DNA of 64,000 bases. Origin: Lachnospiraceae bacterium 10-1 (GTDB lineage Bacteria; Bacillota; Clostridia; Lachnospirales; Lachnospiraceae). The stretch covers positions 452,937-516,936 of the forward strand of contig KE159799.1 of NCBI GenBank assembly GCA_000403495.2, in the 5' to 3' direction. The translations under genes were made by a program, and so were the position numbers. Positions 1 to 64,000 of this stretch are shown piece after piece. Positions within the stretch are counted from its first letter, which is position 1. Every line of letters begins with the position of its first letter. Below the pieces are notes generated by a model that saw only the letters and a list, made by a program, of their open reading frames with translations, ran no database searches and was not told where the DNA came from.

Positions 1-74
1 CATATTTATTTTTATTCATTTCAGATAATATTCACTTTTCAATGTCCACTGCCAACTGTGCTGACTATAATCAC

Positions 75-647
75 TCAGGATTCCGAGAGATTATTGTTCG
101 GATAAAATATCACGTTATAGGCGGCGCAGGCTTTCTTGGAAGCATTATGGTATACGTGGGAAACATCCGCCCGGAAGCGTATTGACTGCTTTTCCTGCAG
201 CAGCACTTCCTTCCCGCCAATTACCATTTTCAGCGTCCCCTGCACCAGAAAAACATATTCTTCCACGCCCTCCACATGGGAAAGCGACTCGTGCTGTACC
301 CCTGCATCAAACTCAATATAGAACACCTCCACATTCCGCACCGGGTCAAAGGGAAACAGCGGGTAAGCCCGCATCCCTCCGTTTTCCTCCGTAATCGCAC
401 TTTTCCCATCAAGCCCGGCGACCATGTATTCCGCTTCCTCCTGTTTGCAGAAAAAGGACAATGGTATTTTCAGCCCCGTTGAAATCTTCCATAATATGTT
501 GATGGTGGGCGAGGACTGGCCACGCTCGATCTGTCCTAACATGGGCTTGCTCACGCCCGTCAGCTCCGCAACGTCATCCAGCGTGAGCTGCCTTGTGTTT
601 CGGATTTCTTTCAGCCGCTCTCCTATCTTCAATGAAACCTGCTCCAT
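75..647 (-). CDS. XRE-family transcriptional regulator with C-terminal cupin domain
   Basis: A 190-residue two-domain regulator. Residues about 6-62 form a Cro/C1-type helix-turn-helix (motifs LTLDDVAELTGVSKPMLGQIERG), and residues about 105-185 form a small cupin barrel (EEYVFLVQGTLKMVIGGKE, then VSHVYHNAS). This architecture is typical of PuuR/SutR-like regulators that sense a small molecule through the cupin; the ligand cannot be read from sequence. A ribosome site AAGGAGG lies just before the ATG. It stands alone, followed upstream by about 600 bp of non-coding DNA with a repeat array, so what it controls is unclear. Confidence 0.9.
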   Translation of the reverse strand: MEQVSLKIGERLKEIRNTRQLTLDDVAELTGVSKPMLGQIERGQSSPTINILWKISTGLKIPLSFFCKQEEAEYMVAGLDGKSAITEENGGMRAYPLFPFDPVRNVEVFYIEFDAGVQHESLSHVEGVEEYVFLVQGTLKMVIGGKEVLLQEKQSIRFRADVSHVYHNASKKACAAYNVIFYPNNNLSES

Positions 648-770
648 GATTCCTCCTTGTGTTTGTTTTCACATACAAAATATATAATAGCATACATACT
701 TGCAAAATAAAAGAGCCTGCACAGCCCCTTTTTCCTCTTTTTCATTATTTCATTCTCTTTTTGTCATTTT

Positions 771-978
771 TCTGTACACTATCACGAAAACTACTTATAC
801 TATCACGGAAACCCTTATACAAACACGAAAACTCATCGGCAGTTTCCGTGTTCGTATAAGGGTTTTGCCTGATAGTATCGACTTTTGCGTGATAGTACAG
901 CAGTTTCCGTGCGAGTATCCGAGTTTCCGTGATAATATCCGACTTTTGCCTACGAGTATAAACTATCAGGCAAAAGAA
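771..978. repeat. Iteron-like array of about ten 16-18 bp repeats
   Basis: Ten copies of a degenerate unit, roughly (G/C)TTT(C/T/G)(C/G)C(G/C)TGATAGTAT, occupy 775-977. Three copies on the left are inverted (CACG cores at 783, 804, 824). Six copies in direct orientation have their TTT cores at 843, 864, 884, 904, 924 and 945. One more inverted copy ends the array at 962-977. Centre spacing is 20-21 bp, two helical turns, as expected for side-by-side binding of one protein. The rest of the 650-1265 interval shows no convincing gene. It could be a plasmid/ICE replication origin or an operator array. Confidence 0.75.
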
Positions 979-1265
979 CCCCAGAACAAAAGTTCGCAAC
1001 CTTACTAATGTAAAAATGCCCCTAAAAGCACACGGAAATAATGTAATTTTGAAACCTATGTAGTGCCGAAAGTGCCGTGTTTACGGGATTTGTGGGCTTT
1101 CCGTGTCTGTATTTACCGGAAACTAAGACACCCTGACAAAATTCGATAATATCTCCCAAATTTCAACAGCATTTGCAGACAAACAGGCAAAACTTTAATC
1201 ATTATCCCACTACTTCATTGGCTGTTAAAACACAGAAATACAAAAGCTCTGGCTATTCTTGAAAT

Positions 1266-2828
1266 TCACCTAATTATATCTATAATATAATGATATATAT
1301 GTCTGAATAAATCTGCAACTTCCTTGGTATGCTCTGGAAAAATAACAAAAAACAATGTAGCGGCAGATATTATTAACATAAAAAAGCTTAAATACATATT
1401 TCGCTCAGCATTTTTATAATCAGAAAGATTTTGTAGAATATGTTTCTTTTCTTCAAACTCAGCTAACACAACTTCAATATCACAATTTATTTTTTTAGAA
1501 CCTGCTATAGCACTGTTATAGAAATTTTCATATGAAATAAAAAATGATCTTTCCATTTTATTAGTTATAGCACTGTTATCTAAGTATACATCCTCTAATT
1601 TTTTGATAACCCTTTCCCATATATCATCTCTGATATATCTATTATAATCATCAATATATAAGGATAAATCATATTTTAGTTTTAGCAATGACATTAAACG
1701 ATTTCTGCGTAATTTAATTTTATCAAGATTTTGTTTATATTTAACAACTGTCTTTCCAGCTTCTCGTGATAGAATATCGAGAAACAATATCTTAAAATAC
1801 TCCACCGCATATTTATCTAAATGATAATATACTTCATCTTTCACAGATTTATATTGACCAATTTCTATATCATCATCTTTAATAATATAAATAAGTCTAT
1901 TATTTATTTGGTCTCCTTCATATCGACCGGAAAGGCTACACTCAAAAAACATTTTTTGACGATCATCTATAAATTGCCCCTGAAATCCATACACTCCAAT
2001 TGAATCCCAAAATGATTTGCAATCATCGTGATAATCAATGTTTGTATAATATGCTTCTATCCTCGGAGGCATAATATCATTCCTATGAAGAACAAGCGGA
2101 AAGTTAGAACTTAATTCTTCCAAAAACTCCCATTCAATACAACTTATAAATTCATATATTCTATCCGCTTTCAACAAATCATCATTATATCGAACCACTG
2201 AGTAATTTTCGAATGCCCCTGTTTTATTGCTTTTCCCTGTCAATGTTGAAAATGCGTACCCTCTCTTTTCACAATAATTGTAATTTATCAACTCATCTAG
2301 TACTTTCTTTTTTTCTTTTGTTAAATGTACATAAAACTCAAGAACTAAATAGGCTGAATTCATATTGCAGATATTGACAGAAAAATAATCAATGCTTGAT
2401 TCAAGTTTATGTCCCTTAAATTCGAAAATCCCACATTCAACTTTCTCATACCACCTTAACAATGTTGAATCCATATTTTCAATGCGATTACATATTTCAT
2501 CCAATCCATCATGATGACCAAAAAACAAACGAGTTGTCCTTCTTTTTTTCAATAATTGCCGAATCCCTTTTTGAAGTTTTTTTATATCCTCTCTATGTAT
2601 TAAATCAGCAAAGATAAGTGTATCAAGATTAAGAAAGCCATTTTCTGGAATTGCATTATCATTTTCTCTATTAAAGCCATTAATTCCGTATATACAATCG
2701 TATGATCTTCTCCAAAAATCTTTATGTTTTCCTGGTAAAATCTTTAATATTTCTGCTCGTTTCTTTGCATATGCATATAGAAAATCCTCCTCAAAACGCT
2801 TACGATTCAAGCCATAGTATTTCACCAC
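1266..2828 (-). CDS. Orphan protein of 520 residues with C-terminal membrane segment(s)
   Basis: I do not recognise this family. The protein is charged and largely helical, with a long coiled region at about residues 350-470. It ends in a hydrophobic segment (LSFFMLIISAATLFFVIF) and a short tail, so it is probably a C-terminally anchored membrane protein facing the cytoplasm. Start is one of two consecutive GTG codons behind GGGGAGG. Base composition is much more AT-rich than the flanks, and the gene sits alone between two groups of the same iteron-like repeats, which suggests horizontal acquisition as cargo. A defence role is possible given the setting but nothing in the sequence demonstrates it. 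Confidence 0.7.
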   Translation of the reverse strand: MVKYYGLNRKRFEEDFLYAYAKKRAEILKILPGKHKDFWRRSYDCIYGINGFNRENDNAIPENGFLNLDTLIFADLIHREDIKKLQKGIRQLLKKRRTTRLFFGHHDGLDEICNRIENMDSTLLRWYEKVECGIFEFKGHKLESSIDYFSVNICNMNSAYLVLEFYVHLTKEKKKVLDELINYNYCEKRGYAFSTLTGKSNKTGAFENYSVVRYNDDLLKADRIYEFISCIEWEFLEELSSNFPLVLHRNDIMPPRIEAYYTNIDYHDDCKSFWDSIGVYGFQGQFIDDRQKMFFECSLSGRYEGDQINNRLIYIIKDDDIEIGQYKSVKDEVYYHLDKYAVEYFKILFLDILSREAGKTVVKYKQNLDKIKLRRNRLMSLLKLKYDLSLYIDDYNRYIRDDIWERVIKKLEDVYLDNSAITNKMERSFFISYENFYNSAIAGSKKINCDIEVVLAEFEEKKHILQNLSDYKNAERNMYLSFFMLIISAATLFFVIFPEHTKEVADLFRHIYHYIIDIIR

Positions 2829-3009
2829 ATTTCCTCCCCATTGTTATATCTTTAATCAATTTGTACATCAATATAAACTTTACATTTTAAAGTTTTCCTT
2901 ATAACAGACAAAGAATTTTATTTATTAGTTGAATACGATAAAAAAAATCCCAAAAATCATTTACAAAGATTTTTATATATAAGATACCATTAAACTACAA
3001 ATTTTGCAA

Positions 3010-3204
3010 ACTATCACAGAAACCCCCGACTTTTGCGTAAAAGTATACTTTTGCCTGATAGTACGATTTTTTCCCAAATCGCCATGCTATCAGCGGCATC
3101 AAAAACGAAAAAAAGAGAGGCTAACCAACCACTTCGGTGAACCCCTCTACGCTCAAAAACCCTTGATTTTAAGCCATTCTTCAATACTTTTGCCTGCGAG
3201 TACC
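3010..3204. repeat. Second group of the iteron-like repeats
   Basis: The repeat unit seen at 771-978 reappears on the other side of the 520-residue gene: an inverted copy at about 3010-3024 (ACTATCACAGAAACC), direct copies at about 3029-3045 and 3047-3065 (ACTTTTGCCTGATAGTAC), and a separate copy at about 3187-3203 (ACTTTTGCCTGCGAGTAC). Apart from these, 2830-3350 shows no gene I can support. Confidence 0.65.
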
Positions 3205-3353
3205 CAAATCCCTATGGCATCAATTTGAAATAGCCGCCTGTACCGCTGTTAGTTTATGATGACTTTTACCCCCTTTACCCCACCTGTGCCAAATTTACCC
3301 CACCCTATTTTGCGATTCGACAAATCGACAAATTGCGGTTTTGCCGTGCCATG

Positions 3354-3506
3354 CTATTTTACCCGGTACTGCTCGGCTTCCTCGTCCGTAAGCGGTCTGC
3401 CTAACGCCTTTACCGCATCAACCATTTTTTGCTACTCATAACGCTTTCCGTCTGACGGTTCCGTCAGCCTCCCGTCTTTCGCATAATCGGCAATATCCCT
3501 TTCCAT
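3354..3506 (-). pseudogene. Remnant of a small conjugative-transposon protein, nonsense mutated
   Basis: A 51-codon frame beginning at ATG 3506 reads MERDIADYAKDGRLTEPS and so on, hits TAG at 3432-3434, then continues in the same frame to KALGRPLTDEEAEQYRVK and a stop at 3354. The two halves resemble one small protein common in Tn1549-like elements of Firmicutes (from memory), in which the stop position is Gln, so a single C to T change explains the break. It supports the view that this region is an eroded mobile element. Confidence 0.5.
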
Positions 3507-3523
3507 TTCAACACACCTACTCC

Positions 3524-4204
3524 CTATAAATGTTTCTTCAATAACGGCTTAAGATAATTCTTTTTAAAGTCACGTACTGAGCAGAAGAATTCCTGCTCTG
3601 ACCTCGAAAATGAGTTGGATTCTGCTTTTTCCGCAAGTAACTCCATCGTACAGATCAGGTCAGCCGCCTGAAACAATTTATAATCTACAGGCTTAACTTT
3701 TCGGAACTCTACATGGGCATAAAGGGTATTAAAAACAGAAGTCAGAATTTTGGTAAGTTCTATCTGCCCATTATCGTAATAGATGATAATGCGGTTAAAC
3801 TGCTCCCAAAAATTTTGATGATCCTTAAGTATTCCTGCAATCGCTTTTGATATTCTCGCCGTTAAAGTAATTACGTCCGGACATTCATCTTTTCTTATTT
3901 TTGCACAGACATAACGGAAATTCAATTTACGGGCAAAATTAAATAATGCATTAAAAAGTCGTTTTCGTTCTTCCATAAGGTCATTGGCATAAACGGATTC
4001 CCTGCGGATTAGTGGCCCCGTATGGATGGCGTGCTGCTTATATCCAATATTTGTCAAATGATTCTCCAAATCATCAATATTTTTGTTAATATCCACATCC
4101 TGATTATGTAAAACCATTGCAACCAAATAAAATGGCGCATGAAAATCATATGGCCCAAAATCGCCCGATTCATCTATAAAAACACTTAAAATCTTTTCAG
4201 CCAT
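3524..4204 (-). CDS. DUF3800 family protein
   Basis: A 226-residue DUF3800 protein. The diagnostic acidic motif FIDESGD is at residues 9-15, and further conserved positions appear at IYYDNG (about 141-146) and FQAADLIC (about 178-185). The family has an RNase H-like fold and is thought to be nuclease-related; biochemical function is not settled. It starts ATG at 4204 behind GGAAG. Directly upstream on the same strand is a short promoter-RNA-terminator unit (4236-4358). The RNA, terminator, protein order is the layout of type III toxin-antitoxin loci, and DUF3800 genes are known to neighbour several conserved structured-RNA motifs. A defence or toxin role is inference. Confidence 0.9.
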   Translation of the reverse strand: MAEKILSVFIDESGDFGPYDFHAPFYLVAMVLHNQDVDINKNIDDLENHLTNIGYKQHAIHTGPLIRRESVYANDLMEERKRLFNALFNFARKLNFRYVCAKIRKDECPDVITLTARISKAIAGILKDHQNFWEQFNRIIIYYDNGQIELTKILTSVFNTLYAHVEFRKVKPVDYKLFQAADLICTMELLAEKAESNSFSRSEQEFFCSVRDFKKNYLKPLLKKHL

Positions 4205-4235
4205 AGATTACTTCCTTCATCCCTCTCAGATTTCC

Positions 4236-4323
4236 CTAACAAAAATAGCGGGGAAATTCCCCGCCGTTCGGTGGACCAGGGTCTTTCGACCAGCCCAATC
4301 AGTGATATCACTGACTTATTTAT
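4236..4323 (-). ncRNA. Small structured RNA upstream of the DUF3800 gene
   Basis: Predicted transcript of about 88 nt between a strong promoter and a rho-independent terminator, too short for a protein. It contains a perfect 16-bp palindrome TCAGTGATATCACTGA (4299-4314), a GGTC-GAAA-GACC stem with a GNRA tetraloop (4280-4291), and a terminator stem. It may be one of the DUF3800-associated RNA motifs, acting as RNA antitoxin or guide/leader for the neighbouring protein; that link is inferred from position. Confidence 0.55.
4238..4264 (-). terminator. Rho-independent terminator of the small RNA
   Basis: Perfect 7-bp stem GCGGGGA / TCCCCGC (4248-4264) with a 3-nt loop, followed on the minus strand by TATTTTTGTT. 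It lies between the small RNA and the DUF3800 start codon, so DUF3800 would be expressed by read-through. Confidence 0.75.
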
Positions 4324-4329
4324 ATGTTA

Positions 4330-4358
4330 ATATTAACGGAAATATACCTCACTGTCAA
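4330..4358 (-). promoter_or_regulatory. Sigma-A promoter for the small RNA / DUF3800 unit
   Basis: On the minus strand, a perfect -35 TTGACA (4353-4358), 17-nt spacer and -10 TAATAT (4330-4335). Predicted start near 4323. Confidence 0.75.
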
Positions 4359-4518
4359 TGATGTTCAGAAAAATTTTATAAATAACTTTGCGTACTATTT
4401 TTCATAATATATCATAAAATGTCGGATGCCACAAGATGGTTTTCCGGCTTTTTATTTTTCCACTTGCCAGCTCCCAAATTCAGAGTTAAGATACGACACC
4501 ACGGAAGGAGGGATTGGA

Positions 4519-4770
4519 TTGGAAAAAGATTCTGCATTGTACCAGCTCATGGACACCCGCATGCACAGCGTCATGAACGGCATTGTAAGCAGTGACGGGG
4601 AATACCAGGCGATTCTCCGAAAGTCGGACATATACTCCGGCGAACTGGAAAGGATGGATTTATCAAAAGAAATCCGGCTGCTGATTGACCGCTACGTCAG
4701 CGAGCAGAACGCGCTGGGTGAATATTCTAACGCTTCGGAGCCACCGTTTTATCGCTTGAGAGCCATTTGA
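4519..4770 (+). pseudogene. DUF6809-like ICE protein, truncated by the IS21-type insertion
   Basis: From a TTG codon at 4519, seven bases after GGAGGG, the frame reads EKDSALYQLMDTRMHS and RMDLSKEIRLLIDRY. This matches, from memory, a small conserved protein (DUF6809) of Tn1549-like conjugative elements. After about 69 codons the frame runs into the end of the IS21-type element (base 4728) and picks up an artificial tail to a stop at 4770. The flank on the far side of the IS (after 7371) does not obviously resume the protein, so more than the insertion may have been lost. Confidence 0.6.
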
Positions 4771-4799
4771 TTTTGGTATTCTAATGCTTGAGAGCCACC
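4728..4799. repeat. Left-end multiple terminal repeats of the IS
   Basis: Three copies of a unit close to TCTAAYGCTTSRGAGCCACC start at about 4726, 4747 and 4778. IS21-family ends characteristically carry several such copies, which bind IstA. Confidence 0.75.
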
Positions 4800-4901
4800 A
4801 CAACATCTAGTGGTCTTTGATATTTGATTTTATATAGGATCTCCTATAGATTTTGATAGAAAGCCTGGTGCTTTTAATAAATCTATAGGAGGTCTTTTAT
4901 T

Positions 4902-6457
4902 ATGTACAAAAAGACGAAACCCAGAAGCGTAATGGAGCTTCTAAACAAAAATCCAAGCGAAAGGGAGGTGGCGGCAATACTTGGATGCTCAAGAAACACA
5001 GTCTCTGAAATTAAAGAACTCTGCAGACAGCAGGGCATGACTTGGGATGACATTCAGGATATGACAGATGACGGGTTGTACGATATTTTATATCCTAAGA
5101 AATTCAGGCGGACAGCAAACTATGTGCCTGTCGATTATGCATACGTACATTCAGAACTCAAGAAAACCGGAGTGACTATGAAACTGCTGTGGGAAGAGTA
5201 TCGGGACAGATGCGTGAGCGAGGGCAGGGAATACTGTGCGTATCCTGCATTTACTGTCAATTATTACAAATACACTGGCGAGAAGAATTATACCAGCCAT
5301 ATACAGCACAAGCCGGGAGTCGAGGCAGAGGTGGATTGGTCTGGTCCTACAATGTCATATGTGGACGTGGATACCGGAGAAATCATAACCGCATATCTGT
5401 TTGTCGCCACACTGCCATACAGCCAGTATGGGTATGTGGAAGCAGCCACGGATATGAAAGAAAAGGCGTGGCTTGAATGCCATGTGCATATGTTTGAATT
5501 CTTTGAAGGCACGCCTGTGAAGATTGTCTGCGGCAACTTGAAAACTGGTGTTGTGTCCCATCCTAAGAAGGGCGGGATCATCCTCAATGATGCATATCTG
5601 GCATTGGGGGAGTATTACATGACCGCCATCATGCCTACAGGCGTTAAAAAGCCCAAGCAGAAAGCCAGCGCAGAAGGTTCCGTAGGCAAGATTGCGACGG
5701 CTGTTATAGCAAAGCTTAGGAATGAGATATTTACATCACTTGGATCGCTAAACTCAGCTGTTCGCAAGGCTGTAAAGGAGTACAATGACAGACCGTTCCA
5801 GAAAAGGGATGGAAGCAGGAGCACTGTTTTCAATACGCAGGAAAAGGCTTATCTGAGAGCCCTGCCGTCAGTCCCTTACGAGGTGTGTGAATGGTCTTAC
5901 GGACATAAGGCGGGCAAGAACTCCCATATAAGCTTTAACAAGGGTCAATACTCTGTTCCCAGCAGATATTTGGCTGTAAGGTTGATGTCAAATACAACTC
6001 CCGCCTTGTCTTTGTCTATCATAACAGAAGCGAAACTGCAAGACATGAAATCCTTCCCAAGGGCATAGTAAACGGTGTCAGGACAGATGAATCCCATCTT
6101 CCGTTTCCGCTTAAGAAGAATAAGCAGGCTGAAGACCTGATTGACGCGGCCAGAGAAATCGGGCCGAATACTTTTGAGTTGATCCGAAGGATGTATGACG
6201 AGGCAAAAGTAAAGGAGCAGCCCACGCAGACGGTCGCAGCCATTCCCGCAATTGCTGACACCTTTACGCCGGACATCTTAGAAGCCGCCTGTAAAAAAAG
6301 CTTAAAGCAGTATCATATGCCTTTTTACAAAACGGTATACAAGGCTGCCGAGAATCTAAATAATCAAAAAGAGCTTGAAAAATTCAAAGAAACAAATAAA
6401 ACAACCGGCATCGTAAGAGGTGCCGATTACTACAGACAGGAGGAAATATCATTATGA
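4902..6457 (+). pseudogene. istA: istA transposase, frameshifted and missing a catalytic Asp
   Basis: IS21 transposase. Residues 1-45 form a helix-turn-helix (EREVAAILGCSRNTVSEIK). The DDE core begins at VEAEVDWSG (first Asp present). The second catalytic Asp, normally in DNLKTGV, is Gly here (VCGNLKTGVVSHPKK). The third acidic residue is present in KASAEGSVGKIATAV. Near 5972 one G has been lost: the normal frame resumes as VDVKYNSRLVFVYHN and continues to LVRGADYY-like residues and the stop at 6457, while the current frame ends at 6068. Either lesion alone should stop transposition. The tail of istA overlaps the istB start. Confidence 0.9.
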
Positions 6458-7221
6458 AATTCGAGTTAAAGAAAAACCTTACAAAACACGAGCTGGGTGA
6501 TTTAGCCAGACTGGTGGAAAACCAGGAAGGCGATACCGCATTGGCAGATTTGAGCTTTGATGCAAGATTGGAACAACTGCTTGAGGAATTGATTTGCGAA
6601 AGAGAAAACAAGCTTATTAACAGGCTGATAAAGGCCGCCTCATTCAAGTATCCAATGGCAAGCATTGAGTCTCTGGATTTTGACGCAGGACAAGTCAAGA
6701 AGAACACGATAATCAATCTTGCCGCAATGGGATTTGTGGCTACGGCAACAAACCTTATAATCACAGGTCCGACCGGTGCTGGCAAAACCTATCTTTCATG
6801 TGCGTTGGGAATTGAGGCATGCAAAAAAACTTACAGGGTTTTCTACATCCGAATGCCTGATTTAATGCGCAATTTTGAGGACAGGAGGGATGACCTTAAA
6901 GAGTTGACCCGGTACAGGAAGAGATTGGGTAACTACAACATCCTCATAATCGACGAGTGGCTGAACTACAAGCTTAACGAGAGGGATGCAAAGATGCTCT
7001 ATGAATTGTTTGAGCAGAGAAGCGGAAACAATTCTACCATCTTTGTCGGACAATTTCCTGTGGCAGAATGGCATGACAGGCTGGGAGGCGGAACACAGGC
7101 TGATTCCATAATGGACAGGATTGTTCATAACGCATATGAGATTCCGGGCAGCGAAACGAATCTCAGGAAGATATACGAGTCCAAAAAGCTTGCTAATCTT
7201 AAGGCCGAGATTGAGAAATAG
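6454..7221 (+). CDS. istB: IstB-like ATP-binding transposition helper
   Basis: A 255-residue AAA+ ATPase of the IS21 IstB/DnaC-like family. Walker A is GPTGAGKT (about residues 104-111) and Walker B is ILIIDEW (about 165-171); a sensor-like segment STIFVGQFP follows. IstB stimulates IstA strand transfer and sets target choice. Its ATG lies within the last codons of istA (ATGA overlap), indicating translational coupling, with GGAGG just upstream. The reading frame is intact although its partner transposase is not, so it is probably a relic unless complemented by another copy. Confidence 0.93.
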   Translation: MKFELKKNLTKHELGDLARLVENQEGDTALADLSFDARLEQLLEELICERENKLINRLIKAASFKYPMASIESLDFDAGQVKKNTIINLAAMGFVATATNLIITGPTGAGKTYLSCALGIEACKKTYRVFYIRMPDLMRNFEDRRDDLKELTRYRKRLGNYNILIIDEWLNYKLNERDAKMLYELFEQRSGNNSTIFVGQFPVAEWHDRLGGGTQADSIMDRIVHNAYEIPGSETNLRKIYESKKLANLKAEIEK

Positions 7222-7297
7222 ACACTTGTAAGACCTGTAAAAAAAGTTGGAGCTGTGAGCTCATGCTCATGGCTCCATTACTATATCTTGTGTTTGT

Positions 7298-7363
7298 GGT
7301 GGCTCTAAAGTGTTAAAATCCGAGGTGGCTCTCAAGCGATAAAACGGTGGCTCCGAAGCGTTA
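7298..7363. repeat. Right-end multiple terminal repeats of the IS
   Basis: Three inverted copies of the end unit: GGTGGCTCTAAAGTGTTAAA (7298), GGTGGCTCTCAAGCGATAAA (7324) and GGTGGCTCCGAAGCGTTAGA (7346), mirror images of the left-end copies. Confidence 0.75.
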
Positions 7364-7407
7364 GAATATTCACTTAACCATAAAACATCCCTCTCTTCCT
7401 TCTTAAA

Positions 7408-7421
7408 TTAGTTAAATCTAA
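7408..7421. promoter_or_regulatory. DtxR-type box 1
   Basis: TTAGTTAAATCTAA, one of seven TTAG-N6-CTAA palindromes in the iron locus. It lies about 260 bp before the DtxR-like gene. The stretch 7372-7680 holds no other gene I can support. Confidence 0.55.
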
Positions 7422-7683
7422 CTCTTGCTTTTCAAAAATGCGGCTCACCTGCCAGTGGCCGCTGATAATTTAATAAAATTTGATAACACCCTTTTTGACG
7501 TCAGACCTTGCGCCGCCCTCCCTAAAGTGTTAGGATGATAGATAACGACATTAGAAATTACGTTTTCGGCCTTGCAGAAGCTACCGTATATGGATTCTCC
7601 AAGAGGCGGAAACAGAAATTTGTTATGTCGTTTACTATAGCTCACGGGCGGGATTCCGTTCCAGAAAGGAGTACAGTGATACC

Positions 7684-8076
7684 ATGAGTTATATCCGACA
7701 CAAAGCCGAGGAATCCCTTGAGGATTACCTCGAAACAATACTGATTTTGAGCAGCCGCCTCTCTGTGGTGCGCTCCATCGACGTGGCGACCGAACTGAAT
7801 TTTTCAAAGCCGAGCGTAAGCGTCGCCGTGAAAAACCTGAAAAACCGCGAATACATCACCGTTTCAGAAGAAGGGTTTCTCCATCTGACGGAAGACGGGC
7901 GAAAAATCGCGGAAAGCGTCTATGAACGCCACACCCTGCTGACGGACTGGCTGGTCCATCTCGGCGTTGACCCCGTAATCGCGGCGGGCGATGCCTGCAA
8001 AATGGAGCATGACATCACACCGGAAAGCTATGAGGCAATGAAAAAATGCATCCTGTCCGTTTTGGGGCGTGACTGA
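7684..8076 (+). CDS. DtxR/MntR-family metal-dependent regulator
   Basis: A 130-residue regulator of the DtxR/MntR family. Residues about 8-70 are the winged helix (ESLEDYLETILIL, then LNFSKPSVSVAVKNLKNREY) and residues about 75-130 the metal-binding dimerisation domain (ERHTLLTDWLVHLGVDPVIAAGDACKMEHDI). The Glu/Asp/His positions expected for metal site 1 are present (ExxLE near the start, DACKMEH). It lacks the SH3-like third domain of DtxR, so it is MntR-sized. Its position beside feo genes and the repeated TTAG-N6-CTAA palindromes suggests it is the iron sensor of this locus. GGAG precedes the start by 12 nt. Confidence 0.9.
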   Translation: MSYIRHKAEESLEDYLETILILSSRLSVVRSIDVATELNFSKPSVSVAVKNLKNREYITVSEEGFLHLTEDGRKIAESVYERHTLLTDWLVHLGVDPVIAAGDACKMEHDITPESYEAMKKCILSVLGRD

Positions 8077-8080
8077 ACTG

Positions 8081-8813
8081 TCACAGTAAATCCTGCATAC
8101 TTTTCAGGCTGATTGCCAGGGTTGATGTATTGTGCAGCAGCGCCGATAATGCCTTTGTGGCATTACGGCCAATTCCCCTTCCTCCAGCACTGTCCCTGCA
8201 TACACATATCCATGCGCCTGTTTAAAGACCGCTGCGGATTCTCCGGTCAGGGATACCTGATTGACCATTCCCTCCCCGGAAACCACCATGCCGTCAAAGG
8301 GAATGACATTGCCCATACGCACTACAATCTCGTCGCCGACTGCGATATCGGACACTGGCTCCAGTATCTCCTGCCCATCCTTTCGCAGCCATACCTTGCT
8401 GATATTGAGGGACATGCTCCTCGCCAGATCGCCCACCGACTTTTTGTGTGTCCATTCTTCCAAAAGTTTACCGATTCCAAGCAGGAACATGATGGATCCT
8501 GCCGTTTTCATGTCGCCGCGCAGTACCGAAACGCCGATTGTCGTCGCATTCAGGACCGGCACCTCCAGTTTTCTGCGGCAAAGCGTTTTAATTCCAAACC
8601 TGATATAACGCAAAGATTTCAATATGGTATCCCTGCCCTGACAGAATAGGGAACAAATAACATGCTCCCATATCTGAGAAGCACTTTGCCAACCAGCTTT
8701 TCCTTATATGTTTCATTCAGCTCCCTGCAGGAATGCTGCAGGTGATTTTCCGGAACCGTCACGCTGCCACAGGAAAATGCCCGCAGTTTTTGGATCAGCT
8801 CCGCCCTGTTTCC
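8081..8813 (-). pseudogene. Heavy-metal P-type ATPase, collapsed by deletions and a frameshift
   Basis: Fragment of a P1B-type cation ATPase. Reading leftward, an N-terminal cytoplasmic segment (RAELIQKLRAFSCGSVTVPE) lacks a start and the usual HMA region. A frameshift near 8625-8635 follows. The frame then gives the membrane and actuator domains with SLTGESAAV. After GELAV (about 8165) the phosphorylation and nucleotide domains, including DKTGT, are absent and, in another frame, the sequence jumps to the normal C-terminus ATKALSALLHNTSTLAISL, ending at TGA 8081-8083. So about half of a 700-residue pump is gone. It is non-functional. Confidence 0.85.
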
Positions 8814-9130
8814 GTCAGATCATCCTTTCCCTCAGAAACCGTTTCCTCATCCCAGCCATCCTCGTCGGAAAACATCTGCTCCGCCTCCTGTCTTGCCCTT
8901 TCTTCGTTGATATGAACAGCCTCCGCATAAATATCTTCCGCGTTTTCCTGCACGGCCGCCACCGTCTTCATGCAGAAATCCTTTGCCCGAAGCGCAGCAG
9001 TCGCGCCGTGTGTATATGCTTTTTTGGCGTCCTTACTTGAAAGAATTTTAATCCCCGCCGTGCCGAACAGAACGCCCGCCGCAAAAATGCCCATGCGTTT
9101 TCAGTCTATCTTATCTAAAAATCCAAACAT
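8795..9130 (-). pseudogene. DUF6110-like small protein with nonsense codon near the start
   Basis: The well-placed start is ATG at 9130, right behind AGGAGG, giving MFGFLDKID and then TGA at 9101-9103, where relatives (from memory) have Trp. The same frame continues KRMGIFAAGVLFGTAGIKIL, a membrane segment, then a charged helical region to the stop at 8795. Re-initiation at the ATG at 9094 would give a 99-residue protein, but no ribosome site precedes it. The family normally accompanies heavy-metal P-type ATPases in Lachnospiraceae, and its partner here is also broken. Confidence 0.6.
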
Positions 9131-9140
9131 ACTGTACCTC

Positions 9141-9221
9141 CTATAAATGTTTATAACCGGTATATAACGTCATAAAAAGGCAGGCGATCATCGCCCATGC
9201 CCAAAATCGGTGTTTCTTCAT
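9141..9221 (-). CDS. 26-residue membrane peptide
   Basis: A short frame starting ATG at 9221 behind AGAAAGG: MKKHRFWAWAMIACLFMTLY followed by a short basic end, stop TAG at 9141. One membrane helix with a basic N-terminus. Similar tiny peptides accompany DUF6110 and feo or P-type ATPase genes in this family of bacteria (recollection). Function unknown. Confidence 0.5.
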   Translation of the reverse strand: MKKHRFWAWAMIACLFMTLYTGYKHL

Positions 9222-9251
9222 AATTTATAACCTTTCTCTATCTTTAAGTTC

Positions 9252-9443
9252 TTATTTTCCCATAGTTTCCGGCTTTGCCGGATGGCAGGCACCATTCATG
9301 GCGCAGCCCGCGCACCCGCAGCCACAGGATGATTTTCCTTTTCTCTTACTGCGTACCATACTGGTAATGACGGCAGCCACCAAGAGAACTAAAACTGCGC
9401 TGATAATGATTGTCGCCATATTTTCCATAAGCCATGCAAGCAT
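9252..9443 (-). CDS. FeoB-associated Cys-rich membrane protein
   Basis: A 63-residue protein of the FeoB-associated Cys-rich family. A single membrane helix (residues about 9-30) is followed by a basic stretch and a cysteine cluster CGCGCAGCAMNGAC. It lies directly downstream of feoB, as usual in Firmicutes, and probably assists ferrous iron delivery or sensing at the membrane, though its biochemical role is not established. Ribosome site AGGAGG precedes the start. Confidence 0.88.
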   Translation of the reverse strand: MLAWLMENMATIIISAVLVLLVAAVITSMVRSKRKGKSSCGCGCAGCAMNGACHPAKPETMGK

Positions 9444-9486
9444 TGAAATCCCTCCTGTTTCCCTGTTATAAATCTAAATGAAAAGC

Positions 9487-9516
9487 CTGACGTCCCGTCC
9501 TATGGCGGGACGCCTT
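9487..9516 (-). terminator. Hairpin between feoB and its downstream gene
   Basis: Perfect CGTCCCG / CGGGACG stem (9491-9512) followed on the minus strand, six bases on, by TTTT. Probably a partial terminator that lowers expression of the small genes after feoB. Confidence 0.5.
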
Positions 9517-9537
9517 TTAGAAATGCTTTTCACACTG

Positions 9538-11940
9538 TTATTTCGCCATTTTCAGTTTCATATTTGTTGTCAGCTTTGTCGCCTCCTTATACGGACGAAA
9601 CAGCATATAAATCATACCGCCGAGGATTACGATGGCTGCAAGCAGGCCAATCACATTCAGATTTCCCGTAAATGCCGAGCCAATCTGGTAAACCATCAGC
9701 GCCACCGCGTAAGCCAATCCGCACTGGTAGCCGATCGCAAACCACGTCCATTTTGCGTTGTTCATCTCCCGCTTGATGGCGCCGATTGCCGCAAAGCAGG
9801 GGGCACATAAAAGATTAAACACAAGGAAGGAATATCCCGCAACCTGACTGAAGTTTGCACCAATTTCAGGCCATCCGCCGGGATAAAGGATTCCCATCGT
9901 GCCGACGATATTTTCCTTCGCCACAAGTCCCGTGATGGAAGCCACTGCCGCCTGCCAGTTTCCCCAGCCGAGCGGTATGAATATCCATGCGATCGCACCG
10001 CCGATCGCGGCAAGGAGCGACTGATCCATTTCCTCCTCGCCAAGCATCCGGAAGCCTTCCGCAGTAAATCCAAAATAAGTCGTAAACCAGATAACAATGG
10101 TGGAGAGCAGGATGACCGTGCCTGCCTTTTTAATGAAAGACCATCCACGTTCCCACATGGAGCGAAGCACATTGCCCACCGTGGGCATATGGTAAGCCGG
10201 AAGCTCCATGACAAAAGGAGCCGGATCTCCGGAAAACATCTTCGTCTTCTTTAACATGATGCCGGAAATAATGATCGCCGCCATACCAACGAAATACGCG
10301 CTGGTCGCCACCCATGCGGAACCGCCGAAGATTGCTCCCGCAACCATTGAGATAAACGGCACTTTTGCGCCACAGGGAATAAAAGTCGTTGTCATGATCG
10401 TCATTCTGCGGTCACGCTCATTCTCAATCGTCCTTGATGCCATAATGCCCGGAATACCGCAGCCGGTACCAATGAGCATCGGGATAAAGGACTTGCCAGA
10501 CAGTCCGAACTTACGGAAGATACGGTCCAGCACAAATGCGATACGCGCCATATAGCCGCACGCCTCAAGGAATGCAAGGAGCAGGAACAGAACAAGCATC
10601 TGCGGCACAAAGCCGAGCACCGCACCCACACCGGCTACAATACCGTCGTTGATGAGTCCCGCAAGCCAGTCAGCCACGCCCACAGCTTCCAGCGCATTTC
10701 CTACAAGCACCGGAATACCGGGAACCCATACGCCGTAGGCTGCGGGATCGGGTTCTTCGCCATACTGCTCCATCACTGCAAGCGCAGTCTCATAATCAGT
10801 AAGGGATGTCGTTTCCACCGTTACCTCCAGTGTCTCATCATCCGCCACCTTATAAGGAAAATCACCTGTGGGCGCCGCGCCATTTTCTTCCACATAGGCG
10901 TCATAACCGTCCACGATCAACGCCGCGTCGCCATATTCTCCTGCTGCCTCTTCATAAGCAGAGGAACCGATGCCAAGCAGATGCCACCCGTCGCCGAACA
11001 TTCCGTCGTTTGCCCAGTCCGTCGCGGAGGCTCCCACCGTCACCATGGATATATAATACACAAGGAACATAATCGCCGCAAAAATGGGGAGCCCCAGAAA
11101 ACGGTTGGTGACAATCCTGTCAATCTTATCGGAATTTGTCATCTTTCCCGCAGATTTTTTCTTTAAGCATCCTTTGATGATGTTCCCAATATAGAGATAC
11201 CGCTCGTTGGTGATGATGGATTCCGCATCATCGTCCATCTCCTCCTCGGCCGCCTTAATGTCCGTCTCGATATGGGAAAGAACAGACTCGTTTAACTTCA
11301 GCTGCTCTAAAATCTTATCGTCCCGCTCAAACAACTTGATGGCATAAAAACGCTGCTGTTCCTCCGGCAGTCCGTGTACCGCAGCCTCCTCGATATGGGC
11401 AAGGGCGTGCTCGACCGTTCCTGCAAAAGTATGCATCGGAACTGTCTTTCCGTTCTTTGCCGCATCGATTGCCGCTTCCGCAGCTTCCATAATGCCGCTG
11501 CCTTTCAGGGCGGAAATCTCGACAACCTTACAGCCTAAAGCCTTTGCCAGTTCCTCCGTATTAATCTTATCGCCATTTTTCTCCACCACATCCATCATAT
11601 TGATGGCAACCACCACAGGAATGCCAAGCTCGGTAAGCTGCGTAGTCAGGTACAAGTTTCTCTCCAGATTCGTGCCGTCGATAATATTTAAGATGGCATC
11701 CGGGCGCTCGCTGATGAGATAGTTTCTCGCCACTACTTCCTCCAGTGTATAAGGGGAAAGGGAATAAATACCTGGAAGGTCGGTGATGGTTACGCCGTCA
11801 TGCCTCTTTAACTTTCCTTCCTTCTTTTCCACCGTAACGCCCGGCCAGTTCCCGACAAACTGGTTGGAACCCGTCAGGGCATTAAATAATGTCGTTTTCC
11901 CACAGTTCGGGTTGCCCGCAAGGGCAATTCGCATACTCAT
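9538..11940 (-). CDS. feoB: Ferrous iron transport protein B
   Basis: An 800-residue FeoB, full length. The N-terminal G domain has G1 GNPNCGKTT (residues 8-16), switch regions GNWPGVTVEKKEG, G3 DLPG, and a G4-type motif NMMD. A helical GDI-like segment follows (to about 260), then the membrane domain with two Gate motifs, including GTGCGIPGIMASRT and FIPCGAKVPF. It imports Fe2+ in a GTPase-dependent way. It lies downstream of two FeoA-like genes and upstream of the FeoB-associated peptide, all on the same strand; a TTAG-N6-CTAA box sits in the gap before it. No lesion is seen. Confidence 0.97.
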   Translation of the reverse strand: MSMRIALAGNPNCGKTTLFNALTGSNQFVGNWPGVTVEKKEGKLKRHDGVTITDLPGIYSLSPYTLEEVVARNYLISERPDAILNIIDGTNLERNLYLTTQLTELGIPVVVAINMMDVVEKNGDKINTEELAKALGCKVVEISALKGSGIMEAAEAAIDAAKNGKTVPMHTFAGTVEHALAHIEEAAVHGLPEEQQRFYAIKLFERDDKILEQLKLNESVLSHIETDIKAAEEEMDDDAESIITNERYLYIGNIIKGCLKKKSAGKMTNSDKIDRIVTNRFLGLPIFAAIMFLVYYISMVTVGASATDWANDGMFGDGWHLLGIGSSAYEEAAGEYGDAALIVDGYDAYVEENGAAPTGDFPYKVADDETLEVTVETTSLTDYETALAVMEQYGEEPDPAAYGVWVPGIPVLVGNALEAVGVADWLAGLINDGIVAGVGAVLGFVPQMLVLFLLLAFLEACGYMARIAFVLDRIFRKFGLSGKSFIPMLIGTGCGIPGIMASRTIENERDRRMTIMTTTFIPCGAKVPFISMVAGAIFGGSAWVATSAYFVGMAAIIISGIMLKKTKMFSGDPAPFVMELPAYHMPTVGNVLRSMWERGWSFIKKAGTVILLSTIVIWFTTYFGFTAEGFRMLGEEEMDQSLLAAIGGAIAWIFIPLGWGNWQAAVASITGLVAKENIVGTMGILYPGGWPEIGANFSQVAGYSFLVFNLLCAPCFAAIGAIKREMNNAKWTWFAIGYQCGLAYAVALMVYQIGSAFTGNLNVIGLLAAIVILGGMIYMLFRPYKEATKLTTNMKLKMAK

Positions 11941-11962
11941 AGTTTTCCTCTCCTTCTTTATA

Positions 11963-11976
11963 TTAGTTTTCGCTAA
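11963..11976. promoter_or_regulatory. DtxR-type box 2, between feoA and feoB
   Basis: TTAGTTTTCGCTAA, 23 bp upstream of the feoB start codon. It could serve an internal promoter or roadblock site. Confidence 0.6.
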
Positions 11977-12009
11977 CTATTTGTCTGAAAATAAAGGGGA
12001 TAACCCCCG

Positions 12010-12231
12010 TCAGTCAACCTCAATCATTTCCGCGTCCGCTTTTCGGATGGAAAGTTCATAGCCTCGGACGGTCACCTCAATCGGATCGCCAAGGGGTGCC
12101 ACCTTGCGGATCTGCACATCCACACCCTTCGTCAGTCCCATGTCCATGATACGGCGTTTGATCGCGCCCTCGCCGTGGAGTTTCACCACTCGGACGGTAT
12201 CGCCGACCTTTGCTTCTCTCAGTGTTTTCAT
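12010..12231 (-). CDS. feoA: FeoA domain protein
   Basis: A small SH3-like FeoA protein of 73 residues, starting MKTLREAKVGDTV at ATG 12231, nine bases after GGAGG; a longer frame upstream has no ribosome site. Conserved features are RRIMDMGLTKGVDV and the C-terminal YELSIRKADAEMIEV. FeoA binds FeoB in the cytoplasm and supports iron uptake. It is followed by feoB after about 70 bp. Confidence 0.93.
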   Translation of the reverse strand: MKTLREAKVGDTVRVVKLHGEGAIKRRIMDMGLTKGVDVQIRKVAPLGDPIEVTVRGYELSIRKADAEMIEVD

Positions 12232-12359
12232 TCCATTTTTCCTCCTCACTTCATAATAGACTTTCAATCATAGAACCCTGTCTTGAATACCATGATATTA
12301 GAAACACTTAATAACCCCTTGCAGTATTCTTTACCGCAAAAGTTTTCTTAATGTTCTGC

Positions 12360-12572
12360 TCAGACCATAATCTTCTGCGCCATTTCTTTGCTAACTGCGA
12401 TACGGGAATCCTTCACATTCACGATGACATTGCCCCCAATGGCATTGATTACCGTGACTGCCCCTCCCACGACAAAACCGAGGTTTTCCAAATGTGTCTT
12501 AACCTCCTGTTTTCCCCCGACTTTCCTGATAATGTTTTCCTCTCCGACTTCTGCTAATGTAAGCGGCATCAT
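12360..12572 (-). CDS. Second FeoA domain protein
   Basis: A 70-residue FeoA paralogue (MMPLTLAEVGEENIIRKVGG, then HLENLGFVVGGAVTVI and SRIAVSKEMAQKI). Two tandem FeoA-type genes before feoB are common in Clostridia. It is the first gene of the feo transcription unit, with GAAGGTG before the start and a roughly 115-nt leader that contains two DtxR-type boxes. Confidence 0.93.
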   Translation of the reverse strand: MMPLTLAEVGEENIIRKVGGKQEVKTHLENLGFVVGGAVTVINAIGGNVIVNVKDSRIAVSKEMAQKIMV

Positions 12573-12597
12573 GCATTCACCTTCTTTTGAATATGTA

Positions 12598-12611
12598 TTA
12601 GTTTTTACTAA
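12598..12611. promoter_or_regulatory. DtxR-type box 3, feo leader
   Basis: TTAGTTTTTACTAA, 26 bp before the first feoA-like start codon, inside the predicted transcript leader. Confidence 0.6.
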
Positions 12612-12670
12612 CCTGATGCGAAAAACAACGGATGCCAGACTCCATCAGACATCCTTATGTTTCATAAGAG

Positions 12671-12684
12671 TTAGCATTCGCTAA
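12671..12684. promoter_or_regulatory. DtxR-type box 4, over the feo transcription start
   Basis: TTAGCATTCGCTAA flanked by G and C. It covers about +3 to +16 of the predicted feo transcript, directly after the -10 element, a classic repressor position. Confidence 0.75.
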
Positions 12685-12693
12685 CCATATATT

Positions 12694-12722
12694 ATAATAT
12701 AATTTCCCTTGATCCTTGTCAA
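12694..12722 (-). promoter_or_regulatory. feo operon promoter
   Basis: Minus-strand TTGACA (12717-12722), 17-nt spacer, TATTAT (12694-12699). The predicted start near 12687 abuts DtxR-type box 4. Confidence 0.7.
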
Positions 12723-12768
12723 TATTATTTTTATAACTTACTCAAGTTTCATCATACTAACCAATATG

Positions 12769-12782
12769 TTAGGGAATGCTAA
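12769..12782. promoter_or_regulatory. DtxR-type box 5
   Basis: TTAGGGAATGCTAA between the end of the flavodoxin gene and the feo promoter. It is about 47 bp upstream of the feo -35 element and could be an auxiliary operator. Confidence 0.55.
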
Positions 12783-12813
12783 CTTATTATTTTATGCAAT
12801 ATATCCATAATCC

Positions 12814-13236
12814 CTACGCCAGCGCCGCGCCCAAAGCCTTGCAGTCAGACAGGGAATTCCCATCCGGCGCTTCTCTGCAGATGATGCTGTCGCAGGTAAA
12901 TATAGCGCCGTCAGACCGGCACATGTCCTCCCAGCTTCGCATCCATTCCCCGTCGCCCCATCCGTAAGATCCAAACAATGCAATCTTTTTTCCAGTGAGC
13001 CTGCCCTCACAGGCGGTAAACATCGGTTCAAAATCCCCCTCTTCAAGCTGCTCCGAACCCATGGACGGACAACCAAACGCTACCGCATCAAACTCATCCA
13101 TCCGCCCTGCATCAAACTCGCTACAGAAAATCAGGGAGACCTCAGCCCCCTTCTCCTGTGCACCTTCCGCCACTGCGGTCGCCATCGCCGCCGTATTTCC
13201 CGTACCGCTCCAATAAACTACTGCCACTTTACTCAT
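12814..13236 (-). CDS. Flavodoxin
   Basis: A 140-residue short-chain flavodoxin starting MSKVAVVYWSGTGNT at ATG 13236 (GGAG seven bases upstream). The FMN phosphate loop is SGTGNT, the aromatic/isoalloxazine loops are around FGCPSMGSEQLEE and FGSYGWGDGEWM. It carries one electron at a time in place of ferredoxin and is typically induced in iron starvation, which fits its place between DtxR-boxed genes. The longer frame extending to 13383 lacks a ribosome site and overlaps the DUF3793 gene. Confidence 0.92.
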   Translation of the reverse strand: MSKVAVVYWSGTGNTAAMATAVAEGAQEKGAEVSLIFCSEFDAGRMDEFDAVAFGCPSMGSEQLEEGDFEPMFTACEGRLTGKKIALFGSYGWGDGEWMRSWEDMCRSDGAIFTCDSIICREAPDGNSLSDCKALGAALA

Positions 13237-13294
13237 AGATTTCTCCATCCTTTCCATATATGTATTGCTTTTGTGTAAATCATAAAAGACATCT

Positions 13295-13872
13295 TTAAGA
13301 ACAGCCCACAACAAGACGGTCAAATGAACGGTGTTTCTGAAATGCCTCCCAGTACAGACGCGTGCATTTTTTGTACTGCGCAAACTTGCGCTGCGCGGTT
13401 TCTACATTTCCATACACCTTCCATGTCCCAATACACTTTGCCCCCGCCGCGCCGTTTCTGATAAACCCGTCCACGTCCTCCGGCGGATAGCCGAGGAACA
13501 GTCCGATCTCATGTGGAAATGTTTCCCCATCGCTCAGGCGGCGCACCAGCCACACAATGCATTTCTCCGGTTCCCCTACGGGATAGTCCCGCTCCATTAA
13601 AATCTTTTTGGCCCACTATCGCTCAAGTCCTCCCGCAGCCTGTCAGGGCGGTACATGTAAACCAACACTCTTTGTCCCATATTTTTCAAAGGAACAATCC
13701 GTACACCCCGCGGAATCAGACGTCTGTTCATCTTCCGGATGTTTTCTAAGAACATCCTGTTGCTTTTAACGGGACAATTAAACAGATTCCCTGTTTTTAA
13801 CCCTGCCATTGTCGGCGAGCAGTGGAATATCAGCAGCTCCTCCGATATGTTTTCCATGTCCACTATTTCCAT
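13295..13872 (-). pseudogene. DUF3793 protein split by a one-base frameshift
   Basis: Two adjacent frames together make one DUF3793 protein of about 190 residues. The first (13872 to 13597) carries HCSPTMAGLKTGNLFNCP and RVLVYMYRPDRLREDL; the second (13597 to 13295) carries CIVWLVRRLSDGETFPHEIGL-type residues and IGTWKVYGN. At 13603-13607 a run of five A (minus strand CCAAAAAGA) shifts the frame; six A would restore PKKILMERDYP. DUF3793 genes are frequent members of iron-responsive loci in Clostridia. The break is either a real mutation, a sequence error in the homopolymer, or less likely recoding. Confidence 0.8.
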
Positions 13873-13889
13873 ATATATCCTTTCTTTAG

Positions 13890-13903
13890 TTAGTCATTCC
13901 TAA
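13890..13903. promoter_or_regulatory. DtxR-type box 6, DUF3793 leader
   Basis: TTAGTCATTCCTAA, 18 bp before the DUF3793 start codon, overlapping the upstream end of the leader. Confidence 0.6.
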
Positions 13904-13948
13904 CTTATTATGTAAAAGAAAACGCCTCAGGGGTAGTGCCTTTCTCAG

Positions 13949-13962
13949 TTAGTTTTATCTAA
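13949..13962. promoter_or_regulatory. DtxR-type box 7, over the DUF3793 transcription start
   Basis: TTAGTTTTATCTAA flanked by G and C, placed right after the -10 element, the same architecture as the feo promoter. Confidence 0.7.
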
Positions 13963-13970
13963 CTTCATAC

Positions 13971-14000
13971 ATAATACCACAACTTCCTTAATGCTGTCAA
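13971..14000 (-). promoter_or_regulatory. Promoter of the DUF3793-flavodoxin unit
   Basis: Minus-strand TTGACA (13995-14000), 18-nt spacer, TATTAT (13971-13976). The predicted start near 13964 overlaps DtxR-type box 7. Confidence 0.65.
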
Positions 14001-14064
14001 TGAAATTATGGCTTTTTTGCTTTCGAGATTCTAAACAATTCTGATGTTTTTATCAAATTCCGCA

Positions 14065-14349
14065 TTATGATAAAATTTCTGTCTTCCCATCCCACTTTAG
14101 ATCCCCGTTCTCTCTTAAAAGTCCCATATGTTCCAATGCCTGCACGCAATCCACATACCCTTGTATATACGCCGCAGCTCCTGTGCAGATACTAAATCCT
14201 CCTGGCACTCTTTGATTTCCTCCAGCTTTTCCCTCTGTTCTGTAAAAAAAGTTTCCATGAAATACTCCCACTCCTGTTCTTTTTCTTTCTATGCCTCCAA
14301 CGCCTTTTCCTCCCCAAATACTTTCCAAAGTATAATTTATCACTTCCAT
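14065..14349 (-). pseudogene. Small helical protein, probably frameshifted
   Basis: The open frame from 14349 ends in a plausible protein tail (GYVDCVQALEHMGLLRENGD), but its first half is Gly/Arg-rich and unlike a protein. In another frame the same first half reads EQEWEYFMETFFTEQREKLEE and ELRRIYKG, a believable amphipathic helix that would join the tail at IYKG-YVDCVQ. I infer one small gene broken by a frameshift near 14160. Function unknown. Confidence 0.4.
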
Positions 14350-14462
14350 TTTGGGCCATGCTCTGTCTACTAATCGTGACTATTATGGCACTATTTTAAG
14401 AATTATATGCGATGTTTCTGTATGCCTGCATTTTCCCAATAAATATCTAAAATTCCTATCGT

Positions 14463-14493
14463 TAAAAAATGCACCCAAACTTATGTTTGGATG
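14463..14493 (-). terminator. Rho-independent terminator
   Basis: Near-perfect 11-bp stem (TGCACCCAAAC / GTTTGGATGCA, 14470-14494) followed on the minus strand by TTTTTT. It ends the leftward transcript from the 14703-15708 genes. The rest of 14350-14700 shows no gene. Confidence 0.7.
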
Positions 14494-14702
14494 CATTATA
14501 TCAAATTGTGGTACGCAGGCCATATTGCATGTCCAGATTAATACAAATATCTCCCCCGTGCTATCGTTTTTACACTTACCACAATCGCCCCGAATATCAA
14601 CACTTTGACTTTTGGATATTCCCCTTTAATCCCTACTCTCATATGTACTTTTTGTAGTATTAATTACACCTTTAATATTTTTTAAACAAAACTGACTTAA
14701 AT

Positions 14703-14987
14703 TTATGCTCTTTTTATCCCTGTCGCATAATAAAGTTGCCCATGTTCATTATCTCCAATATAAGAGCCTCGCCAATTATGTATAATGAGAACCGTTGTTC
14801 CGTCCTCTGCTACACCCATAATCCAAACCTGCTTTTCGACAGCCTCCAGTAAAACACAACCCAGCTCTGTAAAAAATACGTTGTTTTTCAATCTGCTCTC
14901 GGTAAATGGGTTAAGCAGTTCTTTGCCTTTGAAATTGATGATGGTGAACTCCTTACCACAATACTGTTCATGAACTTTTCTTCTCAA
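14703..14987 (-). CDS. Small hypothetical protein
   Basis: A 94-residue protein I do not recognise, rich in beta structure (EFTIINFKGKELLNPF, VWIMGVAEDGTTVLIIHNWRG). Its start overlaps the end of the nitroreductase gene by 20 bases, suggesting co-translation. No membrane segment. A nitroreductase partner role is only positional. Confidence 0.55.
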   Translation of the reverse strand: MRRKVHEQYCGKEFTIINFKGKELLNPFTESRLKNNVFFTELGCVLLEAVEKQVWIMGVAEDGTTVLIIHNWRGSYIGDNEHGQLYYATGIKRA

Positions 14988-15708
14988 GAAACTCCTTTAA
15001 ATACACCTCCATGGAGCGGTTCATTTCTCTTGAAAAATCTGACTCATATTTTCTCATCCAAAATGCCTTCATCCATTCATCATATTCCTGCACCCCTGTA
15101 TGGCCTGAAAACATCTGCCGGATTTCTTGCGGGCTTTTATCCTGATAAACATTTTCACACACCATATGGGATAAAAGAAATCTTTCCGGCTTTTTTCTTT
15201 CCTTCTGCTGTTCAGTGGGATATCCAAATACCAGCATACAGGCCGGGTACACATATTCCGGAAGTTCTAAAAGAGCTTTCATTTCTTCCGCATTTTCCAT
15301 TACATCCCCTATATAACAGGAACCGATTCCCAGACTCTGCGCCGCCACTACCGCATTCTGAGCTGCAATCAGCGCATCCTCGACAGCTAATAGCAAATCC
15401 CCCGCCCCAGGCGCTCTGGGCGAACCCCCGGCTTCTTTATAAAAGGAAAGCCACTTCCGGCAGTCTGCACAGAAAACAAGCACCAGCTTTGCCTTTGCTG
15501 CAAATACCTGATGATCACAAAGCTCCGCCAGCTTCTCTTTTTTCTTTTCATCTGTAATGTCCAGAATGGTATACAGTAACTGGCATCCTGCTGAGGGAGC
15601 CTGTAAAGCTGCATTTAATATACATTCCTTTTCTTTTTGTATTATTTCTTTTTCCGAAAATACACGGACCGATTTCCGCTCATAAAGTGCTTTTATAATA
15701 TCATTCAT
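14968..15708 (-). CDS. Nitroreductase-family FMN oxidoreductase
   Basis: A 246-residue nitroreductase starting MNDIIKALYERKSVRVFSEK at ATG 15708 behind GGGG. FMN-binding features: the RKSVR motif near the start, LQAPSAGCQLLYTI (about 33-46), and SLGIGSCYIGDV (about 131-142). The late segment ACMLVFGYP and the C-terminal PERF-type region match the NfsA/FRP-like branch. Such enzymes reduce nitroaromatics or quinones with NAD(P)H; the physiological substrate cannot be told. Confidence 0.9.
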   Translation of the reverse strand: MNDIIKALYERKSVRVFSEKEIIQKEKECILNAALQAPSAGCQLLYTILDITDEKKKEKLAELCDHQVFAAKAKLVLVFCADCRKWLSFYKEAGGSPRAPGAGDLLLAVEDALIAAQNAVVAAQSLGIGSCYIGDVMENAEEMKALLELPEYVYPACMLVFGYPTEQQKERKKPERFLLSHMVCENVYQDKSPQEIRQMFSGHTGVQEYDEWMKAFWMRKYESDFSREMNRSMEVYLKEFLEKKSS

Positions 15709-15724
15709 GAAAATCCCCCTGCTC

Positions 15725-18700
15725 TTAAAAATTAATAAAAAACTTTCCTTGTTCTTCGTCAAAATAAATTTCTTTTTCCCTTACCCAAAGCTTCTCACAG
15801 ACTTTAAACAGTCTGAGTGTATGCACAAAGCTTCCTTTTTCGTTTTGCCTGCATTCTGCATATACCAGCAATTTAGGCTCTCCCTTATTCATTCCCAGAT
15901 AAAAATTTTTCGGAACCTCCAGCCCGGTAAGTTTAACATAGCTGTCTAAAATTTCATCGGAAGAATAAATGAACACAGGCAGCGCCACGCTATCTGTCAT
16001 AAATTTCTCTGAAGCCATCTTAATCACCTGCTCCGGTTTATATTCTACAGAAAGTAATGTATCATAAACCTGATGCTCATAGCACCCTCTGCCTATAGAG
16101 GGCATAACGTTAGCATCATTTATCTGTGGCAGATCTTTCCCCGTCATTTCTTCAAAATCTTTCATTCTGTCACTTAGTACTTCCTGCTCAAGTTTAAAAT
16201 ACACACCCTCATCTATTTTTCCCTGTCCCACAAGCAGCACATTTTTCTTTCCTTCTATATCTCCGGCAATGGCATAAGACTGGTAGAGATTACTTTCCTC
16301 ATCATATATCCGCCAGTCAAGTCCCTCTGTCATAAGCCAGTGATTAATCTCCAGCTTCCATTTTTCCATCATAGATCCATTTTCATATTCATATACCCTG
16401 GTATCTCCCCAACGCCAGTTGCGGCCGCCATAAACCTGAATCACCAGTTTTTTGTCCGTAATGATCATTCCCTGATAAGGATCTCCATAAATTCCTCCAC
16501 TTTCAGGATCTAAAGTTTCAATTTCATCCAAAGGCCTCAGACTTCCATCTTTCTGTCCCAAAAACGGATAAATCTTTCTACAGTACGTATAGTACATATC
16601 TTCGTCCCGTTCGCTTAGTCCGGCAATTGCCAAATCCTTTATTCCATCGCCATTTAGATCTCCCCATACAATATCCCCAGCTTCTATCTTCTGTCCCGGA
16701 TAATACAAATCCAAATACTTCTGCGCTTCACCGATATCTTCCTTTGTAAGCATACCGCTGCTTCCCATATTCAGCATTGGCACAAAGATCAAATTACCAA
16801 TATCCTGTCCGGGGTTCCCCATTACAGATAATAAAAACAGCTTTTCCATTCCTTTGATGGGTTCAAAATCTTCAATCTGATTGTAAGCAAGCCCCAAATA
16901 TTCCAATTGCGTCATTTCCGCAAGAACATGGATATCCGATATCTGATTCATGTCCAGTGACAGATTATACAACTGGTTCATTCCCTTTAAAGGACTGATG
17001 TCTTTTATTTGATTATATCCTGCTCCTAAGACTGTAAGCCCTGTTTTTCCTGATAGCGGAGACAAATCTGTGATCTGATTTCCATTTAAATTCACACCTT
17101 CCAGCTCAGGAAGAAAACGCAGCGCTTCAATGTCTTTAATCTCATTTCCCTGCAGCCCTAACTCCTTTAAGCCGATTAACTCCGCCAAAGGAGTAATATC
17201 CTCTATTTTATTAAATCCTAAAGAAAGCACTTTAAGATTTTTACAGACAGCCAGTGGAGAAATATTCTGAATCTCATTTCCCAAAAAAGATATTTGTTCC
17301 AATTCAGGAAGTTTTTTTACAAATGAAATATCCGTCAATCCGCTCCGTAAAATATAAAGCTCCCTAAGATTTGAGAGCATAGTTAAATCCTGAAAATCTA
17401 CTGCCTGGTCTGCATCCTCGATCTGCAGGCATCTTATATTCATAATATCTTCCACGGAAGGAATCCCATCCTCAGACGCCACAGCCTCATGATAAACAGC
17501 CTGCTTAACGATCTGATCCTGCCAGATAAAAGCATCTGTAACAAACTTATTTTCATAAACTGTTTCAAAAATATACGCCCATATTCCATCCACTTCCTGT
17601 GCATAATCTGATTTGCTGCCAGGTTCATCAACCGGTTCAATTCCACTGATTTTGTCCTTCAACTGACGCATTCCTAATTCACTAACAGCATAGATCCCCT
17701 CCACTTGGTACATCACTTCATCTTCAACATAAAAGAATCCCTGCTGTTTTTCATCTGTCTGGTATAAAATAAAAATAGATTCTTTTTCTCCCCTATCCTC
17801 CTCACTGATCAGCTTCCATGTATTGTGTTCCCAGCTTTCTACATCCTTTTCCCCCAGGATTTCACTACAGTATGTCCATATTTGGTCGTAACTGTTCTTA
17901 GACATCTCTCCCAGTAAATATGCAGATATGCTTACCTTATCCTGTCCGTCGGATGCCCACAGTGTAAACCATGTCTCTTTCGGTTCATCAACTACCTGAA
18001 AGCTGAAATCCTTCCAATTCCCTCCGTTAGATTCCAGAATTCTCCAGATAAAACCGGAAATTTTCTCATCCGAAAGGGCATTTTTTATTTTTATGCTAAT
18101 ATTTTCCCTGTACAAACCTTTTTCATCCGGAAACCACCCCGGACAGGGCAGGTTATATGCCGCCTCCACAGGCGGCTTTAAAAACATCGGAAGATTATTT
18201 TCCGCCTGATACAGCCCATATAAATCCCGATCTAAAAAGGCCGGTAAATAAACTGCCTGTGCCTTATCCAGCAGCATAGTATGCTGTTCATAATATGTAC
18301 TATCCTTCAAGTTCTCTAAAATAAAGCAGCACTCGGTCTTCCTGTCTGCTATGGCAAAAAAACACCCTGCTTCTTTGCCGCAGCAATCCTGCGAAAGATT
18401 ATAGCAGTTAAAAATTTTCTCTCTGTTTTCCGCGCAGATGCCAGCCATCACTCCGTTTTTTGACCAGTCACCCTTCACTTTCATGCTTCCTGTAAATCCA
18501 CATCTTTCAATGATTCCTGTATTACTTGCACAGATACCGGCCATCTTTGCATCCTTATGGGACGTAATTAAATTACTTACTAAAATTCCCCCAAACCGGC
18601 AATTCCTGATTGTCCTGTCATTTGTCCAGCAGATGCCTCCTATGTGGTCTTCTCCTATAATCAAAGACTTTTCTATGTAGAGATCATGAATCACACCCAC

Positions 18701-19084
18701 ATTTGTTCTTACTATTCCAAATCCATTTTCACTGTAAAGCCCATAAATTGTGTGTCCGCCTCCGTCAAAATTACCGGAGAAAAAATGAATATCCCTGCTT
18801 TGTCCCGCAGGAGGCATAGTCTGCCATTTCGCAAAATTTGAGACGTCATTTAAATAAATATCATTCATCAGTCTGCCGCATATAAAGATCTGATCGTGGG
18901 AAACCATTTGCCAGAACCGGTCAAAATCATATGCCGTATAAATCTCATAATATCCATCCTCTGATAAAGTAAGCTCCTTTGGATAGGTTGACCTGTAGGC
19001 AAGAATACTTGCCGCAATTAAAACACCGCTGATTACTGCCATAATAAAAATTTTCTGCAAAAAAGTTTTCCACACTTTTTTCAT
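15725..19084 (-). CDS. Large leucine-rich-repeat surface protein
   Basis: About 1119 residues starting MKKVWKTFLQKIFIMAVISG at ATG 19084 (GGAG seven bases upstream). One N-terminal membrane helix (residues about 9-29) anchors it outside the cell. Then: a GLUG-like beta-helix region (GNFDGGGHTIYGL, HIGGICWTN, about 100-250), a mixed region, about eight internalin-type 22-residue LRRs (LxxLxLxxNxIxDIxPL pattern, about 590-790), an FG-GAP/EF-hand-like calcium loop WGDLNGDGIKDLAIAG, and a C-terminal domain. It is probably an adhesin or sensor of polysaccharide or host surface. It follows endonuclease III on the same strand. Confidence 0.85.
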   Translation of the reverse strand: MKKVWKTFLQKIFIMAVISGVLIAASILAYRSTYPKELTLSEDGYYEIYTAYDFDRFWQMVSHDQIFICGRLMNDIYLNDVSNFAKWQTMPPAGQSRDIHFFSGNFDGGGHTIYGLYSENGFGIVRTNVGVIHDLYIEKSLIIGEDHIGGICWTNDRTIRNCRFGGILVSNLITSHKDAKMAGICASNTGIIERCGFTGSMKVKGDWSKNGVMAGICAENREKIFNCYNLSQDCCGKEAGCFFAIADRKTECCFILENLKDSTYYEQHTMLLDKAQAVYLPAFLDRDLYGLYQAENNLPMFLKPPVEAAYNLPCPGWFPDEKGLYRENISIKIKNALSDEKISGFIWRILESNGGNWKDFSFQVVDEPKETWFTLWASDGQDKVSISAYLLGEMSKNSYDQIWTYCSEILGEKDVESWEHNTWKLISEEDRGEKESIFILYQTDEKQQGFFYVEDEVMYQVEGIYAVSELGMRQLKDKISGIEPVDEPGSKSDYAQEVDGIWAYIFETVYENKFVTDAFIWQDQIVKQAVYHEAVASEDGIPSVEDIMNIRCLQIEDADQAVDFQDLTMLSNLRELYILRSGLTDISFVKKLPELEQISFLGNEIQNISPLAVCKNLKVLSLGFNKIEDITPLAELIGLKELGLQGNEIKDIEALRFLPELEGVNLNGNQITDLSPLSGKTGLTVLGAGYNQIKDISPLKGMNQLYNLSLDMNQISDIHVLAEMTQLEYLGLAYNQIEDFEPIKGMEKLFLLSVMGNPGQDIGNLIFVPMLNMGSSGMLTKEDIGEAQKYLDLYYPGQKIEAGDIVWGDLNGDGIKDLAIAGLSERDEDMYYTYCRKIYPFLGQKDGSLRPLDEIETLDPESGGIYGDPYQGMIITDKKLVIQVYGGRNWRWGDTRVYEYENGSMMEKWKLEINHWLMTEGLDWRIYDEESNLYQSYAIAGDIEGKKNVLLVGQGKIDEGVYFKLEQEVLSDRMKDFEEMTGKDLPQINDANVMPSIGRGCYEHQVYDTLLSVEYKPEQVIKMASEKFMTDSVALPVFIYSSDEILDSYVKLTGLEVPKNFYLGMNKGEPKLLVYAECRQNEKGSFVHTLRLFKVCEKLWVREKEIYFDEEQGKFFINF

Positions 19085-19173
19085 GATATTCTCCATACAT
19101 AAATTGATTTATACTGACAATATCTTACATCATCTGTGCATCAAAACTTCATCATTTTTGCATCAAATTTGCA

Positions 19174-19815
19174 TCATTTCACATCGCACTTTTTACAAAT
19201 ATCAGCAAGACAGCACTTATCACAAAAAGGTTTTGTTCTTGCAGTGCAGACCTCCCTGCCATGATACACCAGCCTGTGGCAGAAGCTGCTGCCTTCCTTA
19301 GGTGGAACCAGTTTCCAAAGCGCCATCTCTACTTTCTTTGGCTCTTTGATCCCGTCTACCAGTCCAAACCGGTTGACTAAGCGGATGCAGTGAGTGTCCG
19401 TCACAATTGCAGGCTTGCCAAACACATCCCCCATAATCAGGTTTGCACTTTTCCGTCCCACACCGGGAAGCTTTAGCAGCTCATTAAAGTCCTCCGGCAC
19501 TTTTCCGTCATACTCATCCCGCAGCATTTTCATACATGCACTAATATCTCTTGCCTTGCTATGCCCTAAACCACAGGGCTTTACAATTTCCTCTATTTCC
19601 TCCACTGATGCATCCGCTAAAGCTAGTGCATCTGGAAACTTTTCATATAATTTCTGTACAACTACATTTACTCTTGCATCCGTACACTGCGCCGCCAACC
19701 GGACGCTGACCAAAAGCTTCCATGCCTGATCATACTCAAGGGTGCAGTCCGCATCCGGATATTCTTTCTTTAGTCTTTCAATAATTTCCAGTGTTAATTC
19801 TTTTTTCTTCATCAT
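19174..19815 (-). CDS. nth: Endonuclease III
   Basis: A 213-residue base-excision repair DNA glycosylase/AP lyase that removes oxidised pyrimidines. The helix-hairpin-helix is LPGVGRKSANLIMG (catalytic Lys in KSA), the catalytic Asp is in VTDTHCIRLVNR, and the C-terminal iron-sulphur cluster ligands are CTARTKPFCDKCCLADIC (C-x6-C-x2-C-x5-C). Full length. It may be co-transcribed with the HD-GYP gene, which ends 9 bp upstream. Confidence 0.97.
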   Translation of the reverse strand: MMKKKELTLEIIERLKKEYPDADCTLEYDQAWKLLVSVRLAAQCTDARVNVVVQKLYEKFPDALALADASVEEIEEIVKPCGLGHSKARDISACMKMLRDEYDGKVPEDFNELLKLPGVGRKSANLIMGDVFGKPAIVTDTHCIRLVNRFGLVDGIKEPKKVEMALWKLVPPKEGSSFCHRLVYHGREVCTARTKPFCDKCCLADICKKCDVK

Positions 19816-19824
19816 TAAGTCCCC

Positions 19825-21099
19825 TTAAAATATCACGCCTTCGTATTCTTTAAATCTGGCATAGATACTATCATATTGATTGGTGATATCCATGTATCTT
19901 TCCATCGTTTCATTTCGCTGTCTTTCGTAATTCTGCGTAATCTCATCATAATGCCCTACTGCTGCCTGTACCACTTTACTGCATATCTTTCCCTGATCCG
20001 CATCAGACTGCAGGATTCCTTTCACCCTTTCTGATGGAAAAGAATCCTTATAGCTTCTTTTTCCATACAAGGCGCTTAAAATGTCTGCTACAGCAGCAAT
20101 TCGTTCCAGTTCTGTCAGTTCTTCTGCCTTCAGACCACCGGGATAACCTGTACCATCCAGTTTTTCGTGATGTCTTGCCGCCACATTAACAATTTTAGGA
20201 TCCATAATCCCTCTTAAAATCTTATCCGTAATCACAACATGCGCTTTCATGACTCTCATTTCTTCATCAGTAAGCCGCCTGGGCGCTTCAAGAATGGAAA
20301 GGGGTATGACAATTTTTCCAATATCATGTAAAAGCGATCCATAATAAAGAATCTGCAAATCCATAGCAGAAACATGCATTAACCTGCCAAGCTCAAGGGC
20401 AAATGTCTTTGTAGACATAGTATGTATCACTGTCTGCTGGCTCCTAAAATCAATTGCATACACCAGCATCTCTAAAAACCCCTGTTTCTGTTTCTCCGAA
20501 AAACAGACTGTCTCAAATAAATCTTCCATTTCCTTCTGGTATTCATCTGATTTCAATTTGTCCATAAATTTAAAATCGCTTTGTGCCCTCTGAAATATCT
20601 CTACCGCTTTTGCAGAAACAGTGACATCACAATTCCTTTGAAAATAATTCTGCTCCATGCCATGACCTTCCATGCGCATAAAAACATCCATCTTATCAGC
20701 CAGTGTCAGGTATTGAGTGATTTTCATATAATTACTTTTAATCTGTGAATGCAGCTTATAGGGCAGATGATGATATAAAATAATCTCCGCTTTATCTCCA
20801 ACCGGAGATAAATATTTCATAAATAAATACCCATAAATAGAATGGGCCCATACATTTGCAGTCTCACACCGGGAGATTCCTCCTTCATAACCAGTCTTAA
20901 ACATTCCCACATCATGAAGCATTCCCAAAAGCACATATTCCGCCAGTTCGACTGAAGTATACTGTCCCTCCGCTTTCAACATGTTATAAAAAATATATCC
21001 GGTAATCTCGCCATGAAGTTGAATTTTTGCATCCATAACTCCCATAGTCCTACGGACAATATTATAAATATCCTTTGTGCTAACTAATTCCCCACCCAT
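19825..21099 (-). CDS. HD-GYP domain protein, putative cyclic-di-GMP phosphodiesterase
   Basis: About 424 residues, starting MGGELVSTKDIYN at 21099 because AGGAGAGG precedes that ATG; the longer frame upstream has no ribosome site. It carries two HD-type domains: the first has LGMLHDVGMFKTG and a later YHHLP (about 60-130), the second is a clear HD-GYP with HDIGKIVIP, ARHHEKLDGTGYPGG and AVADILSAL (about 260-360). The second half should hydrolyse cyclic-di-GMP. No receiver or membrane domain, so it is a soluble turnover enzyme or effector. Confidence 0.9.
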   Translation of the reverse strand: MGGELVSTKDIYNIVRRTMGVMDAKIQLHGEITGYIFYNMLKAEGQYTSVELAEYVLLGMLHDVGMFKTGYEGGISRCETANVWAHSIYGYLFMKYLSPVGDKAEIILYHHLPYKLHSQIKSNYMKITQYLTLADKMDVFMRMEGHGMEQNYFQRNCDVTVSAKAVEIFQRAQSDFKFMDKLKSDEYQKEMEDLFETVCFSEKQKQGFLEMLVYAIDFRSQQTVIHTMSTKTFALELGRLMHVSAMDLQILYYGSLLHDIGKIVIPLSILEAPRRLTDEEMRVMKAHVVITDKILRGIMDPKIVNVAARHHEKLDGTGYPGGLKAEELTELERIAAVADILSALYGKRSYKDSFPSERVKGILQSDADQGKICSKVVQAAVGHYDEITQNYERQRNETMERYMDITNQYDSIYARFKEYEGVIF

Positions 21100-21207
21100 A
21101 TCCCTCTCCTGTAAGTTCAATAACATATATTTTATCACACTTTTACTGACAAGAAAACTTTCGTATTCCAACAAAACATATATTTTGCCTTATGGATATT
21201 CCTGCTT

Positions 21208-22101
21208 TTAATCCCACCGGAAAAAATCCGACAGTTCACCCATATACCTTTCCGGATCAGAAAGATAGCTTCCTGTATGAGCAGCCCCTTCTGCTGAAAA
21301 CAGCCACTTTTCACTGACACAAGTCTCATAGTTTTGTACCGTCATTTTATAGGGTACAAGCATATCTTCGGTTCCATGTGCAAAAAACACAGGTACACGA
21401 CAGCTTTTCATTGCCTCCAGTGTACTGCATTCCTTCAGATCATAACCTGCTTTCTTCCTGCACAGGCAGTTTACCGCATCTGCCACTTCAATCTCTTTTG
21501 TTTTAAAATATTTTTTTGCAAAAATACGTATCATCTCATAAGGTGTGGTAAACCCACAATCTGCAATTACTCCTGCAACTCTTTCAGGCAGTTCCAATCC
21601 GGATGTCATAAGCACTGTTGCTGCTCCCATAGAGACTCCAAAAAGATAGATTGGCAAAGATGAATTTGTATGATGCTCCAGATATTCCAGCCATTTTAAG
21701 CAGTCATAACGTTCCAGCACCCCCAGGCCAATGTATTTTCCCCCACTGGTCTGATGGGCTCTTTGATCTACCAACAATATACTGCTTTTTTTCTCATACA
21801 ACTCTTTCGCCAGTGCTGCTCCATCCTTATCCCATCTTCCACGCCAGCCATGAAACATAAGCACAATTCTTTCCGCTTCCGGATGCTTCAAAAGACGTCC
21901 CCTAAGGATTATCCCATCTCTGCCTTTAATTTCCACCTTTTCAAGCACCTGGTCGTGAAGCCATAAAATTTGTTTTCTTTCGCCTTTTAACTTTTTCCTG
22001 TTTTTTCTGATTCTATCGGACAGCTTTTTTATTTCCCACAAAATATGTGCCGTCCTGCCCACCGCAAGATTCAAATAAATATAAGCCCAAAAAGATTTCA
22101 T
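21208..22101 (-). CDS. Alpha/beta hydrolase, membrane-associated
   Basis: A 297-residue serine hydrolase. The oxyanion region is MFHGWRGRWDKDG, the nucleophile elbow GVSMGAA, the catalytic Asp in GTEDMLVPYK and His in GAAHTGSY. The N-terminus is basic and amphipathic (weakly hydrophobic at residues 3-18), like other BAAT/YqkD-type hydrolases of Firmicutes. Substrate unknown; an acyl ester or peptide is likely. Confidence 0.88.
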   Translation of the reverse strand: MKSFWAYIYLNLAVGRTAHILWEIKKLSDRIRKNRKKLKGERKQILWLHDQVLEKVEIKGRDGIILRGRLLKHPEAERIVLMFHGWRGRWDKDGAALAKELYEKKSSILLVDQRAHQTSGGKYIGLGVLERYDCLKWLEYLEHHTNSSLPIYLFGVSMGAATVLMTSGLELPERVAGVIADCGFTTPYEMIRIFAKKYFKTKEIEVADAVNCLCRKKAGYDLKECSTLEAMKSCRVPVFFAHGTEDMLVPYKMTVQNYETCVSEKWLFSAEGAAHTGSYLSDPERYMGELSDFFRWD

Positions 22102-22202
22102 CCTGTTTTTATGCTCCTTTCCCTGTATTATAGTATACCCTTTCCCTTCCGGTCAAATCCCACTTGCACGGCTAATTTACACGGATATTTTGCTACGAAA
22201 AA

Positions 22203-22227
22203 ACGAGCCTTCTAAAAGAAGACTCGT
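22203..22227 (-). terminator. Terminator after the chemotaxis receptor
   Basis: Interrupted hairpin ACGAG-TCTTC / GAAGG-CTCGT followed on the minus strand by TTTTTT, 40 bp past the receptor stop codon. Confidence 0.7.
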
Positions 22228-22267
22228 CTTTTATGTAGGGAGGATTCACAAAATATAACCTTCGTTG

Positions 22268-24391
22268 TTATATGGTAAACTTACTGATTGCTTCTTTCAA
22301 CTTATCAGATTCACGTCCGAGAATCCGTACCGCATCCTGCAGACTCAATATCTCTTCTGCCTGCTCAACCGTATTTTGCTGCATTCCAACCGCCGCATCT
22401 TCGTTATTTTCAGATACCCTTGCCATACTGTCAATCATTTCCAGAGTGCGATCTTTCGCCCGCTCCATACGCTCCATGATACTGGTAATGTCATTGACTG
22501 CTTTCGTGAGCTCCGTAACACTGTCACGCACCTGACAGAATGATCCCACTGTAAGCTTCATTGCCTCTGACTGGGCTCTTACCGTATCAGATGCCTGCCC
22601 GGTAGTTTCTGCAATCTGGGATTTCCTTTTATCAATCTGTTCTACGGTTGCCCTGATTTGCTTAACTGCCTCTACTGACTGTACCGATAAACGCCTGATC
22701 TCCTCGGCAACTACAGCAAAACCTCTTCCCATTTCGCCTACACGTGCTGCTTCAATAGAAGCATTTAATGACAAAAGCCCTGTTTGATCTGCAACATCAT
22801 TGATTGTTTCCGCTATTTTATTAATTGCTTTTGTTTCTTCCGAAAGTTCATTCACTTGTACGATCAGGCTTTCTGTCATCGTTGCAGTTTCTTCTGCTTT
22901 GCCGGAAAGGTTCTCCATATTGATAATACTGTCACCTACCGTCTGTCCTGTGTTTTTTGCAATTCCCTCTACCATTTCCGCATTCTTTACCACTGCTTCT
23001 ATCTGCTGTGCAAGCTGCTGAATGGTGGTCCTGCACTCCATAACATCTTCTGTCTGCCTTGTCACACCATCGCTTACCCGGGTGATTCCGCTTGTAACCC
23101 CTTCTGATAAAGCCACCAGCTTTTGCGTTGTTCCGGCGACGCGGTTTCCTGCATCCGCAACCTCTGTTGCGCCCTCTCCTGTCTGGCTAATCAAAATCCG
23201 CATTTTCTCCATCATTCGCTGAAGGCGATGTGTTACTATCTTAAACTCTGTATCCTTTCCTTCTTTTACCGATATATTAAAGTTGCCATTTTCCACCTGG
23301 CTAAGTACATAAGAAACATTTTTCACCGATTTCATAATCCGGTTGGATATCCATGCACACAATCCCAATGATAAAGCCAATGCCGCTGCTACTACAAGAA
23401 TTGTTATGTAACGAATATCATCTACCTGTGCTAAAATTTGATTCCTTGGAATCTTAGCGCAGACTGCAAAATCACAATTTACCATTTTATAATATACATA
23501 TAAGTAAGACTTCCCATTATCCCTTTGGTAAAAAACAGATGAAGTTTCATCGGAACCCAAAAGACTCATTAGTTTTTCCTGGGAAACAAATACGCCATCT
23601 TCCATATCGTCTACAGATAAAATTTCTCTTCCGTCACTGGTGATTAATGCACAAACGCTTCCCTCATCTAATGCCATATCGGTTAAAGGTTTTTTCACCG
23701 CCTCCATATCAATATCCATAATCAGCATACCAATTGGTTTTGATGTTTTATCCACCATATTTCTTGCAAGTGAAAAGGCATATCTGTCATTGCTCATTCC
23801 TGTCATTGCATCCAGTTCTTCATGCTGGCCGGATAAAACTACTTTCTCCCCATTTGCAATCTGACTGCTCCCTTCTCCGGTTTCCACATAAGCATCATAA
23901 TTAACCGGTTTTAACATGCTGTCAGAATTAAATCCTTCCCCATAATCTGCCAAAAGATATATGCTGCTCACAAACTGATCTGATAAGGCTGTGGTTAAAA
24001 CCTGTTTTTTCAATGTCTGAAATACCTTGCCCTCCTGTAAAGGTTCTTTTGCATATTCCCCACGATAATAGCTTTTTACGGAATTATCCAGCACAATCTG
24101 ATTTGTTCTGATAGACAAATTACTTACTAACAGATCATAATATTCTGTTGTTTTCTGAATGGTATTTTCCATGGATTTTTGATAGCTCTGAATCACTGCG
24201 TATTCTGCAAGCTGATAAGATAACGTGCCTGATATAATGATCAAAATACAGGGAACCAAAAAGCCCAGTAAAAGCTTTGTTCTGATGCTTCCTCCCGCTC
24301 CCTTATTTTTCTTTTCCGGTTTATCTTTTTTTGCCGTCTCATTCTTTTTTACCAATTTACTCTTAATGCTCATCCCCAGTTTCTTTTTCAT
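22268..24391 (-). CDS. Methyl-accepting chemotaxis protein
   Basis: About 707 residues starting [13 protein letters not shown] at 24391, behind GGAGG; the longer frame upstream lacks a ribosome site. A lysine-rich cytoplasmic lead is followed by membrane helix 1 ([18 protein letters not shown], about 40-57), an extracellular dCache-type sensor region of about 270 residues, membrane helix 2 ([16 protein letters not shown]), a HAMP domain, and the long signalling coiled coil with the conserved tip [20 protein letters not shown]. It signals to CheA/CheW; the ligand is not evident. Confidence 0.95.
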
Positions 24392-24549
24392 TTGTAACTC
24401 CCTCCAATTCAATTTAACACACCTTGAACTATTATTATCATATACCCAATCGGGTACATTTCTGTATTGACATGCTTGTGAATTATTGTTCATTTTTGGC
24501 GTATCTATCAGAGGATGAAAGAACTTCGGTTAATGGATAATAAACTAAA

Positions 24550-25722
24550 TTATTTTTTTACGCTTTTACAGGACCATCTCAGTTGAACTACCACCTCAAT
24601 CTCATCAGTAAACGGGAACATATCAACTGCCGCTCCTTTTTTCATTTGATACCCCTTTTTACACAAAAAATCTAAATCCCTTGCTAAAGTTTCCGGATTG
24701 CAGGATATATATATAACCTTTTCCGGTTTTAATTTAACCAATGAAGTTAAAAACTTTTCGCTGCTGCCGCTTCTGGGCGGATCCATAAAAACCACATCCA
24801 CTTTCTCTTTGCTTTCAGCCATTTTCTCCATGAATTCTCCCGCATCAGCCTGATAAAATCTGATATTTGACAGCTTATTTTTCTTTGCGCCTGTTATAGC
24901 ATCTTTAACAGCATCCTTGTTAAGTTCTACTCCAATCACCTTTTTTGATTTTGCAGCAGCCACCATGCCAATCGTTCCCGTTCCGCAATAAGCATCTAAA
25001 ACTGTTTCCCTGCCGGAAATTCCTGCATATTTCATTGCTTTTTCATATAGCTTCTGTGCCATACCGGGATTCACCTGATAAAAAGATTTGGGAGAAATCT
25101 TAAAAGTCATGCCGCACAGCTCATCTTCAATATATCCCGGCCCATAAATCACCTGCTCTTTATCTCCAAGCACCATACTGGTTCTTTTCTCATTTACATT
25201 TACTACCACCGTAGTAATTTCAGGATGCTCCCTGCGCAGTGCTTTTACAAAATTATTTTTGGAAGGCATAATTGGAGATCCTAATACCAATACTACCATG
25301 ATCTGCCCTGTCTGATACCCCACTCGTACAAGTACATGACGTAGCAGACCATATCCGGTGTCCTCGTCATAAGTCTTAATTTTAAAAGACTTTAGAAGCT
25401 TTCTTATGGTTTGTATAATGGCATCTGCCTTTTCATTTTCTAACAGACACTCCTCCACCGATACAATCTGATGAGTTCCTTCCTTATAAATTCCCGAAAC
25501 AATATTTCCTTTTTTGTCCCTTCCAAATACAGCATGTACTTTATGCCGATAATGAGCAGGCTGTTCCATGCCGATCATTTCTTCTATTTTTCCATAAGAT
25601 TTTAATAGCTTTGCCACCTGTCCTCTCTTAAAATTAAGTTGTGCCTGATATTCCATATTCAGAAGCTGACACCCACCGCATTTTTTATAAACAGGACACG
25701 CAAAAGTATTTTTCTGACTCAT
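24550..25722 (-). CDS. 23S rRNA (uracil-C5)-methyltransferase, RlmCD/RlmD family
   Basis: About 390 residues starting MSQKNTFACPVYKKCGGCQL at 25722 (GGGAGG upstream). The N-terminal Cys motif CPVYKKCGGCQLL, plus a later Cys, should hold a 4Fe-4S cluster; there is no TRAM domain. Methyltransferase motifs: SPKSFYQVNP, AYCGTGTIGMVAA (SAM site), MDPPRSG and the catalytic ISCNPETLARDL with its Cys nucleophile. It makes 5-methyluridine in 23S rRNA; which position cannot be told. It appears to be the last chromosomal core gene before the phage-like block. Confidence 0.93.
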   Translation of the reverse strand: MSQKNTFACPVYKKCGGCQLLNMEYQAQLNFKRGQVAKLLKSYGKIEEMIGMEQPAHYRHKVHAVFGRDKKGNIVSGIYKEGTHQIVSVEECLLENEKADAIIQTIRKLLKSFKIKTYDEDTGYGLLRHVLVRVGYQTGQIMVVLVLGSPIMPSKNNFVKALRREHPEITTVVVNVNEKRTSMVLGDKEQVIYGPGYIEDELCGMTFKISPKSFYQVNPGMAQKLYEKAMKYAGISGRETVLDAYCGTGTIGMVAAAKSKKVIGVELNKDAVKDAITGAKKNKLSNIRFYQADAGEFMEKMAESKEKVDVVFMDPPRSGSSEKFLTSLVKLKPEKVIYISCNPETLARDLDFLCKKGYQMKKGAAVDMFPFTDEIEVVVQLRWSCKSVKK

Positions 25723-25777
25723 TTTCCTCCCATCTGCCTGCTTCAGCAGACATACAAATAAAAATTTAATCAACTAA

Positions 25778-25798
25778 CCCCCGGGCATAACCCGGGGG
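25778..25798. terminator. GC-rich inverted repeat, possible terminator
   Basis: Perfect 8-bp stem CCCCCGGG / CCCGGGGG with a 5-nt loop, upstream of the methyltransferase and downstream of the small gene at 25843. The T-rich stretch on the minus strand comes about 10 bases later. Confidence 0.45.
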
Positions 25799-25842
25799 CT
25801 GAATTTACACTGAAGTTAACTTTCAACACATAGCATCTGAGC

Positions 25843-26124
25843 TTAATCCTCACTTGTGTTTTTAATTTTAACAGATTCTATTCCTCTAATCAGATCCGCA
25901 GCACGTTCCACATCTGCTTCATTAATTCGGATCGTAAAAATATTCTTTTGTTTGTCACTTCCAAAAGTTCTTGAAAACCAGGAACGTTCCTGCCATTCAA
26001 TAAAATAAGATATTCTGTTTTTCAACAATACCCTTTCCAGTTTCTCTTTACTTTCCAAAGTGTATACTTTACAAAAATCCACTTCTCTATTGACCACCCT
26101 ATTGTCAAAAGTCAATGATGTCAT
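25843..26124 (-). CDS. Small hypothetical protein
   Basis: A 93-residue protein starting MTSLTFDNRVVN at ATG 26124, behind GGAGG. A compact alpha/beta sequence resembling small ferredoxin-fold proteins that pair two strands and helices (VYTLESKEKLERVLLKN, TIRINEADVERAADLI). I do not recognise a named family; similar small genes are widespread in Lachnospiraceae. Whether it belongs to the phage-like element or the chromosome is open. Confidence 0.6.
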   Translation of the reverse strand: MTSLTFDNRVVNREVDFCKVYTLESKEKLERVLLKNRISYFIEWQERSWFSRTFGSDKQKNIFTIRINEADVERAADLIRGIESVKIKNTSED

Positions 26125-26257
26125 TGCACTATCCTCCACTCTTGAAAATAAACTATTATGATTATTTTCAATTTACTCCCCCATATCATGATAAACACTA
26201 TATATATTATAATTCATAATCCTTCATAATTTCAACTAGAAAATACCAGCATTGCTT

Positions 26258-26560
26258 TTAGATTGTGACCGTTGTCTTAGACAGTTCCCACAATGGTTTT
26301 TGATCCAAATATTGTTGATTTAACCACTCTGCTGCCTGAAAAACGCCTTCAGATGTAAAGTCAAATTCCCTGCGCTGCTTTTTTGCCTCTTCGGTTTTGG
26401 CATAGCATAAAGGTTCCGGCCAGATAATCACCTCAAGCCTTGCCCCTTCTTCTTTTTCTTTCTTCTTCAGCATATAGCGCATCCCATCCATGCTACCGCA
26501 GTATTCTTCTTTTTTTACATAGTTTAGTACATTGAATTTTTCTTTATCTATCATTGCCAC
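26258..26560 (-). CDS. Hypothetical protein
   Basis: A 100-residue protein (MAMIDKEKFNVLNYVKKEEY) with no membrane segment and no motif I recognise. It appears to be an alpha/beta protein with a WPEPLCY turn. It sits downstream of the DUF262 gene on the same strand and may be part of that unit. Intact reading frame. Confidence 0.55.
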   Translation of the reverse strand: MAMIDKEKFNVLNYVKKEEYCGSMDGMRYMLKKKEKEEGARLEVIIWPEPLCYAKTEEAKKQRREFDFTSEGVFQAAEWLNQQYLDQKPLWELSKTTVTI

Positions 26561-26598
26561 CCTCTGCTAACATATCATAGAAAAAGAATAACACATTT

Positions 26599-27993
26599 TC
26601 ACAACTTTGTAAGCAGAAACCTTTCAAATGCCTCCCTCATATATCTAAAATTCTTTTTCTGGTCCGGAAAATATGTATTATTCTTTTCTGCATACTCCGC
26701 AAGCCAATCATCCAAATCCTGATCTTCCTTATAAGAATAAACCACCATTGCAAGAAGGGAAAGCCTGTTTTGTTTATCTAACAGCTTCGAACCTAACTTT
26801 ATGGTTTTTTCCTCCAGGTCATTTAATGTCTCATGATAAAGGCTGATATCCTTCTCCAATGTTTCTTTATCTATTTCCAGAGTTTCAGTCAAAAATAATA
26901 TTTCATCAAAATTGTTCTTTTTGCCATTTGTTTTTTGCCTGTTATTATTTTTAGCACAAAGAAATTTCTCCATCAGGCAATTTAACATTTCCAGCTTTTC
27001 CGTAATGACAGCCTTGTCCTTTGTGCTTAAATCCCTGTCAATTTCATCAAACAAAAGTCCTTTTTCATTTCTTTCAGAAAGCCTCAGATCTTCTTTAAAT
27101 TTCCTCAAAAATTCAGCAAATCTCTGATCCTTGATTCCAAGGAACGTAAACTTGTCAAATAAGGCAAGAAAAAGAAACGCATCCTTTTTATTAAAAAGAC
27201 TTCTGATATCTTCTGTGACCACATGCTCTAATCTGTGCAGATTATCTGTCAGCTTATCAAACTCTTCCTTAGATGCATTTTCATTCAGATACCTGCAAAG
27301 GGCTTTGGGCTGCTTTTTCCACTTGTCCAAATGATTGGTACACATAATGGTATCAGTAATTACCCGCTCAATTACACCTTTTGTCTTTTCAGGTTCTGAA
27401 AAACTACTACAATCCAGAAAAAAACGACAGTTTAAAATTTCACGTATATTTCCAGCAAATTTATCAATATAAGTAAATGCCTTCTGATCTGTATTCATGG
27501 GTGTGTGGTTATTGTATCTTTTGATATATTTTGAAATCCTATGGCTGTCGCAATTTTCATGGATAATTGTTTCCAACTGATATTCATTAAATCTCTTTTT
27601 CAATTCTTCCGGAAGCTTTTCATAAGTTTTATTTTTAATGTCGAATACTGCATCCTCCCAGTCTATGCTTCCATCTTCCCTTTTTACTTTTTTCTTATAA
27701 AAAATAATAGAATCTTCAATGGCAGATGTAACCTTATAATTTCCATTACGAAAGCTGTTTAACGCCGCACTTCTACAGCCGCCATCCGTAATATGTAATT
27801 GTGAGCTGCTTTCCTCCCCTAAAATAATAGGCGGAATATATTCATCAGCAAGAACTGTTACAATCAGCTCATTAATCTGTTCTTTATTCCAGACAAAGTT
27901 CCTTTGAACATCTGCATTATTGTCAATATCTCCATCCTCTATTTTACTCAAATACATTTCCAATGTATAAATCTGCTTTCGTGGTCTTGCCAT
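26599..27993 (-). CDS. DUF262 (ParB/GmrS-like) domain protein
   Basis: About 464 residues starting MARPRKQIYTLEMYLSKIED at ATG 27993 (GGGAGG upstream). The N-terminal 200 residues are a DUF262 domain: NADVQRNFVWNKEQINELI, then IPPIILGEE and the ITDGGCRSAALNSF motif equivalent to the DGQQR active-site motif of ParB-fold NTPases, here DGGCR. The rest is helical. DUF262 proteins include phage-restriction enzymes and CTPase/NTPase regulators. It lies directly after the sigma factor gene in the same LexA-controlled unit, so a role in regulating or protecting the element is likely. The altered DGGCR motif could mean changed nucleotide chemistry. Confidence 0.8.
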   Translation of the reverse strand: MARPRKQIYTLEMYLSKIEDGDIDNNADVQRNFVWNKEQINELIVTVLADEYIPPIILGEESSSQLHITDGGCRSAALNSFRNGNYKVTSAIEDSIIFYKKKVKREDGSIDWEDAVFDIKNKTYEKLPEELKKRFNEYQLETIIHENCDSHRISKYIKRYNNHTPMNTDQKAFTYIDKFAGNIREILNCRFFLDCSSFSEPEKTKGVIERVITDTIMCTNHLDKWKKQPKALCRYLNENASKEEFDKLTDNLHRLEHVVTEDIRSLFNKKDAFLFLALFDKFTFLGIKDQRFAEFLRKFKEDLRLSERNEKGLLFDEIDRDLSTKDKAVITEKLEMLNCLMEKFLCAKNNNRQKTNGKKNNFDEILFLTETLEIDKETLEKDISLYHETLNDLEEKTIKLGSKLLDKQNRLSLLAMVVYSYKEDQDLDDWLAEYAEKNNTYFPDQKKNFRYMREAFERFLLTKL

Positions 27994-28012
27994 TTTTCTT
28001 CCTCCCTGCATC

Positions 28013-28570
28013 TTAAAGCAATACAGATATATTCCTGTAAGAACGGATTGCTGCATTACAATCTGCAAACTGCTTATTGCTGATCTGTAACTTTTCTTTT
28101 ATTTCAACAGGAGAATAACCTATCACCTCCAAATGCAGTATTTTTCTCTGAAGGAGGGAAAGCCTGCCAAGATAAAGCAGCATTCTTTTACTGTATCTTT
28201 CTCCCTGTTTTCTTATAATCTCCTGTTCCATATTAAATTCATCTGCAATTACATCTTTTAAAGTGGAATCCTCATCATCTCCAACAGGCGTGTCAATGGA
28301 AATAATGCATCTCTTTACTTTACGTTTTTCACGATTTCTTCTTGTCATCTCCGATTTTATTCTATTTGACAGGCATGCGTACAAAAATACATCAAATGAC
28401 TGAGAACGATCATACCGTTTTAATGCATCTGTAAACACCTCATTTGCAAGAGAGTAGAAATCATCTCTGTCCTTATCCGATATACCGCCAAACTTCCGTA
28501 ATATTCTGTCAACCACCTTATGAAGTTTTTCCCCATTGTCATTATAATAGTCTGCTAATATCTGTTCCAT
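28013..28570 (-). CDS. Sigma-70 family RNA polymerase sigma factor
   Basis: A 185-residue sigma factor with region 2 (DKDRDDFYSLANEVFTDALK, then FDVFLYACLSNRIKSEMTRRNR, residues about 32-80) and a region 4 helix-turn-helix (LSLLQRKILHLEVIGYSPVEIKEK and QISNKQFADCNAAIRS, about 135-180). No region 1 or anti-sigma is visible. It is the first gene after a LexA-boxed promoter and is divergent from the RNA polymerase homologue and tail genes, so it may switch on that rightward operon during DNA damage. Its ATG follows GAAAGG. Confidence 0.9.
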   Translation of the reverse strand: MEQILADYYNDNGEKLHKVVDRILRKFGGISDKDRDDFYSLANEVFTDALKRYDRSQSFDVFLYACLSNRIKSEMTRRNREKRKVKRCIISIDTPVGDDEDSTLKDVIADEFNMEQEIIRKQGERYSKRMLLYLGRLSLLQRKILHLEVIGYSPVEIKEKLQISNKQFADCNAAIRSYRNISVLL

Positions 28571-28606
28571 TTTTAATTACCTTTCTTTCCTTTGCTTGTA
28601 ATCATT

Positions 28607-28635
28607 AGTATAGAACATACGTTTGTGCTTGTCAA
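28607..28635 (-). promoter_or_regulatory. Promoter of the sigma-DUF262 unit
   Basis: Minus strand: perfect TTGACA (28630-28635), 17-nt spacer, TATACT (28607-28612). The first LexA-type box fills the spacer. Confidence 0.8.
28612..28625. promoter_or_regulatory. LexA/DinR-type SOS box 1
   Basis: AGAACATACGTTTG, close to the Firmicute consensus CGAAC-N4-GTTCG. It lies between the -35 and -10 elements of the sigma promoter, where bound LexA would block polymerase. Confidence 0.7.
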
Positions 28636-28644
28636 TATATTTTT

Positions 28645-28658
28645 CGAACGTTTGTTTG
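28645..28658. promoter_or_regulatory. LexA/DinR-type SOS box 2
   Basis: CGAACGTTTGTTTG, just upstream of the -35 element, 33 bp centre to centre from box 1 (about three helical turns), on the same face of the helix. Confidence 0.65.
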
Positions 28659-28801
28659 TTTGTAAATCTTTTTTCCCTTTTGGCAGTGCCGGAATTCTTC
28701 GTCCCCACGCTTCCGCTCCATAAAAGTAATTTTTGCTCACTCAAAAAACAAATGGAGAAATAGTAATTAGAGGGATATGAAAGGAGGAAGAGAAACAACA
28801 A

Positions 28802-28987
28802 ATGGATGTACCCATTACAGATCACACCACCTTTGGAGGGAAAATCTTTTTTACAGATTTTGACAGGAAAACTACATTAGCGGAAGTAGCGGAAAAAATT
28901 ATTTCCGACAGAAAATTTGACCAGCAATGCATAAAAAACATGGAAATCCGAAGGGAATGGAAAAAAACTTGTTGTGCGCAACAGTAA
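28802..28987 (+). CDS. Small hypothetical protein
   Basis: A 61-residue frame (MDVPITDHTTFGGKIFFTDF) with AAAGGAGG about 14 bases upstream. It is the first gene rightward of the divergent control region and leads into the RNA polymerase operon. Acidic first half, basic end. Function unknown. Confidence 0.5.
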   Translation: MDVPITDHTTFGGKIFFTDFDRKTTLAEVAEKIISDRKFDQQCIKNMEIRREWKKTCCAQQ

Positions 28988-29007
28988 ACGCAGAAAGGGA
29001 GGAAAAC

Positions 29008-29391
29008 ATGTATCAAATTATAAAAGAAGGCTATACCATCAGGATCAAGCTGCCGGCAAAATGCGGGCAGGAAGGTTATTCCGTAAAATGTACCTACAAA
29101 TATAAAAAGGCAAAAGAAAAATATATGCTTGCCCTATGGCTGAAACGGGATGATATTGAGGAGGATTTCAGAATTGACGCGCAGGAAATTGATGCCCAGC
29201 TGATTCCGGGAACAAGAGAAACCATTGAAAACAATATATTAAGAATCGTAAGGCATGCATATGAAACTGGTTATTTTGACCGTTATATCAAGCGGTTTGA
29301 ATATACCTGCAAGTGCTTTGAAAAAGGAAACGAACTGATTGAGCAGGAAATAGAAAACAAACGGGAAAGGGAGGCGGCTGACCATCAATAA
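29008..29391 (+). CDS. Hypothetical protein preceding the RNA polymerase homologue
   Basis: A 127-residue protein starting MYQIIKEGYTIRIKLPAKCG at ATG 29008, five bases after GGGAGG; the longer frame overlaps the previous gene without need. Beta-strand-rich first half, then a helical segment ending in a charged coil. I recognise no family. Its last codons overlap the probable start of the polymerase gene (translation coupling). Confidence 0.65.
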   Translation: MYQIIKEGYTIRIKLPAKCGQEGYSVKCTYKYKKAKEKYMLALWLKRDDIEEDFRIDAQEIDAQLIPGTRETIENNILRIVRHAYETGYFDRYIKRFEYTCKCFEKGNELIEQEIENKREREAADHQ

Positions 29392-32005
29392 TACGCAATA
29401 TACGCTTATAAAAATCCCCCTCAAAGATCTGATTTCAAAAAAATTTAATCTGTCAATTGATAAAGAAGCTGAGCTTCAAAAAGGTTATCTGATCACGCAG
29501 GAAAGCTCCCTGCTTCTTGATCAGATTGAGCGGCTTCGCGAAAAACCTTCCTTACATGTCAGTGAAATGATCCTTGTTGTGGCAAAAAAGAATCCCCGAC
29601 AGGAAAAGGAACTCCGCCACATTTTAAATAATGGTTTCTTCTATAATGGAGTCCATTATTCCAGATTCGGAAAATCCGCCTCACAGGCAAAGGAAGGAAT
29701 TACCGCTTTTGTGTGTGACACCATTTTTGATGAATTATATCAAATAACCCAGATGGATCTTCCGGTGAGGGAATGCGTAATTTCCAAATATGAAGCACAA
29801 AGATGCCTTTTATTTAGTTCCTGCACTTTGATACCTGACTATATGCCGAATATTGTTATTATCGGCGAATATGAAAAAATTCTCCCAAATCAACTGATCA
29901 AATTTGTTGTGGAAAGGGAAAAAGAATTTACCGATAAGGCTACGGGTAAAAAGAAGACATATCTGGCAAAGGAAATTGAAGAAGGTTATAAAGATTTAAC
30001 GCTGTCTTTCTTTGACGGATGCGGCTGCCACGAACAGGAATTCATGGAAAAGGTAAGCGGGCAATTAGGACTGGATTACAATGCAGCAGGCGTACAGATA
30101 CGTCTTCCCTTTATAAAAGGCTATTCTGTTTACGTTCCTTTCAGAAAGATACTAAAAGAATGGGGCTGTGAGTTTATCACAGACATTTATGGCACCAGAC
30201 ATCCCATTGACACCATTGACTGCATCTGGAACACCTCCATGTTTAAAGGCTGCAGGCTTTTTAAGGAAGCCTATGGCAGTAACGCATGGAAAGAATACCT
30301 GAACACCCTAAAAAAATACCATTTTAAATTAGGAATCAGTAAGTACAGTCATCACATCAAAGATAGAAACAAATACACCCGCATGAATTTTCAGTATCTG
30401 CAGTGCTTAGACCTTTGGAACCCCAAATATATTGAACATTTTCAGCAAAGGAAACCGGATAATTATGATATTCTGGACAGTAAAAATGATGGAAAAATCA
30501 TTCAGCTGGCCAGATACACCACCCAGCTTTATGAAAGAATTATCAAAGGCGAACCCTTTTATACTTACAAATTTATGGGAATTCATGATACCAACGGACA
30601 TGAACCGGAAAGCAAATATCTGGAGGCTGCGCTTATCAATGACGCCATGCTGAAAGATCCTGCCATCAAACAATTTATCTACAGAAAGCTGAAAAAAGCA
30701 ATTCATGAAGCAAAGGTGGGAAAAATCTACTGTTCCGGATTTTATCATACCGGCGTTGGAGATATGATCGGCTATCTGCAATATGCTGCCGGTCAAAAGC
30801 CTGTCGGATGTTTAAGGGAAGGGGAATTGTACAGCGGAAATTTTGCTCCCGGCACTGTTTTATCCTTCCGCTCTCCCTTAGTAGATCCTTCGGAGGTTAA
30901 TCGAATAAAGATCGTCCAAAATGATGTGCTTTTAAAATGGTTTGGGCACTTTAAGGATCAGGATATTGTTATGTTTAACATGTATGATGCCTCCCTCCCC
31001 CAACAGGGAGGGGCTGACTGCGATGGCGACATTTTTCTGCTGACAGACGATCCTGTTCTGACTGCTTCCAAAATTGAAAAACACATCATTCTTGATCTGG
31101 AAGATAAAATAACCATTTCTCCAAAGCCCTACACAAAAGCCAATCTTACGGAATACGAGCTTATGACAAGGGACAGCCGGATTGGTGAAATCACCAATGC
31201 CGCCACAAGCATTATAAACAAATACACTGCTGGCAGCGACATCCAGAAACTGTATTCCGATTTCACTTCGCTGCTTCGGGTTTTTCAGGGAAAAGAAATC
31301 GATTTTCTGAAAACCGGTTTCCGCTGGCACATGAATAATGGTCTTAAAAAGCATTTAGATCAGCTTCCTTTCTTTTTGCTTTACAATTATCCAGCAAAGC
31401 TAAAGAAATATAAAGCAATTATGGAGAAAAACAAACAACTAAAAAATGGAGAAGAAAAGTTAATTCCCAACGCCTACCACTCCCCTTCCCCTATGAATGA
31501 GCTTTGTGATTATATTTGCACATGGGAAAAGAAACATATTCTTTGGGAACATGACATTCATTCCCTGGATCACATCAAAAATTTAATTTTAAACAAAAAC
31601 ATAGCGCTCTCAGACAAAACTTCCCTGCGGATCTGCCGGAGGTTTATCAATCAATACGCCGCCCAATTAAAGGAACAGCTGGAAAAAGAATGCACTGCTG
31701 CAGAATCTTCCCTTTTTTTAGACGCTGTAGTGGAAGAATACAAAAAGCAGTTAAAATCGGTTCTGAACATGGAAGAGGAATTCATTGCCAACTATGTGAT
31801 CTGCGCTTCCTATGCTTCCGTATCCATCAGCAAGGCTTTTGCATGGGCTGCCTACGGCGATTATATCATTGAAAATCTGCAAAGCAACACTGCGTCAAAA
31901 GAAAATGTTTCTATCAGGGAAGTTCCCCGAAAAACAGAAACCTCCTATGAATATCTTGGAAAATATTATGAATTTAAGGCAGGTGATACCGATTTACCAA
32001 TGTGA
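29384..32005 (+). CDS. YonO/QDE-1-like single-polypeptide RNA polymerase
   Basis: A protein of 812 residues from the first ATG (29567), or about 874 if it begins near 29384. The catalytic double-psi barrel shows a region FRSPLVDPSEVNRIKIVQND, then QDIVMFNMYDASLPQQGGAD and the metal-binding motif DCDGD (residues 484-488 from ATG 29567), equal to the DbDGD of eukaryotic RNA-dependent RNA polymerases and of phage SP-beta YonO. This family shares its barrel with cellular RNA polymerase beta-prime. It probably transcribes the element's own genes. No ribosome site stands before ATG 29567, while AAAGGGAGG lies nine bases before an in-frame ATC at 29384 with no stop between, so a non-AUG start (ATC, or CTG at 29378) is likely. 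Confidence 0.8.
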   Translation: MNNTQYTLIKIPLKDLISKKFNLSIDKEAELQKGYLITQESSLLLDQIERLREKPSLHVSEMILVVAKKNPRQEKELRHILNNGFFYNGVHYSRFGKSASQAKEGITAFVCDTIFDELYQITQMDLPVRECVISKYEAQRCLLFSSCTLIPDYMPNIVIIGEYEKILPNQLIKFVVEREKEFTDKATGKKKTYLAKEIEEGYKDLTLSFFDGCGCHEQEFMEKVSGQLGLDYNAAGVQIRLPFIKGYSVYVPFRKILKEWGCEFITDIYGTRHPIDTIDCIWNTSMFKGCRLFKEAYGSNAWKEYLNTLKKYHFKLGISKYSHHIKDRNKYTRMNFQYLQCLDLWNPKYIEHFQQRKPDNYDILDSKNDGKIIQLARYTTQLYERIIKGEPFYTYKFMGIHDTNGHEPESKYLEAALINDAMLKDPAIKQFIYRKLKKAIHEAKVGKIYCSGFYHTGVGDMIGYLQYAAGQKPVGCLREGELYSGNFAPGTVLSFRSPLVDPSEVNRIKIVQNDVLLKWFGHFKDQDIVMFNMYDASLPQQGGADCDGDIFLLTDDPVLTASKIEKHIILDLEDKITISPKPYTKANLTEYELMTRDSRIGEITNAATSIINKYTAGSDIQKLYSDFTSLLRVFQGKEIDFLKTGFRWHMNNGLKKHLDQLPFFLLYNYPAKLKKYKAIMEKNKQLKNGEEKLIPNAYHSPSPMNELCDYICTWEKKHILWEHDIHSLDHIKNLILNKNIALSDKTSLRICRRFINQYAAQLKEQLEKECTAAESSLFLDAVVEEYKKQLKSVLNMEEEFIANYVICASYASVSISKAFAWAAYGDYIIENLQSNTASKENVSIREVPRKTETSYEYLGKYYEFKAGDTDLPM

Positions 32006-32867
32006 CGAAATGTTTCTTTATGAAATAATTGAAGATTACAAGCAGGCAGAATCATCAGCAGAAAAGGATGAAATTTTTCACGCCTTCTGCACACTTCTCT
32101 GGTCTTCCGCCAATCAAAGAAGAACCTGCAGAAAGTCCATCCGTTTCCAGATTCCGGATCACCTTCTTTCCACAAGACTTGGACAAGTTTTTCTCACCTG
32201 GTCGGACGTGGAATATAACCATTACAAATCCATGACCAAAAAGGAAGACTGGTGTTCTATCATCCGGCAGAAAGTCAATAACCTTTACACCAGATATTTT
32301 GATCAGGAAGTAATTTTAAACAAAGAATACATGGATCTGCTAAAAACACCAAAACGGTTATTTTATCAGTGGATCTCAGGAATTGACATGGACGCTGACC
32401 TTGTGACGGAAATGATTGATGATGCAATTGCCCGTTCTGAAAAGGTAAAAAAGAAACTTCAGGCGGAAAAAATGGTTTTATCCTGGGCGGAATATAAAAA
32501 AGTGATCGAAGGGTTTTTAAGAAAGTCCTTAGAATGCTGCAGGCTGATCGAAGAATATGAGAACAAGAATAAAATAATTACCGACCTGGATTTTCTGACG
32601 GAAGATCATTTCTATATTGGATACATCTGCAAACGGCTGGAAGGAAATATGAAGGATTATCAAAAAGCCTATTACGGATTAAAGTCCGGTTCCCGAAAAG
32701 GATATACCCGCTGCAAGCTATGCGGTGCCCTGATTGAAAAAACAGGAAACAAGCGGATGTATTGCAGAAAATGTGCTCTTATAAGAAAAAAGGAATCCAA
32801 CAAAAAATCAGACCAGTCCTACAAAATAAAGCTGCGAGAAAATAAAAATCTTTTATTTCCCCTGTGA
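31968..32867 (+). CDS. Zinc-ribbon protein linked to the polymerase gene
   Basis: About 299 residues starting MNLRQVIPIYQCDEMFLYEI at ATG 31968, overlapping the polymerase gene by 38 bases. Mostly helical, with a C-terminal zinc ribbon CKLCGALIEKTGNKRMYCRKC and a basic tail. Cys-x2-Cys pairs like this serve nucleic-acid or polymerase contacts, so it may be an accessory factor for the polymerase; this is inferred from coupling alone. Family not recognised. Confidence 0.65.
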   Translation: MNLRQVIPIYQCDEMFLYEIIEDYKQAESSAEKDEIFHAFCTLLWSSANQRRTCRKSIRFQIPDHLLSTRLGQVFLTWSDVEYNHYKSMTKKEDWCSIIRQKVNNLYTRYFDQEVILNKEYMDLLKTPKRLFYQWISGIDMDADLVTEMIDDAIARSEKVKKKLQAEKMVLSWAEYKKVIEGFLRKSLECCRLIEEYENKNKIITDLDFLTEDHFYIGYICKRLEGNMKDYQKAYYGLKSGSRKGYTRCKLCGALIEKTGNKRMYCRKCALIRKKESNKKSDQSYKIKLRENKNLLFPL

Positions 32868-32962
32868 AATCAAACAAAACCGCTGTTTTTTTGCAGCTAT
32901 ATATCAAATATGGAAATCAAAGAAGTTCTAAGGTAAAACAAGCGCAAAAAGAGGCAAAATAT

Positions 32963-33778
32963 ATGAATATAACTTTTAGCAAGGCATTTTTAATGTCAGG
33001 GGAAGATTTTAAACTTACCTCCTCTATCACCCTGCATCACCCCACAATAAAAGAGATTTTATCCATCAGCCAGTCCTCCTCTCCGGATCTGATTTATTGG
33101 AGCTACATCCAAATTCTGCTGGCTGATCCCTATCTGAATATGGTGATGCTGGATGATATGGGAAAAAATTATTTAGAAACCTCCCCCTATGAGGTTTTTC
33201 ATCTCCAATGGGATAACTGCATTGCAAATTATGAGGAAAACAAAGCAGAATATGACGCTTACCAGATTCATCCCGGGGATCAAATCACAGATGCCCTTCA
33301 GTTCTTTATGGTGGAAACACATCATTTTAAAAAAGGATTCTATCAGGATGGAAGTCCCTGCTTCTATGACGAGGCCGATCCTTCCTGCCAGATTAATCAG
33401 GAAATCTTTGAATACATTTATCAGTGGGTAAAAGCAGTCAACAAAATTGACCACTCAGGCAGAATCCATCCTGCCGATGAAAATGCAAGACGTGTTCTCA
33501 TTGAAGATATGCGGGAAGAAATCAAAAAAGCAAAAAGACGGAAGAAAAAGAAGGAGGAGGACTTTGACCTTTTAGGAAGTCTGATGGCTGCCGGCTGCTT
33601 TTGCGGCAATGGTTCTATTTCCCCCTTTCAAATAGGTGACTGCAAAATTTACTGGCTAAATGAAGCCCTTTCCCTCAATAACAGGAAAGATTACGCCAAT
33701 CACCTGCTGGACGGTATTTATCACGGAACACTCCGTTTTAAGGACATTAATAAAAAAGAATTAGACTGGTTGAAATGA
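32963..33778 (+). CDS. Tail-assembly-like protein
   Basis: About 271 residues starting MNITFSKAFLMSGEDFKLTS at ATG 32963; the longer frame begins with GTG and lacks a ribosome site. The segment LHHPTIKEILSISQSS with DPYLNMVMLDDMG resembles (from memory) short proteins encoded before tape-measure genes in Clostridial phages, thought to be tail assembly or chaperone proteins. C-terminal basic cluster KKAKRRKKKKEEDF. The expected role is chaperoning the tape measure; no frameshift site was found. Confidence 0.5.
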   Translation: MNITFSKAFLMSGEDFKLTSSITLHHPTIKEILSISQSSSPDLIYWSYIQILLADPYLNMVMLDDMGKNYLETSPYEVFHLQWDNCIANYEENKAEYDAYQIHPGDQITDALQFFMVETHHFKKGFYQDGSPCFYDEADPSCQINQEIFEYIYQWVKAVNKIDHSGRIHPADENARRVLIEDMREEIKKAKRRKKKKEEDFDLLGSLMAAGCFCGNGSISPFQIGDCKIYWLNEALSLNNRKDYANHLLDGIYHGTLRFKDINKKELDWLK

Positions 33779-33797
33779 TTGGTCTTTTCTTATAAAA

Positions 33798-33974
33798 AAC
33801 AAGGAGGATAAATCCTCCCCTCGCCAAAGAGGCTCGGATTTTCCTTCGGAAAACAAGGAGGTTAAATCCTCTCCTCGCCAAGGGGCTCGGATTTTCCTTC
33901 GGAAAACAAGGAGGTTAAATCCTCTCCTCGCCAAGGGGCTCGGATTTTCCTTCGGAAAACAAGGAGGATTAAAA
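33798..33974 (+). repeat. Three tandem 53-54 bp SD-hairpin repeats in the leader of the major tail-like gene
   Basis: Units begin at 33801, 33855 and 33908, with a fourth partial unit AAGGAGGATT at 33961 that is the real ribosome site of the next gene. Each unit has an SD sequence AAGGAGG folded against a complementary TCCTCC (GGAGGAT-AA-ATCCTCC in the first) and a second small stem with a TTCG-type turn. Copies 2 and 3 are identical. This is unusual as a translation leader and may buffer 30S subunits or protect the transcript of a highly expressed gene. Confidence 0.8.
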
Positions 33975-34778
33975 ATGAAGTACGCATTCAAAAAAGTAAG
34001 GAGAATCATCATCAATGATTCCGCAACAAAAAAGCATAAGGTAACCTTAAACGACTTAAAGAATTTTAAGATTGTAGGCTCACAGGAAACCGTATATGCA
34101 GAGGGGCAGGACGGTGCAAAGCTTGCAGCCTTTGACGTAAATAAAGTTGCAAGCATTACAGCCGAAAACGGTTCTGTAGATGAAGGTTATCTGGCCCTGC
34201 AGGTAGGCTCCGAAGTTGTAAAGGTAACAAACGGTTCCGCCATCTTAATCAGAGAAGAATTTGAAGTAAAGAGCGGAGAAAATACCATTACATTGTCTTA
34301 CAAGGCTGCGGGAGCTGCCGGCAATGAAGTAAGGTACCTCTACAAAGCAGATTCCAACGGGCTTCCTGGTGATGCTTATACACAGAATGCAGCAGCATCT
34401 GCAAAAGAATTTGCCTATGCGCCGGAAATAAAAACAATCACTCTGCCTACAGATGCCTTTGCAGCAGGCGATACCGTGATCGTGGACTACTATCCTGTGT
34501 TCTCTGAATACGAGGAAATTTCCAATGACGCAAACAAGTTCAGCATGGCTGGAGAAGTAATCGTAGATGCATGGTTTACCGACCTTTGCACTGAAGTAGA
34601 CGTACCCTTACAGTTATACCTGCCAAAGGGCAAAATTTCCGGAACCATTGATTTGTCCGCAGGCGATCAGGCTGCTGTTCAGGGAATCGAAATTGAATCC
34701 CTTACAAAGGCATGTGCAGGCGACGGCAAAAATCTCTGGACGCTTAGAAAATACGACATGGCCAACGCTGAAAGCTAA
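33975..34778 (+). CDS. Probable major structural (tail tube-like) protein
   Basis: A 267-residue protein starting MKYAFKKVRRIIINDSATKK, with AAGGAGG seven bases upstream. Beta-rich, acidic and repeat-free, with paired strands such as LQVGSEVVKVTNGSAILIRE and GDTVIVDYYPVFSEYEEISN, the look of a phage tail tube or tail surface protein. It sits between the tail-assembly-like gene and the holin/tape measure, has the strongest ribosome site and its own terminator, all consistent with a very abundant virion protein. Capsid identity cannot be excluded from sequence alone. Confidence 0.6.
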   Translation: MKYAFKKVRRIIINDSATKKHKVTLNDLKNFKIVGSQETVYAEGQDGAKLAAFDVNKVASITAENGSVDEGYLALQVGSEVVKVTNGSAILIREEFEVKSGENTITLSYKAAGAAGNEVRYLYKADSNGLPGDAYTQNAAASAKEFAYAPEIKTITLPTDAFAAGDTVIVDYYPVFSEYEEISNDANKFSMAGEVIVDAWFTDLCTEVDVPLQLYLPKGKISGTIDLSAGDQAAVQGIEIESLTKACAGDGKNLWTLRKYDMANAES

Positions 34779-34833
34779 ATCAGCAAATGCAATGGGAAAT
34801 ACGCACTGCGTACTCTCATTACAAATCAATCCG

Positions 34834-34858
34834 GGGCGGCTTATGCCGCCCTTTTTTT
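34834..34858 (+). terminator. Strong rho-independent terminator
   Basis: GGGCGGC-TTAT-GCCGCCC stem followed by TTTTTTT, right after the major structural gene; partial read-through would set the ratio to downstream genes. Confidence 0.9.
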
Positions 34859-34873
34859 ATGAGGTGAAATGTT

Positions 34874-35038
34874 TTGAACAAACCAAATACCGTATGCCGG
34901 GTTTGCGGCAAAGAGTACTTCTGCTGTCTGGACAGTAAGCGGATCAGCTCCTGGCGCGCAATGACCTGCTCTCCTGAATGTTTTCAGGAATATATGGCAC
35001 GTCTACAAAAAGCCAGAACCCAAATCATTTCCGATTAG
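34874..35038 (+). CDS. 54-residue zinc-finger-like protein
   Basis: Start TTG at 34874, seven bases after GAGGTG. The sequence has two Cys pairs, VCRVCG near the start and TCSPEC later, enough for a small zinc knuckle, with a basic C-terminus. Many phages carry such peptides; function unknown. The next gene's ribosome site AGGAGG overlaps its stop codon. Confidence 0.55.
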   Translation: MNKPNTVCRVCGKEYFCCLDSKRISSWRAMTCSPECFQEYMARLQKARTQIISD

Positions 35039-35052
35039 GAGGTGCATATTAT

Positions 35053-35472
35053 ATGAATGAAATGATGGAAATTTCAGAAGTGATTAACTATATATTATAT
35101 ATTATTTTAACTGCAGTTCTTCCGGTCGTTGCCGCTTATGCGGTCAGCCTGATCAAAGCCAAAATCATTGAAAGCGGCCTGATTGCCGATGCTGCCAAAA
35201 ATGAAGTGATTGGACAAATCATTGAAAGTGCCTTATCTGACGTAATGGATGCTGTCCTCTATGTCAATCAGGTCTACACTGACTCCCTTAAGGCAAGCGG
35301 ACGCTTTGATGAAGCTGCACAGAAAGAAGCCTTCAACCGGGCTTATGTAGAAGCCATCAATCTGATCTCCGATCAGGCCAAAAAGACAATTGAGCAGTTA
35401 TATGGTTCTTTCGACAAATGGTTAAAGCTGAAAATAGAAGCTGCTGTAAGTTCAGTTAAAAAAACTAATTAA
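35053..35472 (+). CDS. LLH-type phage holin
   Basis: A 139-residue protein starting MNEMMEISEVINYILYIILT at 35053. One N-terminal membrane helix (about residues 8-30) followed by a charged amphipathic helix and a C-terminal helical domain, the form of phage holin LL-H family proteins. It should permit lysozyme escape through the membrane. It precedes the GH25 lysozyme, forming a lysis pair. Confidence 0.8.
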   Translation: MNEMMEISEVINYILYIILTAVLPVVAAYAVSLIKAKIIESGLIADAAKNEVIGQIIESALSDVMDAVLYVNQVYTDSLKASGRFDEAAQKEAFNRAYVEAINLISDQAKKTIEQLYGSFDKWLKLKIEAAVSSVKKTN

Positions 35473-35529
35473 TATAACATGGGCCTGTATCTGCCAGGTT
35501 ACAGCTCATATAAGAAAGGTGTGAATCTA

Positions 35530-36177
35530 ATGTCTGACAAAAATATACTCACAAATAAATGTGTGGACGTAAGCTCTTATCAGGGCAATATCAACTGGGA
35601 ACAGGTAAAGTCAGCAGGCGTTCATCAGGCAATCCTTAAAATAATCCGGAAAGACTTAAACCCTGATACCAAATTTGAACAAAACTGGAAAGGCTGTCAG
35701 GATGCGGGTGTCACTGTATCCGGTGTATACAATTATTCTTATGCTGCTTCAACTGCAAAAGCCATAACAGACGCCAAAAAAGTTCTTTCTGTTTTAAATG
35801 GAAGAAAATGCATGGTATGGCTTGATGTGGAAGATAAATGCCAGAAGGGACTCGGCCCGCTGCTAAAAGATATCATCCACGCATACAGCGACGTAATCAC
35901 AGACGCCGGATACCCCTTCGGTGTCTACACAGGGATGTCCTTTTATCAATCTTACCTGAAACCTTATCCTATAAAATGTGATACTTACTGGATTGCAAGA
36001 TATTATAATTCTTACAGGAAAATGGATATTTCTATCAGTCCCAATGAAAAATATAATCCCAGGCTAAACATAGGCAGAGATATTTATGCATGGCAGTACA
36101 CCTCAAGCGGCCAGCTTTCCGGCATTACCGGTAATGTGGACTTAAGTATTATTTATGGCGGTATAGCCAATGGATGA
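35530..36177 (+). CDS. GH25 family lysozyme (endolysin)
   Basis: A 215-residue single-domain GH25 muramidase starting MSDKNILTNKCVDVSSYQGN at ATG 35530 (AAAGG upstream). Catalytic region: VDVSSYQGNINWEQVK near the start and the acidic pair in MVWLDVEDK, with YPFGVYTGMSFYQSYL and YAWQYTSSGQLSGITGNVDL later. No signal peptide and no cell-wall binding domain, so it depends on the holin. It hydrolyses the MurNAc-GlcNAc bond. It overlaps the next gene by 8 bases. Confidence 0.93.
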   Translation: MSDKNILTNKCVDVSSYQGNINWEQVKSAGVHQAILKIIRKDLNPDTKFEQNWKGCQDAGVTVSGVYNYSYAASTAKAITDAKKVLSVLNGRKCMVWLDVEDKCQKGLGPLLKDIIHAYSDVITDAGYPFGVYTGMSFYQSYLKPYPIKCDTYWIARYYNSYRKMDISISPNEKYNPRLNIGRDIYAWQYTSSGQLSGITGNVDLSIIYGGIANG

Positions 36178-36628
36178 TATCCTTGCATTATCCAAAGTAG
36201 ATTTTTCCTCCGTATTTATTTCCGTTTTTCTCATTCTCATGGGAATAAAGGCGGCGGTTTCTTTGCTGGAATGGATGATAAATAAGCTTGGGCTGGAAAC
36301 AAAATGGATGAGAAAACACCGGCAGGAGCATGAGCTTCTGCTGCAGACTGCGCAAAACCTGGCTGCTTTACAAAAAAAATACGAAGAAAACATGCAGCTT
36401 GACAACCTGATGGCTGCCCAAAGAGAAATACTGGCAGACAAGATAAATGAAAAGTACAAATTCTATATCTCCATCAAAGGCATTCCTGATGATGAAGTGG
36501 ACGAATTTACCAATCTGCATGCAGCATACAAAGGTGTTGGCGGAAACCACAGCGGAGATGTGAAATTTGAATACTGCATTAATCATCTGCCTGTTATTCC
36601 GGTTGAAACAAAATTAGTCATAGAATAA
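36170..36628 (+). CDS. Membrane-anchored phage protein
   Basis: A 152-residue protein with a membrane helix at about residues 14-33 (FISVFLILMGIKAAVSLLEW), a coiled coil (about 45-95) and a small C-terminal domain. The start codon overlaps the end of the lysozyme gene. It may be a lysis regulator or a tail accessory protein; I do not recognise the family. Confidence 0.6.
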   Translation: MDDILALSKVDFSSVFISVFLILMGIKAAVSLLEWMINKLGLETKWMRKHRQEHELLLQTAQNLAALQKKYEENMQLDNLMAAQREILADKINEKYKFYISIKGIPDDEVDEFTNLHAAYKGVGGNHSGDVKFEYCINHLPVIPVETKLVIE

Positions 36629-36688
36629 GAGGATTGATTTTGCCTCACCTTTTACAAAAATCAGCATGGAAAGGATGGTTTATAATCT

Positions 36689-37047
36689 ATGGACAAATAT
36701 GACATGGAAATCCAGGCTGCTGTCAATCTGCCCAGCCGCCAAACCATTAATAAACAAATACTTGATCTGGAGAAAAAAATTAACAAGCTGAAAATCAGCG
36801 GAACCCTTGACGATGCTGCCATAAAGAAACTGACCGACCAGTTAAAGTCTTTAAAAGCAACCGTCACCACCATTGACTTTTCTCCTTCTGCCCTGCAAAG
36901 CCTCACCAGCCAGGTGGAAAAAGCCCTGAGTTCTGTCAACGTCTCCGATGCAGGCACCAAAAAGGCAGACAGCTTTCTGGCAAGTTTCGGAAAGCAGATC
37001 ACCACAAAAATCTCTGATTATGTTAAGAACATCGGTAAATGCCGTAT
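36689..37047 (+). CDS. Tape-measure protein, 5' exon (interrupted by a group I intron)
   Basis: The frame begins MDKYDMEIQAAVNLPSRQTI and continues as a helical, Lys/Leu-rich coiled coil (LDLEKKINKLKISGTLDDAA) as in the N-termini of tape-measure proteins. It would read through to a stop at 37064, but the RNA fold places a 5' splice site after 37047, inside an Ile codon, so this is the first exon (119 codons plus two bases). The gene's continuation is taken to be the coding region from 38609, although the joint could not be established. Confidence 0.6.
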
Positions 37048-37610
37048 CAGCGTACGGATTTCATAAACTGTTTTTTGTTTTGAATATGCCCTTCATGCCC
37101 AAGCAATTCCTGATCGACGAACTGCAAGGGCAGGAATGTATGAACTTAGTCAACTCATGATGTTCTATAAAGTGAATCGTAATTGAGGAATGCTGTTTCC
37201 TCAGTGCTGGGAAGCTTTTTTATAGTGAATAAATAGTGCCGCATGGCTACAACGTGACTGGAAACGGTGAGCGTGATATGCACTCCGAAAGGATGTCAGC
37301 AATGGCAAAAAAATATGCGGCAGGTCATATGTGGAAACGCTAAATGACAGGTCTTGTGGAAGAGACTAAACCACCAATCAGCAGCGGAAATCCTAAGTCT
37401 GGTCATTCAGATATGGACGTGTTCAGAGAGTATAAACGATTCTGAGTCGAAAGGCTTGTAACAGGTACTCCAAACCAAGAAGGAAAACTTGCTCGTGACT
37501 GAGTAGAAACCAAAAGAGTGATACTGCTCTCCTGCTTCTTACACAGCTCTGCCTGCGCAGGAAGAAACAGGATAATGCTACGGAATTCTCCTGGCCGGAG
37601 TGGAAAAAAC
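37048..37610 (+). ncRNA. Group I self-splicing intron (core)
   Basis: The catalytic core can be drawn by eye. P1: CCGTAT (37042-37047) with GTACGG (37052-37057), ending in the diagnostic U-G pair. P3: GAATCGT (37174-37180) with ACGATTC (37436-37442). P4: TTGAGG (37183-37188) with CC-aa-TCAG (37374-37381). P6: TCC/GGA (37391-37417), containing CCTAAGTC and ATATGGA as in the Tetrahymena intron. P7: GAGTA (37428-37432, within GTTCAGAGAGTA) with TACTC (37466-37470). P8: GAGTC-GAAA-GGCTT (37444-37457). P5 is expanded by about 180 nt. More stems follow (P9-like). The 3' splice site was not found. Confidence 0.85.
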
Positions 37611-37743
37611 GGAGAAAATAGAAAGAAATTTCTAAACTAAATATTCATATTTTTATAGTATTTTTAAATATTTTACAGTATAATAAAAATAATAGTTTTT
37701 AAATTACAAGTGCACTCAATATAACAAGAAAGAACAAACGTTT

Positions 37744-38511
37744 ATGGAAAATACTGATGAACAAGAAATTGAGAAAGACCAAGATACCATTTCTGAAAAA
37801 GTCGCTCATATAACTGGCCGATATAATATTATATCGGCAATCATTGGAGCAATTGTTGGCGGTTTTTTTACTCTTGTCTGTACTCATATTAGCATAACAA
37901 ACACCAACCTCTCATACAACTCCTTACAAGAAGAGTACGCTGTTTTAACAGAGGAATATCTTGCTTTAAAAGAAGAAAATAATAAATTACATAATGAAAT
38001 CAAAGATTTAAATACTGAAGTTACTCAACTATCTATAGCTAAGGAAAACACTAACGAAATGCAGCCAATCGATAATAAAAGTGTATTTGATCTACCTGCT
38101 ATTAATAGCAAAGAAAAGTATTGGTTTGATCATTCAGATCAATATCCTCCTGAGTGTTTTATTGATACTGATGGTATTGAACATTATACAGGTACTATAT
38201 GTTTTCATTATGGAAGTAATAAAAACAACATTTTAAATCCCACCTACCAACTTGATGATGCTTATTCTGAGTGCGTTGGAGAAATGGTATGTTCTTCTGT
38301 AAATGGAGATTCTCAGGAAAAAGCATGGTTGGAATTCTATTCAGGTGATCAATTTCTTGGCAGCACAGATCCTATAGATATTAATAGTGGTTCAAAACCA
38401 TTTACTATTGATATTAAAGGTGTTAAAGAACTGACAATTGTAAGAAATGGAACTGAGTCTGACTATGGATACTTCACCATCATTTATGATTATTTGAATT
38501 TAGTTAAATAA
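37744..38511 (+). CDS. Membrane-tethered protein with coiled coil and NPCBM-like domain
   Basis: A 255-residue protein starting MENTDEQEIEKDQDTISEKV. Cytoplasmic N-terminus, one membrane helix (about residues 30-50, IISAIIGAIVGGFFTLVCTH), an extracellular coiled coil (58-95), then a C-terminal beta domain (GTICFHYGSNKNNI, AWLEFYSGDQFLGS, FTIDIKGVKELTIVRNG) like the NPCBM carbohydrate-binding fold. It lies between the intron core and the second part of the tape-measure gene, in an AT-rich setting. It has no homing-endonuclease motif, so if it is intron-borne it is atypical; otherwise it is a separate insertion. Confidence 0.6.
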   Translation: MENTDEQEIEKDQDTISEKVAHITGRYNIISAIIGAIVGGFFTLVCTHISITNTNLSYNSLQEEYAVLTEEYLALKEENNKLHNEIKDLNTEVTQLSIAKENTNEMQPIDNKSVFDLPAINSKEKYWFDHSDQYPPECFIDTDGIEHYTGTICFHYGSNKNNILNPTYQLDDAYSECVGEMVCSSVNGDSQEKAWLEFYSGDQFLGSTDPIDINSGSKPFTIDIKGVKELTIVRNGTESDYGYFTIIYDYLNLVK

Positions 38512-41500
38512 TGTTTAAAAACAGTACTCATTTCCATCTGAACTAGATAAATAAGTATTTCCATAAATCAAATGTCTCCAATATATTCATTGCCTTTCTT
38601 CACAAGCTATGAAATGTAATCCTCCACAGATTACAAACATTAATCATATGATATTCAAAACATTTGACAGCAAAAAAAAAACTCCTGAATCAACAAATGA
38701 TTTTTCAATTCCTGAAATAGATGCCAGTGATATTTTAAGTGAAATACCTACACCCCAAAAAATACTTACTCAAATTGGCAAAAAAATACTCCAAGCAGTT
38801 GGAGCTGTAGTTAACATGTTTGTTACATGGGCACTTAACAAAGTGATTGATAAAGCTATTGCCGCCCTTGATAACTACATACACAGGCTTGATAAAGCAA
38901 AAGAAGCTTTATCCAATACTCAATCTGAAATATCATCTATTGAAACAGAAATTAAGAGCTTAAATGATAAAATAAAAGAATTGGAAAATCGTGATCCAGC
39001 TTCCCTATCGATTATTAACAAAGAAGACTTACAAAACCTCAAAGCACAAAACGAAGAACTAAAAATACGCCAACAATATCTAAATCAGGAAAAAAACGAT
39101 GATCAACAGAAAGTTGCCAATTTGACCAAAGAAAAATACAACCAGCAATATGGCACTTCAAATCAGGAATTAATTGAACAGTATAAATCTCTCTACGAAA
39201 ATCAACCAGGTCCAAGTAAACCCGTTTCCTCTTACTTAACAGGTGAAAACACCACTCAGACTATATCATATGCTGCTTCCAGCCAGGATACCGGATTAAT
39301 CCGTGGTTCAGGGGTGTTAGCTGACCTTATAGCACAATACGAATACTATTCGGATTTAAAAAAAGAGGCCATTGGAAATGATGACTCTGAATCTATTGAA
39401 AAATATAATAATAAACTGAAAGAATTGTCACAAAAGCTTCAAGAAGATAGAAAGAATCTTCAAGAATTTGCTGACGATTTATTAGCCGCGGGAGACGCAA
39501 GTCCTGAATTAGACAATATTACTTTACAACTTGAAACAATTGACAATCTTCTATTAGCACCAAAGCAGAACCTTATTGAATTTATTAATAACGATTCTTT
39601 ATCAGAATCAAAGCAGCACTTAATTGATCTTATAAATACTGGCAGCTTAACCCAAAATGAACTATTAACACATTTCCCAGAAATTAATAACTATTTAAAA
39701 GAAAATGGACTTACCTTAGAAGACTTAATTTTAACTGTTAAATTATACAAAGAAGAACTATCTGACAATTCAAATGCAAATTTCCCACTCTCTTCTTCAA
39801 AAACAATAAGCAATCTTAATGCGCAAATTAAGCCTGCATTCGACAGCCTGAAATCAACATGGCAAAACCTCTTTACGGACAATGAACTTAATATAAATAG
39901 TGTAGACATCCTATCTACCTGCGATTCAATCAAAGCAAAACTTGATGATATGTCAGAAATGGGCTTACAAGTCGATTATTCTGCATATGAGCATTTTATT
40001 GATATACTAAATGATTCAGATTCAGAAGCTGCTGATGTCCAAGACAGTTTCAATCAGCTTGCTATTTCTATCCTGCAAGCCGGAGTATCTGGAACGGAAG
40101 ATTTTGAAACTTTAAAATCTGCCTTAGAAGATCTTGGTGTAGTAAATGAAGAACTGGTAGCTTTTGACGCTTTAATAAGTAATACAGAGATATTAAAAAA
40201 GTCAGGATTAGATTTAAATTCTGCTACAGAAGAACAGATTGCCTCTTTTGCAAATGAAATGGTATCTGCCGAAAATGTTGCACAAGCTATTTTAATGCTG
40301 ACCTTCCAAAAGGAATTATGCAATCTACAAGGCATGAATACTTCTGGTGAAGTTGCCAACCTGCTTACGCTTGCTGAAAATGCAGCCTATACAGGTGAAA
40401 TCATTAAAAACTTAACAGAATTAGAGGGAGTCTATCAGGAAATTGCTAGCGGTACTTTAACTCCCGGCCAACTAGATGCCAAACTGGCAAGAGCTGCAGA
40501 ACTGGAAAATGCAATAAAAGAATCAGCAGGTAATATTAAATATGAGCCGCAAATTAATTTTAACAGTATGGGCGGTGCTGCCTCCCATGCAGCAGGTGCC
40601 GGAAAATCCGCCGCCGCAAGCTACATAGAAGCCTTCGAGGAAGAGTTATCTGACTTATCCCAGCTTCGCGACAATGGAGTTATTACTGAAAAGGAATACC
40701 TGGACAGTCTCTGCGCGCTTTATGAGAGATATTTTGCAAACAAGCTGGGGTATGAGAAGGAATATGCCAAATACCAACGGCAATACCTGGAAGGCTATAA
40801 ATCGCTTTACGAATCCGCCCTCAGCGGCATTTCCACGCTGCTGGGTAATCAGATTGACGGTTACAAGGATGCCAAAGATGCCGCTGTCTCCTCTCTCACT
40901 CAGGAAAAGGATGCCCGTCTTGAAGTAATTGACGCCCAGAAGGAACAGCTAGAGGCACAAAAAGATCTGATTGACGAGCAGATCGAAGCAAAACAAAAGC
41001 TCATAGATGATATTCAAAATGAAATTGATGCTATGAAAGAAGCCAATTCTGAACGCCAGCGTCAGTTGGATTTGCAAAAAGCACAGTACGAGCTGGAACG
41101 GATGCAGCACCAGCGCACAATCCTTCAATACAGTGAAGAAAATGGAATGCAGTATGTGCAAAGTGATGAAGGACTGCGGACAGCAAAAGAAAACGTTGAC
41201 AATGCAAAATTTGAAATTGAAATTTCCAATAAGGAAAAAAATATCTCCCTGCTGGAAGATGAAATCAGTCTGTTAGAAGAGCAAAAGGATGCCATTCAAA
41301 ATCAAATGGACCTTCTCGACAAGCAGGCGGATCAGATTGAAAGCTACTATTCAAAAATGATTTCTGAAACAGAAGCTTACTATGATTCTCTAATCAATAA
41401 CATGGAACGCCAGAAATCAAAATGGGAAGAAATAGCTGAAATTGAAAACATTGCAAGAGCATATTCCGACTTAGAACAGGTTGCAGGCGGCATGGGCTAC

Positions 41501-42739
41501 AGCGTCCAGGATATCTTAAGCGGCAATGAACAGGCTTTTGAAGATTTTAAGTCCAGGTACATTGCTCTGCTAAGCGACCTAAACAATAATTCCAGTTTTT
41601 CAGAAGGATTATCTTATGCCACATCAGGTATTGCCCAAGACATTGACAACCTGGAAGCTTCTGCTGCCACCGTCAGCGAAAGCACAGGCAAAATAGCCGC
41701 CAACATCGGGGAAGTTAACACCAGCGCAGAAACCCTAAGCGGCAGTCTGTCCAATATTGGCGACGCCCTCTCCGGCTTTTCTGAGACGGACAATATCACT
41801 GCCGCCGCAGACGCCTTTTCTAAATTGGGGCAGGCAATCCAATCTGTAGCAGATGCACTGAACATAAGCGAAGACGGTACCATAGGCAGTCTCACAGGCG
41901 CACTTAAGTCTTTATGCGAAATACCCCTTTGCCAAACGGATGATGATAAAAATGGCGGTATTCTGTCTAAATTTCAGGCATTAAAGACTGCTGTCACTGA
42001 CGTAACAAGCGCCATTTCCGGCGGTGGTTCCTCCGCCTCAGACAGTGGTGACGGGGGAAATTCCTCAAGTCCAGGTACAAGCTCCGGTGCAGCCGGAAAC
42101 AGTTCTGGCGGACTGGCAGGCGCCATTGCCTCCCTGAAATCCGCCGCCACTGATGCATTAGGCGGCAATGGAAATGATGAATCAGAAGGACAAAGCGAAG
42201 GCTCCGGCATTATCGCCCAGTTTGGCCAGCTTAAAAATGCAGTAACCGATACCACGGAAGCCATCGGCAGCGGCGACTCAAAACAGAAGAAAAAATCTAA
42301 AGGAAACTCAAAAAATGGAAATCTGATCAGTTCCATCACAAGTCTTGGAAGCACCACCTCAGAAATTCTTACCGGCGACGGTAATGATGAAGATAAATCA
42401 GGCGGCGTAATTGGGCGGTTTGAACAGTTTAAGGATGTCATCGGTGAAGCCAATGAACATGTAACAGGAATTGCCACAGGGTTACACGATATTGATGGCG
42501 AAACTGTAGAATGCACCATCAAAGTAAATGTTGAACAAAATGGAGAGCTGCCTGCCTATTCCAAAGGCGTCCTGGCTCCCATGAAGTTGGAAAGCGGTGA
42601 ATATAAGGCAAAATATGGACGTGCATTTGCAAAGGGATCCGGAAATTACAAAGGACTTCCCAAATCAGAGAAAAATGCGCTTCGCTCTGAATATGGCCAG
42701 CCAGAATTAACCGTATATCCTGACGGAACTACAGAACTC

Positions 42740-42783
42740 ACCACACAACCTACCATCACCCCTCAGAATGAAAAAGAGAAAAC
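42740..42783. other. Probable left attachment junction of prophage 2
   Basis: Tape-measure coding similarity stops at about 42,765-42,775 and the terminator of prophage 2 begins at 42,784. The core repeat cannot be named because the right junction lies beyond the window. Confidence 0.5.
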
Positions 42784-42810
42784 AGAGGAGAGCCGGGCAG
42801 GCCCTCCTCT
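42784..42810 (-). terminator. Terminator of the prophage 2 late operon
   Basis: AGAGGAG / CTCCTCT stem with an inner GCC/GGC extension, followed on the minus strand by GTTTTCTCTTTTTC, just after the last prophage gene. Confidence 0.75.
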
Positions 42811-42816
42811 TTCCCT

Positions 42817-43065
42817 TTACATTGACAGCCGGATCTTTTTGGCCGCCGCCTGCTCAATGAGCTGCTTTGCCTCTTCCCTGCTGCCACGCTCAGCAGATAC
42901 CATGATATAACCGGGCATATCTTTGGCCGGTTCCACCTTAAAATCCTTCATTTCTGCCGCTTCCAGGCGCTCCTTCAGCTTTTTTGCATAATCTCCACAT
43001 GCTGCCGGAAACGTGCCCGCAATCACCCGGATCGGGGCCTCCTTCGTGCTTTTTGTTTCTGCCAT
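42817..43065 (-). CDS. Small SPOR-like domain protein
   Basis: An 82-residue protein with the pattern of a SPOR/RNP-like fold (PIRVIAGTFPAACGDYAKKL, then GYIMVSAERGSREEAKQLIE). SPOR domains bind glycan strands lacking stem peptides. As the last gene of the late operon, directly after the endolysin (13 bp gap), it may be a detached cell-wall-binding subunit of the lysis machinery. Confidence 0.65.
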   Translation of the reverse strand: MAETKSTKEAPIRVIAGTFPAACGDYAKKLKERLEAAEMKDFKVEPAKDMPGYIMVSAERGSREEAKQLIEQAAAKKIRLSM

Positions 43066-43078
43066 TGTGTTTCCCTCC

Positions 43079-44719
43079 TTATGATTTCTTTAAATATTCA
43101 CTACTGGAAAAGCCCTCTTTGCCATTGTAGGCAATATAAAGCCATTTCACACCTTCCACCATGGTATAGTAACCATAATTCCGCACCGTTGCCCCTTTGG
43201 GGATCTCCGTGATAATATTCTCACTCTTCAGCACTCCCGGATGGGTTCTCATGTTCAAGTTGGTTGTGGTCTTATAGGCTCCGGCAATTCCCTTGGCAAA
43301 ACTCTTTGCCCCCACCGGCTTCAGGGAAGCATTGCCCGCCGTGGCTCCGTTGGCCACATAGGTATAATATTGGCCGCCTGCATTGCTTGTGTAGGCATAC
43401 CCACATGAAGCGCCCGGCCATACAATTTTATACCAACCATTGGCCAGGATCTCCAATACCTCCACAGAGGCTCCTTTGGTCACTCCTCCAATGGATCCGG
43501 ATGCGGTACTGCTGCCGGTTCTCACATTCATATTGCTTTTGGCCGTTGCGCTGCCTATTCCCTTGCCTACATAGTTTTTATTGCCTGAGGCCGTTGCTGT
43601 GCTCTGAGAAGCTCCTGAGGCCGTTCCTGAGGCCTTTGAGCCCTTACTCAATGCCATAACTACATGAGAGCTTTCCTTCAGGTAAATGCCGCCCCTCTTT
43701 GCGTATGCACTGGATCCAGTGTGGGCAGCATCCGTGTATGCTTTAAATTTTCCGGTTGCCAGGAGAATGCTTTTCATATTGCCGGTGTAGCCACTGGCGG
43801 CAATGCTCAGGCCCGCCAATATGTAACATGCAAGCACCAGGGAGCTGCAATCAAAATCTCCCTTGGCTCCGGCCACCTTCCGGCCATTGTTCACAATCGC
43901 ATTAAAGCCCTTCCATCTGTTAGGCTGAGAATAGCCAAAATTATCATTTTTGCATATCTCCTCCATAATTGCGGCGGCCTTGTCTGCCAGGGTATCATCC
44001 AGGCATTCCAGGTAAACATTCCACGGCTTACTGTACCATTCCCGGATGCAGATCTCTTTTGTGGTCTGATCCCCCGGTGTTTTCCCCTGAATTGTTCCGT
44101 TTTCGTCAATACTTGCATGGCCAATCAATACAGCCATCTGATCACTCCTTTCCTCATAGCCCTTTACTGCTGCATATACCGCATCCCTCCGGGCCATATA
44201 CTTACAGAAAACTTTGTCACTTTTCGCTGAAGCATAAAGCGCATCCAACGTCTTTCCACCGGCCGCCCTGATAATCCGGGCAGAGGCTCCGGCCCCGCCC
44301 TGGTTCTCAATATCGGCCATGAAAATAATAGCTGCCGGATCTGTTACTCCCAAATTTTTAATATGGGTACAGTATCCGGTAATATCTTTCAGGGCAAGCG
44401 CATCCTGGGCCCGCTTCCCTTCCGTTGTGCTGAGGGCAGCAGATAACCGGCCCGCCTCTTCCGTTGTGGCCTTCCTGCTGCCCCATGAGGTGCCCTTTGC
44501 TGTAATTTCCGTATAAAGGGCCGCCCCCAATATTTCCTTGCCCTTTTGGGCTCCCAGGGCCTCACAAATCTCTTTCATAAGGCCCAGGGCCCTGCCGCCA
44601 TGCCACTGGACTCTCCCAACCGATAAAGCCCCGTTATCGTTCTTATTTACCGATCCATAACCCCCTTCATGGGAAAAAATGATCGGAGCCGCCCTCTCAG
44701 CAATTTCCTTCAGATTCAT
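43079..44719 (-). CDS. Multidomain endolysin
   Basis: A 546-residue cell-wall hydrolase. Residues about 1-200 resemble a chitosanase/muramidase-like helical domain (APIIFSHEGGYGSVNKNDNG, SVGRVQWHGG). Residues about 235-370 form an NlpC/P60- or CHAP-like Cys peptidase (DFDCSSLVLACYILAG with Cys nucleophile, then SHVVMAL with His). Two SH3b cell-wall-binding repeats follow (about 395-470, NMNVRTGSSTASGSIGGV, and 485-546, NLNMRTHPGVLKSENII). Two catalytic activities in one lysin give glycan and peptide cleavage. It lies downstream of the holin genes. Confidence 0.85.
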   Translation of the reverse strand: MNLKEIAERAAPIIFSHEGGYGSVNKNDNGALSVGRVQWHGGRALGLMKEICEALGAQKGKEILGAALYTEITAKGTSWGSRKATTEEAGRLSAALSTTEGKRAQDALALKDITGYCTHIKNLGVTDPAAIIFMADIENQGGAGASARIIRAAGGKTLDALYASAKSDKVFCKYMARRDAVYAAVKGYEERSDQMAVLIGHASIDENGTIQGKTPGDQTTKEICIREWYSKPWNVYLECLDDTLADKAAAIMEEICKNDNFGYSQPNRWKGFNAIVNNGRKVAGAKGDFDCSSLVLACYILAGLSIAASGYTGNMKSILLATGKFKAYTDAAHTGSSAYAKRGGIYLKESSHVVMALSKGSKASGTASGASQSTATASGNKNYVGKGIGSATAKSNMNVRTGSSTASGSIGGVTKGASVEVLEILANGWYKIVWPGASCGYAYTSNAGGQYYTYVANGATAGNASLKPVGAKSFAKGIAGAYKTTTNLNMRTHPGVLKSENIITEIPKGATVRNYGYYTMVEGVKWLYIAYNGKEGFSSSEYLKKS

Positions 44720-45008
44720 CCTCTTCCTCCTTTCCCGTTTTGCACAAATCCGGGTATTTCTCCGCTATCTTCCCATATACCCACACCCCGATCAGCACCA
44801 GGGGGAGAAACGGCCACAGCACCGCCGCCAATAAGGAAATAGCGAAAAAGGAGCAGATGGCGATCAAGCCTTCTCCTGCTCCTTCCGGGTATTCCATGTA
44901 TTTCTCTTCCTCACTCAACTCATTCCATGAGCTGCAAAACAGATATAATAAGGCCATGGCCAATATTACAGCCACAGCCACATAAACAATAAGCAGCGCC
45001 TTCCACAC
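44697..45008 (-). CDS. Small two-helix membrane protein
   Basis: A 103-residue protein with two membrane segments (about residues 4-25 and 48-78) and an acidic C-terminus. It sits between the holin and the endolysin and overlaps the endolysin start by about 23 bases. It may be a second holin or antiholin. Confidence 0.6.
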   Translation of the reverse strand: MWKALLIVYVAVAVILAMALLYLFCSSWNELSEEEKYMEYPEGAGEGLIAICSFFAISLLAAVLWPFLPLVLIGVWVYGKIAEKYPDLCKTGKEEEDESEGNC

Positions 45009-45010
45009 TT

Positions 45011-45328
45011 TTATGCCCCCTTACTGTTATTCATAGCAAACACAGCCGCCTCTATCAGGGTTTCAAGCTGAGCATCCGAAATAGAAATATTTTTGGCTGC
45101 AAGAATCTCTTTCAAAAACTCCGTAACAATGGCCTTTTTCTCAGCGCCGGATCCTGCCTCCTTATTCATCTGCTCTGCCGCCTCCACGGCCTTGGCCACC
45201 CACTTCATAACTCCGGTGAGCTTCATTTCCTCTGCCCACGTTTTGAGCAGCGGGATCCCGTACCTCATAATGAGCGTTACTGCAATAATCACCACAAGCT
45301 CAATAACCTTTAATAAAATATTATCCAT
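45011..45328 (-). CDS. LLH-type phage holin
   Basis: A 105-residue holin of the LL-H family: N-terminal membrane helix (IELVVIIAVTLIMRYGI), an amphipathic helix, and a C-terminal helical domain (ISDAQLETLIEAAVFAMN). Same family as the holin in element 1 but not close in sequence, so the two elements have separate lysis systems. Confidence 0.8.
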   Translation of the reverse strand: MDNILLKVIELVVIIAVTLIMRYGIPLLKTWAEEMKLTGVMKWVAKAVEAAEQMNKEAGSGAEKKAIVTEFLKEILAAKNISISDAQLETLIEAAVFAMNNSKGA

Positions 45329-45342
45329 AGAAATATGCCTCC

Positions 45343-45765
45343 TTATCCTTTTGCCGCCTCAGAGGGCCCTTCCTGGCTCTCTGAGCATGTTTCAGGGCCT
45401 CTCATTGCCATATCATGCACAATGCCGCCCTCCGTGTTTTCTTTGGTTGCTTTTGCCGCATAGGCACAGTATGAGATCGCTTCTCCTACCGTGGCCCCGA
45501 TCAGGCTGTACAGCGCTGAGAGATCCGCAAAGTGCCACATTGCGGCCATAGAGTAAAGCTGCACCGCCGTACATGATAGGAAGATATAAGCCAGGGCCAC
45601 CTTGGAAGCGTTTGGCGGCTTCTTTTTCGGCCAGTATTCCTCCCGCTTCTGTTTCAGCTCTTCCTCCAATAGCTTCCGCTCTCCCTGGATCTCAATCCTC
45701 CTCAGCTTCCGCTCATGCTCCCTGAGCTCTTCCCTGCTTAGCCTCACCCGGCTCACCTCCCACAT
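45343..45765 (-). CDS. Membrane protein with N-terminal coiled coil
   Basis: A 140-residue protein: basic coiled coil (residues about 8-45, EELREHERKLRRIEIQGERK), then two membrane helices (about 55-75 and 82-105, VALAYIFLSCTAVQLYSM). Part of the lysis region. The start overlaps the end of the upstream gene by about 50 bases. Function unknown, perhaps holin-related. Confidence 0.6.
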   Translation of the reverse strand: MWEVSRVRLSREELREHERKLRRIEIQGERKLLEEELKQKREEYWPKKKPPNASKVALAYIFLSCTAVQLYSMAAMWHFADLSALYSLIGATVGEAISYCAYAAKATKENTEGGIVHDMAMRGPETCSESQEGPSEAAKG

Positions 45766-46201
45766 AAAAATCCTTTTCTTCCTGGCACTTATGGTAAATC
45801 TTCAGAATATACTCATATTCTGCTTCATATACACCGTTGGGATCATTCGTCACCTTCAGCAGCTCCTCATATTTCTCATTCTGCTGTATGATATAATTAA
45901 ATTCACCCTCAGAGTGCCTCTGCCCTCTTTGGCATTCGTTGTAAAAATTGAAAATCTCTGCTTTGATATTGTCGGCGGCATCTATCGCCCTTTGTATTGC
46001 AAGTTCTTCCTGCCTTTTGGCAATTTCCTCCTGCTCCTTCCTCAGTTCCTTCATTTCTTCCTTCACACTGGCCATCATTTTGTTGCCGATCCACCCAAAA
46101 AGGCTGCTCCATGGATTGATCTTGATCTTGGATACCTCTATGAAGGTGCCCAGGAAGAGAGCCCCGCCTGAAATAGCCGCCACTATTTCTCCTATGCTCA
46201 C
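45713..46201 (-). CDS. Phage membrane protein with coiled coil
   Basis: A 162-residue protein with one N-terminal membrane helix (IVAAISGGALFLGTFIEV) and a long charged helix (KEEMKELRKEQEEIAKRQEE). Similar proteins are common near holins in Firmicute phages. No catalytic motif. Confidence 0.65.
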   Translation of the reverse strand: MSIGEIVAAISGGALFLGTFIEVSKIKINPWSSLFGWIGNKMMASVKEEMKELRKEQEEIAKRQEELAIQRAIDAADNIKAEIFNFYNECQRGQRHSEGEFNYIIQQNEKYEELLKVTNDPNGVYEAEYEYILKIYHKCQEEKDFYVGGEPGEAKQGRAQGA

Positions 46202-46413
46202 TCCTGCTCCTCTCCTTCCTCTTCATTTTCCGGCCCCTGCACTTTGCAGAAAACGCACCGGGAGCATGGCTCTTGGCTGTATGGCATGTAATAACTTTTA
46301 CATTCCCCACAATTTCCATATTCTTTGCACTCCCGGCTGCACTCTTCCAGTGTCCTCCTGCAATATCCCAGGGCCCTATGAGAGCACCTGAAATTATTCC
46401 GCTTCGGCTTCAT
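46198..46413 (-). CDS. Cysteine-rich small protein
   Basis: A 71-residue protein with ten cysteines in the pattern CSHRALGYC, CSRECKEYGNCGEC, CSRCVFC, implying two zinc sites, and an acidic tail. Overlaps its neighbours by a few bases. Function unknown. Confidence 0.6.
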   Translation of the reverse strand: MKPKRNNFRCSHRALGYCRRTLEECSRECKEYGNCGECKSYYMPYSQEPCSRCVFCKVQGPENEEEGEEQE

Positions 46414-46606
46414 CCATTTCCTTCAGCATGGCATTGAGCTCATTTTTCCTGGCGGCCATTCTGTCAGATTCAGCGATCTCCTCAGCGTATTCCTCCACCG
46501 TGGCCCGCCCCATTGCGATCTTGGTGCCTATGTAGTCCTTTTCTCTCATAAGCTGATCCAATCCTCTGATCTCTGCCTCAATCTGTTCTCTTGTCATTGC
46601 TTCCAT
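46394..46606 (-). CDS. Small coiled-coil protein
   Basis: A 70-residue, highly charged helical protein (MEAMTREQIEAEIRGLDQLM) with AGGAG upstream. It follows the reverse transcriptase by 16 bp and overlaps the Cys-rich gene. Possibly a small structural or regulatory phage protein. Confidence 0.55.
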   Translation of the reverse strand: MEAMTREQIEAEIRGLDQLMREKDYIGTKIAMGRATVEEYAEEIAESDRMAARKNELNAMLKEMDEAEAE

Positions 46607-46621
46607 GTTTTTTCTCCTTCC

Positions 46622-47836
46622 TTATACTGTTTTAGGGATATATGGGATGTACTCCCAATTTTCTATAAATAGCCGGTTGAAAAGGGCATCCATATTCCTG
46701 ATAGTGTGGTATGCGTCCTTTTTCCCGGCAAATCCCCGCCATGATTGATATGCCGCCCTGATCTGCTCATAGCTCATGTGGCCCTCAGCATTCAGCTTGG
46801 CAAATTTCTTCAGCTTCCTTCTTTCCCTTGTTACAGAATCCCGGCATATTCTTTTCACTACCTTCCCGGTATCCGTGAGCAGGAAATGTGTTTTTAAGAA
46901 TGTGAAGCCCCTGCTGAGCTTCACAATTTTGGTTTTCTTATCATTGAGCCGTATTCCCAATGATTCATATATTTTTCGCACCTCTTCCAGTATCTCCTTC
47001 AGGTATTCCTTATCAATGTGAATGATATATGAATCATCCATATACCTGGCATATGGCCGGATCCCTTTTTCGTCCTTCACATAATGATCCACTTTATCAG
47101 GATAAGAAACGGCACATATTTGGCAGACTTCACTCCCTAATCCCAGGCCCCTGGCATACTCTTCACCGTACTCCATGGCCGCCTCTTTAAATTGTGCCAT
47201 TTCCTTCATTTTCTCCTCAGCAAAGGCATCAATAAATTGCTCTGCAAGGTGAATGATCCTCTGATCCGTGAATTTGCTCCGGATCTGCTCCTTCATTTTG
47301 TCATGTGGGATACTTGCAAAATAATCTTTCAGATCTATTTGCAGGATATAGCCCTCATTTCCATATTTTGCATAATGCTCCTGCAAATGAAGCGTGATCC
47401 GGTCAATGGCATGGCTGATTCCCATACCCTTCCTGGATGCTCCGTTGTCATATATCAGACTATTGGAGAGTACCGGCATGAGTGCATTTTGTGAGAGGCT
47501 CTTCTGAGGCACACGCTCAGAGAAATGCACACTCTGAATATGCCTCAGCTTTCCCCTCTCCACCAAATCAAAGGCAATGAATCCCTTTCGGACATCCTCA
47601 CCATTGATCAGTGCATTATGAGTTTTACAAAGGTTTCTGCTCAGCTCGGATCTGTACCGCTGCACACTGGCTTTTCACCCCACTCCCTTCCTGGCATCCT
47701 TGTATGCCTGGTAAAGTGAGTTATAATCTGCCACCCGTTCAAAATTATCATATTCGGATAGCCTCTCCCTCCGGTGTGCCTCCCTGGCCTCTCTCCTTCG
47801 CTGAGCTCTGCCCGCTCTTCTTTCTTCACTTGTCAT
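46622..47836 (-). pseudogene. Diversity-generating retroelement reverse transcriptase with an in-frame TGA
   Basis: The frame from ATG 47836 reads MTSEERRAGRAQ and on to DNFERVADYNSLYQAYKDAR and KGVG, then TGA at 47675-47677 (codon 54), then KASVQRYRSELSRN and the complete RT domain: ILQIDLKDYFASIPHD (first Asp), ARYMDDSYIIHID (YMDD catalytic box), and the C-terminal thumb. Relatives have Trp at the TGA (GVGWKAS, from memory), so one G to A change explains it. Re-initiation at GTG 47665 would give 347 residues without the N-terminal segment. TGA is a normal stop elsewhere in this phage, so recoding is unlikely. Confidence 0.85.
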
Positions 47837-48125
47837 ATAAAATTGTGCCCATCTCCTCCTTGTACGGTATTTGTGCCCCTAACCGCATAATGGTATGGGT
47901 ATGAAATGCACCTCTGCACCTTCTTTTCAGCTCCCTTCCGATTTCTGCACCATGCAAGCAGCGTACACCCACCCAAAACAAGCAAAAACCACCTCTCTGA
48001 GCACATGAGAGGCGGCAAGGTCATTTACACTTTTTTCAAAGTGACGGTCATCCACTCCTTCCTCTACCTGATACAGATTTCTGCCTTTTACAGCGTACTT
48101 TGTCGGATCGTTTATGGTAGTGAAT

Positions 48126-48245
48126 CAGACGGGCACCCGGAGAGCGTTGGAGCAACTGTTGTTGTTGGCATTGCCATTGTTGTTGACATTGCAGGCATTG
48201 GTAGAATTGCCCGCACACACAGACAGCAGCCACCAGTTGGCCCGG
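48126..48245 (-). repeat. DGR template repeat (TR)
   Basis: 120 bp, a near copy of the 3' end of the variable gene at an offset of 641 bp. On the coding strand it is rich in AAY (Asn) codons at the variable positions. All 12 differences from the variable repeat are template adenines. The surrounding stretch 47837-48277 has no supported gene. Confidence 0.93.
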
Positions 48246-48277
48246 TGCGAAAAATACAGCGGATAACCGATATTTCA

Positions 48278-48685
48278 TTATTTTCTTTTAACTATTTTCG
48301 TGTTGTCCTTCCAATTCTTCATCTTTCCCTCTTCCTTCAGCATTAAATTCAGGAGCGGATCAAATCGGTTCCAATCCACCGGCAAAGTAGTGGCCAGGTA
48401 ATTTATGAGATCATAAATATCCCGCAAGGTGTCAATGGCCTCCTGGGCCTTTGCCTTCCTCTTCTCCACTAATTCCTCCGTGGTGCTCCATATTCTGTTA
48501 GCTGCCCGGATCTGAGTATAGAGCTTGTGGCACAGCGCACACATTGGCTTTGCAAATATATCCCGCCACCCTTTAGGCACTATATTGGTATTCCATACCA
48601 ACCTTGTGGCCTCTGCTCTTATTTCCTCCGCAAGATCCAACACATCCAATTTCGAGGCGCTCCTGAGCCTTGCCAATACACTCAT
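48278..48685 (-). CDS. avd: Accessory variability determinant (Avd)
   Basis: A 135-residue helical protein in the canonical slot between the variable gene and the template repeat. Helices such as LDVLDLAEEIRAEATRLVWN and DIYDLINYLATTLPVDWNRF match the four-helix-bundle Avd/bAvd family, which forms a basic barrel that binds the reverse transcriptase and template RNA. Intact. Confidence 0.85.
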   Translation of the reverse strand: MSVLARLRSASKLDVLDLAEEIRAEATRLVWNTNIVPKGWRDIFAKPMCALCHKLYTQIRAANRIWSTTEELVEKRKAKAQEAIDTLRDIYDLINYLATTLPVDWNRFDPLLNLMLKEEGKMKNWKDNTKIVKRK

Positions 48686-48712
48686 GCTCTTTCCTCACTT
48701 TCGCAAATATAC

Positions 48713-48735
48713 CCCGCCCCTGGGAAGGGGGCGGG
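48713..48735 (-). other. DGR cruciform hairpin downstream of the variable repeat
   Basis: Perfect 8-bp stem CCCGCCCC / GGGGCGGG with a 7-nt loop, 13 bp past the variable gene's stop codon. DGRs such as that of phage BPP-1 need a hairpin at this position for target recognition. Confidence 0.8.
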
Positions 48736-48747
48736 ATTGATCCATGA

Positions 48748-49707
48748 TTATTCCGTGATTCGGAAGCAGACGGGCACCCGGAGAGCGTAGGAGCAACTGT
48801 AGCTGTCGGCAATGCCATTGCCGCTGACATAGCAGGCATAGGTAGAATAGCCCGCACACACAGACAGCAGCCACCAGTAGGCCCGGCTTCCTCCGTCACC
48901 GGCCCCCTTGATCCGATTCTTCCAACTGTTCGCAAAAATCGGATACTGCACCGCCTGGCCTTCTCCCCATGGCTTTGTTGCCCAAATCAGTGAGCCAAAC
49001 ACTTCATATTCACACGGGATCCACAGTTTCCCTAAATCCTGCCACCCCCATGAGGTTGAATCATTCAGCTTTCCGGATGCGGAATATCTCTGCTCTAAAA
49101 GGAACCGCTTGGAGCTGATAACTGCCCGCACCTCTGCCGGGAGCTTTGCCTCTAATCCGGCCAGGAAGCTCTTCACGGTTGACTTGTTATAGGGATAAGG
49201 ATCCGCTGAGGTTCCGTTGTTATCGTTTGAAGTGAACCATTGCACAGTATCCGGGTAACAATCTTTTGAGATCCAATCAATATGCCACCCTACCTCCTGA
49301 TCACAGCACCGTGTATATGTATTTATACCGGCAATCTGCATTTTGATCAGATAATTCCCCATGTAAATGGGTATATAGTCCTCTACATGCAGGCCATCAA
49401 TGTTATGGGCTGCAAGCCTGGTTTTAATCCACCGCCACGGATCAGAAAATCCGGCAATCTCCTCAGCAAATTCCACTGTAAGATCCCGTCCCTCATAGGT
49501 GCGATCTGCTGCCTCTATGGCATAATTGGTATGCTTATTCTCAAAATTGATCTGCTCTGCACCGTATTCATCCCCTTCCTGGGTGTACGGTGTTACGTCA
49601 TTATAGCTCTTGGTGCCATCCTCGTTCTGCACCTCTCCAAACTTGCGATCTGCCGCAAGCTCTTTGTTGATCACGTCATCCACATAATCTGTTTTTAATA
49701 CTGACAT
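48748..49707 (-). CDS. DGR-diversified tail protein (C-type-lectin-like variable domain)
   Basis: A 319-residue protein starting MSVLKTDYVDDVINKELAAD. The C-terminal domain (from about residue 200) resembles the DUF6273/formylglycine-type C-lectin fold; its end, AYWWLLSVCAGYSTYACYVS followed by NGIADSYSCSYALRVPVCF, is the variable repeat. It is the target of the retroelement. It follows the baseplate genes and so is probably the receptor-binding or tail-tip protein whose ligand choice is diversified. Variable residues carry Tyr, Ser, Ala, Gly and Asp where the template has Asn codons. Confidence 0.9.
   Translation of the reverse strand: MSVLKTDYVDDVINKELAADRKFGEVQNEDGTKSYNDVTPYTQEGDEYGAEQINFENKHTNYAIEAADRTYEGRDLTVEFAEEIAGFSDPWRWIKTRLAAHNIDGLHVEDYIPIYMGNYLIKMQIAGINTYTRCCDQEVGWHIDWISKDCYPDTVQWFTSNDNNGTSADPYPYNKSTVKSFLAGLEAKLPAEVRAVISSKRFLLEQRYSASGKLNDSTSWGWQDLGKLWIPCEYEVFGSLIWATKPWGEGQAVQYPIFANSWKNRIKGAGDGGSRAYWWLLSVCAGYSTYACYVSGNGIADSYSCSYALRVPVCFRITE
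48767..48886 (-). repeat. DGR variable repeat (VR)
   Basis: 120 bp matching the template repeat except at 12 positions, each a T on the plus strand of the template (A on the coding strand). It ends close to the stop codon. Confidence 0.93.
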
Positions 49708-49716
49708 AATGCCCTC

Positions 49717-50487
49717 CTATTCGTTAAATAAATGATTGCCGCCCAATCTCCTGGGCAGCGTTCTTTTTCTTTTCGGCTCCCGTGGATTCCCAAATGGGAA
49801 ATATTCACGGCCCGTAATTAAAGGCAACCTCCTCTCTCTGATTTCTTTTTCTTCCTCCCGTGGTATCTCCGGATCCTTCAGCGGGAAATACTGATCACCC
49901 AACCTGAAGGGAAGCCTTCTCAATTCTGTTACCACCTGAGGCTCTTCATATGCTGAAGGGGCTTTGAATGGATAATATGCCCCGCCCAACCTTGTGCCCA
50001 ATCCAAAGGGGAGCCTGAGCCGCTCCGGCTCTTTTGGCCGTGGTATCCTTGGATTCTTCAAGGGATAATAAAAAGCCCCCAAACGAAAAGGGAGCTTTAC
50101 TGGCCGTGTGTAGAGGTTCCACATAACCTCATACAGCTTCAGGCAGGCCGATTCTAACCGGTTTAGATCGTCATAGCCAATAAATGCACCATTCTCCTCA
50201 TATACCGTTTTTTGGCCTATCTCGCAATTTACAAAGGCATTGATCGCCTCCAAATTATCTGAAAGAGTGTTTATTTCATCAGCAAAAGGGTATTCCTCAT
50301 ATTTCCGATCCGGCATTGCCCTCACAAATACCGGCCAAAACTTACGGGCCACGGCCCCCAAAAATTCAATATTATTCTTGATCCGGTTAAAGTCCACGGT
50401 GTTGAAATAATCCCCGGCATAGTTCCCGGCTTCATCCTGCCGGGCCATCCAGTCTGTTTTTGGTGTTATCCATTCCATTTCACACAT
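49717..50487 (-). CDS. Baseplate-region protein with short internal repeats
   Basis: A 256-residue protein starting MCEMEWITPKTDW; its ATG overlaps the previous gene's TGA. The first 130 residues form an alpha-helical domain. The second half has four repeats of a pattern like LPFRLGAFYYPLKNPRIPR, separated by charged Pro-rich linkers. Family not recognised; location suggests a tail-tip or fibre-attachment protein. Confidence 0.65.
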   Translation of the reverse strand: MCEMEWITPKTDWMARQDEAGNYAGDYFNTVDFNRIKNNIEFLGAVARKFWPVFVRAMPDRKYEEYPFADEINTLSDNLEAINAFVNCEIGQKTVYEENGAFIGYDDLNRLESACLKLYEVMWNLYTRPVKLPFRLGAFYYPLKNPRIPRPKEPERLRLPFGLGTRLGGAYYPFKAPSAYEEPQVVTELRRLPFRLGDQYFPLKDPEIPREEEKEIRERRLPLITGREYFPFGNPREPKRKRTLPRRLGGNHLFNE

Positions 50488-52720
50488 GCCTCCTTGCCAC
50501 CAGTGTGCCGCTCAGGGCCCCGGAATAGTTCAGGCCTACATCTTCAAGCCTTATCATTAAATTCTCTACATACCGGCTTTCTAGGTATGCAAGATCATTG
50601 GTATCCAGGATCGGATCTCCCCGGTACTTCAATTCATACTGATTGCCGCCCTTGTAGTAGGCCCCCACCCATTCCACCAGGTTCTTAGCGTCCTCTGCTG
50701 AGCTTATGAGCGGATTATTCCAGGTTTGAATGCTGCCGCTGTTATTCAGCTTTGTGGTTTCCTGAGAAGTGGTGATGTTGTACTCATATCCCCGCACCGT
50801 GATCACCGTCTTGGTATCCTTGGCCGGGGGCTTTGTGATCCTGACTTTGCACCAGTAAGAGCTACTTTCCACCACCACGGCCCCAAAATCCTGAAGAGCC
50901 TCATTTATCATGCACACCGCTGAGAGGTTATGCACCGCATTACCGAAATTTATTTCAAATTCCCTCACTTCTCCTGCTGCCAATATGGTTTCTTCCGTTG
51001 TGAGATCCTTCAGCTCTGTGCCTCTTGTGTAGATTGTTCGGATCACCCTCAGCTCCTTCACCTTTTCCAGTTTGGTGCCGTTGGGTGTGGCCGTTAGATC
51101 GTCATAGGTGAGCCTATAATCCGTCTGACTTCCAAAAAGAATCTGCTTCAGGTGGATCCGGTTATGCGGCTTTGCCCTGGTAAATTCAATTTCTATTTTG
51201 TCGGTGTCTATAAAATCATAGTAAACTATGGTTTTTTCCGTGATACTCTTACTTTTGAACCGCTTCAGGCGCTTCCCATCGTTGAATGTGGTGATCGTAA
51301 ATTCCACCGGCTGAATGCTTCCGAAAAGAAGAGTTAAGTTGTAAAAGGTATAGGCGCTTTCCATGGTGAGGGTGATCACCGGGTTCTCCTCAAAATATCC
51401 CTCCTCATTGCTTATGGATTCGCTTACATAGCCCACCTCCATGAAATTCTTCCCCCTGGGCATAAAATACTGCTGCCTGCCTACCTGGGAATAATTCTGC
51501 TCAAATGCTGCATATTCAGAATATGGCCGCTCTTTCAGCAGGCACTCAATACTGCCGTACTCTGCCACCTGGTTTGCCGCCACCTCCTTCTCCGGCTCAA
51601 AAGAGGATTTCAGCATGATAATTCCATCCCGGTTTTGCATCACCACGCTTCTCCCGGCATTGGCAATGAGCTGAAGGCATTCCTTGTGTTTCACCATGGG
51701 CAGCGGATTGTATACTATAACCTTTTTCAGATATGGATCGATCCAGTACCCCTCCGGGAGCACACCCGCATCCTCAAACACGTCCACCGCCAAATCAAAA
51801 AGAGAGATACCTTCAGGCCGGTACTCTCCCCTTTTATATTCATCATTCATATACTCAAAAATATCCACAGCGCCAAACTTTGCCAGTTTATCATCAGCAC
51901 TCCACTCCTGCATGAAGAGAGTGCCTCCCTTTACCCACTCAATGCTTCCATTGTTCAGGGTGTACCCGTAATATACAGCCATTTCCTGGCCGGTTTCCAT
52001 GTAGTTGATGGCACTGTCATCATTATCCACATTATAGTATTTATCCATGTTTTCTATGGTCACGCTAAAGTCAACGCTTGGCAGGCTCTCCGATATAGGG
52101 GAAATGTGGCTCTTCATTTCAGCGCTCACTATCTTCTCATTGTCAAACGTGATTCCGATCCCAAATACGATATTTAGGATCCGGAACCTGGCGATCCCGT
52201 TTTTCATTTTCCTTGGATATATTTTCATAAATGTGGTGTTGTTGAAGGTGTCCTCTGTCTTGAATGTGGGTGAATCGTTCTCATAGTTGAAAATGCCTTC
52301 ATCCGTTTCCACCGTGAGCTCCACCGGGTAAGCCTCCCCCAATTCCAGGGTGAGGCCCTTTATATCCAATGGATCCAGTGTATTGAAATGAATGATAACC
52401 ACCGGCTGCTGCCCCTGGCCGCATAATGCCTCTGTTACCATACCGGCATTATAAAAGCTCTTCCCCGGCCCATTCCTGGGCAGGAAATACATGGAGCGAT
52501 CCACCTTTGAAAAATCATTCTCATAGGTTGCATAGATTTTATTCACCGCCTCTGTGCTCAGAGGCTTAATGAGATCGGCAAAATATGTATATCCTACATT
52601 CTGCACCTCTGCCGCCGTTTGGGCCGCCTGGTTTATCAGGCCCAGGCTGATCCTCATATATGATTTATTGCGGGCCGCCTGCTTCATGCCCTCCTTGTAC
52701 TCGGTACTTACATATTGCAT
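50480..52720 (-). CDS. Large tail/baseplate protein
   Basis: A 746-residue protein. It has two related beta-sandwich modules (around residues 40-190 and 400-560), each opening with the marker YFLPRNGPGKSFYNAG or YFMPRGKNFMEVGYVSE and resembling carbohydrate-binding discoidin-like folds, and a middle domain (VDFSVTIENMDKYYNVDNDD, GQEMAVYYGYTLNN) like a distal tail/Tal protein. Located between the tape measure/Dit-like gene and the variable protein, it is likely the tail hub or tail-associated structural protein. Confidence 0.75.
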   Translation of the reverse strand: MQYVSTEYKEGMKQAARNKSYMRISLGLINQAAQTAAEVQNVGYTYFADLIKPLSTEAVNKIYATYENDFSKVDRSMYFLPRNGPGKSFYNAGMVTEALCGQGQQPVVIIHFNTLDPLDIKGLTLELGEAYPVELTVETDEGIFNYENDSPTFKTEDTFNNTTFMKIYPRKMKNGIARFRILNIVFGIGITFDNEKIVSAEMKSHISPISESLPSVDFSVTIENMDKYYNVDNDDSAINYMETGQEMAVYYGYTLNNGSIEWVKGGTLFMQEWSADDKLAKFGAVDIFEYMNDEYKRGEYRPEGISLFDLAVDVFEDAGVLPEGYWIDPYLKKVIVYNPLPMVKHKECLQLIANAGRSVVMQNRDGIIMLKSSFEPEKEVAANQVAEYGSIECLLKERPYSEYAAFEQNYSQVGRQQYFMPRGKNFMEVGYVSESISNEEGYFEENPVITLTMESAYTFYNLTLLFGSIQPVEFTITTFNDGKRLKRFKSKSITEKTIVYYDFIDTDKIEIEFTRAKPHNRIHLKQILFGSQTDYRLTYDDLTATPNGTKLEKVKELRVIRTIYTRGTELKDLTTEETILAAGEVREFEINFGNAVHNLSAVCMINEALQDFGAVVVESSSYWCKVRITKPPAKDTKTVITVRGYEYNITTSQETTKLNNSGSIQTWNNPLISSAEDAKNLVEWVGAYYKGGNQYELKYRGDPILDTNDLAYLESRYVENLMIRLEDVGLNYSGALSGTLVARRHV

Positions 52721-52730
52721 ACTGCATCAC

Positions 52731-53102
52731 CTACATTTCAATTAAGTTTACTGTAAAATCTTTATATACCGGCCTCCCCTCCTCATAGGTGTAAATGGGT
52801 GTTTTTCTATCCCCGGCATACATTTCCAGGCTTCCTCCGGCATTTTGATCCGGTATGAAAAAATTCACGCTCAGCCCAAACTTTTTCTTTATTGCCCGCC
52901 TTATTACCATGTATTCATCCGGCCTGAGCACGAACCATTTACACTCAATTTTATGCACGTCCTCCCGTATGATCTGAGATACCATTTTCCCGTTGGCATT
53001 TCTCTCACTCTCCGATATGTCATAATCGGATATAGTCATCTGAGAGGGATCGGGGAGAGATACCCCGCCCACAATCAGAATATTATGATATTTTGCCGCC
53101 AT
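52731..53102 (-). CDS. Distal tail-like protein (DUF6711 type)
   Basis: A 123-residue beta-rich protein (ILIVGGVSLPDPSQMTISDY, then EGRPVYKDFTVNLIEM) with the look of small DUF6711-type tail proteins found right after tape-measure genes. Probably part of the tail tip ring. Confidence 0.7.
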   Translation of the reverse strand: MAAKYHNILIVGGVSLPDPSQMTISDYDISESERNANGKMVSQIIREDVHKIECKWFVLRPDEYMVIRRAIKKKFGLSVNFFIPDQNAGGSLEMYAGDRKTPIYTYEEGRPVYKDFTVNLIEM

Positions 53103-53120
53103 GCGTTCTCTCTCCCCTCC

Positions 53121-56100
53121 TTATGCGTTGGCCATCTGATAGCCTTTTCTCCGTCTGTATTTGTCTGTTTGTTCCACCAGTGTTTTACTGTCAAGCAATA
53201 CGGTTGTGTGAATTGTCTGCCACTCCTCAGCGCCATCCATTTCTCCAATGATAGCCCTCAGATTCATTGAGATAATTTCCCCAATCCTGGCCGCCACCTT
53301 ATCCATCCATCCGGTGTTGTTTTCAAGTGGCACAACCGCCTCCTGCCCGGCCTCTCCTACCATTGCAATAGTGGCCTGGTCTACCACACCGCCCTTTGCA
53401 AGCCTTGGAATGGATATATTGCCTATTGTGGAGATATTAAAGCCAAATGTTTTCCCTCCTATCTCCGGCACCCAATCCGGCACATCAAAGCTCAGGTTAT
53501 TCAGCGCCCGGATCATTCCGTTAATACCATTGATCACTCCGTTTGCCATTTTCTCAATTCCTCCAATTATGGAATTTATCACCCCTTTTATAGAGCTCCA
53601 AATGCCATTGAAGATATTGATCACCGTGGTTTTCATGCTCTCCCACATATTACTCCACGTTGTTTTGATACTGCTCAGGGCTGTGCTTATTCCGCTCTGA
53701 ATCGTTCCCATTATCGTGGTGATCGTGCTCTTTATAGCATTGAAAATGGTATTTACGGTTGTTTTGATACTATTCAGGATTGTGCTAAAAGTGGTTTTGA
53801 TACTATTCAGCACAGTGCTGATCGTAGTGCTCACCGCATTTATGATTGTGGTGATCGTGCTCTTTATGGCATTGAAAACCGTTGTAACTGTATTTTTTAT
53901 ACTTTCCAGTATCGTGCTGAATGTAGTCTTGATCGCATTCAGTACGGTGCTGAGTGTGGTGCTTATTGTGTTTATGGTTGTGGTTATGAAGGCCTTGATT
54001 GCATTGAATACGGTTGTAACTGTATTTTTTATGCTTTCCAGTATTGTGCTGAATGTAGTCTTGATGATATTCAACACAGTGCTGAGCGTGGTGCTTATGG
54101 TATTGATTGTTGTAGTTATGAAGGTTTTGATTGCATTAAAAATTGTTGTTACTGTATTCTTTATGCTCTCAAAAATCGTGCTGAAGGTTGTTTTTATCGC
54201 ATTCAGTACAGTGCTTATGATCGTGCTTATCGTGTTGATCGTGGTGCTGATTATGCTTTTTATGGCATTCCACACTGTATTTATGAGAGTTTTGATCGCC
54301 TCCCAAATGGTTGAAAAAATGGTTTTGATTGTGTTCAGCACCGCACTGATAACTGAAGAGATTACTCCCAGGGCCGTGGAAATAATGGCCTTGATCGCAC
54401 TCCACACAGCGCTCACTATATTCTTTATGGCATCCCATATTGCAGAGAAAAAGGTTTTAATTCCTTCCCATGCCCTCTGCCAGTCACCAGTAAACACTCC
54501 GGCTATAAAATCAATCAGGCCGCCCAATGCGTCAAATATATTCCCGATCACATCAGCAACCACACCGGCCACTGTCAGGAAAACACTTCCCACCGTATCC
54601 AGGGCCGCCGCTATGTACGGGGCCACCGTGGCAATAAACCACTCAATGAATGGCTGAAGCGTCTGCTCCCAAATATCCTTTATTGCATCCGCTATCTTTC
54701 CGATCAGTTCCAGGCCCTTGTTAATTGCGGGCTGTATGTGTTCATCAATCAGCGGCTTCACCTTCGCCTGAAGGCCTTCCAGTACCGGGAGAATATATGA
54801 GTTATATGCATCCAGTAATTTCCCGGTTATGCTGCTGAGCCCTGCTGCCAGTGAGCTGAACATGGGGGCCACATGCTGATCGTACACCTCATTCGCCTTG
54901 CTAAAGGTGTCATCCACCACTTGCTTGATATTCCCCAAAAAGCCGCTCAGCACTCCCAGGGTGCCATTCAGGGCCGTTTTAAATTTATCCTGATTATCTA
55001 TAAAGGGCCTTGTGATTATATCCGTTATATCCCGGTACAGCTTAGCCCCGATCTCGGCTGCACCCATGGCCGCATTGGCAAAAATCCCTATTATGTTGGC
55101 CGTTACCTGCTGCCCGTTCTCTCTTCCAAATACAGAGAAGATATTGGCCGCCGCCTGAGCAAAATCCCCCTGCATCTTCACAATTTCTGAGCTTATATCA
55201 AACATGCTAACAATGTGCTGCTTGATCCGCTCTTTGTTCTGATCCAGGTACTTATTCAGGCCGCCCAATAGGTTTGTGGCTATCGTGATCCCTATGCTCG
55301 CCGCCGCTCCTGCCTGCTGCCCCAAAGAATAGGCCCATGTATTCAGGAAATTATTGGCCGCTTGCAATACGGCGGGATCCGTCCAAATCTCTTTCAGGCT
55401 CTTCTTAATTCCTTCAATGGCCTGCTTTAAAGGCTCCAGGGTTACATCTCCCAGGCCTGCCTTAAATCCCTTCTTGAAGAGCTCGGCAAGCTCCTTCATC
55501 CGGTTCCAAATCTTTTCCAGTACCGGGTTCAGTGTTGCGTCTGCTTCGTTTGCTGCATCCACAATACTCTCTGAGAGCGCTCCTCCTGAAGCTCCTCCTC
55601 CACCGCCTCCCCCGGATCCGTCGCTTCCGCTGTCCTCTGCTGCCTTTGTAAGGCTGTGAATTTCATCAAAGGAAGCCAGGCCATGAAAAGCCTCCTCTGC
55701 CTTTTTTGCGGATTTCCCGGCCTTATCCGTGGCCCCTGAGAGGCTTCCCGCTGAATCCGTTGCTGAATCCAGGGCCCCTCCCATTTCATTCACTGAGGTT
55801 GTGGTTTTGGTATTCTTTCCGGTGATCTTCGCTATGAAATTGCTGAAGGCATCGGTTACGGTCAAAATCTTTGCAAGTAGCTGATTGAGCACCCGGATCA
55901 CCGGTGTTAATACAGCAATAAGTCCCTGCCCAATGGCCGCCTTTAAAGCATTAAATCTCTCAGTAAGCACCCGCACCTGGTTAGCCCACCCATCTGAAGT
56001 GCGGGCAAAATCGCCTTGTGCGTCCTTTGTCACTGATAACAGATAGTTGTACCTGAGGATCGCCTGCTCCTGCTGTGACATTGCATTATAAGCCTTTGTT

Positions 56101-56702
56101 ATTCCCTGGCTGAGTGCGTATGCCTCCATATTGGCCACGGACATATTGATCCCCAACTGCTTCAGCGGTTCGGTTTCTCCTGATATTCCGGCCCGGATCT
56201 TCTCAAATGCCGCATCATTTTCCAGGTTATAAAAAGAGGCCATATCTGCCGCAAGCCCCGCCATTTCCATAGACATTTCAGCCGCCTGGTTTGTGGCTAT
56301 TCCCATGGATTTCAGCATCGCCCCTAATGTTGAGGTGTACTTCTTTGCGCTTGTTTCAGATAGGCCAAATTGTTCAAGTGCATCCCTGGCAAAATGGTTG
56401 ATTGTTTCAGACATGGCCCCAAACGTGACATCCACCACGTTCTGCACCTCTGCAAGGGCAGAGCCCAACTCAATGCAGCTCTTTCCAAAACTGATCAGTG
56501 CCGTTACAGAAAAAGCAACGGCCACCGCCTTCCCAATCTTGCCAAATGCACTCTTTATTTTTTCTGTTTGTCTTTCAACTGCACTGGTTGCTTTTTTGGT
56601 CTGCTGCTGTACTTTTTGCAGCTCCTCATAGTATGCCCGTGTTTGGGCCTCAATGATTACTTGCAGCCGTTCCAGCGTCATTCCTTCCACTGTTCTCTTC
56701 AC
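53121..56702 (-). CDS. Tail tape-measure protein
   Basis: A 1193-residue tape measure. N-terminal coiled coil (VIIEAQTRAYYEELQKVQQQ), the conserved TMP core (residues about 60-300, LGAMLKSMGIATNQAAEMSM), a Gly-rich linker (about 365-375), hydrophobic segments (about 690-760), then tandem repeats of a 44-residue unit (4 x 11, TTFSTILESIKNTVTTVFNA) at about 770-1060, and a C-terminal GEAGQEAVVPLENN motif typical of the family. Its start overlaps the chaperone gene by about 50 bases. It sets tail length and is injected with DNA. Confidence 0.95.
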   Translation of the reverse strand: MKRTVEGMTLERLQVIIEAQTRAYYEELQKVQQQTKKATSAVERQTEKIKSAFGKIGKAVAVAFSVTALISFGKSCIELGSALAEVQNVVDVTFGAMSETINHFARDALEQFGLSETSAKKYTSTLGAMLKSMGIATNQAAEMSMEMAGLAADMASFYNLENDAAFEKIRAGISGETEPLKQLGINMSVANMEAYALSQGITKAYNAMSQQEQAILRYNYLLSVTKDAQGDFARTSDGWANQVRVLTERFNALKAAIGQGLIAVLTPVIRVLNQLLAKILTVTDAFSNFIAKITGKNTKTTTSVNEMGGALDSATDSAGSLSGATDKAGKSAKKAEEAFHGLASFDEIHSLTKAAEDSGSDGSGGGGGGGASGGALSESIVDAANEADATLNPVLEKIWNRMKELAELFKKGFKAGLGDVTLEPLKQAIEGIKKSLKEIWTDPAVLQAANNFLNTWAYSLGQQAGAAASIGITIATNLLGGLNKYLDQNKERIKQHIVSMFDISSEIVKMQGDFAQAAANIFSVFGRENGQQVTANIIGIFANAAMGAAEIGAKLYRDITDIITRPFIDNQDKFKTALNGTLGVLSGFLGNIKQVVDDTFSKANEVYDQHVAPMFSSLAAGLSSITGKLLDAYNSYILPVLEGLQAKVKPLIDEHIQPAINKGLELIGKIADAIKDIWEQTLQPFIEWFIATVAPYIAAALDTVGSVFLTVAGVVADVIGNIFDALGGLIDFIAGVFTGDWQRAWEGIKTFFSAIWDAIKNIVSAVWSAIKAIISTALGVISSVISAVLNTIKTIFSTIWEAIKTLINTVWNAIKSIISTTINTISTIISTVLNAIKTTFSTIFESIKNTVTTIFNAIKTFITTTINTISTTLSTVLNIIKTTFSTILESIKNTVTTVFNAIKAFITTTINTISTTLSTVLNAIKTTFSTILESIKNTVTTVFNAIKSTITTIINAVSTTISTVLNSIKTTFSTILNSIKTTVNTIFNAIKSTITTIMGTIQSGISTALSSIKTTWSNMWESMKTTVINIFNGIWSSIKGVINSIIGGIEKMANGVINGINGMIRALNNLSFDVPDWVPEIGGKTFGFNISTIGNISIPRLAKGGVVDQATIAMVGEAGQEAVVPLENNTGWMDKVAARIGEIISMNLRAIIGEMDGAEEWQTIHTTVLLDSKTLVEQTDKYRRRKGYQMANA

Positions 56703-57114
56703 CTCGCTCCTTGGCCAATCGTTCCCTCATAGCCATGTTGTGCCTGAAGATAAAGTCATCCATTCTTGCCTTGTGTAACTCCATTTCCGGGCTCAGTTTG
56801 CGCTTATCCCCTGCATCTTCCTGCTCGGTGAAATTTGTCTTTTCCTCCTCATTTCCAAATAATTCCGGGTAATATTCTTTCGGGAGCCGGATCGCCACTT
56901 TATTATCCATAAGCCTGCCAACCACATTGCCGATCTGAAGGGCCTGGTTGAAGAGGAGCATGATCTGATCCTTCAGTTCTGCCTCCCGTTTCTTCTGTTC
57001 GTGCTCTTTCCTCCTGGCATAGCTTTCCAGGAGATCGCTCACCTCTCCAAAACTCAGCTCCCAAAAATATTCAGGGCCATACCCGGCATCTAAAAATACC
57101 GGATACAGCCCCAT
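56650..57114 (-). CDS. Tail assembly chaperone, downstream frame (GT-like, by -1 frameshift)
   Basis: A 154-codon frame (from ATG 57075-57114 region, MGLYPVFLDAGYGPEYFWEL) that is open upstream without a start codon or ribosome site, overlapping the preceding gene in the -1 frame back to a slippery heptamer at 57204-57210. It is therefore most likely made as the C-terminal extension of the upstream chaperone, as lambda GT. Helical, charged, ending in an Asn/Gly-rich tail. Confidence 0.7.
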   Translation of the reverse strand: MGLYPVFLDAGYGPEYFWELSFGEVSDLLESYARRKEHEQKKREAELKDQIMLLFNQALQIGNVVGRLMDNKVAIRLPKEYYPELFGNEEEKTNFTEQEDAGDKRKLSPEMELHKARMDDFIFRHNMAMRERLAKERGEENSGRNDAGTAASNH

Positions 57115-57143
57115 TATTGCCTCTGATACTGATTCAGGCTCTT

Positions 57144-57647
57144 TTACATGGTTTCCTGTGCCTCCTGAAGGGCCTCCCCCATCTGATTGCTCAGGTTTAC
57201 AGAGAAAAAACCGCTCACTGTGAAAATCTCCATGTATACTGTCATGTAAAATGACAACTGAGAGCCTCCCTCCTCAATGTATCTGTTGAAAATATCCATC
57301 ACCCCGTTTTTGGTGATCCCGTGGTTCCAATCCTTCATAGCCGCATGGGCCACATCCAACATTACAGAGAGAGCGGGCATACCGCCCTGGCCGGATCCCA
57401 TTATATTCATTAAGTTTGTTTTATACTTGCTTTCAAGCTCCACAATGGCAGAGGTTTTCAGCTTCAGCTTGTAGCTCTGCCCTCCTACCTCCCACAGTGC
57501 AAAGGGCTTTCTTTTGGGCATTTCAACCACTTTGCTCTCCTCTGCCTCTCCTGCTGCCTCATTCCTCTCCATGGTTTCCTCTTCCTGGTTTGCCGCCTCT
57601 ACTGCTGCCGCCATTGCGTTATCATTCTTATTCCCAAATAAATTCAT
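57144..57647 (-). CDS. Tail assembly chaperone (G-like)
   Basis: A 167-residue protein (MNLFGNKNDNAMAAAVEAAN): acidic unstructured start, then a folded domain (LKTSAIVELESKYKTNLMNI, YMTVYMEIFTVSGFFSVNL). It lies between the tail tube and tape measure, the standard place of the tape-measure chaperone. A slippery T-TTT-TTC sits near its 3' end (see the site entry). Confidence 0.75.
   Translation of the reverse strand: MNLFGNKNDNAMAAAVEAANQEEETMERNEAAGEAEESKVVEMPKRKPFALWEVGGQSYKLKLKTSAIVELESKYKTNLMNIMGSGQGGMPALSVMLDVAHAAMKDWNHGITKNGVMDIFNRYIEEGGSQLSFYMTVYMEIFTVSGFFSVNLSNQMGEALQEAQETM
57204..57210 (-). other. Programmed -1 ribosomal frameshift site
   Basis: Minus-strand heptamer T-TTT-TTC in phase with the chaperone codons GGT-TTT-TTC. 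The -1 frame is then open, without a stop, all the way into the next gene (reading FFLCKPEQSDGG onward). This fits the conserved frameshift of tail chaperones. Confidence 0.75.
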
Positions 57648-57670
57648 TTTTCAATCCTCCTATACTCTTT

Positions 57671-58084
57671 TTATGCCGGATCCGTTGTTACAATCTCACT
57701 CTGAAGGGCCATATTGAGATCCCACTCCATTACACCATTCACACCGCCGCCCGATCTCTTCACAGATACCTGGGCATCGTACTCATACCGGGTGCCATCG
57801 GGCAGCTCTTCACAGAATGAAAGTACCTCCTTTGTGGCTCCTGCCTTCCTCATTACTCTGTATGGGGAATTTTCTGAGGTATTCTCATACTTGAATTTAT
57901 AAGTAAGATCACCGGCATCTCCTATACCAAATTCATACTGCTTCACCTTATCGGCCAGGCCGGTATTTTCCACTTTTTCAGGATCATCACCTAACTCAGG
58001 GATCTCCTTCAGGCCGGTAAGGTTTGTATAATCCTCAGTAGAGCCCTTCTTTTTATATCCCAGTGTTGCACCATTCGCTAACAT
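57671..58084 (-). CDS. Major tail protein
   Basis: A 137-residue tail tube protein: MLANGATLGYKKKGSTEDYT, with YKFKYENTSENSPYRVMRKA and SVKRSGGGVNGVMEWDLNMA, the strand pattern of siphovirus tail tube proteins of the phage-tail-tube (gpV-like) fold. Located before the chaperones. Ribosome site AGGAGG. Confidence 0.85.
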   Translation of the reverse strand: MLANGATLGYKKKGSTEDYTNLTGLKEIPELGDDPEKVENTGLADKVKQYEFGIGDAGDLTYKFKYENTSENSPYRVMRKAGATKEVLSFCEELPDGTRYEYDAQVSVKRSGGGVNGVMEWDLNMALQSEIVTTDPA

Positions 58085-58105
58085 AGTTCTTTTACCTCCT
58101 TGTTT

Positions 58106-58465
58106 TTAATAATTGTTGTATACTCTTTCGGTATCCACATCAATAATGCCTTCATACCGCATAACCTTGTGCTTCAGGCCGGACGGATCGGGAACATCAC
58201 CACATGCAATGCGCTTCAATCCCAGGGCAGATATGGCCGCATCCACCTTCAGAGCCGCCTCTGAGGTGCTTGCATTGTTCCAAATATCAAACTTATAAAG
58301 AAGATGGGCCTTGCTTTCCTTGTTATCCACCCATTCCACCACAGAATTATCCTCCTCAGTGTACTGGATAGCGGGAAGCACAGCCCACTCCTTTGGGTAT
58401 GTATCACTCACATTCTCTGTAATGCCCTGGATTGCCCCATATACCTGATCTTTCACATTGATCAT
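58106..58465 (-). CDS. Tail completion protein
   Basis: About 119 residues starting MINVKDQVYGAIQGITENVS at ATG 58465, overlapping the previous stop codon (ATGA). The longer frame upstream lies inside the gp10-like gene in another frame. It matches the small tail-terminator proteins that cap siphovirus tails (SLGLKRIACGDVPDPSGLKH-type C-terminal half). Position supports this. Confidence 0.7.
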   Translation of the reverse strand: MINVKDQVYGAIQGITENVSDTYPKEWAVLPAIQYTEEDNSVVEWVDNKESKAHLLYKFDIWNNASTSEAALKVDAAISALGLKRIACGDVPDPSGLKHKVMRYEGIIDVDTERVYNNY

Positions 58466-58959
58466 TGATTTCCACCAACCTCTCTCATATAATCCTTCAC
58501 ATCTTTTGCTATATTCTTTGTAACCGTATCCTCCATATCCTTCAATGCAGGATACATAAATGGATGCGCCGGTTGCCCTTCTGTATAATGGAAATCTCCA
58601 TCCGGATCCTGCCACACCCATCCCTCTTGTACGTGTGTTACATTTACATTAGGGGAAGTTCCTGCATGATTTGATTCTCCCACCGGCCCGGTGCCAAACT
58701 CCACAAAAACGGCATGTTTTGCATTGGAATAAACACATCCAATAATAGAGCCCTCTTCTTTTTTTACCACTGTGTGGATGCTTCTCTTTAGCTCCCCTCT
58801 CGGCACAAACGGCCAGGGGCCGGTATAAGTCGGAACATTCAGCACCGCCGCACCTCTTACTAATTCTGTTTGATCACGCATTGAGGCCATTATTGTGGGC
58901 TCAATATTCTGCATCCTCTTAATCTTTCCCATTAAGCTCTGCACACCGTTTACTGCCAT
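58462..58959 (-). CDS. HK97 gp10-like head-tail protein
   Basis: A 165-residue protein of the HK97-gp10-like family: AVFVEFGTGPVGESNHAG (the FVEfGT motif) and HPFMYPALKDME at the C-terminus. It joins head and tail, and its ATG overlaps the stop of the upstream gene. Confidence 0.85.
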   Translation of the reverse strand: MAVNGVQSLMGKIKRMQNIEPTIMASMRDQTELVRGAAVLNVPTYTGPWPFVPRGELKRSIHTVVKKEEGSIIGCVYSNAKHAVFVEFGTGPVGESNHAGTSPNVNVTHVQEGWVWQDPDGDFHYTEGQPAHPFMYPALKDMEDTVTKNIAKDVKDYMREVGGNQ

Positions 58960-59264
58960 TATATTATCCTTTCCAACTCCATCACCTTCGGGCTGTACTC
59001 CGGTTTTATGGAAATGATTTTATAATCCGGCCCGGCTTCCGGCCCCACAAACACGCATATGCCATCGCCTTCCTGCATGGCCTCAGCTCCCCCATATTCC
59101 ATATTTTTGATATAGGTGAGCCTCTCTCCATACAATTCAGCCTGCACCCTGCCGCTTGCGGGCCATATGGTTGCCTTGATCTCCACCGCTTCCTCATATT
59201 CCACAATGGAGCCGCCTTCACGATCCTTCCCCGTTTTCCTCCTCCTCAGGTGGTAACTCTTCAT
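58959..59264 (-). CDS. Head closure protein
   Basis: About 101 residues starting MKSYHLRRRKTGKDREGGSI; the longer frame overlaps the upstream gene more than needed. Beta-rich small barrel (EIKATIWPASGRVQAELYGE, GDGICVFVGPEAGPDYKIIS), like SPP1 gp16 head-closure adaptors. In the standard slot between connector and gp10-like gene. Confidence 0.7.
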   Translation of the reverse strand: MKSYHLRRRKTGKDREGGSIVEYEEAVEIKATIWPASGRVQAELYGERLTYIKNMEYGGAEAMQEGDGICVFVGPEAGPDYKIISIKPEYSPKVMELERII

Positions 59265-59574
59265 CAGGCTCCTTCTCATACGCATGGCCGCCGATCCTCC
59301 CTAATCTGTACCGTTTAATCACGGTTTCAATATCTTTTGGAATCTCCGCAAATGCTGAAGATATCCCGCCTTCGCTCCGGCTTGTTTCTCCCTGCATCCC
59401 CATACGGTTATAGGCCACAGTGGCCCATTCTCTCACCGCAGGCTTCAGCGGGTAGATCATTTTTCTCCGGTTTGCCAGGGAGAGCACCTTTTCCTCTGCC
59501 ATGGACAGCAAAAGGGAGAGGAGCTCTTCATCCCCCTCTCCCGTTATCTTTTTAAGCATTTCCACATCCGTCAC
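59218..59574 (-). CDS. Head-tail connector (gp6/gp15-like)
   Basis: A 118-residue helical adaptor: MTDVEMLKKITGEGDEELLS, with VREWATVAYNRMGMQGETSR and SSAFAEIPKDIETVIKRYR, the phage head-tail connector (YqbG/gp6-like) pattern. Acidic Glu/Pro tail. Follows the capsid genes. Confidence 0.8.
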   Translation of the reverse strand: MTDVEMLKKITGEGDEELLSLLLSMAEEKVLSLANRRKMIYPLKPAVREWATVAYNRMGMQGETSRSEGGISSAFAEIPKDIETVIKRYRLGRIGGHAYEKEPDEELPPEEEENGEGS

Positions 59575-59589
59575 AGTATCGCCTCCCGC

Positions 59590-60087
59590 TTAATGGTTCA
59601 TAATCATGGCCACCAGGGTATCCTTATTCATGTTTGCATACCCCTGGATCCCCATTCCTTTGGCAATCTCCCTCAGCTCAGCCACCTTTTTCCCATTCAG
59701 CTCTGCAAGACGTTCATCACCGGCACCATTCAGGGGATCATTGCCAGTTTTCTCTTCTCCGGCTCCCTCTTCCGGTTTCCCGCTGCCTTCGCCGGTTCCT
59801 TCCTGCTGCTTCTCACCGCCTTCAGCGCTTCCTCCTGCTGCCTGCTGCCCTCCATTTCCCTCTGTGAGCTTCTCAGCGCCCTCAGGAGCGGCTTTTTCGG
59901 GTTCTTTGGTATTTTCCCCCGCCTCCGGCTTTTTGGGCTCCTCCTGAGGCTTATTTGCCGCCTTCCCTTCAAGCTCCTCCCTGGTTGCTGCTACCAAATA
60001 ATGATCCGTATCTTTCCGGCATACCTTAATGGCATCCGCATTATGGCACTCCTGAATGCTTCCGTTTTTCTTGTTATAGATGAACAT
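59590..60087 (-). CDS. Phage head-region protein with Rho-N/HeH-like C-terminus
   Basis: A 165-residue protein with a short N-terminal domain (MFIYNKKNGSIQECHNADAI), a long low-complexity Glu/Gly/Lys/Pro linker (residues about 45-120), and a C-terminal HeH/Rho-N-like helical hairpin (KKVAELREIAKGMGIQGYAN). Such proteins often follow capsid genes; role unknown. Confidence 0.7.
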   Translation of the reverse strand: MFIYNKKNGSIQECHNADAIKVCRKDTDHYLVAATREELEGKAANKPQEEPKKPEAGENTKEPEKAAPEGAEKLTEGNGGQQAAGGSAEGGEKQQEGTGEGSGKPEEGAGEEKTGNDPLNGAGDERLAELNGKKVAELREIAKGMGIQGYANMNKDTLVAMIMNH

Positions 60088-60103
60088 TATTGGCCCTCCT
60101 TCC

Positions 60104-60955
60104 TTAGTTCTTATTTGCTGTCAATACAGAGATACACTTGGGCTGCAATACCTTGGCACCATACACATGCAGGCCTTTAACAGCGTCAGAGAATCTCTTT
60201 TCAGGCCGGTATGCTTCAGTTTTGAGAATCTGCTCAGCATAGGAGCCTGCTGCATTGGTTCCGGCAATGATCTTGTACTTCTCCCCATCCGTATTCGGCA
60301 CATTGTTGGAGAGCCAAATTCTGAAGCCTGCTGCCACACCGATCTCACCGCCTTCAATGAGGGCTTTATTGTAATCTGTACCATTTCCCACAAATCTGCT
60401 ATCTTTCAGCAAAAGGCCGTGATACCATGCCGGAATAACCGCCCATCTCCCAATCGTGGGCACGTTCTTTTCCGTCAAATCCGTGGAAAGATCCACCAGG
60501 TAATCATAGGCATTATCTTTGGCCGGTACAATCGGCGCTGCATCCGTTCCCAGGTTCGTGCCATTGTTCTCAGCTCCCAAATACAAAAGGTTTGCCAGGA
60601 AAAGATCCGTTGTATCGTTCATGGCATACGCTGAGCGCTGCATGGCCGAATCCATGAGTTTAGGGTTCACCTGAGCGGCATCCACATCATCAATGGAAAA
60701 GTTGAAATATTTCGCCTGATCAATGGTGAGTGTGTTCTGATCGCCGTTCAGTTCCTCCGGATCGTCAATATCCTTCCCTTTTGTGTAGTCCTTAATGGTG
60801 ACATCCCCGATCTGATTGATTTTTACGGTATCACCATAGTTTTTGATCTCCCCTTCATAATCCCGGTTTACCAGGGCGGCATACACATGTGCCTTGTCAA
60901 GGTGTGCCAAAAGCCTGGCGCTCCAAATTGTGGGGATAAAATTTGCTACTGACAT
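60104..60955 (-). CDS. Major capsid protein
   Basis: A 283-residue coat protein (MSVANFIPTIWSARLLAHLD, then VKINQIGDVTIKDYTKGKDI, FSIDDVDAAQVNPKLMDSAM), typical of P22-coat/N4-gp56-type phage capsid proteins with the HK97 fold. It follows the scaffold gene, GGAGG upstream, the expected position. Confidence 0.9.
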   Translation of the reverse strand: MSVANFIPTIWSARLLAHLDKAHVYAALVNRDYEGEIKNYGDTVKINQIGDVTIKDYTKGKDIDDPEELNGDQNTLTIDQAKYFNFSIDDVDAAQVNPKLMDSAMQRSAYAMNDTTDLFLANLLYLGAENNGTNLGTDAAPIVPAKDNAYDYLVDLSTDLTEKNVPTIGRWAVIPAWYHGLLLKDSRFVGNGTDYNKALIEGGEIGVAAGFRIWLSNNVPNTDGEKYKIIAGTNAAGSYAEQILKTEAYRPEKRFSDAVKGLHVYGAKVLQPKCISVLTANKN

Positions 60956-60979
60956 TTTTTCTTTCCTCCTTTATTCGCT

Positions 60980-61756
60980 TTATTTTTCTGCCTGCATGGC
61001 CGCCTGCACCGCATCCCAATTCTTATTTATCTCAGCAGGGCTCATTGCCTTAATCTGCTCCATGGTATATGCGGCATGATCTCCGGCCTTTTTCGGCGGC
61101 TTCCCACCGCTCAGACGGTCATTCACCGCCTTTTCAACTGCCTCCTGAAATGCTTTTCCCACAGCCTCTATTGAGGCGCTGCATTCCTCGGCATTGGAAT
61201 AATTCAGCACAGCGGCCAGGGAAACGGGGAGCCCCTTCTCTGCAAGCTGCTCCTTTGCCGTTGCTGTGAGCTCTCTTTTGGTGAGAGCCGCTTCTCTGTC
61301 GGCAATCTCCTTCTCTTTCTTTTCCCGCTCATACTGCGCTTTCTGCTCAGCGTTCATTTTGGCCATCTTCTCTGCCTCAGTTACAGCTTCCTGCACCTTG
61401 GTATTGAGTTCAGCCTGCATTTTGCTCCGGCTTGTTTCCAGGGCCTTGCCTACTCTCCGATCAAATTCTGCCTGATTTTTCGGATCCTTTAAAAAATCGT
61501 CAAAACTTACGGGAGAGCCCGCCGCCTGGCCGGTTCCTCCTTCAGCGCCCTGGCCTGCCGCTCCTTCTCCTCCTGCTGCCCCCGGTTCTGCTCCGGTTCC
61601 TCCGGCATTTCCTGAGGTTCCTCCACCTCCGGCCCCACCGGCACCGCCTCCTGCTCCACCGTCCGGCTCAGCAAAAAACTGTAAATTCATGGGCATAGCA
61701 CAATGCGCCCGGCCAAAAATCCTGCTTACTCCATAATGATTGTTCATAAATTTCAT
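60980..61756 (-). CDS. Phage capsid scaffold protein (DUF4355-like)
   Basis: A 258-residue scaffold: Gly/Ala-rich first part, then a long charged coiled coil (about 110-175, TEAEKMAKMNAEQKAQYERE), and a C-terminal basic/amphipathic segment. AGGAGG stands before the ATG at 61756, but the internal MPMNLQFFAEP is closer to relatives' starts. The region 61757-61907 upstream holds no gene. Confidence 0.85.
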   Translation of the reverse strand: MKFMNNHYGVSRIFGRAHCAMPMNLQFFAEPDGGAGGGAGGAGGGGTSGNAGGTGAEPGAAGGEGAAGQGAEGGTGQAAGSPVSFDDFLKDPKNQAEFDRRVGKALETSRSKMQAELNTKVQEAVTEAEKMAKMNAEQKAQYEREKKEKEIADREAALTKRELTATAKEQLAEKGLPVSLAAVLNYSNAEECSASIEAVGKAFQEAVEKAVNDRLSGGKPPKKAGDHAAYTMEQIKAMSPAEINKNWDAVQAAMQAEK

Positions 61757-61907
61757 ATTGTTCTTTTCCTCCTATATGCCCCTGCATTTCCTTTCCAGGC
61801 CCCACAGATTCATTATTTTGGTTTCGCCTGCCTCTTATTTTCGGCCCTTGGCAGCACCGGGCCCGCCTCTCACCCTCGGCATGGGAGATAAAAGGATCAC
61901 CGCCTTT

Positions 61908-62162
61908 CTACTCTGCTATGTGCCAATCCTCTGCAAGCATATCCGCCTGGGACGCAAGCCACCCCATCTGCACTCCACTTGTACCCACAAAAGCAATAGC
62001 TTTGTTTCCGATTGCTTCATGAACACAGTTGACTACATTGCCGCCCGCTCTTGTGTAGCTGATATTGGTTGCAAGCTCAATATACTGCTTTTTCCCATTC
62101 CAACCTTCTCTTGCCACTTTCTTTCCACTCTTCAGGGCTTCCAGTGCTTCTCCAAAATTCAT
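61908..62162 (-). CDS. DUF2829 protein, Tad2-like (anti-Thoeris)
   Basis: An 84-residue DUF2829 protein starting MNFGEALEALKSGKKVAREG at ATG 62162 behind GAGGAGG; the longer frame overlaps the head protein gene. The ending GVQMGWLASQADMLAEDWHI is the family signature. DUF2829 includes Tad2, which binds the cyclic-ADP-ribose-type signal of Thoeris defence. Whether this copy binds such signals is not shown. It is placed inside the structural operon between head genes. Confidence 0.8.
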   Translation of the reverse strand: MNFGEALEALKSGKKVAREGWNGKKQYIELATNISYTRAGGNVVNCVHEAIGNKAIAFVGTSGVQMGWLASQADMLAEDWHIAE

Positions 62163-62241
62163 GCTCAGATCCTCCTCTCTTATTTTTGTATACAAAAAGA
62201 GCCATGCATCTCTGCACAGCCCTTCATTGCTTAAAATATTA

Positions 62242-63459
62242 TTATTTTTCCTTTTCATTTGTCTTGGTTTCTTTGTATTGTTTTTTAATCTCTTCCCATT
62301 TCTCAGGATTGTTATATTTAATTTCCTGAAAATCTTCAAATGATTTTCCGGCTTTCTTTCCCATTACACTCCGATACCTTTCATATTGCTTTTTATCTGA
62401 AGAATGGTTTTTTATCTTCTTTTCCGCTGCCAGTGCCTTGGGATTGTTTGCTATGTTTTTTTTATACCACTCATTATAATTCATGGTTGCCGGTACTTTT
62501 TTCCATTCTTCTTTTTCCGGATCCCATGCATCCCTTTTTAACTTCTTTTTCAGCTCTTCATCCATATGGATCATTGTGGTTGATCTGCAAAATGGATGCA
62601 TAGGGTTCATATTTACACCCGGTTTTGCGTCCTCTATCTTGAATGTTTTCCCATCCAATTCCCTGCAAATCTTTGAAGTTTTCAAATCCAATGTTGCAAC
62701 AAAATCATATTCTTCTGATTTGCACTCCTTATATGCCGCAAGCTGCATCTGCCCTGAAATGAAATTGCTCTCAGTTCTCACAAGCCTCCGGGCCTCAAAG
62801 GCTCCCGCTGCATACTTATTGGCGATCTCCCTAGCCATTTCCTCCTCACCTTTTCCAGTAAGGAGCCCAATGAGCATCTGCTCCTTCAAATCAGCAGCCA
62901 CTCCCTTGGTATTTTTCCATATTCTTTGAGAATAATTTGCCCCGCTCCATTTTGATTCCAAAAGCAAGGCCACCGTTTTGGGATCTACCGCCGAAAAACT
63001 AAATTGAAAACCAACTCTTTTCTGCACATTATAAATTTCCCGGTAATAGGAATTTGTTGCCAGGTCAACATAATGTGAAGTTGTGACTTTCTTTTCCTGC
63101 TCAAATACTTCCTGCATCATGTGATCTACTTCTGCCTGAAGCTGCTCCAATCTCTCAATGCGGGCCCGGTATGCACCGCTTTCTATCTCTGCCAATAGAT
63201 CGGCATTCTTTGGATCTTGTGCAAGGGCCTTTTTTAGCTCTTCTATGTCTGTTTTATTTCTCAAAGTGTTAAGGAGCCGCTTTGCCTCCGCATCCGTCAA
63301 ATTGTGCTTTGTTTTAAATTTATTATATATCTCCTCAATTTCATAATTCAGATGCCGGGAAGCCTTTGCATATATGTCTGCCAGTTCCTTTGATACCGTT
63401 TCAGCGTCCTCCATGTATTCAAACATGTTTTGTGCCTGCCGGTTTTCCCAATATCCCAC
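62242..63459 (-). CDS. MuF-like minor head protein
   Basis: A 405-residue head morphogenesis protein (Mu gpF/SPP1 gp7). The N-terminal half is helical (YAKASRHLNYEIEEIYNKFK); the conserved MuF domain follows (residues about 215-320): RRLVRTESNFISGQMQLAAY, TLDLKTSKICRELDGKTF, and MNPMHPFCRSTTMIHMD. Basic C-terminal tail. Its start overlaps none but lies 5 bases after the portal stop. Confidence 0.9.
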   Translation of the reverse strand: MGYWENRQAQNMFEYMEDAETVSKELADIYAKASRHLNYEIEEIYNKFKTKHNLTDAEAKRLLNTLRNKTDIEELKKALAQDPKNADLLAEIESGAYRARIERLEQLQAEVDHMMQEVFEQEKKVTTSHYVDLATNSYYREIYNVQKRVGFQFSFSAVDPKTVALLLESKWSGANYSQRIWKNTKGVAADLKEQMLIGLLTGKGEEEMAREIANKYAAGAFEARRLVRTESNFISGQMQLAAYKECKSEEYDFVATLDLKTSKICRELDGKTFKIEDAKPGVNMNPMHPFCRSTTMIHMDEELKKKLKRDAWDPEKEEWKKVPATMNYNEWYKKNIANNPKALAAEKKIKNHSSDKKQYERYRSVMGKKAGKSFEDFQEIKYNNPEKWEEIKKQYKETKTNEKEK

Positions 63460-63464
63460 TCAGA

Positions 63465-64000
63465 TCACCCCTTGCTTCCTGCTGCCTGCTGCTTCTCCTT
63501 TTCCTCTTCAGCCTCTTCTTTGGGTTCCTCTTTGGCCTCCCCATCCGGATCGGTTTCTTCCTCCTCAGGCTCCTCTTCCTCTCCAAATTCAGGCGGCTCA
63601 TTGGCTCCCATTCCAAAAAGCTCCTGCTGCCGCTTTACCTCTTCGGCCTTTTGCTTTGTAACCTCTTCAATCTCATAATCCGGATCTTCCACAAATGGCA
63701 GGAGCTTCAGCAGCGTTTTGGCCGATACATTATCTTTCAGATTAGCCACAATCTGAGCCAGTTCCAGGAGATTTTTAGGCAATGCCCGGCTGAAGGTTGC
63801 CATGATTGAGCCCGCCTCCATGAGAATGGCCTTCATGCTGAGGAAATTGCAGTATAGCCGGATCCTCTTCCTGAGGCCCTTTTTATACTGCCTTTCCTTT
63901 ACCTTCGTGATCATTTCCAGGCCCAGGAGCTTATACTCCATAGCCACACCGGACACATTACCGGCAAAATTTTCATCCATGAAGTTGGGCACATGGCTGA
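63465..64000 (-). CDS. Portal protein, C-terminal part (cut by the window edge)
   Basis: The C-terminal 178 or so residues of an SPP1 gp6-like portal: MEYKLLGLEMITKVKERQYK, then ILMEAGSIMATFSRALPKNL, and an acidic Glu-rich tail (residues after about 110). The frame is open to the window edge, so the true start is outside. It is the first gene of the head cluster visible here. Confidence 0.85.
   Translation of the reverse strand, partial: SHVPNFMDENFAGNVSGVAMEYKLLGLEMITKVKERQYKKGLRKRIRLYCNFLSMKAILMEAGSIMATFSRALPKNLLELAQIVANLKDNVSAKTLLKLLPFVEDPDYEIEEVTKQKAEEVKRQQELFGMGANEPPEFGEEEEPEEEETDPDGEAKEEPKEEAEEEKEKQQAAGSKG

Follow-up and report, generated by a model that had tools for sequence, protein, structure and literature searches.

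No function has so far been assigned to the YonO-like RNA polymerases encoded in the main genomes of bacteria, and the locus studied here raises the question of what one of them does at the head of a set of phage tail genes. In the 64,000-nucleotide stretch of a Lachnospiraceae host chromosome that we analyzed (hereafter the window), a sigma factor and a DUF262 gene diverge from a rightward operon encoding a YonO/QDE-1-type RNA polymerase, a zinc-ribbon protein, a tail tube, a holin, a GH25 lysin, and a tape measure (Table 1). This divergent layout had been described in an earlier sequence-only reading, and profile matches and coordinates confirmed it; the shared island core ends at 42760, close to the end at 42783 given there. 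We consider it likely that the locus is a chromosomal, tail-only, F-type-tailocin-like island, induced by the SOS response through a proposed cascade that runs from LexA to the sigma factor to the YonO-type polymerase.

Table 1. Features of the tail island and its surroundings, in window coordinates
Feature	Position	Strand	Basis
DUF262/GmrSD_N-domain protein, sigma partner	26599..28068	-	PF03235 7.3e-9
Sigma-70 factor, SigH/ECF-like, 185 aa	28013..28570	-	Sigma70_r2 3.5e-5 and sigma70-ECF 2.8e-9 (both scores under curated cut-offs); homologues in relatives
Promoter of the sigma factor, with LexA-like boxes at 28613 GAACATACGTTT and 28646 GAACGTTTGTTT	28605..28660	-	promoter and box conserved in relatives
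154-aa protein, function without assignment, first gene of the rightward operon	28927..29391	+	homologues in some relatives
YonO/QDE-1-type single-subunit RNA polymerase	29378..32005 (first ATG 29567)	+	PF05183 6.5e-16; phrog_8308 3.6e-59; DxDGD columns
Zinc-ribbon protein	31812..32867 (true start probably near 31983-32010)	+	two CxxC pairs; HMM
g085, phrog_4051 protein directly before tail tube	32864..33778	+	phrog_4051; confident structure model
Tail tube, SPbeta/SPR type	33975..34778	+	sequence profile 8k98 3.3e-12; Foldseek 8ygm 1e-13
Holin	34978..35472	+	phrog_13712 4.5e-28
GH25 endolysin	35479..36177	+	PF01183 7.1e-27; phrog_291
152-aa phrog_4105 protein	36170..36628	+	recurs in relatives
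125-aa coiled-coil-like cassette protein	36689..37066	+	sequence scan
255-aa coiled-coil-like cassette protein	37744..38511	+	sequence scan
N-terminal part of the tape measure, interrupted by prophage 2	38609..~42760	+	relatives' homology; phrog_5218 1.3e-5
Prophage 2, inserted in tape-measure gene, outside the tail island	42760..64000, on to ~83878 beyond the window		junction and gene content

The polymerase matched PF05183 best over residues 366–647 and showed 21.8% identity to SPBc2 yonO over 93% of the query (3e-11), while its profile gave no match to PDB sequences at 0.001. Residues D484, D486, G487, and D488, which we take to be the metal-binding DxDGD motif, were invariant in 10 polymerase sequences, those of the window and nine relatives. 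By homology and by metal motif the protein is YonO-like, and it is predicted to perform DNA-dependent RNA synthesis on the late genes. Because the frame is open and homologous-looking upstream of the ATG at 29567 and contains no ATG, GTG, or TTG there, translation probably begins at a non-standard codon. An Rfam search of five loci, four of them with interrupted polymerase genes, found no introns. The zinc-ribbon HMM matched in 57 of 61 records, and the gene comes after that of the polymerase whether the element is headed or headless.

Phage SPbeta resembles the island in having a polymerase of the same family upstream of the structural genes, and its late genes include those for lysis; 37 of its genes, structural and lysis genes included, need YonO (excerpts of PMC5467207). 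The two also share the SPbeta/SPR type of tail tube. SPbeta is, however, a complete phage that encodes terminase, portal, and other virion proteins downstream of yonO, whereas the island lacks terminase and portal, has a zinc-ribbon gene after the polymerase, and carries a LexA-boxed sigma–DUF262 operon in front. Likewise, Thomasclavelia phage TR-TP1 and Enterocloster phage PMBT24, whose polymerases are 24–28% identical to that of the island, have the polymerase ahead of the late genes, but both possess TerL and portal, and for PMBT24 a major capsid protein is annotated as well. Phages of the YonO lineage have their head module between polymerase and tube; neither such a module nor TerL or portal was found in the island, and it is not a complete SPbeta-like prophage.

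Matches in sequence and fold, and for the window tape measure homology to relatives, identify the parts expected of an F-type tailocin: a tube of siphophage type, a tape measure, a hub, and fibres, together with a holin–lysin cassette. PHROGs file the family of the tube under "head and packaging", and matches to the solved SPR tail tube in both sequence and predicted fold (AF2 model pLDDT 89) exclude a capsid reading of this gene. The fold search with the model of g085 matched no solved fold. While the window tape measure has a weak profile match of its own (phrog_5218), it shares 54% identity with a long protein of island G012 across 330 residues. F-type tailocins carry lysis genes, and to our knowledge none has a dedicated RNA polymerase. 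Those described, such as Listeria monocin, F-pyocin, and rhizoviticin, are headless siphophage-type tails (excerpts of PMC10811719 and PMC10538166), a plan that the island shares as far as genes can tell, although the tube gave only a weak fold match (0.04) to that of monocin. R-type tailocins, among them the diffocins of C. difficile and the tailocins of solvent clostridia, are also clostridial headless tails and are made under SOS conditions (excerpts of PMC6088184 and PMC10538166). Unlike the island they are contractile: the sheath family PF04984 had no match in the window strain's own genome, and its matches in 10 of 13 relatives all lay elsewhere, the nearest 38 kb from the G290 island polymerase.

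The sequence-only reading had seen only tail and lysis genes after the zinc ribbon and had proposed that head genes beyond prophage 2 would make this an ordinary phage. We ran that search. The far side of the insertion (83878–90687) holds the end of the tape measure and hub-like and fibre-like genes, 84658–88636 being matched by genes of phage PMBT24, two of them annotated baseplate hub proteins; profile scans recognized no capsid, portal, or terminase there, and the refutation thus did not succeed. A terminase match at 66761–67384 lies inside prophage 2. The far end of this prophage carries a serine recombinase at 82275–83855, and a recombinase proposed at 43079 as its start was rejected, the gene there being endolysin-like.

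The lack of head genes extends to the surroundings and to relatives. Profile scans, with PHROGs covering all but four small window frames, recognized no capsid, portal, or terminase in the island, and terminase, portal, and capsid of the YonO-phage lineage were not found in 85 kb of the window strain's own genome. Of the 61 records, the 16 with a TerL HMM match were all headed ones; the headless regions, some of which reach at least 40 kb downstream of the polymerase, gave none. The SPbeta-type portal family was absent from 13 of 14 whole genomes, and the lone match lay 1.8 Mb from the island of its genome. These TerL, portal, and capsid models represent the YonO-phage lineage only and miss the prophage 2 terminase, which another family found. 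Turning the HMMER filters off left the TerL and portal results the same; for the polymerase, missed by the default filters in L174, L177, and L183, it gave matches in 18 of 18 family loci. A few fibre-like proteins matched profiles filed under head, weakly or below stronger tail matches.

The compact headless order from polymerase to tube recurred in 29 of 45 GTDB polymerase loci and in 19 of 25 examined polymerase-bearing genomes of Lachnospiraceae, the two counts having two genomes in common. In G004/G005, the sole pair tested, the cassette is under purifying selection (dN/dS 0.04–0.17 in 13 of 13 genes). A single clade of headless elements was not supported: on the polymerase tree, headed and headless forms changed 8 times, compared with 9.0 for shuffled labels, and 120 of 500 shuffles were as low. 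As the two forms interleave, the headless islands are not one domesticated lineage. Locus L071/G018 looks truncated and L063/G008 rearranged.

Upstream of the sigma factor, the nearer LexA-like box sits in the spacer between the −35 element TTGACA and the −10 element TATACT. A promoter with a box at this place was common to 17 of 19 loci, whereas 10 shuffles gave 3–5, and the pattern GAACN4GTTC occurred 55 times in 160 kb upstream of polymerases versus 18 times in 1100 kb elsewhere. The boxes of the window itself are imperfect, and one locus, L074, has the sigma factor and no box. Counts over the window are at the level of chance, with 23 LexA-like patterns seen versus 17.7 expected, and, for a second pattern, 2 versus 1.5, neither of them at the sigma factor. 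The case rests on position, on conservation in relatives, and on the similar boxes adjoining recA and lexA of the host genome: as in a LexA regulon, the box overlaps the promoter and has the same form as at those genes. Together, the boxes within the sigma promoter, as putative binding sites, support SOS control of the sigma–DUF262 operon, in line with the sequence-only reading, which had called the sigma factor SOS-controlled and the particle perhaps made under DNA damage. Among headless loci, the sigma factor was detected in 17 of 29 from GTDB and in 8 of 15 from the family, some contigs ending near the polymerase. A comparison of loci found no sigma-dependent promoter of the polymerase operon, and shared words proposed as the sigma target motif were rejected, being mostly polymerase coding sequence.

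The gene order suggests how the island would work. LexA would hold the promoter of the sigma–DUF262 operon through the spacer box; upon DNA damage the sigma factor would accumulate and let the host RNA polymerase transcribe the divergent operon headed by the YonO-type polymerase. The DUF262 protein probably tunes the sigma factor, since the two form a single 587-aa ORF in L008 and L053. By analogy with the role of YonO in SPbeta late transcription, the single-subunit enzyme, probably together with the adjacent zinc-ribbon protein, would then transcribe the tube, tape-measure, hub, fibre, and lysis genes. Non-contractile tails would assemble and be released by the holin and the GH25 lysin, and would most likely kill related bacteria. 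As prophage 2 splits the tape-measure gene, it would have to excise in the window strain before intact tails could form. In the culturable relative [Clostridium] asparagiforme DSM 15981 (L046/G001), a long tape-measure-like ORF runs unbroken through the retrieved DNA.

The tail-like particle with its own transcription system that the sequence-only reading had envisaged is thus supported by the absence of head genes, the recurrence, and the purifying selection in one pair; its wording of a deeply reduced phage holds as to origin, the polymerase, tube, and order being those of SPbeta/YonO-type phages. The same descent would fit a decaying prophage remnant that lost its head genes and whose cassette has no function, as would the split tape measure, the truncated and rearranged loci, and the interleaving on the tree. 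We find such decay improbable, given that the compact order recurs so widely (truncated-looking L071 included), that the SOS promoter is conserved, and that selection has preserved all genes tested in G004/G005. A particle with another job, either lysis-coupled release or delivery into other cells, is unlikely, if a little less so than decay. The bacteriocin role is a prediction, gene content downstream of the tape measure varies from island to island, and several open frames have no family match, which would suit such a job; against it, holin, lysin, tube, tape measure, hub, and fibres fit the known tailocin plan, and the scans made recognized no cargo gene.

Very improbable, in our view, is a satellite or split phage that combines island tails with the heads of a helper phage and so spreads island DNA. 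On the tree, headed and headless loci with similar polymerases are neighbours, so that gene exchange between them may occur, and there is an integrase gene at 91153–92172 that has an SOS-type box of its own. Yet among the 14 L008/G004 island proteins, a PHROGs scan recognized no integrase, terminase, or replication gene, the one weak match being to an exonuclease (0.0018), and lysis genes are present. Resident inheritance is suggested by the left-hand neighbours that species G004 and G005 have in common and by one neighbour family that occurs in the window as well as in G018 and L076.

Beyond the window, we lean toward the view that a distinct kind of tail-only weapon is present in many Lachnospiraceae and in certain other Firmicutes, a weapon whose expression has been handed to a dedicated YonO-type polymerase, with a LexA-controlled sigma factor coupled to DUF262 as the switch. 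Producing headless tails would then be what the "chromosomal" YonO-like polymerases of these bacteria chiefly do, and the headless form would have arisen from headed YonO phages, or swapped polymerases with them, several times. Should this hold, it is not unusual for gut Lachnospiraceae to carry a tailocin-like element that encodes an RNA polymerase of its own, and the polymerase together with the zinc-ribbon protein, the sigma factor, and the DUF262 protein makes up a new, compact system for transcription, open to both study and application. Among the matches listed for open-licence PMC literature, in the text available there, we found no tail elements with a YonO-like polymerase. The cascade would supply the job that chromosomal YonO-like polymerases have lacked, and the question is directly testable because, in the 19 family genomes, the polymerase stands before tail genes, no head genes are detectable, and SOS boxes are frequently present.

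Family and profile searches, together with the position of the LexA-like boxes, bore out the sequence-only reading of a LexA-boxed sigma factor and DUF262 partner diverging from an operon for a YonO/QDE-1-type RNA polymerase, a zinc ribbon, and tail and lysis proteins (window at G000:C1:452937-516936, genome of 4.57 Mb). The operon runs in the order 154-aa protein, polymerase, zinc ribbon, g085 (the protein just before the tube, a phrog_4051 match), tail tube, holin, GH25 lysin, three small proteins and tape measure. The polymerase has at least 812 aa and matches PF05183 (6.5e-16) and phrog_8308 (3.6e-59); its start codon is likely nonstandard, as the frame is open 5' of the first ATG and that stretch holds no ATG, GTG or TTG. 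The polymerase genes of L070, L072, L012, L013, L073 and L021 are interrupted, with two sites recurring: one at the catalytic motif, close to residue 483 of the window protein, and one close to residue 575; we found no Rfam introns in L012, L070, L021 or L013. The tape measure, with a weak profile match of its own (phrog_5218, 1.3e-5), was named by size, place and homology to the long proteins of relatives (54% identity over 330 residues in G012, 23-39% to parts of others). Within the tail operon, the gene at 37744 has its start overlapped by a GAACAAACGTTT sequence (window 37732), which may be a chance occurrence.

Features of the island, its inserted prophage and flanks (window numbering, continued past 64000)
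Feature	Position	Strand	Basis
226-aa ORF	3524-4204		
DUF3800-XI RNA motif	4250-4297		
DUF262/GmrSD_N protein	26599-28068	-	profile search
sigma-70 factor	28013-28570	-	profile search
g085	32864-33778		
reverse transcriptase	46622-47665	-	
RT-2 RNA	47834-48112		
terminase match, prophage 2	66761-67384		
large serine recombinase	82275-83855		
fibre-like gene	88596-89234		
tyrosine integrase and its upstream box (L031:11153-12220)	91153-92220		

As PHROG 2729, the family of the tube candidate, is filed as a head protein, we tested the identity of this protein. A 27-row profile matches the solved tail tube chains 8k98 (3.3e-12) and 9jgh (3.6e-12), and the AlphaFold2 model (pLDDT 89) matches the tail tube of phage SPR, 8ygm, at 1e-13. 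By sequence profile and predicted fold the protein is thus a tail tube, and a capsid identity is ruled out. The model of g085 (mean pLDDT 84) gave no match in a fold search.

The operon had been read as headless, with the far side of prophage 2, the element inserted in the tape-measure gene, named as the place where head genes would make it an ordinary phage. That claim stood: reading across the insertion, we found no terminase, portal or capsid relatives of this lineage in 85 kb of the genome. The tape-measure frame enters prophage 2 near 42760 and resumes at 83878 with what reads as tape-measure-like C-terminal sequence, albeit lacking a profile match; seven bases, CCCTCAG, are common to both sides. 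Between them, prophage 2 extends from an endolysin-like gene at 43079 to the large serine recombinase; its reverse transcriptase gene lies beside an RT-2 RNA, possibly as a diversity-generating or defence retroelement. Past 83878 follow an 85-aa protein, three proteins matching genes of Enterocloster phage PMBT24 (two annotated there as baseplate hub proteins) and fibre-like genes up to 90687. The terminase matches in the genome lie inside prophage 2 and on another contig. Head-filed profiles gave only weak matches to fibre-like genes, phrog_2163 in 88596-89234 (0.0031) and three in G004, the latter outscored there by tail or unknown profiles. Four small frames (26258-26554, 28577-28825, 83958-84335 and 89338-89667) were outside the PHROG scan, and three of them, searched against Pfam or NCBIfam, had no phage-family match. 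The PF04984 sheath had no match in this genome and matched in 10 of 13 relatives, at places away from the island. Just past the island comes a tyrosine integrase gene, immediately preceded by a perfect GAACATTTGTTC box; next are a Rep_OBD protein and one more integrase-like gene, perhaps another mobile element.

In the full phages of the polymerase lineage, SPbeta, TR-TP1 and PMBT24, terminase and portal lie between polymerase and tube (tubes placed by profile HMM search, that of SPbeta inferred through the SPR match). An environmental phage contig (L011 and L042) likewise has TerL and portal in between, with g085 and tube homologues ~17 kb 3' of the polymerase, whereas in the window the tube begins 2 kb past it.

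The arrangement recurs. Among 61 records searched by profile HMM, 45 had the tube and 16 had TerL, these 16 being without exception on the headed side; some records cover one place (e.g., L077 and G020), and disabling the HMMER filters left TerL and portal results unchanged. Calling a locus headless when the tube lay ≤9 kb from the polymerase and the flank had no TerL, we classified 29 of 45 GTDB polymerase loci as headless, including the truncated L071 and some closely related loci (e.g., L070 and L072), and three as headed; a further one (L043) was headed in a longer sequence (G016) and 12 were unassigned, most being cut by contig ends. An even draw of 298 host-family genomes (≥90% complete) held YonO-like polymerases in 31, of which 25 were examined, the other six having little sequence downstream. 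Nineteen were headless: the window, L044 and L059 (taken as G204 and G110 from identical contig coordinates, and also among the GTDB 29), and five and eleven from later fetched sets, with G154 counted on g085 only and G305 once its polymerase was found with filters off. One (G171, locus L176) was a headed phage with TerL and portal, and five (G315, G126, G132, G242 and G122) had neither tube nor TerL within the fetched 20 kb or less. Besides its headless island, G290 has a region 1.8 Mb away where an SPbeta-type portal, a terminase match and a second, weak polymerase match lie close together; of the 14 whole genomes searched, the remaining 13 had no match to this portal family. Distant YonO-like polymerases of ~975-1160 aa (frame lengths) in the host family (L169, L170, L171, L174, L175 and L177) had no tail context in the fetched DNA and possibly belong to another system.

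Of 23 sigma-bearing loci (near copies L008 and L053 included), 22 have one or more GAAC-N4-GTT[CT] boxes between sigma and polymerase, the exception being L074. Leaving out L074 and close kin (L008, L068 and L072), 17 of 19 loci show a TTGACA/TATA-T layout towards sigma with a LexA-like box in the spacer (imperfect in L048), compared with 3 to 5 loci for the best dyad in 10 shuffles. There are 55 copies of GAACN4GTTC in the 160 kb upstream of polymerases against 18 in 1100 kb elsewhere, kin not being independent. In the window's genome, the recA match is preceded by two such boxes, at a distance of 40-75 bases, and the lexA match by one, at 159 bases. The loose pattern is genome-wide no commoner than its reversed control (44 vs. 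87 matches), and therefore position counts, not number. The window's own boxes end in GTTT, weaker than GTTC. Boxes also occur in some headless loci in which no sigma gene was detected, either 5' of the polymerase or between it and g085. No sigma target motif was found in the loci compared.

YonO transcribes SPbeta late genes (PMC5467207), and by analogy the island polymerase would transcribe the tail genes. LexA would bind the box in the sigma promoter, sigma would act on the polymerase operon, and DUF262 may tune sigma, as the two form one ORF in L008 and L053; the particle would then be released and kill relatives. The island most likely works like an F-type tailocin, similar in tail plan and different in its dedicated RNA polymerase cascade, its membership being putative. 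None of the literature matches listed describes, in its excerpt, a tail element that carries a YonO-like polymerase; one sentence in the matched part of a solvent clostridia review names "RNA polymerase" and "sigma factor" among R-type tailocin regulatory module genes, giving no detail (PMC10538166).

Purifying selection was observed in the one pair tested, G004 and G005, where dN/dS was 0.04 to 0.17 in all 13 island genes tested; the two have left-hand neighbour genes in common. In G005 (L054) zinc ribbon and g085 are separated by 5 kb of inserted DNA that includes a 558-aa ORF, the island being otherwise collinear. The window shares a 98-aa neighbour gene family with G018 and L076 and a neighbouring methyltransferase with G018, which looks truncated. 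The polymerase tree has 48 unjoined rows, 11 unlabelled; 13 loci short of 600 single-frame positions were dropped, and five distant rows plus two copies were taken out by hand. Headed and headless labels change 8 times, of which starred branches force at least 6, against 9.0 on average for shuffled labels (120 to 138 of 500 shuffles gave as few as 8); the "headed" label of L009 comes from a homologue of the gene that precedes TerL, not from TerL itself. Headless islands thus either had several origins or exchange polymerases with phages, which speaks against one ancient domestication, not against function. Elsewhere in the window, the DUF3800-XI RNA motif adjoins the 226-aa ORF.
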